Assembly (NCBI GenBank): GCA_007122985.1
Contig: SKSM01000152.1
Location: forward strand, 1-32,486
Direction: 5' to 3'
Length of the DNA stretch: 32,486 nt
DNA from: Nitriliruptoraceae bacterium
GTDB lineage: Bacteria; Actinomycetota; Nitriliruptoria; Nitriliruptorales; Nitriliruptoraceae
Shown piece after piece: positions 1 to 32,486 of this stretch. The position numbers and the translations under genes were made by a program. The notes under the pieces were generated by a model. That model was not told where the DNA came from. It saw only the letters and a list, made by a program, of their open reading frames with translations, and searched no databases. Positions within the stretch are counted from its first letter, which is position 1. Every line of letters starts with the position of its first letter.

Positions 1-32
1 CTGCGGCTCGCCCAGATCCGCGAGCTGGACAT
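1..32 (-). CDS. 5' end of probable toxin gene (partial, runs off window; MSSSRIWASR...), possibly MazF/PemK-like
   Basis: ATG at 32-30 (minus) overlaps the antitoxin stop TGA (34-32) as TGATG; only about 10 codons visible, so family is a guess from the TA arrangement and an R-x-W start. Confidence 0.35.
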   Translation of the reverse strand, partial: MSSSRIWASR

Positions 33-229
33 CACCGCAGCGGCGCATCGAGCCACTCGGCCTCATCGTCGTCGAGCGGCGCCGCGAGCTGCTCACCCAT
101 CTCCTTCTGACGAAGGGCTCGTAGTGCTGCAGCGGCGACCTCGTCGATCGTTGCGCCGCGACGCTTGGCCTCGCGCCGGAAGCCGTCGTGGGTGCGGTCA
201 GAGACCCGGAGCATCTTGGTGGCAGCCAT
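32..229 (-). CDS. Type II antitoxin, ribbon-helix-helix-like
   Basis: 65 aa MAATKMLRVSDRTHDGFRREAKRRGATIDEVAAAALRALRQKEMGEQL...DDDEAEWLDAPLR; N-terminal RHH-like stretch and acidic C-terminus; palindrome just upstream; overlapping downstream ORF. Confidence 0.75.
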   Translation of the reverse strand: MAATKMLRVSDRTHDGFRREAKRRGATIDEVAAAALRALRQKEMGEQLAAPLDDDEAEWLDAPLR

Positions 230-236
230 GACGGTA

Positions 237-254
237 GTATACGGAACCGTATAC
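237..254. promoter_or_regulatory. Perfect inverted repeat GTATACGG-AA-CCGTATAC, probable TA autoregulatory operator
   Basis: 8-bp perfect arms, 2-nt spacer, 7 bp upstream of the antitoxin start codon (229). Confidence 0.7.
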
Positions 255-315
255 GTCTAGTCGAGGGGTGACGTCGATTGTGCGCGGGTGCGGACCGAGG
301 ACGAACCGCACACCA

Positions 316-633
316 TCACGGCTTGGTGCGCGGCTTCCAGTAGCCAGGTCTTCGCCGATCGTGCGCAACCGCCAAGACTCGTATGGCGTCCGCCGCGACC
401 ACGTACGCGAGGTGGTAAGGGAAACGGGACACGGGCAGCTTGCGCAGCGAGAGAGTGGCGGAGACGCCGGGAACCGCCGTTCCCGTTTCCGGCCAGGCCG
501 AGAGGTGGTCGACGGTCCGATCGACAGCGGCGAGGAACGCCAACCCCGGGCCAGGCCGCTGAGCTTCGTACCACAGGGCGGCCTCTTGGAACTCGGCCGA
601 TGCCTCCCGATCGAAGAAGACCGGTCGGCTCAC
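316..633 (-). CDS. RelE/ParE family toxin
   Basis: 105 aa; F-x-xEAxAEFxEAxxWYExxRPGLGxxFLxAVDR...LRxxPVxRFPYHLxYxV...VLAVAHxRRRPGYW is typical of ParE/RelE toxins. Confidence 0.85.
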   Translation of the reverse strand: MSRPVFFDREASAEFQEAALWYEAQRPGPGLAFLAAVDRTVDHLSAWPETGTAVPGVSATLSLRKLPVSRFPYHLAYVVAADAIRVLAVAHDRRRPGYWKPRTKP

Positions 634-875
634 CCGTCCGTCAATGCCCGGCCGACACGGTCACGGACCTGGCTCCACTCCTCACCATGTGCTTCGCCGA
701 CCAGAGCCTGACGCGCTCGTCGCTCGAGCTCTTCAGCCCACGCTTGCTCAACGGTCGCCACGTCATCCACGGACGGTCCCTCAAGGCTGACCAGAAGCTC
801 GGCAACCAGGTCGGCACGCTCCTCCTCGGAGAGAGAAAGATCCTCGCGAAGCAGCGACTGCGTCTGATCGGTCAT
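630..875 (-). CDS. Addiction module antitoxin (ParD-like addiction-module protein family)
   Basis: Likely start M at 875 (MTDQTQSLLREDLSLSEEERADLVAELLVSLEG...); overlaps toxin start by 4 nt (ATGA). Confidence 0.75.
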   Translation of the reverse strand: MTDQTQSLLREDLSLSEEERADLVAELLVSLEGPSVDDVATVEQAWAEELERRARQALVGEAHGEEWSQVRDRVGRALTDG

Positions 876-1027
876 AGGGCGAGCGTACCCCTCGGGCACG
901 ACAGGCAGACGTTCGATCCACAGGGCAACCACCCTTCCCGAGCCACCCGTGGCCTGCCCGTGCACGAGCATGCCATGTGCGCATGGGCGGCTGACGCAGC
1001 CCGCACATCGTCACGACGAGTCGTCAC

Positions 1028-1060
1028 TGCAACACCGTCCAGGGTCACGCAAGTGTTGCA
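1028..1060. repeat. Inverted repeat TGCAACAC-(17 nt)-GTGTTGCA in an apparently noncoding stretch
   Basis: 8-bp perfect arms 1028-1035 / 1053-1060; no convincing CDS between 876 and 1223. Confidence 0.45.
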
Positions 1061-1223
1061 ACAGCCGCTAGAAACCACCGCACGCGCCGCCACCAGCAAC
1101 CGCGGTGAACGCCCGATCCGCTCGGTGAGGTAGCGGCATCGGCGCTGGGGCACGTCGGTCAACGCCGTACGTGACTGTCCGGGTCGGTGCCACTCGGGAG
1201 GGCGGTGTGGACGAGAACGACAG

Positions 1224-1565
1224 CTACCGCGCTCGCCGCGCGCTCACGAAGGACCGCACCCCGAGCGCAAGGTAGACCGCAAGCACGAGCACAGTCACCA
1301 GAGACGTGATCGCAGCAGGATCGGCATCCGCGAGCCCGCCGAGCGGCTGTAGGGAGCCGAGCAGGCCGAGAAGGGCGACGACGAGCGCCGCGTGAATGGC
1401 GTGCTGGCCCGCGTCGATACGCGCCGCGACGACACCGAGCACGCCGATCACGAGGCCGAGCAGTGCCGGCAGGAGCGCGGTCACGCTTGCGAAACCGGTC
1501 GCGACGTACGCCACAACCCCGACCACGACGAGGATCGCGCCGACGAGCTTTGTCACCTTGGCCAT
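1224..1565 (-). CDS. Small multi-pass membrane protein, unknown function
   Basis: MAKVTKLVGAILVVVGVVAYVATGF... about four hydrophobic segments; start ATG at 1565. Confidence 0.6.
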   Translation of the reverse strand: MAKVTKLVGAILVVVGVVAYVATGFASVTALLPALLGLVIGVLGVVAARIDAGQHAIHAALVVALLGLLGSLQPLGGLADADPAAITSLVTVLVLAVYLALGVRSFVSARRAR

Positions 1566-1812
1566 TGATGCAGTGCTCCTGGCGGGTCGGGCTGGGGGCA
1601 GGAGGAAGCGGCCCGCTGGGGGCAAGTGTGCCCGAAGGGCGCAACACGCGGCTGCATCCGTGGTCCGCCGGCGGTGGGCACAACGCCCGCACGGCCGACA
1701 CGACGACAGCCCACTCGTCCCGGGCGCCGAGCAGCAAGCCCGACAGTTGGCCGGCGGCCAGCCGCTACCGTCCGCCCGGCGGGTCACTCGATCGCAGTCC
1801 GGGGGACGTGAG

Positions 1813-2529
1813 GTGGCAGGGACCGAGCTCGACCGGCCACACGCCCGTCAGGGCGGTTTCGTTCGCGTGGCCGCGATCGCTGCCATCATCGGGCTCGGGA
1901 GCTACGTCGGTGGCTGGCTCATCGCCGGTTGGGTACGGGCTGGGTACGACCCGCGCGAGCAGGCCATCAGCGAACTGTTCGAGCTGGGGGCTTCATGGGC
2001 CTCACGCGGCTGGATCGTCGCCGGGCTCCTGCTGTCCGGGGTCGCGCTGATCGCATTTGGACCAGCGCTCGATCGCGGACTCCCGGGGACGGGCCGATTG
2101 GGACCGCTGCTGGTGGTCACCGCCGGGGTGTTCACCGTCCTGGTGGTCGGCGCACCCTGTTCGCCTGGTTGTCCGGGGATCGGGACGGCCTGGAACGACA
2201 CGGCGCACACCATCACCGCCGGGCTCGGCTACGTGGCGCTGGTGCTTGCGCCGCTGGCGTTCGCGTGGCGGCTGCGCACGGTCGCGCCACGGCTCGCGGC
2301 CTGGTCGTTTGCGCTCGGTGCATTGGCGGCCACCGGGTTCGTGGTCCGCGAGCTCGGCGTGGTCCCACACTGGCTCGGCGCCCAGCAACGGCTGTTCAAC
2401 ACCGTCGCGGACGTCTGGTATCTCGTCGCCGCGATCCGCCTGCTGCGGCGGCCGTGTCCACCGCCGCATCACGTGGACACCAGGCGCTTGCACCGGAGTC
2501 CGGTCGCTCGCGTCAACCGTTGGTCGTAG
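1813..2529 (+). CDS. DUF998-like integral membrane protein
   Basis: GLGSYVGGWLIAGWVRAGYDPREQAISELFELGASWASRGWIVAGLLLSG... WNDTAHTITAGLGYVALVLAPLAF; GTG start assumed at 1813. Confidence 0.65.
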   Translation: MAGTELDRPHARQGGFVRVAAIAAIIGLGSYVGGWLIAGWVRAGYDPREQAISELFELGASWASRGWIVAGLLLSGVALIAFGPALDRGLPGTGRLGPLLVVTAGVFTVLVVGAPCSPGCPGIGTAWNDTAHTITAGLGYVALVLAPLAFAWRLRTVAPRLAAWSFALGALAATGFVVRELGVVPHWLGAQQRLFNTVADVWYLVAAIRLLRRPCPPPHHVDTRRLHRSPVARVNRWS

Positions 2530-2682
2530 CTCGCCAACAGCGAATCGGGACGCTCAGTGAGCCCCACGAGCTCCGAGCACAGGTCCTCCTGCAACCAGCT
2601 GCCCGGCCGGGTCCACAAGCTGCGTTCACGCGCGCCTGCGATACTCGAAGCGGCTTCCGACGGCACGACACACGAGGGTGGC

Positions 2683-3426
2683 ATGGCTACGGAATGGCGG
2701 TTCGATGCCGAGGAGCTGTTCGACGACGACTACCTGTACTTCTACGACGAGATCCTGACCGACGAGATCAGCGACACGCAGACGGAGCTGATCTGGCGCT
2801 TCCTCGAGCTGGAGCCGGGCGCGCAGGTGCTCGATCTCGCTTGCGGCCACGGCCGGATCGCCAACCGGCTCGCCGTCAAGGGCGCGAGCGTCACCGGGCT
2901 CGATGCGACCTCGCAGTTCCTCGACCTGGCACGCACGGACGCTGCTGCCCGCGGCGTCGAGGTTGACTACGTCCACGGGGACATGCGCGAGCTGGCCTGG
3001 GAGGACCGCTTCGACGCGGTCGCATGCGTGTTCACCTCCTTCGGCTACTTCGACGACGACGGGAATCGTCGTGTGCTCGAGGCGGTGCGCCGTGCGCTGC
3101 GTCCCGAGGGCAGGCTGTGGCTCGACGTCAACAACCTCCCGTGGCTGTTGGCCAACTTCCGCGACCAGGTGGTGGTCGAGCGCGACGGGCAGTGGATGAT
3201 CGACCGCAACCGCTTCGAGCCACTCACCGGCCGCAGCATCAACGACCGCACGATCATCCGCGACGGCCGGCAGCGCTCGTTCCAGTTCTCGGTGCGGATG
3301 TTCACCTTCCCCGAGCTTCGCGACTGGCTGCTCGATGCGGGCTTCCGGGAGGTCCACGGCATCTCCGGCCGCGGCGAGGAGCTGACCACCGACGCACCGC
3401 GCATGGTGGTCGTCGCTCGCGTCTGA
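2683..3426 (+). CDS. Class I SAM-dependent methyltransferase
   Basis: MATEWRFDAEELFDDDYLYFYDE...VLDLACGHGRIANRLA...VTGLDATSQFLDLAR motifs I/II. Confidence 0.85.
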   Translation: MATEWRFDAEELFDDDYLYFYDEILTDEISDTQTELIWRFLELEPGAQVLDLACGHGRIANRLAVKGASVTGLDATSQFLDLARTDAAARGVEVDYVHGDMRELAWEDRFDAVACVFTSFGYFDDDGNRRVLEAVRRALRPEGRLWLDVNNLPWLLANFRDQVVVERDGQWMIDRNRFEPLTGRSINDRTIIRDGRQRSFQFSVRMFTFPELRDWLLDAGFREVHGISGRGEELTTDAPRMVVVARV

Positions 3427-3497
3427 CTGCGGCGTCCGCGGCCAGGCCAACCGGCGATCCCCTCACCAGCCAACGAGCGCGCCCCTGCCCGAGAGGC

Positions 3498-5717
3498 TCA
3501 GCTGCGCGGCCCCCGATCGCCATCGACCGCAGCGCCGTCGAGCCGGCCGGCGAGGTACTCGGCGAGGTGGAGGACTCGAACCTGTTGCCCCGACGCGTGG
3601 ATCCCGCCACGCAGGTGCAGGATGCAGCCGGGGTTGTCGGTGATCAGGATCGATGCATCCGTGCGGTCGACGCAGCCGAGCTTGCGATCCAGGATTCCTC
3701 GCGCCACCTCTGGGTTGCGCAGCGACGTCGAGCCGCCGAAGCCGCAGCACTCGGAGGCCTCCGGCAGCGGCACGACCGGCACACCGGCAACGTCACGCAG
3801 GAAGCGCTCCACCACGTCCTGACGACCGAGGGTGTTGCTTGCCTGGCAGAACCGGTGGACCGTGACCGGGGTGCGATCGCCGTCGTCAAGGCTTCCGGCG
3901 GGCAAGCGTCCGGGCCCCTGGGTCAGGTAGCCGATCAGGTCGTAGGTGCGGCCAGCGAGCTGTTGTGCGCGCTCCACCTCGTCGACGTCGCCGCGCAGAA
4001 GGTGGGGCGCGTCGTGGCCGAGCATCGCCAGACACGACGATGCGGGCGTGACCACGTCGTCGGCGTCGGCCAGCACCGCCATTGTCTGGCGGACCATGGC
4101 CCGGGCAGTGTCGTGCTCGCCGGAGTCGTAGGCCGGCAGCCCACAGCAGTGCTGCTCGCGCGGCACTGTGACCCGGGCGCCGGCGGCCCGCAGCAGCCTG
4201 GCGGCGGCGATGGGGATCTGCGGTGCCAGGCGGTCGGAGAGGCACTGCAGGAACAGCGACACGGACCGCCCTGCCAGCGGTTGTGCCGCCAGCCGGGGTG
4301 GTTCGTCGAGCTTGCCGGGCTTGAGCGTGTCGCGCGCCGGTCGGGCCGGGACCGCTGGCGGGGTCCGCCAGCCGGTGGCAGTGTGGACCGGCCCTCGGTC
4401 TGCCAGCAGCCGTGGCAGCGCGGTGATCCCGTCGCGTCGGAACGGGGTCGAGACGACCCCGGTGACGCGCATCCCGAGCCCGAAGAGCCGCCGGTTGGCG
4501 AACGCGCCGAGCGCGAGCGCCGTGATGCGCCCGGCAGGCACCGCCACCTCGGACTCGACGACCTTCCGCCGGACCTCCATGATCTGGACCGGCAACGGGA
4601 TGTCGACCGGGCACACCTGGGCACAGGCGCCGCAGGAGACGCACAGCGACTGCGGCCCGGCGGCGGCCTCCATCCCGTGGTGGAAGGCGGTGTTGACCAG
4701 CCCGATCGCGCCGGTATAGACGTGGCCGAACGCATGGCCACCCACGATCCCGTAGGGCGGGCAGACGTTGGCGCACGCACCGCAGCGGATGCAGCGCAGC
4801 GCCGCCGCGACGTCCGGGTCATCGGCCATCGCGGTTCGGCCGTTGTCCAGCAGCAGGATGTGCTGCCGCTGGCCCGGCCTCGGCCCGGTCACGAAGTTGG
4901 TGTAGACGGTGATCGGCTGCGCGGTCGCCGACCGGCCGAGAAGGCGAACCTGCTTCATCGCGTCCGCGTAGGTCGGTACCAGCTTCTCGATGCCCGCGGT
5001 GACCACGTGGATCGGTGGCAGCGCCACCGACATCCGGTTGTTGCCCTCGTTCTCCACCAGCATGATCGAGCCGCCCTCGGCGATGAGCGCGTTGGCTCCC
5101 GACAGCCCGACGCCGCTGGCAAGGAACCGGTCGCGCAACTGGGTCCGGGCGGCCTTAACCATCGTCGGGATGTCGTCGGGTGCGTACTCGCGGCCGAGCA
5201 CCTGCTCGAGCAGGGCGGCGATGCGCTCCTTGCGCTTGTGGATCGCCGGCATCACCAGGTGCGACGGTGTCTCGTGGGCGAGCTGGAGGATCCACTCGCC
5301 GAGGTCGGTCTCGACCGGGGTGATGCCGTTGGCCTCGAGGTGGGCGTTGAGCCCGATCTCCTCGGAGACCATCGACTTGCCCTTGACCACCAGGTCGGCG
5401 CCGGCGGCCTTGACCACGTTGGTGATGTGTGCGTTCGCCTCCCCGGGCGTGGCGACCCGGGTCACCTCCGCTCCCGCCGCGACAGCCTTCTCCTCGAACT
5501 CGTCGAGGTAGTACGACCAGTCGGCGACGACCCTGTCCTTGATCGCGGCGAGCTCCTCGCGCAGCTCGTCGAAGGAGCGGCCCTCCTGTTGCTCCAGGGC
5601 GTCGATCGCGGCGTCCCGGCTGTCGCGCCAACCGCGCTGGAAGGCGGTAAGACCGGTCCGGACGTCGTCGTCGGCGAGCGCCGCGGCGTACCGCTCCTCG
5701 AAGGGTCGCAAGGTCAT
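3498..5717 (-). CDS. Fused LutB-LutA-type iron-sulfur protein (LUD domain, 2x[4Fe-4S] ferredoxin, CCG cysteine-rich domains)
   Basis: Start MTLRPFEERYAAALADDDV at 5717; CIRCGACANVCP and CVSCGACAQVCP; C-terminal CCGLPAYDSGEH and ECCGFGGSTS LutA-type motifs; about 739 aa. Confidence 0.85.
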   Translation of the reverse strand: MTLRPFEERYAAALADDDVRTGLTAFQRGWRDSRDAAIDALEQQEGRSFDELREELAAIKDRVVADWSYYLDEFEEKAVAAGAEVTRVATPGEANAHITNVVKAAGADLVVKGKSMVSEEIGLNAHLEANGITPVETDLGEWILQLAHETPSHLVMPAIHKRKERIAALLEQVLGREYAPDDIPTMVKAARTQLRDRFLASGVGLSGANALIAEGGSIMLVENEGNNRMSVALPPIHVVTAGIEKLVPTYADAMKQVRLLGRSATAQPITVYTNFVTGPRPGQRQHILLLDNGRTAMADDPDVAAALRCIRCGACANVCPPYGIVGGHAFGHVYTGAIGLVNTAFHHGMEAAAGPQSLCVSCGACAQVCPVDIPLPVQIMEVRRKVVESEVAVPAGRITALALGAFANRRLFGLGMRVTGVVSTPFRRDGITALPRLLADRGPVHTATGWRTPPAVPARPARDTLKPGKLDEPPRLAAQPLAGRSVSLFLQCLSDRLAPQIPIAAARLLRAAGARVTVPREQHCCGLPAYDSGEHDTARAMVRQTMAVLADADDVVTPASSCLAMLGHDAPHLLRGDVDEVERAQQLAGRTYDLIGYLTQGPGRLPAGSLDDGDRTPVTVHRFCQASNTLGRQDVVERFLRDVAGVPVVPLPEASECCGFGGSTSLRNPEVARGILDRKLGCVDRTDASILITDNPGCILHLRGGIHASGQQVRVLHLAEYLAGRLDGAAVDGDRGPRS

Positions 5718-6304
5718 GGCCTGCCTTCCACGAGCTCGTCGGTCGTGGCCGTCAGCACGATCACCTCGACCTCGTCCGGACCCTGGACGCCGATCGTGAG
5801 GCTGCGTTCGATGTCCGCGGTCCGTGACGGCCCGGTCATCAACGACGCGAACCCCGGCTGTCCACCCCGGGACGCCAGCCAGTCGGCGACCTCCTCGAGC
5901 CGGTCGACGAGCCGATCGGCCGGCACGACCTGGACGAGCTGCCTGCAAAGCATCGTCACGACCCGGTCACCGAGCAGGTGCTCGGACACGAGCACGCTGC
6001 CCGTCTCCGCGATCGCAAGCTCCCCTTGGACGATGGCGACCGCGACGTCGGCGACGGACGCCGCAGGGTCGTCCTGGTCGGGGACGACGATCGCGCACCC
6101 GGCGGCCTCGAGCGCGTCGGCCAGATCGGGCTTGTCGGCGGCCAGCGACGGCGCGAGGGCGACCGTGTCCGTCCGCGCAGCGACGTACGCGACGACCGCA
6201 GACCAGTCGGGCTGCTCGAGGTAGGTCGAGGCCGCAGCCTCGACTCCGGATCGGAACCGCTCCCGCGTCGACGAGCCGGCAGCTCCGGTCGCTGTCGAGG
6301 TCAC
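5714..6304 (-). CDS. lutC: LutC/YkgG-like LUD domain protein
   Basis: Contains AETGSVLVSEHLLGDRVVTML, VADWLASRGGQPGFASLMTGPSRTADIERSLTIGVQGPDEVEVIVL; overlaps the downstream lutB-lutA start by 4 nt. Confidence 0.85.
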   Translation of the reverse strand: MTSTATGAAGSSTRERFRSGVEAAASTYLEQPDWSAVVAYVAARTDTVALAPSLAADKPDLADALEAAGCAIVVPDQDDPAASVADVAVAIVQGELAIAETGSVLVSEHLLGDRVVTMLCRQLVQVVPADRLVDRLEEVADWLASRGGQPGFASLMTGPSRTADIERSLTIGVQGPDEVEVIVLTATTDELVEGRP

Positions 6305-6394
6305 CTCGTTCCTCCTCGCGTCCCTCGGGTCGGCCACGACCGACTGGCGCGACGAATGGGGCCTTCTCGGAGACGGGGGAACCGGCACCTACCC

Positions 6395-6832
6395 CTAGCC
6401 GGACGCCGTCAGGCGCGCGAGGTCGGACAGGCCGTTCTCGAACACCCCCCGCACCAGCTCGACCGTGTCTGCCTCCTCCTCCGGCGCTACCCGGAAGTCG
6501 ACCCACCATTCGCCGAACGTGTGCCCGCTCATGGTGATCGCAGTGAACCGCGCGACCGCGTGGTAGTCGCTGACCGGCAGCGGCGATTCCAGGATGCGGT
6601 AGGCGAACTCGTGACGCTCGTCTGACAGCCCGACGAGCTGCTCACGCAGGTCACCTTCGCCCTGTGCCAGCGAGAAGCTGCGCACGCAGCCCACCTTGTC
6701 GGACGGTTGGCCGTCCTCGATCTTGCTGTTCGCGATCACCGAGGAATGCCAGTTGCCGGTGAAATCCCGGGCAACTGACCAGACCTGTTCGACCGGCGCT
6801 TCGATCACCCTGCTGACATAGATGTGTGCCAT
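6395..6832 (-). CDS. SRPBCC (polyketide cyclase/START-like) family protein
   Basis: 145 aa; MAHIYVSRVIEAPVEQVWSVARDFTGNWHSSV... typical SRPBCC N-terminus. Confidence 0.75.
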   Translation of the reverse strand: MAHIYVSRVIEAPVEQVWSVARDFTGNWHSSVIANSKIEDGQPSDKVGCVRSFSLAQGEGDLREQLVGLSDERHEFAYRILESPLPVSDYHAVARFTAITMSGHTFGEWWVDFRVAPEEEADTVELVRGVFENGLSDLARLTASG

Positions 6833-6863
6833 CAGCTCTCTCCTGTGTCTGCGCTACGGGCGC

Positions 6864-7685
6864 TCACCCACGGATCGCCTTGAACCGTCGCATGTTCTCG
6901 GTCATGGCCTTCTCGGTCGGCAACCGTTCCATGCTCGACGCGCCGAAGAAGCCCACGACCCCGATGGTGTGTTCGAGGACGTAGGCCGCGTCCTCCGGCT
7001 CGGCGATCGGCCCACCGTGGCAGAGCACGATCACGTCCTCCCGGACCGCTACGGCAGCGTCACGCATGGCCTGCACGCGGCTGACTGCCTCATCGAGCGT
7101 CAGCGCGGTCTGCGCGCCGATCGTTCCCTTGGTGGTCAACCCCATGTGCGGGACAAGGACATCGGCACCCGCGGCGGTGAGCGCCTCCGCATCCTCGGGG
7201 GTGAATGCGTAGGGGGCGGTCAGCAGGCCGCGCTCGGAGGCGAGCCGGATCATGTCGACTTCGAGATCGAAGCCCATGCCGGTCTCCTCGAGGTTCTGAC
7301 GGAACACGCCGTCGATCAGTCCGACGGTGGGGAAGTTCTGAACCCCCGCAAAGCCCATCCGCACCACCTCGTCGAGGAACACGTCCATCCGGCGGAACGG
7401 GTCGGTGCCGCACACGCCCGCCAGCACAGGTGTGTCGCGGACGACGGGCAGCACCTCGCCGGCCATGTCCATCACGATCGCGTTGGCGTCGCCGTACGGC
7501 AGGAGTCCGGCGAGCGATCCGCGACCGGCCATGCGGTAGCGACCGGAGTTGTAGATGATGATCAGGTCGGTGCCACCGGCCTCCGCGCACTTGGCCGAGA
7601 GCCCGGTCCCGGCACCGGCACCGATGATGACACCACCCCCGTCGAGCGTTGCTTGCAGCTGCCGTCGCGCCTGTGCCCCGTCCAT
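6864..7685 (-). CDS. Phosphoenolpyruvate hydrolase family / Tm-1 C-terminal-like TIM-barrel protein
   Basis: 273 aa; [59 protein letters not shown]...[13 protein letters not shown]; 1-nt gap after the Tm-1-like gene. Confidence 0.85.
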
Positions 7686-7686
7686 G

Positions 7687-8901
7687 TCAGCTTCGCTCCT
7701 GGGTCGTGAGTTCGATCAGCCGGTCGGCCATCACGTGCGCGAACTGCTCGTCGTTCACGGCGTGCTCGAGCTCGACCAGCTCGACGTGGTCGGCGAGGTT
7801 GTCACGAAGCGCCGAGAACAGCGCCTCGTCCGCGTCTGGATCGTGGAACACGCCACCCTCGACCGAGATCATCGAGACGCCCTTCAACGGGACGAACAGC
7901 ACCGTCGGTCCGGTGGCGGCGTTGAGCTTCTCGGCGATGATCCGCCCGAGCTCCGCGGTCTCCTCCGGTGTCGTACGCATGAGGGTGACGGTGGGGTTGT
8001 GCACGTAGAGGTTTCGGCCCTCGAAGCGCTCGGGAACGGTGTCTCTCGGGCCGAAGTTGACCATGTCGAGCGCCCCGAGCGAGACGACCTGGGGCACACC
8101 GGCACGTCCGGCGGCCTCCAGGCGGTGCGGCCCGGCCGAGAGCACACCTCCGACCAGCTCGTCACCCAGCTCGGTGGTGGTGAGGTCGAGCACGCCGCTG
8201 ACGAACCCGTCGGCGACCAGGTTCTCCATCGACTGCCCGCCGGTGCCGGTGGCATGGAAGACCAGCACCTCATAGCCGGCGGCCTCGAGGCGCTCGCGGG
8301 CCGCATCGACCGCGGGCGTGGTCACCCCGAACATCGTGGCAGCGACGGTGTGGCGCTCCGGAAGGTCGGGCACCTCAGCCTTCACCATCCCCACGATCGC
8401 AGCCGCGGCATTTGCCAGGATCCGACCAGACACGCGGTTGATCCCAGCGACGTCGACCACCGAGTACATCATGGCGATGTCGGTCGCCCCGACGTATGGG
8501 CGGGTGTCGCCTGACCCCATGGTGGAGACCAACAGCTTCGGGACCCCGACCGGCAGGGCGCGCATCGCACGAGCGGCGATCGACGAACCCCCGGAACCCC
8601 CGGCGGCCAGAACGCCGTCGAGCCTGCCCTCGTCGTAGAGACGGCGCAGCACCACCGCTGCGCCCTCGCTCATCGTCTCGACCGCAGCTCCACGGTCACC
8701 CTCGGCAGCGAGGGCAGCTGCGGACGCTCCAACGGCCTCGGCCACCTCCTCACAGCCCACGTCGGGAGAGATCTCCTGCGGCTCGCCGACGCCGACATCG
8801 ACCACCAGTGGGGTCGCGCCAGCGGCGATGATGCGATCACGCACGAAGGCGTACTCGGCACCCTTGGTATCCAACGTTCCGAGCAGTACGACCGTTGCCA
8901 C
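7687..8901 (-). CDS. Tm-1-like ATP-binding domain protein (UPF0261), copy 1
   Basis: 404 aa; [25 protein letters not shown]...[57 protein letters not shown]. Confidence 0.88.
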
Positions 8902-9005
8902 GATTCACCTCTTCTGCGGGATGATGGTCACGTTGCCACCGACCGCCCAGACCTGCTGACTGCAGGGGTCCGCAGCGGCCTCCACGACGCACCCCGGTAC
9001 GAGAT

Positions 9006-10013
9006 TCAGCTCGAGCTGCTGAACGCACTGTCGAACGAGGCATCCGACGGCTCGATCTTGACCACCTCTCGCATGAACGCGAGCGCGTCGGGCCCGCCAA
9101 TGAGCCGGTCCATCCCCGCGTCCTCCCACTCGATGGAGATCGGACCGTCGTAGCCGATCGCGTTGAGCATCCGGATGCAGGCCTCCCACGGCACGTCCCC
9201 GTGCCCGGTGGAAACGAAGTCCCAACCACGGCGCGGGTCTGCCCAGGGCAGGTGCGAACCCAGTCGACCGTTGCGGCCGTTGAGCTGCTTGACCGACTCC
9301 TTGCAGTCGACGTGGTAGATGCGGTCCTGGAAGTCCCACAGGAAGGTGACCGGGTCAAGGTCTTGCCACACGTAGTGGCTCGGATCGAAGTTGAGGCCGA
9401 ACCCGGGACGGTGCCCGATGGCCTCCAGGGTGCGAACGGTGGTCCAGTAGTCGTAGGCGATCTCGCTGGGGTGCACCTCGTGGGCGAAGCGGACGCCCAC
9501 CTCGTCGAAGACGTCGATGATCGGGTTCCATCGGTCTGCGAAGTCGGTGTAGCCACGCTCGATCATCTCTGGCGGTACCGGTGGGAACATCGCGACCGTG
9601 TGCCAGATGCTCGAGCCGGTGAAACCGATGACCGTGTCGACACCCAGCTTCGCCGCGACCCGCGCCGTGTTCTTCATCTCCTCAGCGGCGCGCTGACGGA
9701 CGCCCTCGGGCTCGCCGTCCCCCCAGATCCGTGGGGGAAGGATCCCCTGGTGACGCTCGTCGATGGGATGGTCGCAGACGGCCTGCCCGACCAGGTGGTT
9801 GCTGATGGCCCAGACCTTCAAGCCGTAGTGATCGAGCATCTCGAGCTTGCGTTCCAGGTAGCTGTCGTCCTCGAGGGCCTTGTCCACCTCGATGTGGTCA
9901 CCCCAGCAGGCGATCTCGAGACCGTCGTAGCCCCATTCAGACGTCAGTTGGCACATCTTCTCGAACGAGAGGTCGGCCCACTGGCCGGTGAACAGTGTGA
10001 TCGGACGTGGCAT
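9006..10013 (-). CDS. Sugar phosphate isomerase/epimerase family protein (AP-endonuclease 2-like TIM barrel), copy 1
   Basis: 335 aa; [14 protein letters not shown]...[13 protein letters not shown]...[12 protein letters not shown]...YHVDCKES...[12 protein letters not shown] metal-binding pattern. Confidence 0.85.
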
Positions 10014-10094
10014 CGCTGGCTCCTTGTCGCTGATCGGTGGTGCGCGTCGGTTGTCGGCCCTGCTTACTGGTGCGGCGGCGGTGCGTCGGGAGAC

Positions 10095-11426
10095 TCAGAT
10101 CGCGGACCACACGACCCGGTTCACCTCGTTCTCGAGCCACTCTTGACGGCCGGAGACCGGGCTCGGATCGAGCCCGGCGTCGGTCGCGCGATCGGCCACA
10201 GCCGCCAGATCGGTCGCGGGATCCATGATGGAGCGCCCGAGTTCGCCGTCCCAGCCGGCATAGCGTTGGTCGCGGAACGACTCCAGCACACCGTCGGTGA
10301 GCAGCGCTTCGGCGGCGAGCAGACCCTGGGCCAAGGTGTCGATGCCGCCGACGTGGCCGTGGAAGAGATCGACGCGATCCAGGCTCTGGCGTCGGAGCTT
10401 GGCGTCGAAGTTGAACCCGCCGGTCGTCAGGCCGCCGGAACGCAGGATCTCGTGCAGGACCAGGGAGAGTTCCTCGACGGAGTTGGGGAACTGATCGGTG
10501 TCCCAGCCGTTCTGGGGATCCCCGCGGTTCGCGTCGATGCTGCCGAAGATGCCGTGGTCGAGCGCGTAGCTGACCTCGTGCTGGAATGAGTGCCCCGCGA
10601 GGGTCGCGTGGTTGGCCTCGATGTTGACCTTGTACTCCGCCTCGAGGTCGTAGCGCTCGAGGAAGGCGTGCACCGCCGCGCAGTCATAGTCGTACTGGTG
10701 CTTGGTCGGCTCCTGCGGCTTGGGCTCGATGAGCAGCGGACCGGAGAAGCCGATGTCGCGCTTGTGGGCGGCGACGAGCTCGAGGAACCGCGCAAGCTGA
10801 TCGCCCTCCTGGCGCATCCGGGTGTTGAGCAGGGTCTCGTAGCCCTCCCGTCCACCCCACAGCGTGTAGTTGGCGCCGCCGAGCCGGTGTGTCGCCTCCA
10901 GGGCGTTGCGCACCTGGGCAGCGGCGTGGGCAAAGACCTCGGGGTCGGGGTTGGTGGCCGCGCCGGCGGCGTAGCGTGGATGGGAGAACAGGTTCGCCGT
11001 CCCCCACAGCAGCTCGACCCCGGTCTCCTCCATCTTCTGTGCGGCACGATCCACGAGTCGGTCGAGGTTCGAGCGGAACTCGCGCAGGGAGCTTCCCTGG
11101 GGGGCAAGGTCGACGTCGTGGAAGGTGAAGAAGGGCGTGCCGAGCTTGGAGAAGAACTCGAAGGCCGCATCCTGCTTGGCCTCCGCCGCCTCGAGGGGGT
11201 CGAGTCCCGGCTCGATCCAAGGGCGATCGAAGGTGCCCGCACCGAAGACGTCGTTGCCGGCCCAGCTGAAGGAGTGCCAGTAGCACACCGACGGGCGCAG
11301 ATGGTCCTCCATCCGTTTGCCGGCGACGATGCGGTCCGGGTCGTAGACCCGGAAGGCGAGCCCGTCCTCGGAGTCACTGCCCGCCGTGGGCACCCGCGCG
11401 GGGACGTCGGTGAAGAATTCGCTCAT
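10095..11426 (-). CDS. xylA: Xylose isomerase (class II-type)
   Basis: 443 aa; [68 protein letters not shown]. Confidence 0.93.
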
Positions 11427-11481
11427 GCCTGCTGCTCCTGCCTGTCGCGCTCGTGGACGGACGAGATGCCCGCCAGCCGGT

Positions 11482-12669
11482 CTACACCCCCGCGATGTCC
11501 ACCGGGGCCTGGTTGCGGGCCGATTCGAGCGCCGCGTGCAGCACTCGTTGGGTCTTCACCGCGTCGGCGAAGTCCGGCAAGGGCACGCGCGGCTGGCCCC
11601 CGCCGACCACGCTCAGGATGTCCGCGGCCTGGTTGACGAAGGTGTTCTCGTAGCCGAGACCATGGCTGTCGGGCCACCAGGCCTCGAGGTAGGGGTGGCC
11701 CGCCCCTGCCTTTGTGACGTCGATCGTCGTCCATCCCTGGACGGCAGCATCGGAACCGAAGTCGTAGAACCCGAGCTCGTTCATCCGCTCGAAGTCGAAC
11801 CGCAGCGCACCGTTCTCGCCGTGGATCTCGAAGCGGTTGGCGTTGTGGTAGCCGGTGGCGAGGCGCGTCGCCTCGAAGCTGGCGAGCCCACCTCCGCTCA
11901 TGCGACCGAGGAAGAGCACGGCGTCGTCGACGGTGCTCTTCGCGGTGCGCTCACCGGCCTCCGCGCCGGAGCCGGCGATCTCGCCGCCGGCATCCCCCTC
12001 GACGACGGTCCGCTCCTCGATGAAGGTGTGCTCGATGGCCCCGTCGACCCGAACGATCTCCTCGCCGGTGACGAACCGGACGGCGTCGATGATGTGGGCA
12101 TTGAGGTCACCGTGGGCGCCGGAGCCGGCGATGTCGCCTTGGAAGCGCCACACCAGCGGCGCATCGGGACCACCCCACCCCTGGAGATAGGCGGCACGGA
12201 CGTGGTAGATGCGCCCGAGCGCACCCGAGGAGACCAGCTGGTGTGCCAGGGCGATGGCCGGCACCCGACGGTAGTTGAACCACACGAAGGTCTGGCCCTC
12301 CGCCTTTGCGGCCGCGGCGGCCATCTCGTTGGCGTCCGCCAGCGTTCCCGCCAGTGGCTTCTCGCAGGCGACGTGCTTGCCAGCCTCGAGCGCAGCGATG
12401 GCCTGCTCGGCATGCAGGTGGTTGGGGGTGACGATGTCGACCAGACCGATGTCCTCGTCGGTGGCCGCTGCATGCCAGTCGGTGGTGGAGCTCTGCCAAC
12501 CCCAGTTCCGGGCGAACTCCTCGAGTTGCGCCGCGTTGCGTGCCGCGACGGTGTGCAACACCGGTGCCGGTGAGACGTCGAAGAACTTCGCGGCGTTGAG
12601 CCACGCATTTGAGTGCGCACGACCCATGAACTTCGAGCCGAGCAGCGCGATGTTGAGTTGATCGGTCAT
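11482..12669 (-). CDS. Gfo/Idh/MocA family oxidoreductase
   Basis: 395 aa; [18 protein letters not shown]...[44 protein letters not shown]. Confidence 0.92.
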
Positions 12670-13430
12670 GTGTCGTGTCCTTTGCTCGCGCCCCCCGGGG
12701 AGGGCTCACCGTCATCAATGCTCGCTCCGACGCCGAGGTAGCGCCGCTGGAGCTCAGCGTCGCCCAGCAGCCGGGCTGCGGTGACCTCGGTCTCGATCCG
12801 ACCGGAGACCATGACCAGCTGTCGCTCGGCCATCTCGGTCGCCGCCCGCAGGTTCTGCTCGACGACCAGGACCGCGACACCCTCCTCCACCAGGTGGTGG
12901 ACGGCCTCGATGAGGATGTCGACGATGGTGGGTGCCAGCCCCTCGGACGGTTCGTCCATCAACAGCATCGAGCCGTTGAGCAGCAGTGCGCGACCCACCG
13001 CGAGCATCTGCTGCTCGCCACCCGAGAGCTTGCCACCTCCCTGACGGCGGCGTTCAGCAAGCCTCGGGAACAGCTCGTAGACGGCCTCGGGGGTCCAACG
13101 CTTGTCACCGTTGCCCTTGGAGAGCATGGCCAGGTGCTCGTCCACGGTCAGGGACGGGAAAAGGCGTCGACCCTGGGGGACGTAGGCGATCCCGCTGCGC
13201 GCGATGCGCTCGGGCGTCTGACCGTCGATCCGCTCGCCGTCGTGGATGATCGCGCCCGACCACGGCTTGACCAGACCCATGATGGCCTCGCACAGCGTGG
13301 TCTTGCCCATGCCGTTGCGCCCGACGATGGCAACCGCCTCGGTGCCCATGTCGAAGCTCAGGTCGTCGAGGACGCGGGCCTCGCCGTAGCCGGCGCACAG
13401 GCTCTCGACACGGAAGGTGGCGTCGCTCAT
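12666..13430 (-). CDS. livF: Branched-chain amino acid-type ABC transporter ATP-binding protein LivF
   Basis: Start MSDATFRVESLCAGYGEARVLDD at 13430; Walker A GRNGMGKTTL, signature LSGGEQQMLAVGRALL; 4-nt overlaps with both neighbours. Confidence 0.92.
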   Translation of the reverse strand: MSDATFRVESLCAGYGEARVLDDLSFDMGTEAVAIVGRNGMGKTTLCEAIMGLVKPWSGAIIHDGERIDGQTPERIARSGIAYVPQGRRLFPSLTVDEHLAMLSKGNGDKRWTPEAVYELFPRLAERRRQGGGKLSGGEQQMLAVGRALLLNGSMLLMDEPSEGLAPTIVDILIEAVHHLVEEGVAVLVVEQNLRAATEMAERQLVMVSGRIETEVTAARLLGDAELQRRYLGVGASIDDGEPSPGGASKGHDT

Positions 13431-14206
13431 GCCGATGCTCCGGTGCCGAGGTAGGTCTGGAGCACCACCGGATCGTGCTCGATCTCGGAGGGCGTCCCCG
13501 CGGCGATCTGCTGACCGTCGGCCATCACCATCACACGGTCGACCACCCGCAGTGCGACGTCCATGTCGTGCTCGATCAGGAGCAGGGTGATGTCTGCGCC
13601 CAGGTCGCTGAGCAACTCGATGAGCCACTCACGCTCACCACGCGAGAGCCCGGAAGCCGGCTCATCGAGCAGAAGGATGTCCGGATCGGTCGCGACCGCC
13701 ATACCGATCTCGAGCTGGCGCTTCTGCCCGTGGGACAGGTCGCTGACGGGGGTGGCGAGCTCCTCGGTCAACCACACCGTCTCTGCGGCCGCGCGCGCCT
13801 GTTCCCGCCACGATCGGTCGGTCCCCGACCGCCACAGTGAGAGGTGTCGACCTCGCTTGCCCACCACCGCGAGGTAGAGGTTGTCCTCCACACTCAGGCC
13901 GGGGAACGAGCGCGCCTTCTGGTAGGTGCGCGCCATCCCGAACCGGGGACGGCGGCGCGACGGCAAGGACGTGCAGTCAACCCCCTTGATCATGACCGTG
14001 CCGCGCGTGGGAGTGAGATCGCCACTGATGACGTTGAACAGCGTGGTCTTGCCGGCCCCGTTCGGGCCGAGGATGGCCAGGTGTTCGCCCTTGGCGACGT
14101 CGAGATCCACGCCATTCACGGCGAAGAGACGCCCGAACGCCATCACGATCGATCGCAACCGCAGCACCTGCTCACGGTCGGACGACATGATGGCGTTCGG
14201 GCTCAT
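13427..14206 (-). CDS. livG: Branched-chain amino acid-type ABC transporter ATP-binding protein LivG
   Basis: 259 aa; LAILGPNGAGKTTLFNVISGDLTPTRG, LSHGQKRQLEIGMAVATDPDILLLDEPASGL. Confidence 0.92.
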   Translation of the reverse strand: MSPNAIMSSDREQVLRLRSIVMAFGRLFAVNGVDLDVAKGEHLAILGPNGAGKTTLFNVISGDLTPTRGTVMIKGVDCTSLPSRRRPRFGMARTYQKARSFPGLSVEDNLYLAVVGKRGRHLSLWRSGTDRSWREQARAAAETVWLTEELATPVSDLSHGQKRQLEIGMAVATDPDILLLDEPASGLSRGEREWLIELLSDLGADITLLLIEHDMDVALRVVDRVMVMADGQQIAAGTPSEIEHDPVVLQTYLGTGASA

Positions 14207-14227
14207 GGCTGCGCTCCTGTGCTCGGG

Positions 14228-15739
14228 CTACTGCTGTGGGACGCCGTCCTCGACCGGGATGGCGTTGCCGACCCACGGCAGGTCCCGCTCCTCACACGGC
14301 GGGAAGTCCCGGGACGGCGCCGGAGTGTCAGCACCGAACGTGCCGCCGAAAGTCTGGTCGACCTCCGGAATCAGCGCGACCGTCTCCTGGACGACCTCGC
14401 CGCTCTCGTCATCGACGGTGAGACGCGAGATGAAGACGTCGACGATGCCGCTGCGGTTGTCGTCGAGGGCGATGTCTCCGTAGGGCAGCTCGACGCTGAG
14501 GCCCCCCAGAGCACTCTGGAGCGGCTCCGGAGACGGGTCGCCACCGGTCTCTGCAAGGCCGTCGACCAGCGCGACACCGGCCGAGTAGTAGCCGTACATG
14601 AACCCGAAGCTGGCAGCCGCTGAGGCGTCCGCACGCTCGCCTCCGGCGATGCCGGTGGGTAGCGAGTCCCAGGTCTCGTCTGCGCTTGCGAGGTACTCGT
14701 CGATCGCCGGCATCTGCACGTCGCCTGGTGGTGACGCGAAGCCACCCACATAGGCCCCCGCGATGTCCGGTCCCAGTGCCTGCGCGAGATCGGGGTTGAA
14801 GAACAGGTTGCCGGCGTGCTGATCGCCAGTCAGGTCACCCTTGGCGTCGACGAACGCCTCGAGCGCGGCCTGGGTGCCGGTACCACCGACCGCCCAGAAG
14901 TAGCCGTCGACCTCGTCGGGGTCGGGCAGCTGGGCGATGTAGGACGAGTAGTCGGTGGTCCCCAGCGGCGGGAACACCCGGGAGGTGACCTCGCCACCGA
15001 CACCACAGAACTCCGCGACGAACCCAGCGGTCGAGGTGTGACCGAAGCTGTAGTCGTCGGCGATGACCGCCGCCGTCTCCCAGCCCTCCTGGTTGTGCAG
15101 AATGTCGCCGAGCCCGGCGTTCCAGATCGCCCCTTCGCCATGGAAGCGGAAGAAGTTGGGCGCCTGAACCTCGAGCGTCGGCTCCTGCGAGCCGGCGATG
15201 CCGCTGAGGAAGGTGACGTCGGGGTTCTGCAGCGCGTACTCCGCGACCGCGATGCCCTCGTCACCGGACAGCGGCCCGATCACGACGTTGGCATCGTTCT
15301 GCTCGACGAGCTGGCGGACCTCGGCCAGGATTCGGTCGGGCGTGTCGTCACCGCAGCCGACGCCGACCAACTCGATGGGCGTGCCGTTGACTTCAGCGCC
15401 TTCCCAACCGTCGAGTGCGGTGTCGTCGGACGGCACGGTGGCCCCGGCGTGGTTGACCAGGGCGAGCGCCACACCGGCCACGGTGTCCTCGTGGAAGCCA
15501 CCGAACGGTCCCTCGCACTGTCCGAGGATCCCGAGCCGCACCTCGTCGTCGCCGTCGTCCGCGACGTCGACGTCGTCGTCAGCGTCATCTGCGTCGTCGA
15601 CGTCGTCAACGGCGTCCTCGGAATCGTCGAGTCCCGGCGGCGCGTCTGCATCATCATCGGCGCACGCCGCCACGATCAACGCGAGAGCGAATAGTGAACT
15701 GGCGACGAGTCGTCGCCCAGATGTCTTGGCTTGCTTCAT
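14228..15739 (-). CDS. Periplasmic-binding lipoprotein of LIV/HAAT-type ABC transporter
   Basis: Start MKQAKTSGRRLVASSLFALALIVAAC (lipobox) at 15739; long Asp-rich linker, then VRLGILGQCEGPFGGF... type I binding-protein fold. Confidence 0.85.
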   Translation of the reverse strand: MKQAKTSGRRLVASSLFALALIVAACADDDADAPPGLDDSEDAVDDVDDADDADDDVDVADDGDDEVRLGILGQCEGPFGGFHEDTVAGVALALVNHAGATVPSDDTALDGWEGAEVNGTPIELVGVGCGDDTPDRILAEVRQLVEQNDANVVIGPLSGDEGIAVAEYALQNPDVTFLSGIAGSQEPTLEVQAPNFFRFHGEGAIWNAGLGDILHNQEGWETAAVIADDYSFGHTSTAGFVAEFCGVGGEVTSRVFPPLGTTDYSSYIAQLPDPDEVDGYFWAVGGTGTQAALEAFVDAKGDLTGDQHAGNLFFNPDLAQALGPDIAGAYVGGFASPPGDVQMPAIDEYLASADETWDSLPTGIAGGERADASAAASFGFMYGYYSAGVALVDGLAETGGDPSPEPLQSALGGLSVELPYGDIALDDNRSGIVDVFISRLTVDDESGEVVQETVALIPEVDQTFGGTFGADTPAPSRDFPPCEERDLPWVGNAIPVEDGVPQQ

Positions 15740-15840
15740 GACAGTACTCCCTCGTGTGCCTTCGGAGCCGACGCGTCGCCCGCCCGAAACCCGGTATCGT
15801 TGCTGATGTGTCACTGCACGTGTCTTGCCTCGTGTTGGAC

Positions 15841-16947
15841 CTACTTCCTTTCCTCGGTCGGCGGCGAGGTGCTGCTGTCGATCATCACGACGGGGGACTC
15901 GCCGGCGTCGTCGCCGGAGGTATCCACCCTGCCGGTGCCGTCACGGCTCGAGAATCTCGAGAACCTGCGACGCCCCTCATTGCTGAGCCGCTGGATGACG
16001 CCGCTCAGGCCCTCGGGCGAGAGCACCATGATCAGCAGCACCAGCGCGCCAATGACCGTGTTGAAGCGATCCTCGGTGATCCCGATTCGATCGACGAACG
16101 GGAGCGCGCGCAGGTAGCTGTTGGCCGCCACGTAGACGAACGCACCCAGCCAGGCGCCCTCGAGGTGGGAGATCCCCCCGATGACCGCGACGATCAGCAG
16201 CACCAGCGTGGGGCTGATGCCGATCGACGCCGGGTCGATCTGGCCGTTCCACCACACGTTGAGCAGGCCGGCCACGCCTGCGATGAACCCTGCGAGCGTG
16301 AACGCCAGCGCACGGTGCAGCGGCACCCTGAAGCCGAGCGATGCCATGCGCACCGGGTCGTCGCGGACACCCTGCAGGGCCAGACCGAACGGGGTGCGCG
16401 CCACCAGCTTGAGCACGACATAGCCGCCGATCGAGAGCAGCAGCGCGGCGTAGTAGAGGTGGGTGGCTTGAGTGATCGGCGGGGGCGGCGTGATACGCGT
16501 GATACCGCTGGGTCCCGAGATCGGCACGACCTGGGCGAAGACGTTGTAGCCGATGACGGCGTACACCAGCGTGAGCATCAGGAAGTAGATGCCGGTGGTA
16601 CGGCTCGACAGCGCCCCGAGCAGGAACGCGATGGCCGTGGCGACAGCCAGTGCGAACACGACGGCGGTCCAGGGCGCCCATCCGAGGTTGAGACCCCGGG
16701 GACTGGCCTCGAGCACCGCGTTGCCGAACATGAAGCCGGCCGTGCCGAAAAGCATCAGCTGGGCCAGCGAGACCATGCCTCCGTACGCGCTGAGGAACAC
16801 GATCGTGGCCGCGGCAAGCCCGAGTATCAGCGTTCGGGTCATGATGAAGTTGACGAAGAACGACGAACCGATAGCCGGCAGCACCACCAGGAGCGCTACC
16901 ACCGCGACGAAGGCGATGGTCGTCGGCGAGCGCAGCTGCCGGGTCAC
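15841..16947 (-). CDS. livM: LIV-type ABC transporter permease LivM
   Basis: GTG start at 16947 (VTRQLRSPTTIAFVAV...); LSAYGGMVSLAQLMLFG, GVRDDPVRMASLGF, GGISHLEGAWLGAF. Confidence 0.9.
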   Translation of the reverse strand: MTRQLRSPTTIAFVAVVALLVVLPAIGSSFFVNFIMTRTLILGLAAATIVFLSAYGGMVSLAQLMLFGTAGFMFGNAVLEASPRGLNLGWAPWTAVVFALAVATAIAFLLGALSSRTTGIYFLMLTLVYAVIGYNVFAQVVPISGPSGITRITPPPPITQATHLYYAALLLSIGGYVVLKLVARTPFGLALQGVRDDPVRMASLGFRVPLHRALAFTLAGFIAGVAGLLNVWWNGQIDPASIGISPTLVLLIVAVIGGISHLEGAWLGAFVYVAANSYLRALPFVDRIGITEDRFNTVIGALVLLIMVLSPEGLSGVIQRLSNEGRRRFSRFSSRDGTGRVDTSGDDAGESPVVMIDSSTSPPTEERK

Positions 16948-18026
16948 GCCGGCCGCCCGAACAAGCCGTAGGGCCTGACCGCCAGGACGACCGCCAGCAG
17001 CACGAAGGTCAGGATGATCGCGTAGAAGGAGTAACGGCTGGGTAGGTAGGCGGGGGCGAATGCGATCACCATCCCGTAGAGCAGGGAGCCGGCTACCGCA
17101 CCCTTGATCGAGCCGAGCCCGCCGATGATCACCACCACCAGCGAGTTCAGCAGCCAATCGCCGTCCGAGCCCGTCGCCGCCCCGGCGAAGGACGCGCCCA
17201 TCGCACCACCGATCCCTGCGAGGAACGCGCCGACGAAGAAGGTCACGGCGAACACGAAGGTGATGTTGATCCCGAGGGCGCGGACCATGGTCTCGTCGTC
17301 CACTCCGGCACGGATCACGAGACCCATACGCGTGCGGTTCAGCCACAACCACAGCAGCGCCCCGACGAGCACAGCGACCGCGAGCATGAACAACCGGGTG
17401 GTCGCGTAGCGCTGACCCAGGATCTCTATGAAGTGGGTCACCGAGCCCGGCCAGGTCATCCTGAGCGCGAGCCCGCCGAAGTGGTTGAGCATCTGATCGG
17501 CCATGATGACGGTGATCGCCAGGGTGATCAGCGCCTGTCGCAGCTCTTGGCCCTGGTTCCAGCGCAGGAACAGCTGCTGGAGGATCAGACCGACGCATGC
17601 GGCCACCAGGGCGCCGACGAGCATCGGCACGACCCAGTCGAGGATCCCGACCTCGTCGGCCACGATGTTGCGAGACTTGCCGAGCATCGCATGCTGGACA
17701 TTTATCGCCACGAACGCCGCGAGCAGAAACAACGACCCGTGGGCCATGTTGACGGTCCGCATCAAGCCGAAGATGAGCGTGAACCCCGAGGCCACGACGA
17801 ACAGCAGGCCGGCGAAGGTGATCGCGTCGAGGAGGGTGACTACGAAGCGCCCCGGATTCGAGACGGCCGGACCAGCGGGACTGTCGCCGGCGATGAACAG
17901 CACCCACACCACCACGAAGGCCGCAGCGGCATAGGCGACCGCCTTGGGCAGGGCATAGACGACGGATCGCTTGCTATCTGCCGTGCCATCACCCGCCTGC
18001 GGCGCCTGGCCGACCGCTGTTGACAT
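16944..18026 (-). CDS. livH: LIV-type ABC transporter permease LivH
   Basis: Start MSTAVGQAPQAGDG at 18026; LIFGLMRTVNMAHGSLFLLAAF, IRAGVDDETMVRALGINI, IGGLGSIKGAVAGSLLYGM. Confidence 0.9.
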   Translation of the reverse strand: MSTAVGQAPQAGDGTADSKRSVVYALPKAVAYAAAAFVVVWVLFIAGDSPAGPAVSNPGRFVVTLLDAITFAGLLFVVASGFTLIFGLMRTVNMAHGSLFLLAAFVAINVQHAMLGKSRNIVADEVGILDWVVPMLVGALVAACVGLILQQLFLRWNQGQELRQALITLAITVIMADQMLNHFGGLALRMTWPGSVTHFIEILGQRYATTRLFMLAVAVLVGALLWLWLNRTRMGLVIRAGVDDETMVRALGINITFVFAVTFFVGAFLAGIGGAMGASFAGAATGSDGDWLLNSLVVVIIGGLGSIKGAVAGSLLYGMVIAFAPAYLPSRYSFYAIILTFVLLAVVLAVRPYGLFGRPA

Positions 18027-18128
18027 GCCTCTCCCTTGCCACCCGCGCAGAGCGGGTCCTCCCGAAGCTCCCGGCCGGCCTCTCGTCTCCCGTGGTCCGA
18101 AGGGCCGGCGGTGAGCTCTCCTCGCCAA

Positions 18129-18224
18129 ACAATACAGAAACCAGCGCAGGATGCAACCTTGAATACAGGGCTTGACACCAACCGATGTACTGGCTTAGGT
18201 GCCATGCATACATTCCGGGATGCA
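18129..18224. promoter_or_regulatory. Candidate divergent promoter/operator region
   Basis: Minus-strand TTGCAT-(16)-TATTGT (18156..18129); plus-strand TTGACA at 18172-18177 with weak TTAGGT at 18195-18200; three ATACA repeats (18132, 18163, 18208); TGCAT(10)ATGCA inverted repeat 18205-18224. Confidence 0.4.
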
Positions 18225-18266
18225 GGCCCTGACACTGGGATGCGGGGCGGGACCAGAGAGGACGGC

Positions 18267-19721
18267 GTGTCGATGCGGCCGTACATACTTGGGCAGCTGA
18301 CCAGGGATCTGGCCGCGGCCGTGGGAAGCGAACACGTCAGCTCAGATCCCCGTGTGGTCACCGAGCAGGCAACGGACTGGTCGTGGATGTCGCAGTACCT
18401 GTCCTATCGCGACCTGCCCCTGCCCACGGCCGATGTGGCGGTTTGGCCGACGACCACTGAGGAGGTCGAGTCGGTGGTGCGGATCGCCTCGGAGTACCGC
18501 GTCCCGGTGATCCCACGCGGCGGCGGCTCCGGCACCCAGGGCGGAACCTTCGCCCTCTACGGGGGCATCGCGGTCGACATGACCCGCATGAACCGCATCA
18601 TCGACATCGATGAGACGAGCCTGGTGGCGACCGTCCAGGCGGGCGTCGACGGCGCGGTCCTCGAGAAGGAACTCAATCCCCTACGCCTCACCCTGGCCCA
18701 CTACCCCGGTTCACACCACCTCGGTGCGACGATCGGTGGATCCCTGGCCGCCCGAGGTTCCGGGGTCGTATCCACCAAGTACGGCAAGGCCGAGGACATG
18801 GTGCTCCAGGCGGAGGCCGTGGTGCCGCCAGGTCGGCGGGTCCGGACGCTGCCGATCCCCAGCCACGCCGCCGGTCCCGATCTGCTCCAGACGCTCGTGG
18901 GCTCCGAGGGCACGCTCGGGCTGATCACCGAGGTCGCCGTGCGTCTGGACCCGCTGCCCAAGGGACGGCGCTTCCTGTCCTACCGGTTCGACGACGTCGA
19001 GGACGGATTGGAGGCCGCACGCCGAATCATGACCAAACGGGTCGTTCCCGCAGCCATGCGCCTCTACGACGAGGCGGACAGCGCCAAACTCACGGAGATG
19101 ATCGACGTCGGCACCGACGGCGTGCTACTCGTCATCGTCCTCGATGGGACCGACGACACGATGATGGCGGTGGAGCACGAGGCCATCGCGGCGGAGTGCA
19201 CCAACGGCTCGGACCTGGGTCGCGGCCCGGCAGAGTCCTGGTGGGATGGCAAGTACGAGCCGTACCGCGACGGCAACGCTCCGGCTCCGCCACTGTTGTT
19301 CGGCACCACCGATACCTGTGCACGGTTCGTCGATCTGCCGCGCCTCTACCACGCGAAGAAGGCGGCGATCGAGGAAGGGTTCGCCGAGTACGGAGCCCGC
19401 TATACGGCGCACTTCTCGCACTGGTATCCGTGGGGTGGGATGATCTACGACCGCTTCTACGTCGACAACCCTCCCGAGGATCCCGACGAGGCGCTCGCAC
19501 TGCACGACCGGCTGTGGGACGCGGCCGTGCACACCTCGCTCGCCAACGGCGGGATCATCAATGATCACCACGGTGTCGGGCTCAAGCTCGGGCGCTTCAT
19601 GCGCCCGCAGCATGGTGAGGCGTTCGAGCTCATGCTCGCGATCAAGCACGCTTGGGACCCTGACGGGATCATGAACCCCGGCAAGCTGGGGTTCGGGGCG
19701 CCACGAGCAGCGGCCGGCTAG
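18267..19721 (+). CDS. FAD-linked oxidase (GlcD/D-lactate dehydrogenase-like)
   Basis: Start GTG 18267 or ATG 18273 after GAGAGGA; VPVIPRGGGSGTQGG, GSHHLGATIGGSLAARGSGVVSTKYGKAEDMVL, GSEGTLGLITEVAVRLDP, HAWDPDGIMNPGKLG. Confidence 0.9.
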   Translation: MSMRPYILGQLTRDLAAAVGSEHVSSDPRVVTEQATDWSWMSQYLSYRDLPLPTADVAVWPTTTEEVESVVRIASEYRVPVIPRGGGSGTQGGTFALYGGIAVDMTRMNRIIDIDETSLVATVQAGVDGAVLEKELNPLRLTLAHYPGSHHLGATIGGSLAARGSGVVSTKYGKAEDMVLQAEAVVPPGRRVRTLPIPSHAAGPDLLQTLVGSEGTLGLITEVAVRLDPLPKGRRFLSYRFDDVEDGLEAARRIMTKRVVPAAMRLYDEADSAKLTEMIDVGTDGVLLVIVLDGTDDTMMAVEHEAIAAECTNGSDLGRGPAESWWDGKYEPYRDGNAPAPPLLFGTTDTCARFVDLPRLYHAKKAAIEEGFAEYGARYTAHFSHWYPWGGMIYDRFYVDNPPEDPDEALALHDRLWDAAVHTSLANGGIINDHHGVGLKLGRFMRPQHGEAFELMLAIKHAWDPDGIMNPGKLGFGAPRAAAG

Positions 19722-19772
19722 CTCAAGACGAACGGTAAGGAGCGATCAGCACGGCGACATGTCGAGCCATTG

Positions 19773-19799
19773 GTCCCGGGGCGGCCATGATCCCGGGAC
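19773..19799 (+). other. Strong intergenic hairpin GTCCCGGG-(11 nt)-CCCGGGAC
   Basis: Perfect 8-bp arms (19773-19780 / 19792-19799) between FAD oxidase and SPI genes; no T-tract after it. Confidence 0.6.
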
Positions 19800-19820
19800 G
19801 CGGAGAAGGGAGCGGGAGAG

Positions 19821-20705
19821 ATGCACCTATCAATGCACAACTGGATGCGCGCGGAGCCACTGGAGGTCACGCTCGCGAGACTCGCGAAGTGCGGCTACGA
19901 GAGCATCGAAATCAGTGGCGAGCCTGAGCAGTACAAGGCCGAGGACGTCAAACCACTGCTCAAGAAGTACGGCCTGCGGTGTTGGGGTTCGGTCACACTG
20001 ATGCTCGGTGATCGCAACCTCGTCGCGGCAGACCCCGATCAGCGAGCGGCCTCGGTGCAGTACACCAAGGACTGCATCGACCTGGTCGCGGCGCTCGACG
20101 GTGAGGAGATGACCATCGTCCCCGCCACGGTGGGCAAGATCTCGCCCGACGCCACTCCCGAGCAGGAGTGGGAGTGGGCCGTCGCAGGACTCAAGGAGAT
20201 CTACGAGCACTCCCAGCCGCGCGGGGTGCGACTCGCCATCGAGCCACTCAACCGCTTCGAGACCTACTTCATCAACCGCGGCGCACAGGCGATGGCGCTC
20301 GCCGAGGCCGTCGGAGACGAGTGCGGCGTGTGCCTCGACGGATTCCACATCAACATCGAGGAGGCGGACCTCTACCAGACGATCCGCGACTGCGGCCCCC
20401 GGCTGGCCGATTTCCACGTCGCAGACAACAACCGCATGCCCGCGGGGATGGGCCACTACGACTGGAAGGCGATCGTCGCAACGCTGAAGGAAGTCGGCTA
20501 CGACGGCGCCCTGACCGCCGAATTCGTCGCCCCGATCGACCGTACCCCGGCGAACCCCTACCCCAACGCGCTGGACACCAACCCCGTGGACATCAGCGAT
20601 GAGCAGCGCAAGTTCATCGAGGACCACGGCTCCAGCATCCTCACCGAAGAGTTCTACGACTGGCTGACCCAGCAGAACGCCGACCACCTGCTGCCTCTGA
20701 TCTAG
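19821..20705 (+). CDS. Sugar phosphate isomerase/epimerase family protein (tagatose/psicose-epimerase-like), copy 2
   Basis: 294 aa; MHNWMRAEPLEVTLARLAKCGYESIEI...RLAIEPLNRFETYFINR...CLDGFHINIEEADL...FHVADNNRMPAGMGHYDW. Confidence 0.88.
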   Translation: MHLSMHNWMRAEPLEVTLARLAKCGYESIEISGEPEQYKAEDVKPLLKKYGLRCWGSVTLMLGDRNLVAADPDQRAASVQYTKDCIDLVAALDGEEMTIVPATVGKISPDATPEQEWEWAVAGLKEIYEHSQPRGVRLAIEPLNRFETYFINRGAQAMALAEAVGDECGVCLDGFHINIEEADLYQTIRDCGPRLADFHVADNNRMPAGMGHYDWKAIVATLKEVGYDGALTAEFVAPIDRTPANPYPNALDTNPVDISDEQRKFIEDHGSSILTEEFYDWLTQQNADHLLPLI

Positions 20706-20715
20706 ACGAGGTTCC

Positions 20716-20742
20716 TGGGGCTCGCCTGCCGGGCGGGCCCCA
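20716..20742 (+). other. Strong intergenic hairpin, about 11-bp stem with one G-T wobble, 5-nt loop
   Basis: T-GGGGCTCGCC-TGCCG-GGCGGGCCCC-A; between SPI and Tm-1-like genes; no T-tract. Confidence 0.6.
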
Positions 20743-20765
20743 TCGTTGACACGTTGCGAGTCGCG

Positions 20766-22004
20766 ATGACCCCCACAATCGCCGTCCTGGCCACCCTGGA
20801 CACCAAAGGCCCGGAGGCCGCCTACATCCGCGACCGGCTCACTGACGCCGGACTGCAGCCGCTTGTGATCGACTGTGGCATCCTCGGCGATCCACTGGAC
20901 ATCGTTCCCGACGTCTCCAACGAGGACGTGGCGCGGCACGGTGGCAGTTCCATCGTCGAGCTGCGGACAGCAGGCACGCGTGGGCGTGCCGTGGCTGCGA
21001 TGCGCACGATGCTCAGTGACCTGGTCGAACAGCTCTACTCCGACGGGCAGTTGCACGGCGCCATCGGCATCGGTGGAGCCGAAGGTGCGGTGATGACCGC
21101 CAGTGCGTTGATGCGCCTGCCCGTGGGCGTCCCCAAGTTGGTGATCTCCCCGATCGCCTCGGGGCGCCACGAGTTCGGCCCGCTGGTCGGCACGCGGGAC
21201 ATGATGGTCATGCACTCGGTCGTGGACATCCTCGGCCTCAACGAGATCGCCTGCACGGTGTTCGACAACGCCGTGGCCGCCGTGGCAGGGATGATCGAAC
21301 GGGGTCGTCGGAGCAGCGGCCCGGATCCCGATACCGCGGCCCGTACCGTCGCCCTGACGATGTTGGGCAACACCACACAGGCGATCATGGCGGCCCGCGA
21401 GGAGCTGGCCACAGCCGGCTTCGAGTCCACCGTCTTCCACTCCAACGGGGTGGGTGGACCCGCCATGGAGGAGCTGGCCTCCGAGGGCTACTTCTGCGGG
21501 GTCATCGACTTCACGACCAACGAGGTCACTGACCCGCTCGTCGGTGGCATCCACGATGGTGGGCCCGATCGACTCCGGATCATCGGTGAACTCGGTCTGC
21601 CCCAGGTGATCGTGCCCGGCTGCATCGACTTCGCCGTGTTCGAGCCCTCCCGGATCACCCCTGAGCTCGCGGAGCGCCCCAGCTACGACCACAACCCCGA
21701 GTTCCGTCTGATCCGCATGTCCGCGGAGGAGATGGTCACCATCGCCGGGGTATTCGTGGAGCGCCTCTCGTCTGCCCGTGGACCCGTGCAGGTCGCGGTA
21801 CCGACCAACGGGCTGTCGATCCCCAACACGCCCGACGGCCCGTTCTGGGATCCCGATGCCGACGCCGGCTTCCTCGAGGCACTCAGCGGCGGGCTCAGAT
21901 CCGACATACCGATCACCACCTACGACCACCACGTGAACGATCCGGAGTTCGGACGGCTCGTAGCACGACTCTTTGTTGCGATGGCCCAGGAGGTCAAGGC
22001 ATGA
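20766..22004 (+). CDS. Tm-1-like ATP-binding domain protein (UPF0261), copy 2
   Basis: MTPTIAVLATLDTKGPEAAYIRDRLTDAG...[44 protein letters not shown]; alternative TTG start at 20754. Confidence 0.88.
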   Translation: MTPTIAVLATLDTKGPEAAYIRDRLTDAGLQPLVIDCGILGDPLDIVPDVSNEDVARHGGSSIVELRTAGTRGRAVAAMRTMLSDLVEQLYSDGQLHGAIGIGGAEGAVMTASALMRLPVGVPKLVISPIASGRHEFGPLVGTRDMMVMHSVVDILGLNEIACTVFDNAVAAVAGMIERGRRSSGPDPDTAARTVALTMLGNTTQAIMAAREELATAGFESTVFHSNGVGGPAMEELASEGYFCGVIDFTTNEVTDPLVGGIHDGGPDRLRIIGELGLPQVIVPGCIDFAVFEPSRITPELAERPSYDHNPEFRLIRMSAEEMVTIAGVFVERLSSARGPVQVAVPTNGLSIPNTPDGPFWDPDADAGFLEALSGGLRSDIPITTYDHHVNDPEFGRLVARLFVAMAQEVKA

Positions 22005-22918
22005 GCTCGACATTCACCCGCAAGGCCGCCCACCTGACCGAGGACGACGCGGACTTCCGGGCGAAGTTCCGGTCGTGGGGGCTGGCGGACCTCTCCTACG
22101 TGGACATCCGCGAGTACCTCGCGGTCAAGGACCTGGTGCTCGTCCCGATGGCCAGCACCGAGCAGCACGGGCCTCATCTGCCGCTCTACACCGACACGGT
22201 CACGGCCGTCGAGGTCGCTGCCCGCGTCTCAGAGCACATCGGGGTCCTGCACACCCCACCGCTGTGGGCCGGCTACTCGCCGCAGCACATGCATGAGCCC
22301 GGTGAAGGGCGCGGCACCATCACGCTGCGCGCGAGCACGTTGACCAACCTGATGTACGACGTCGCGCGGAGCCTGATCCACCACGGCTTCAACCGGATCA
22401 TCTTCGTCAACGGGCACGGCTCGAACGTCAAGGTCGTCGATCCCGTGCTGCGCCGGCTGCGCTACGAGACCGGCGCGCTGATCGGTCTGGTCAGGCCCTA
22501 CATGGAGCGCTACATCGGACTGCTCGAGGGGCTGATGGAGAACCCGCCGGAGGAGACCCCGGGCTGGCACAGCAGCGAGCTGGAGACCTCGCAGGACATG
22601 GCCTGGAACGAGGACCTGGTACGCATGGAGCGCGCCGCCGACACCCGGGCCGCGGTCCCCGACTTCCTGCCCGAATCGTTCCGCAAGACCGATGGTGCAC
22701 CTGACGTCGAGTTCGAGGGCTACCAGTACTTCAACTTCCCGATGGACCACCACGAGTTCATCGACAGCGGGACGATCGGCAACCCCATGCGTGCGACCAA
22801 GGAAAAGGGGGAAGAGGCCTTCCGTCGATACGCTGAGCACGTCGCGCGTGGCGTGCTGGAGCTGATGGAGGTTCCAGTCACCGTTCACGACCGGGAGTTC
22901 ATCGATCGGGTGGTGTGA
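22001..22918 (+). CDS. Creatininase family protein
   Basis: 305 aa; VLVPMASTEQHGPHLPLYTDTVTAVEVA...GTITLRASTLTNLMYDVARSLIHHGFNRIIFVNGHGSN; 4-nt overlap with upstream gene. Confidence 0.9.
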   Translation: MSSTFTRKAAHLTEDDADFRAKFRSWGLADLSYVDIREYLAVKDLVLVPMASTEQHGPHLPLYTDTVTAVEVAARVSEHIGVLHTPPLWAGYSPQHMHEPGEGRGTITLRASTLTNLMYDVARSLIHHGFNRIIFVNGHGSNVKVVDPVLRRLRYETGALIGLVRPYMERYIGLLEGLMENPPEETPGWHSSELETSQDMAWNEDLVRMERAADTRAAVPDFLPESFRKTDGAPDVEFEGYQYFNFPMDHHEFIDSGTIGNPMRATKEKGEEAFRRYAEHVARGVLELMEVPVTVHDREFIDRVV

Positions 22919-23691
22919 TGCAGTCCGAGCCAGCTCAGGCCAAGGCACAGGACGACGAGGGTGCCGCCGGCGACCCCCCGGGTTCGATGGTGGCCCGGAT
23001 CTACGAGACACTGCAGTCGGCCATCGTCCAGGCCCGCCTGGGAGCCGGCACGCCGCTCTCGCAGAACAAGCTGGCCAGCCAGCTGGGGGTGAGCCGGACC
23101 CCCGTCCGTGAGGCGCTTCTGCGCCTGGAGCACGACGGGTTGGTCCAACGCTCGGCCGGGTTCGGGTTCGTCGTCACAACGATCACCCCGGACGAGGTCA
23201 ACGAAGCCTGCGACCTACTCAAGCTGCTCGACCGGTTCGTCTACGTCCGTGCCGCCCGCAGCCTGACCTCCGAGGAGCTCGACGAGCTCCATGAGCTAGC
23301 CAAGAGCCTGGTCGACAACGCCGAGCGCGGCGACACCGACGCCTGGCGCAAGGCCGACCTCCGCTACCACGAGATGGTGATGAACGCCGCCAACAACCGC
23401 TACGTGGCCGACTACCTGGAACGGACACGCGGACGCGTTCAGCGCTTCTGGCTGCAGAAGCCCCACTTCGACGGCCGCCTCACCAGCTGCTCCCAGGACC
23501 ACGTCTCACTCGCCCAAGCGATGGTCGACCACGACGAAGAGGCGTTGGTCGCCGCAGTCGACGCACACATCGAACGGCTCCGCGAAGGCGTGCTCATGCG
23601 CCTGGAGAGCGCGATGCCGCTGCTGCCCCACCTCGATCCGCTCGGAAGCGTGTTCTCCCAGGATGAGGCAACGCTCGACACTCAGGACTGA
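22915..23691 (+). CDS. GntR family transcriptional regulator, FCD (FadR) subfamily
   Basis: IYETLQSAIVQARLGAGTPLSQNKLASQLGVSRTPVREALLRLEHDGLVQR then FCD-like effector domain; GTG 22915 or ATG 22918 start. Confidence 0.92.
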   Translation: MMQSEPAQAKAQDDEGAAGDPPGSMVARIYETLQSAIVQARLGAGTPLSQNKLASQLGVSRTPVREALLRLEHDGLVQRSAGFGFVVTTITPDEVNEACDLLKLLDRFVYVRAARSLTSEELDELHELAKSLVDNAERGDTDAWRKADLRYHEMVMNAANNRYVADYLERTRGRVQRFWLQKPHFDGRLTSCSQDHVSLAQAMVDHDEEALVAAVDAHIERLREGVLMRLESAMPLLPHLDPLGSVFSQDEATLDTQD

Positions 23692-23776
23692 ACTGCCCGC
23701 AGCGAAGGCCGACCCTCAGCCGGCGGATGGTGAGCGGAGGCTTCCTGAGGACCAGTCAGCACAGGGAGTCGACGCG

Positions 23777-24226
23777 GTGAGCAAGCAGCGGGCGTGGCGG
23801 TGGGGCAACCTGCCGATTCCCGAACCGCACACCGCCGGGCTGGTCGTCAGCCTCATCCTCGAGCGCATCTGGCCACGCCCGCTCGGGGCTCGCCCGGCGA
23901 CTCGTGCCGGTGGGGCGGTGCTGCTCATTGGCGGGGCGGCGCTGGTGGCCTGGGCGACGGCGTCTGCCGCGTCGAGCGACCTCGAGCGGCCGGGCCGTCT
24001 GATCACCGAGGGCGCGTACGCATACAGCCGCAACCCGATGTACGTCGGCTGGACCCTGATGTACCTCGGGACCGGCGCCCTTGGCGGTTCGGCGTGGCCG
24101 GTGATCCTTCTGCCGGGCGTCGCGGTGGCCATGGATCGAGCCGTCCGCCTCGAGGAGCAGCGCCTGGCGGCACGGTTCGGCGCAGACTTCGAGGCCTACG
24201 CCGCCCGGGTCCACCGGTACATCTAG
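23777..24226 (+). CDS. Isoprenylcysteine carboxyl methyltransferase (ICMT)-like membrane protein
   Basis: GTG start 23777; ITEGAYAYSRNPMYVGWTLMYLGTG...EEQRLAARFGADFEAYAARVHRYI. Confidence 0.8.
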   Translation: MSKQRAWRWGNLPIPEPHTAGLVVSLILERIWPRPLGARPATRAGGAVLLIGGAALVAWATASAASSDLERPGRLITEGAYAYSRNPMYVGWTLMYLGTGALGGSAWPVILLPGVAVAMDRAVRLEEQRLAARFGADFEAYAARVHRYI

Positions 24227-24241
24227 GCCGACCACGCCGCC

Positions 24242-24635
24242 GTGCCCGGTTCCCTCGAGCGGCCGCAGGCGACGATCAGTCCCCGTCGCGGCGAGCGGGA
24301 ACGTGCAGCGCTGGGGGCCGCCATGCCAGCCGAGGTTCGGGCCCACGAGGACCTGTGCCGCCGCGGGCGCGAGGCCTACGTCCGGCGAGCCTGGGCCGAG
24401 GCCTACACGGCGCTGGCGACCGCAGACCAGGCTGCCCCCCTGGCTGCCGACGACCTCGAACTGCTGGCCTTCGCCGCGCACCTCACCGGCCGGGAGGACG
24501 CCGCGCTCGCCGCCCTGGAGCGCGCCCATCGGGCTCACCTCGACGACGGCGAGGTGGCTCGTGGGGTCCGCTGCGCGTTCTGGCCCGGCATGCTCCTGAT
24601 CCAGGGTGGGCAGCCGGCACAGGGCGGCGGCGCTG
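24242..24635 (+). pseudogene. N-terminal remnant of a TPR/LuxR-type transcriptional regulator
   Basis: RRGREAYVRRAWAEAYTALATADQAAPLAADDLELLAFAAHLTGREDAALAALERAHRAHLDDGEVARGVRCAFWPGMLLIQGGQPAQGGG, then similarity stops and hydrolase-like sequence begins in another frame. Confidence 0.6.
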
Positions 24636-25279
24636 ACCACCTTCGAGCAGGTGGCGCGCATCGCCGTCGAGTTCGCCGTCACCTGGCTGCGCGAGCTGCT
24701 CGGCGCCACCCGTGCGCAGCCGCCGATCCTGGTCGGTCACCTGCTCGGCGGTGCGATCGCGCTCCGGCTCGCGTGCCAGGACGCCGACGCGCTCCGCGCC
24801 CTGGTCCTGGTCGACCCGCTCGGGCTGGCGCCCTACCGACCGGCACCGAGCTTCGCGCTGACACTGGCTGGCTTCCTGGTCCGGCCGACGGAGCGGTCGC
24901 GGGATCGGATGTTCCAGCGCTGCTTCCTGGACCTGGATGCAGTCCAGACCGAAGCCGGCGAGCTGTGGCCCGACCTGGCCGACTACGCCCTGGACCGCGT
25001 TCGCACTCCCGAGCTCAAACAGACCCTGCGGCGGCTGATGCCCGAGCTGGGGCGCCGCTCGCTTCCGAGGAGCTGAGCGCGATCACGGTCCCGACCAGCC
25101 TGATCCACGGCCGCCACGACCAGCAGGTGCGGCTGCGCATCGCAGCGACCGCAAGCCAACAGTATGGCTGGCCGCTGCACGTGATCGAGGACGCGGCCGA
25201 CGACCCCGCGGTCGAACAACCGGATGCATTCCTGGCTGCGCTGCGGGCCGCCGTCGCCGACGACGCAGCCGAGCGCTGA
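24636..25279 (+). pseudogene. Decayed alpha/beta hydrolase (5'-truncated, frameshifted, active-site residues lost)
   Basis: Frame of ORF 24606: PILVGHLLGGAIALRLACQDADALRALVLVDPLGLAPYR; continues in frame of ORF 24242 near 25050: SAITVPTSLIHGRHDQQVRLRIAATASQQYGWPLHVIEDAADDPAVEQPDAFLAALR. Confidence 0.65.
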
Positions 25280-25359
25280 CGCCGCCGCCGGCGACGCCGA
25301 GGTGGCAGACTCGAACCCCGTCGGCTTGCTCGACACCGCTCTGGAGGAGAGGCGACGAC

Positions 25360-25728
25360 GTGAACGGCATCGCACGATTCAGCCTGGTGGCACTCGACTG
25401 CCCCGACCCGCAGGCGCTGGCGGACTTCTACGCCCAGTTGACCGGCTTCGACCTGGACTACGACGGGGGTGACTGGGTCCAGCTTCGCAGCGACACCGGG
25501 GCCACCCTGGCATTCCAGCATGCACCAGACCACCAGCCACCGGAGTGGCCCAGCGCCGACCGGCCCCAGCAGGCGCATCTGGACTTCGACGTCGTCGACC
25601 TCGACCAGGCCGAGGCACAGGTCCTGGCGATCGGGGCACGCAAGACCGAGCACCAGCCGGGCGAGAGCTTCCGTGTCTTCCTGGACCCGGCCGGCCATCC
25701 CTTCTGCCTCGTGCAGGCGCCGACGTAG
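25360..25728 (+). CDS. VOC/glyoxalase family protein
   Basis: GTG start after GGAGGAG; FSLVALDCPDPQALADFYAQLTGFDLDYDGGDWVQLRSD...HLDFDVVDLDQAEAQVLAIGARK...VFLDPAGHPFCLV. Confidence 0.9.
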   Translation: MNGIARFSLVALDCPDPQALADFYAQLTGFDLDYDGGDWVQLRSDTGATLAFQHAPDHQPPEWPSADRPQQAHLDFDVVDLDQAEAQVLAIGARKTEHQPGESFRVFLDPAGHPFCLVQAPT

Positions 25729-25843
25729 GCCCCTTCCGGACCGGTCCGGTAATCCCAGCGGCTCGGCTGACTGGCAGACTCCGCGTCGCACGTTCGCTGA
25801 TCGCCAGAGCAGCTTCACATGCGCTGACCATCGGGGCATACGG

Positions 25844-27448
25844 ATGCGGAATCGACTCCGGCTGGAGACCAACCCGGCGGTGTTCACCACCTCGGTCGTG
25901 GTGATCCTGCTGTTCCTTACCGTCGGCGTGGCCGCGACCGAGCAGCTCGGGCGCGCGTTCGAGACCGTCCAGGACGGCATCGCGGCGACGCTCGACTGGT
26001 ACTACATCCTGATCGTCACCGGCTTTCTCGTGTTCGCGGTGTGGCTTGGCGCCAGCCGGTTCGGACGCAAGCGGCTCGGCGGCGACGACGAGCGACCGCG
26101 GTACCGCTACCTGACCTGGTTCGCGTTGCTGTTCACCGCCGGCATGGGCATCGGGCTGGTCTTCTGGGCGGTCGCCGAGCCGCTGACCCACCTCGCCGAC
26201 CCGCCGATGACCGAGGCGGGAACCCCCGCTGCGGCGCGCGAGGCGATGCAGTTCACGTTCTTCCACTGGGGCCTGCACGCCTGGGCGGTCTACGTCGTGG
26301 TCGGACTGGCGCTCGCCTACTTCGCGTACCGCCACGACCTACCGCTGACGATGCGCTCGGCGGTGTACCCGCTGCTGGGCGACCGCATCCACGGACGCCT
26401 CGGCGACGTCGTGGACGTCTTCGCGGTGTTCGGCACCATGTTCGGGGTGGCTACGTCGCTCGGGTTCGGGGTGCTGCAGGTCAACGCCGGTCTGGCGTCC
26501 CTCGATCTCCTGGAGACCACCACGACCACGCAGCTGGTGATCATCACCGCTGTCACGCTGGCGGCCATCGGCTCGCTGCTGCTGGGGCTGGACAAGGGCA
26601 TCCTGCGGTTGTCGCTGACCAACCTGGGCATCGCCTCGACCCTGATGCTGTTCGTGCTCATCGCGGGCCCGACGGTGTTCGTCCTGCGCAGCTTCGTCGA
26701 GCAGGTCGGCGTCTACTTCCAGCAGCTGCCCGAGATGATGCTGTGGACCGACGCTCGGGAGGATTCCGGCTGGCAGGGCATGTGGACGGTGTTCTACTGG
26801 GGCTGGTGGATGTCGTGGTCGCCGTTCGTCGGGTTGTTCATCGCCCGCGTGTCCCGTGGTCGCACGATCCGCGAGTTCGTGTTCGGGGTGCTGCTCGTCC
26901 CGACGGTGCTCACGTTCCTCTGGATGGCCACCTTCGGCAACACTGCGATCGCGCTGGACGGGTTGGCCGGCGGCGAGCTCGCAGAGGCGGTCGCCGAGGA
27001 CCCGGCGGTCGCCCTGTTCGGCCTGCTCGAGCAGCTACCGCTGACCACCATCACCACGCTGCTGGCGATCCTGCTGGTGGCGACCTACTTCGTGACCTCG
27101 TCCGACTCCGCATCGTTGGTGATCGATCTGCTCACCAGCGGTGGGAACACCGACCCGCCGAAGATGCAGCGGGTGTTCTGGGCGGTGCTGGAAGGCGCGA
27201 TCGCCGGGGTGCTGCTGGTCACGGGCGCAGGCGGCCTGCAGGCGCTCCAGACCGCGGCGATCACCACGGCGCTGCCCTTCTCGGTGATCATGATCCTCGC
27301 CTGCGTCGGGCTGGTCAGGGCCCTCTACGTCGACGAACGCGGCCGTCCGCTCCAGCGAGCCGTGCTGTGGTCCAGCGAGCACGACGACGTCCCCGAGACG
27401 CACGGCCGCCACAGCCCGGTCCGCGACGGCATCGAGGGGTCCCCTTGA
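25844..27448 (+). CDS. BCCT family (betaine/carnitine/choline) transporter
   Basis: MRNRLRLETNPAVFTTSVVVILLFLTVGV...GMGIGLVFWAVAEPLTHLADPP...YWGWWMSWSPFVGLFIARVSRGRTIREFV...YFVTSSDSASLVID. Confidence 0.92.
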   Translation: MRNRLRLETNPAVFTTSVVVILLFLTVGVAATEQLGRAFETVQDGIAATLDWYYILIVTGFLVFAVWLGASRFGRKRLGGDDERPRYRYLTWFALLFTAGMGIGLVFWAVAEPLTHLADPPMTEAGTPAAAREAMQFTFFHWGLHAWAVYVVVGLALAYFAYRHDLPLTMRSAVYPLLGDRIHGRLGDVVDVFAVFGTMFGVATSLGFGVLQVNAGLASLDLLETTTTTQLVIITAVTLAAIGSLLLGLDKGILRLSLTNLGIASTLMLFVLIAGPTVFVLRSFVEQVGVYFQQLPEMMLWTDAREDSGWQGMWTVFYWGWWMSWSPFVGLFIARVSRGRTIREFVFGVLLVPTVLTFLWMATFGNTAIALDGLAGGELAEAVAEDPAVALFGLLEQLPLTTITTLLAILLVATYFVTSSDSASLVIDLLTSGGNTDPPKMQRVFWAVLEGAIAGVLLVTGAGGLQALQTAAITTALPFSVIMILACVGLVRALYVDERGRPLQRAVLWSSEHDDVPETHGRHSPVRDGIEGSP

Positions 27449-27591
27449 GCGACGTTGACGGTCGGGCGGGGAGCAGGGCCACATCGTTGGCATCGTGAGA
27501 CGGCACCGACCCACGACGCTCGAGCGCACTTCTGCTCTAGATATAGTAGGAGTGCTACGTTTCGCTGCGGCTCCCCCACGAGCGGAGGGAC

Positions 27592-28539
27592 ATGTCAACG
27601 CTCGATCCGCCGCACCGTGTCGACCAACCGGTGGTCACTGTCGACGGGCTCTGGATGCGCTACGGCGACAACGACGTCCTGCGTGGTGTCGACCTGGATG
27701 TGCGCCGGGGTGAGGTCGTCGTGCTCCTCGGCCCCAACGGTGCCGGAAAGACCACCACGATCGAGATCCTGGAGGGGTTCCGTCGCCCGTCCGCGGGGTC
27801 GGTGCACGTGCTCGGCGCGGACCCGCTGCACGCCGGCGAAGCCTGGCGCGCCCGGGTCGGTGTGGTGCTGCAGTCCTGGCGTGACCACGCCCGCTGGACT
27901 CCCCGCGACCTGCTCGACCACCTCGGTGCCTACTACGCGTACTTCAGCACGGACGAGCGTCCCCGACCGGTACCCACCGACGAACTGCTGTCCCTGGTCG
28001 GGCTGTCCGACGCCAGCGACCAGCGGCTGCTGACCCTCTCCGGTGGCCAGCGACGACGCCTGGACGTCGCCGTCGGAATCGTCGGTCGCCCGGAGCTGCT
28101 GTTCCTGGACGAGCCCACCGCGGGGTTCGACCCGCAGGCACGACGGGAGTTCCACGAGCTGGTGCACCGCCTGACCGACCTCGAGGGCACGACGGTGCTG
28201 CTGACCACCCACGACCTGTCCGAGGCGGAGAAGCTCGCCGACAGGATCCTGATCCTGGCCGGCGGGCGGATCGTCGCCGACGGCTCCGCCGACGAGCTTG
28301 CCCGCCAGATCCGCGCCAACGCCGAGGTCCGCTGGACCCAGGACGGGCAGCGCTACGTCCACGCCACCACCGACGCCACCGGGTTCGTCCGTCGCCTCCT
28401 CGACGAGCACTCGTCCGGCATCGAGGAGCTCGAGATCCGGCGGGCGAGCCTGGAGGACACCTACATCGAGTTGGTCCGCGCGTACGAGTCGGCCGACCTG
28501 GCCGCCGTCCCGACCAGCCTGACCACGGAGGGGAGCTGA
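27592..28539 (+). CDS. ABC transporter ATP-binding protein (DrrA/multidrug type)
   Basis: 315 aa; LLGPNGAGKTTTIEILEGFRRPSAG, LSGGQRRRLDVAVGIVGRPELLFLDEPTAGFDPQARREF. Confidence 0.92.
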   Translation: MSTLDPPHRVDQPVVTVDGLWMRYGDNDVLRGVDLDVRRGEVVVLLGPNGAGKTTTIEILEGFRRPSAGSVHVLGADPLHAGEAWRARVGVVLQSWRDHARWTPRDLLDHLGAYYAYFSTDERPRPVPTDELLSLVGLSDASDQRLLTLSGGQRRRLDVAVGIVGRPELLFLDEPTAGFDPQARREFHELVHRLTDLEGTTVLLTTHDLSEAEKLADRILILAGGRIVADGSADELARQIRANAEVRWTQDGQRYVHATTDATGFVRRLLDEHSSGIEELEIRRASLEDTYIELVRAYESADLAAVPTSLTTEGS

Positions 28540-29396
28540 TGGATCTGCGTCTCCATGCGGTGACGATCGGGATGCGCCGCGGCTGGCACGAGTTCGTCAT
28601 CGGTCTGCGCAGCTCGCAGGACCAGACCTTCTACGTCTTCATGGGACTGGGGGTACTGGCGCTGCTCTGGTTCAACCGCGACGAGGTCCTGGAGGGCACG
28701 ACGCTCACCGTGCCGCAGGTCGTGCTGCCCAGTCTGATCGCCGGTGTCCTGATGTTCTCGATCGTCATCGGCCCTGCCTACGCCCTCGCCCTTGAACGTG
28801 AGGACGGCACGCTGCTGCGGTGCCGCATCGCCCCCTACGGCCTGCACGGCTACCTCACCGGCGTGGCGACGCTGACCGTCGTCTCGCTGGTCCCGTTGTT
28901 CGTGATCATGCTGGGCGGGTCGGCCATCCTGTTCGACGGTGCCGTCCCCACCGATCCCCGGCGCTGGGCCCTGATCGTCCCCGTGCTGCTGCTGGGGATC
29001 CTGGCCAACCTCTCGCTGGGCTTCACGATCGGCTCGCTGGTACCGCGGATCCAGCAGGTGACCACCTGGGGGATGCTGCCGGTCATCGGCCTGGCCTGGA
29101 TCTCGGGGATCTTCGGGGAGATCGAGCGGCTCTGGGGCTGGGTCCAGGTCCTCGCGCAGGCCTTCCCGCTGTACTGGCTGGGTCACCTCATGCGGTATGC
29201 GTTCCTGCCCGAGGCCGCCGTGGTCGGTGAGCTCTACGGCAGCTGGCGGATCGGGTGGGGCATCACCGTCCTGGTCGCTTGGTCCGTGGCCGGTTCCGCT
29301 CTGGCTGCGCTGGTGGTACGCCGCATGGCGCGCCGACAGTCCGGCGCGGCGGTGGCCGAGGCCCGCGACCAGGCCGCCAACATGTACGTGCGATGA
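28539..29396 (+). CDS. ABC-2 type transporter permease
   Basis: Overlaps the ATPase gene; about six hydrophobic segments; FPLYWLGHLMRYAFLPEAA. Confidence 0.85.
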   Translation: MDLRLHAVTIGMRRGWHEFVIGLRSSQDQTFYVFMGLGVLALLWFNRDEVLEGTTLTVPQVVLPSLIAGVLMFSIVIGPAYALALEREDGTLLRCRIAPYGLHGYLTGVATLTVVSLVPLFVIMLGGSAILFDGAVPTDPRRWALIVPVLLLGILANLSLGFTIGSLVPRIQQVTTWGMLPVIGLAWISGIFGEIERLWGWVQVLAQAFPLYWLGHLMRYAFLPEAAVVGELYGSWRIGWGITVLVAWSVAGSALAALVVRRMARRQSGAAVAEARDQAANMYVR

Positions 29397-29632
29397 GTGA
29401 GGTCGTCCACAACCGCATCGCCCTGCTGCGTGCCGAGCAGGGCGTGTCCCGCCGCGAACTCGCCGACGCGCTCGGGGTGCACTACCAGACGGTCGGCTAC
29501 CTCGAGCGGGGCGAGTTCAGCCCGAGCCTCCATCTGGCCCTGCGGATCGCCGCGTACTTCGAGTTGCCGGTCGAGGTCGTGTTCTCGATCGAGCCGTTTC
29601 CGCGCATCAGCGACCAGACGAACACGGCCTGA
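29393..29632 (+). CDS. Small XRE-family helix-turn-helix regulator
   Basis: 79 aa MSEVVHNRIALLRAEQGVSRRELADALGVHYQTVGYLERGEFSPSLHLALRIAAYFELPVEVVFSIEPF; ATGA overlap with permease stop. Confidence 0.88.
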   Translation: MSEVVHNRIALLRAEQGVSRRELADALGVHYQTVGYLERGEFSPSLHLALRIAAYFELPVEVVFSIEPFPRISDQTNTA

Positions 29633-29783
29633 GCGCCCACCGCTGTTGCGGAATGTCGACGCTGCCCTGCACGGTCCAGGCAGCGAGTGGCAGGGCCAGC
29701 GCAGCCGCCGACGCAGCGACGACGCCCAGCAGCCAGGTCAGCCAGCTGCTGCGCTCCCGGCGGGTTCGTTCGGTGGCGTTCAT
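29607..29783 (-). CDS. Possible small single-pass membrane protein
   Basis: 58 aa MNATERTRRERSSWLTWLLGVVAASAAALALPLAAWTVQGSVDIPQQRWALRPCSSGR: basic N-terminus then one hydrophobic helix; no family recognised. Confidence 0.3.
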   Translation of the reverse strand: MNATERTRRERSSWLTWLLGVVAASAAALALPLAAWTVQGSVDIPQQRWALRPCSSGR

Positions 29784-29891
29784 CGGCGGCCTCGGCGCTC
29801 GATGCGCGATGCTCTCGATGGATCGCCACGGCGTCCCAGCGCCGGGGATCGGGCCGCTGGTCACCAGGATGCGCCCTTCGGAGCGTCGCCG

Positions 29892-30329
29892 CTACGGCGA
29901 CCAACCAGGGAGGGCGGCGGCCTGCTCGAACCAGCGGTGGAGCTGCTCGTCGTCGAGCTCGTCGCCCTCGTGGATGTGGAAGGCCTTCGCGTCCGGGTCC
30001 TTGAAGTCGACCGGGGGCACCGGGTCGAGTTCGGCACCGGCGAAGAACGTGAGCTTCACGTAGTGGGTGAAGCAACGGAAGCTCGCGAAGAAGCCCTCGC
30101 CCTCGACGCCGTACATGGGCTGGTTCCACTTGACGGCCCTGCTGACGTGCGGGACGGCCTGCTCGATCAGCGCATCGATCCGACGGCCGACGTCGGACTT
30201 CCACCCGGGCATCGCGTCGATGTAGGCCTGCACCGGCCCGTCGCCGTCGCCCTTGGGGATCTGGGGATTGCCGCCCGCCAACAGCCTCGGGCCGTCACCA
30301 GGCGGCGTGCCGTGGTTCGCCTTCGCCAC
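29892..30329 (-). CDS. DUF1801/YdhG-like domain protein, copy 1
   Basis: GTG start 30329; VQAYIDAMPGWKSDVGRRIDALIEQAVPHVSRAVKWNQPMYGVEGEGFFASFRCFTHYVKLTFFAG. Confidence 0.75.
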   Translation of the reverse strand: MAKANHGTPPGDGPRLLAGGNPQIPKGDGDGPVQAYIDAMPGWKSDVGRRIDALIEQAVPHVSRAVKWNQPMYGVEGEGFFASFRCFTHYVKLTFFAGAELDPVPPVDFKDPDAKAFHIHEGDELDDEQLHRWFEQAAALPGWSP

Positions 30330-30349
30330 TGCGCTTCCTCCGATCGCGG

Positions 30350-30730
30350 TCACCCGCGCGCATTGCGTGCCACCGCGGCGGTGACGAGTTGCTTGAAGGC
30401 GACATCGTCTAGCTGGTCGCCTTCGCGCAGGTCGATCGCGCGCCGCGTGCTGCCGCTGAGGCTGGCGTTGAACATCCGTGCCGGGTCCTCCAACTCCGCA
30501 CCCTGGGCGAACGTGATCTTCACCTTGTCCTTGTAGGTCTCGCCGGTGCAGATGGTCCCCTCGAGTTCCCATACCGGAACTCCGCCGGGGTTCGCGGGCT
30601 TGCGCCACTTGACCGCCTCGACCACGTCCGGTTCGGCCTCTCGAATCAGGGCGCGAACACGGGCGAGTGTCGCACCTCGCCAGTCTCCCAGCTCCGCGAT
30701 CCTGGCATCGATGTGCTCCGAGGGCGACAC
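30350..30730 (-). CDS. DUF1801-like domain protein, copy 2
   Basis: IDARIAELGDWRGATLARVRALIREAEPDVVEAVKWRKPANPGGVPVWELEGTICTGETYKDKVKITFAQGA; GTG start 30730 assumed. Confidence 0.75.
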   Translation of the reverse strand: MSPSEHIDARIAELGDWRGATLARVRALIREAEPDVVEAVKWRKPANPGGVPVWELEGTICTGETYKDKVKITFAQGAELEDPARMFNASLSGSTRRAIDLREGDQLDDVAFKQLVTAAVARNARG

Positions 30731-30846
30731 GCACACTCCTCCCGGTTCGTCAACCACTGCCGGCGTCACTCCCGAGGCGACACGCCCGATCGGTACTCCG
30801 GTGCGGAGCGGAGCAGGCCCGCCGCTGTCGTCCCCGCCCTTGCCGG

Positions 30847-31686
30847 TCAGCCAGCCGCAGCGACGACGGCAACGGCCGGAAGTTCGATGCCCTCCGTGGT
30901 CTCGTAGGGGCCGAGGCGAGCAAGCAGGTCCTCGCGCACCCGTTGGCGCTCGTCCTCCGCCAGCCCCTCGATGGTGATCGCGACGGCGCCCGAAGCCTCG
31001 GTCAAGAACCGCCAGTAGTCGTCGCCGTCACCGAATGGCCAGGAGAACGCAACCTCCTCGATGTCGACCGCACCGAACCCTGCGCCGGTGAGCAGGGCGT
31101 CGAGCTGACCGTGATCCCCAAGGGCGAGGGTTCCTGGCGTTCCAGGCTGCGGCGGCGACACATGGCCGCGTTCCACCAGCACCTGCATGGGCAGCGCCGC
31201 CCAGGGATTCTCGTTCGGACCGGCGAAGACCGCACAGGCGAGCCGCCCACCTGACCTCAACACGCGGCGGCTCTCCGCGAGCGCCGCTTCCGCGTCGGGC
31301 ATGAGCATGTAGCCCCAACGGCACAGCACCACGTCCACGACGTCGTCGTCGAGTGCCAGATCCTCAGCGTCGAGCACCCGGCAGTCGACATTGTCCATGC
31401 CGAGCATCTGGGCGTTGCGTCGTGCGACCTCGACCATCTCAGGCACGAAGTCGCTGACGATCGCCCGCCCGTCCGGGCCGATGTGGCTCGCGGCTGCCAG
31501 GCCGACGACCCCCGTCCCTGCGGCAAGATCGAGGACGGTCTGACCCGGCTGCGGACGCCCATGGTCGAGCATCGTCTCCGTGACGGGCCGAGCCGCCACC
31601 TCGAAATAGGTGTGGCGCTCCTCCCAACCACGTGCCATGGCCTCCCACACGGCCCGACTCGCCTGCCGCACATCGCTTGCGTCCAT
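30847..31686 (-). CDS. Class I SAM-dependent methyltransferase
   Basis: MDASDVRQASRAVWEAMARGWEERHTYFEVAARPVTETMLDHGRPQPGQTVLDLAAGTGVVGLAAA. Confidence 0.88.
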   Translation of the reverse strand: MDASDVRQASRAVWEAMARGWEERHTYFEVAARPVTETMLDHGRPQPGQTVLDLAAGTGVVGLAAASHIGPDGRAIVSDFVPEMVEVARRNAQMLGMDNVDCRVLDAEDLALDDDVVDVVLCRWGYMLMPDAEAALAESRRVLRSGGRLACAVFAGPNENPWAALPMQVLVERGHVSPPQPGTPGTLALGDHGQLDALLTGAGFGAVDIEEVAFSWPFGDGDDYWRFLTEASGAVAITIEGLAEDERQRVREDLLARLGPYETTEGIELPAVAVVAAAG

Positions 31687-31847
31687 CGCAGCACTCCCCT
31701 CCCCCACCCAGCCGGATCCACCACACCTCCGCACGAAGCCAGACCCGGATCCGAACCGCATCTTGTCCTCGCAGGCGGGCCTTGTCCACCACCACGCAGT
31801 TCGGTTGCATCCTGTTGCGCCGGCCCGCGGTCGTTGGTCGGGCACCG

Positions 31848-32009
31848 GACGGCGGTCACCTGGCCGCGGACAGCGTGCGCTACCTCGCCGACCACCTGCC
31901 CGACAGCCAGATCCGCGAGATCCCCGGCGCCGCGCACTTCGGACCCTTGCTCACCCCCGAACCGGTCGCCGCCGAGCTCACCCGGCACTTCACCGCCGTC
32001 CACGCATGA
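31848..32009 (+). pseudogene. C-terminal remnant of an alpha/beta hydrolase
   Basis: DGGHLAADSVRYLADHLPDSQIREIPGAAHFGPLLTPEPVAAELTRHFTAVHA matches a hydrolase C-terminus; no hydrolase core upstream (31686-31847 lies at the 5' end of the opposite gene). Confidence 0.5.
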
Positions 32010-32068
32010 CGGGTTGACGCCAGCCCCCGCCAGGTTGTAGAACGCATGTTCGAGACCGTGCGGGGTGT

Positions 32069-32486
32069 GTGGTGGGCAGGTTCGACGGCGTCGCGCTGGC
32101 AGCGGTGACCCCCGGACAGCGTCGACCGGATCAGTCCACGGCGCACGACGGGCCACCGATCGTCCGCCTGCCCGACGGCGGCCGTGCGCTGCTCGTGCAG
32201 CCGCTGGGCATGCCGCGCACACTGCCGGTGCTGGCACCGGCCGATGCCGATGGTCCGTGCCGCACCGGCACGGACGCCTGGCGACCCACCAGCACCGACC
32301 GGGGCATCGTCGAGGTGGCGGTCTTCGGCCTGGAACCGCCACCATGGTCGGCGTCGGCCACACCGGGCCGGGAGCTCACCACGGCCGTCCGGCAGCGCGG
32401 CGGCGACGTCGACCGGCTCGCGGTGCTGCCGCCGGTGGTGGTCGCCGACCTGGTGGCCGTCGCGCCGCTGCGAGGTGGCCGGACCC
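32069..32486 (+). CDS. Unrecognised ORF running off the right edge (139 or more codons)
   Basis: GTG-initiated frame open to the window end (in-frame stop upstream at 32015-32017), strongly GC3-biased; VVGRFDGVALAAVTPGQRRPDQSTAHDGPPIVRLPDGGRALLVQPLGMPRTLPVLAPADADG... Not in the ORF track, probably because it has no stop in the window. Confidence 0.45.
   Translation, partial: MVGRFDGVALAAVTPGQRRPDQSTAHDGPPIVRLPDGGRALLVQPLGMPRTLPVLAPADADGPCRTGTDAWRPTSTDRGIVEVAVFGLEPPPWSASATPGRELTTAVRQRGGDVDRLAVLPPVVVADLVAVAPLRGGRT

Follow-up and report, generated by a model that had tools for sequence, protein, structure and literature searches.

A conserved divergent gene island joining a xylose isomerase to UPF0261 (Tm-1-like) proteins in a Nitriliruptoraceae genome, with a proposed role in carbohydrate catabolism

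Related catabolic systems

Several described systems share components with the gene cluster characterized here. The non-hydrolytic levoglucosan/3-keto-glycoside pathway (LgdA-LgdB1-LgdB2-LgdC) has in common with it a Gfo/Idh dehydrogenase encoded near a PF01261 hydratase-like barrel of about 335 amino acids, as well as an ABC importer (PMC7676230); however, the cluster has no assigned LgdB1 or LgdC, and neither a glycoside lyase nor a 3-keto-sugar reductase could be assigned in it; its Gfo/Idh protein scores under the curated cut-off, and it carries additional UPF0261, PEP_hydrolase-like (PEPH), FAD-linked, creatininase-family and XylA enzymes. The four-carbon acid-sugar scheme, constituted by LtnD, OtnI, the DUF1537 kinase OtnK and OtnC (PMC12540250), follows a logic of 2-hydroxy-acid oxidation, TIM-barrel isomerization, phosphorylation and C-C cleavage that the cluster would share, as judged from its protein families. 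Three of the four families differ, however, with an FAD/Fe-S dehydrogenase, UPF0261 as the putative kinase and a creatininase-family protein for cleavage; no DUF1537 kinase was found among the Pfam matches of the cluster proteins, or among the 25 commonest of 140 families in their neighbours. The Thermotoga inositol pathway (IolG, IolM, IolN, IolO) likewise combines a creatininase-family hydrolase, a sugar-phosphate-isomerase-like (SPI) epimerase and a Gfo/Idh dehydrogenase, but the cluster's matches to it all lie below cut-off, and UPF0261 and XylA/XylB are foreign to that pathway.

Regarding UPF0261 itself, its full-length fold is common to the cluster proteins, MarK/Saro_1862 and plant Tm-1, whose two fused domains correspond to the UPF0261#1-PEPH pair of the cluster (PMC5028733), although the setting here is carbohydrate catabolism, as opposed to aromatic catabolism or antiviral defence. 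Lastly, the xylose isomerase pathway (XylA-XylB) is represented by a true class II XylA, with XylB found in the operon of relatives; nevertheless, the remaining enzymes encoded by the 18-gene island would be superfluous for xylose itself. The Luteolibacter L-glucose pathway was also considered and set aside, as the accessible part of its description mentions no UPF0261, creatininase or xylose isomerase.

Gene content and family assignments

The window, i.e., the whole stretch of 32,486 nucleotides that was analysed, corresponds to an entire contig (C100) of a metagenome-assembled genome (MAG) of 3.19 Mb and 75.6% completeness. The island it contains, at 3498-23691, has 18 genes in two divergent arms, 13 on the minus and 5 on the plus strand:

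3498-5717, minus: LutB-LutA fusion (LUD, two [4Fe-4S], CCG), LdhH-like (NF045670, 627 bits; Pfam LUD/CCG)
5714-6337, minus: LutC-like LUD protein (PF02589, 66 bits)
6395-6832, minus: small SRPBCC (Polyketide_cyc2) protein (Pfam)
6864-7685, minus: PEP_hydrolase-like TIM barrel (PEPH), partner of UPF0261#1 (PF09370, 432 bits; 2p10)
7687-8901, minus: UPF0261#1, Tm-1-like (PF06792, PF23189; structures 3wry, 9mpy)
9006-10013, minus: SPI1, TIM barrel of the 2-hydroxy-3-keto-glucal hydratase kind (2zds, 605 bits; 8ro4, 137 bits)
10095-11426, minus: xylose isomerase XylA, class II (TIGR02630; 1a0e)
11482-12669, minus: Gfo/Idh/MocA dehydrogenase, levoglucosan-dehydrogenase-like (NF052479; structures 4h3v, 6a3f)
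12666-13430, minus: LivF-type ATPase (profile matches)
13427-14206, minus: LivG-type ATPase (profile matches)
14228-15739, minus: HAAT-type binding lipoprotein (Peripla_BP_6; nearest structures, weak, 4zpj and 4ey3)
15841-16947, minus: LivM-type permease (BPD_transp_2)
16944-18026, minus: LivH-type permease (BPD_transp_2)
18027-18239, no strand: divergent promoter region with two GnATnCA-N5-GnATnCAG repeats
18240-19721, plus: FAD-linked oxidase, GlcD/D-lactate dehydrogenase/ADPS superfamily (PF01565, PF02913)
19821-20705, plus: SPI2, ketose-epimerase/isomerase barrel of the IolO/D-tagatose 3-epimerase/OtnI kind (profiles, structures)
20754-22004, plus: UPF0261#2, Tm-1-like, core gene (PF06792, PF23189)
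22001-22918, plus: creatininase-family hydrolase, core gene, directly behind UPF0261#2 (PF02633, 200 bits; IolN, 86 bits)
22915-23691, plus: GntR/FCD regulator (Pfam/NCBIfam profile matches)

Pfam and NCBIfam matches place every family named in an earlier note on this DNA where that note had put it, with an inventory of two UPF0261, PEP_hydrolase, creatininase, three PF01261 TIM barrels, LUD/CCG/Fer4, GntR-FCD and a full LIV set. The four-nucleotide overlaps it had described indeed recur, at LutC/LutBA (5714-5717), LivF/Gfo (12666-12669), LivG/LivF (13427-13430), LivH/LivM (16944-16947) and UPF0261#2/creatininase (22001-22004). The FCD consensus TNGTNNNACNA is absent from the divergent promoter (18027-18239), which holds instead the weaker repeats listed above; these are suggestive of GntR sites, and similar repeats occur in one related locus (L026) and partial ones in two others (L023/L024).

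Among the catabolic enzymes of the cluster, only XylA passed the curated cut-off of a named functional family, matching TIGR02630 over its full length (positions 1-435) with 636 bits against a cut-off of 533. Its catalytic His/Asp, Lys and metal-ligand motifs are intact and in register with 1a0e, in keeping with the isomerization previously proposed for it, and it is the sole xylose isomerase found in the MAG. Xylulokinase is absent from the window, and the best XylB of the genome lies on another contig (C218); at 48.5% identity to the XylB of the relatives' clusters, it is not a clear orthologue of them. With XylA a true xylose isomerase that relatives combine with XylB, xylose or xylulose would be on the path.

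The Gfo/Idh protein reached 322 bits against the levoglucosan dehydrogenase model NF052479, under its curated cut-off of 650, and it also matched D-xylose 1-dehydrogenase Gfo6 weakly (68 bits), inositol dehydrogenases, and the scyllo-inositol/L-glucose dehydrogenase 5ya8. SPI1 is homologous over its full length (residues 16-329, 137 bits) to the solved 2-hydroxy-3-keto-glucal hydratase 8ro4. By resemblance, the counterparts of SPI1 and Gfo/Idh in the levoglucosan-type cleavage of 3-keto-glycosides would be the hydratase and the 3-dehydrogenase, respectively. On the plus arm, the catalytic motifs of SPI2 are present; this protein matches IolO, psicose epimerase and OtnI models, IolO being the best (141 bits), and its structure matches include the IolO protein TM_0416. 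The creatininase family assignment made earlier stands, but the amide or lactam hydrolysis attached to it is not required, because IolN, a member of the same family, cleaves a cyclic diketone.

The Tm-1-like component previously reported is present as two UPF0261 paralogues, both above cut-off for PF06792 and PF23189 and sharing many invariant charged residues. Outside their own family, structure searches pointed to UDP-GlcNAc 2-epimerase-type folds, with the similarity confined to the domain level. The one ligand-bound bacterial UPF0261 structure, 9MPY, holds acetovanillone according to its title, and acetovanillone catabolism in that species is reported to begin with the single-component kinase MarK (PMC13101465), which we take to be Saro_1862. 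By analogy, because 9MPY holds a compound whose catabolism there starts with such a kinase, and in line with the charged residues that the two paralogues share, both UPF0261 proteins are probably ATP-dependent small-molecule kinases, and the "unknown activation step" of the earlier note is now best read as ATP-dependent phosphorylation. The nearest structure to the PEPH model is 2p10, followed by the 2-methylisocitrate lyase/PEP mutase superfamily and phosphate-binding barrels. The adjacent SRPBCC protein also adjoins a UPF0261-PEPH pair in another locus (L014, 51% identity).

LutB and LutA form a single fused ORF of 740 amino acids with a complete set of LUD, Fe-S and CCG domains, scoring below cut-off against both LutB TIGR00273 (343 of 445 bits) and LdhH NF045670 (627 of 800). 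Relatives carry split LutA/LutB/LutC genes behind GntR that are only about 31-41% identical to the Lut proteins of the cluster. Judged by sequence, the Lut genes are a recurrent, non-orthologous neighbour, accessory and not core.

Conservation of the cluster

The same gene set and order were found in unrelated genomes. The divergent arrangement occurs in other Actinomycetota orders at 63-87% identity, including L003 and L026 (68-86%), and further in L023-L025, L027 and L106; in L003 and L106 the place of SPI1 is taken by a very distant PF01261 protein of 414 amino acids. In total, 80 related loci were identified in Actinomycetota, Chloroflexota, Rhodothermales, Acidobacteriota, Poribacteria, Planctomycetota and Deinococcota, with genes called by a codon-usage caller that performed poorly in the AT-rich loci L082, L121 and L122. 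A core quartet of FAD-linked oxidase, SPI2, UPF0261#2 and creatininase is present in 61 of the 80 loci and in 40 of the 50 long ones; taken one by one, UPF0261#2, the FAD-linked oxidase and creatininase are found in 48-50 of the 50 adequately long loci, a recurrence beyond chance. Cultivable carriers include Agreia sp. Leaf283, Homoserinimonas sp. OAct 916 and Salinibacterium (loci L062, L070 and L078). Homologous clusters are therefore widespread and kept as a unit, as the single-pathway reading of the earlier note had demanded, and its description of the system as undescribed agrees with the titles and abstracts of the searchable literature on UPF0261, Tm-1-like and PEP-hydrolase proteins, which report no catabolic pathway.

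The linkage to xylose extends beyond this genome. XylA lies within about 12 kb of UPF0261#2 in about a dozen of some 39 genomes, against an expectation of roughly 1-3% per genome. In Nocardioidaceae and Jiangellales the operon runs on with XylA-PEP_hydrolase-XylB-UPF0261#1, all four within one operon in G398, G399 and G401, and IlvD dehydratase, SGL lactonase, FAH and zinc ADH genes adjoin the cluster. In Chloroflexota and Micrococcales, the other xylose isomerase class adjoins the same quartet (e.g., L028, with class I XylA above cut-off plus XylB), which makes D-xylulose-5-phosphate the very likely point of convergence of the pathway. Chloroflexota also display UPF0261#1-PEPH-SPI1-Gfo-FAD-SPI2-UPF0261#2-creatininase collinearly, with an Fe-S partner gene after the FAD-linked oxidase. 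In Rhodothermales and others the quartet occurs with no SPI1, Gfo/Idh or XylA nearby, and on its own it may therefore act on a different substrate. Sister clusters carry LarA and a MoCo aldehyde dehydrogenase, in line with the acid-sugar chemistry proposed below; gene sizes in L050 and L120 had suggested a TRAP transporter, but Pfam identified a MoCo aldehyde dehydrogenase there.

Proposed pathway and alternative explanations

With the anatomy, families, conservation and xylose linkage of the island as described above, we infer a reaction order, kinase activities, regulation and a substrate for it as follows. The region would be one catabolic island for a xylose-containing or xylose-yielding compound, with a 3-keto-glycoside entry and an Otn-like acid-sugar branch, a reading to which we give an even chance. 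The compound would be imported by the LIV-type proteins and oxidized at C3 of its glycosyl ring by Gfo/Idh; SPI1 would then act by elimination/hydration, as in levoglucosan-type 3-keto-glycoside cleavage, setting free a pentose, to be converted from D-xylose to D-xylulose by XylA and to xylulose-5-phosphate by a xylulokinase encoded within the operon in relatives and elsewhere in this genome. The plus arm would handle the acid-sugar part by threonate/erythronate (Ltn/Otn) logic: the FAD-linked enzyme may oxidize a 2-hydroxy acid, SPI2 isomerize or epimerize the keto acid, UPF0261#2 phosphorylate that product, and the creatininase-family enzyme hydrolyse a C-C bond. UPF0261#1 and the PEP_hydrolase barrel would constitute a second kinase and C-C-lyase pair, small hydroxy acids (glycolate or lactate) would pass to Glc/Lut-type enzymes, and both arms would be under GntR/FCD control. 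Glucuronoxylan (aldouronate) as the substrate is a speculation that xylose plus an acid would fit; among 84 scanned neighbours, there was a single GH43.

Alternatively, independent cassettes (XylA/XylB, UPF0261#1-PEPH, FAD-SPI2-UPF0261#2-creatininase and Lut) could share a transporter island instead of forming one pathway. UPF0261#1-PEPH stands alone in many actinobacteria, the Rhodothermales quartet lacks XylA/Gfo, XylA-XylB is located elsewhere in most genomes, and the Lut genes vary among relatives; we nonetheless regard this as unlikely, given the interleaving of XylA and XylB with PEPH and UPF0261#1 in one operon of three genomes, the collinear Chloroflexota arrangement, and the recruitment of two different xylose isomerase classes by the same quartet. 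Simple use of xylose and xylonate, with Gfo/Idh as a xylose 1-dehydrogenase and the plus arm degrading xylonate in parallel to XylA/XylB, is of low probability: the Gfo6 match and the IlvD, lactonase, FAH and ADH neighbours in Jiangellales/Nocardioidaceae point to it, whereas Gfo/Idh is much nearer to levoglucosan dehydrogenase, SPI1 is nearer to 3-keto-glucal hydratase, and the window contains no lactonase or dehydratase.

A Thermotoga-like cyclitol (inositol-type) pathway is of comparably low probability. Here Gfo/Idh and the FAD-linked enzyme would yield a diketo-inositol, the IolN-like creatininase open the ring, the IolO-like SPI2 epimerize the product and UPF0261 phosphorylate it, in line with the IolO, IolN, TM_0416, inositol dehydrogenase and 5ya8 matches; but the scores fall far under the cut-offs (IolO NF041099, 141 of 300 bits; IolN NF041098, 86 of 245), the creatininase model outscores IolN on the same protein, and neither xylose isomerase nor xylulokinase is known to have a role in the Thermotoga pathway. 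It is still less probable that the island serves an aryl-glycoside (O- or C-xyloside), with UPF0261 phosphorylating the aromatic aglycone and the sugar enzymes taking the released pentose. The acetovanillone in 9MPY is consistent with this, as is the weak resemblance of the binding protein to the HAAT receptors 4zpj and 4ey3, the latter an aromatic-acid receptor. In addition, the oxidation-elimination scheme is also how related 3-keto-C-glycoside lyases cleave aryl-C-glycosides (PMC13273386). Conversely, no aromatic-ring oxygenase, demethylase or carboxylase is prominent among the recurrent neighbour clusters, and the partners at the core, SPI2 and XylA/XylB, belong to sugar metabolism.

The proposed xylose-linked pathway would give chemistry to the UPF0261, PEP_hydrolase-like and creatininase-like families, now named by number or resemblance. 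MAGs of acI/Planktophila, Nanopelagicales, Chloroflexota and Rhodothermales, all abundant aquatic groups, carry the core, which may therefore be of consequence for how sugar acids from plants or algae are turned over. Beyond virus inhibition, no explanation exists for plant Tm-1, a protein found throughout the land plants, and the cluster offers a metabolic hypothesis for its original function. More tentatively, and with more doubt than confidence, UPF0261 could be a sugar-acid kinase family that is large and has gone unrecognised, in which every kinase works with its own C-C-cleaving enzyme; the pentose/acid-sugar pathway concerned, so far undescribed, would span about seven phyla, and plant Tm-1 would be a fused descendant of such a pair. 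If so, an antiviral protein would descend from a fused bacterial catabolic enzyme pair. The partners in this sugar-acid kinase reading are of the creatininase type for UPF0261#2 and of the PEP_hydrolase type for UPF0261#1.

Organization of the cluster

The window (32,486 bases) is the complete contig C100 of an actinobacterial MAG of 3.19 Mb, 75.6% complete. The 18 genes that the earlier note had placed in two divergent arms were confirmed as real genes, several adjacent ones displaying 4-nt overlaps. These and the flanking features are arranged as follows:

316-971, minus strand, contig edge: a pair of short ORFs, 105 and 113 aa, that overlap each other and by eye resemble a RelE/ParE-type toxin and its antitoxin
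From 18026 downward, minus strand: LivH, LivM, binding lipoprotein, LivG, LivF, Gfo/Idh, XylA, SPI1, UPF0261#1, PEP_hydrolase (PEPH), SRPBCC, LutC, LutB-LutA fusion
Plus strand, in order: FAD-linked oxidase, SPI2, UPF0261#2, creatininase family, GntR/FCD
25844-27448, plus strand, downstream of the cluster: BCCT-family betaine/carnitine/choline transporter
27631-29396, after the BCCT-family transporter: ABC-2 type exporter pair

The 213-bp region between the arms contains two similar repeats, which recur in a related locus (L026), a weak hint that both arms may be controlled together. XylA exceeded the curated xylose isomerase cut-off, retained the active-site motifs and was the sole xylose isomerase found in the 75.6%-complete MAG; for every other catabolic enzyme of the cluster, scores stayed below the cut-offs set for named functional families.

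Conservation of the island

The single-pathway reading of the earlier note depended on homologous clusters not being rare, and they proved not to be: a scan of a UPF0261#2 alignment against 84,980 species genomes yielded 251 relatives, and a Euzebyaceae MAG (same class, different family; locus L003, genome G270) carries the entire divergent layout, with most genes at 70-86% identity. Since UPF0261#2 served as the query, the following counts cover its relatives rather than genomes at large; gene calls in the fetched loci, many of them MAG contigs, came from a simple codon-usage script. Among the best 80 of the 251 loci, which were retained, the FAD enzyme was present in 75, SPI2 in 69, UPF0261#2 in 80, the creatininase in 76, and all four in 61; among the 50 of these with long flanks, the numbers were 49, 42, 50 and 48, respectively. 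This quartet is the core. Carriers among these best 80, as named in the records, belong to Actinomycetota, Chloroflexota, Rhodothermales, Acidobacteriota, Poribacteria, Planctomycetota and Trueperaceae. Records named Bifidobacterium breve and Rubrivirga (L068, L090) hold actinobacterial clusters resembling freshwater/marine Micrococcales/acI ones, and these MAG names look wrong.

The Chloroflexota display a single-strand order, UPF0261#1-PEPH-SPI1-Gfo-FAD-FeS-SPI2-UPF0261#2-creatininase, which ties UPF0261#1-PEPH and SPI1-Gfo to the quartet, although each of the three can be found without the others as well. The genes very probably form one conserved island. Outside the sugar island, UPF0261, PEPH and SRPBCC genes recur as a triplet alongside genes for an ABC ATPase and a GntR protein (L014:6933-9503); UPF0261-PEPH seems to be accompanied regularly by SRPBCC or cupin proteins.

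Predicted enzyme functions

Modelled with AlphaFold (mean pLDDT 91), UPF0261#2 matched Tm-1, an ATP-binding protein, and the structure 9MPY, entitled 'Saro_1862, a UPF0261 domain protein from Novosphingobium aromaticivorans with bound acetovanillone'; we infer that Saro_1862 is MarK. In this species, MarK is the single-component kinase with which acetovanillone catabolism begins (PMC13101465). Because of this acetovanillone-bound presumed MarK, the ATP binding of Tm-1, and the many invariant charged residues common to UPF0261#1 and UPF0261#2, a role of UPF0261 as a small-molecule kinase is reasonably likely. The PEPH model was nearest to 2p10, followed by 2-methylisocitrate lyase, PEP-mutase-type and phosphate-binding barrels, and fits a predicted C-C cleavage of a phosphorylated acid; thus, each arm would combine a UPF0261 gene with a putative C-C-cleaving partner, either PEPH or the creatininase family protein. 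In plant Tm-1, the bacterial UPF0261-PEPH pair has its equivalent as two fused domains, and the UPF0261 and PEP_hydrolase families co-evolve (PMC5028733).

SPI1 matched 2zds, an uncharacterized relative with a solved structure, and then 8ro4, a 2-hydroxy-3-keto-glucal hydratase. Levoglucosan dehydrogenase was the nearest named enzyme to the Gfo/Idh protein, and SPI1 and the Gfo/Idh protein as a pair resemble LgdA and LgdB2 of the levoglucosan oxidation-elimination-hydration route (PMC7676230). In the nearest relatives of the cluster, L003 (13634-14878) and L106 (3717-4961), SPI1 is replaced by a 414-aa PF01261 protein, for which searches against PDB and NCBIfam gave no match. In four Rhodothermales loci (L032, L033, L035, L048), genes of the ThuA family (PF06283), which is linked to 3-keto-sugar metabolism, adjoin the quartet.

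In the plus arm, SPI2 displayed likeness to ketose epimerases and IolO, and more weakly to OtnI. For the FAD enzyme, similarity to glycolate/D-lactate dehydrogenases extended along the entire protein, and that to alkyl-DHAP synthase was local. The gene for the FAD enzyme is followed in Chloroflexota by one for an Fe-S protein. Genes for glycolate/lactate enzymes repeatedly adjoin the cluster, but the versions are not orthologous: LutBA is fused in the window, and LutA/LutB/LutC are split and joined by GlcDEF-like genes in L024, L025 and L027. Their recurrence suggests a small hydroxy acid as product. Sister clusters also carry lactate-racemase-family LarA and a molybdenum aldehyde dehydrogenase, as expected if an aldonic acid were involved.

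Xylose and a candidate pathway

In three Nocardioidaceae/Jiangellales genomes, past the locus edges, Gfo, a 414-aa TIM barrel, XylA, PEPH, XylB and UPF0261#1 are consecutive on the same strand. The quartet-adjacent xylose isomerase of Chloroflexota (L028, L110, L111) and Micrococcales (L090, L096, L113) belongs to another class, TIGR02631, whose cut-off was exceeded in L028 and L090; xylulokinase mostly lies alongside in these loci. That xylose isomerases of two non-orthologous kinds were recruited is the strongest indication of D-xylose/D-xylulose on the path. XylA lies within about 12 kb of UPF0261#2 in about a dozen of about 39 genomes, with 1-3% expected given genome length (binomial P <= 1e-9, or <= 6e-8 counting only about eight independent lineages; rough values that treat genomes or lineages as independent). 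Xylulokinase is absent from the window, and the best candidate in the MAG, on contig C218, shares 48.5% identity with the cluster copy of relatives. Taken together, xylose/xylulose is probably on the path.

Bacterial threonate catabolism proceeds by oxidation, 2-keto to 3-keto isomerization, phosphorylation and C-C cleavage (PMC12540250). The plus arm would follow this same order, a tentative assignment, three of its four steps being served by other protein families. Uptake, 3-keto-glycoside opening and xylose isomerization would fall to the minus arm. Every cluster gene would be used if the substrate were xylose joined to a sugar acid, although such a xyloside is an improbable candidate.

Eight Chloroflexota loci (L028, L030, L046, L050, L051, L110, L111, L120) carry with the quartet a second xylose-isomerase-like protein of about 320-360 aa, scoring about 200 bits against TIGR02631, under the cut-off. 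In the Nocardioidaceae/Jiangellales loci L103, L105 and L106 (about 6-17 kb), the cluster is adjoined by IlvD/EDD dehydratase, SMP-30 lactonase, FAH-family and zinc alcohol dehydrogenase genes, apparently a separate oxidative sugar pathway.
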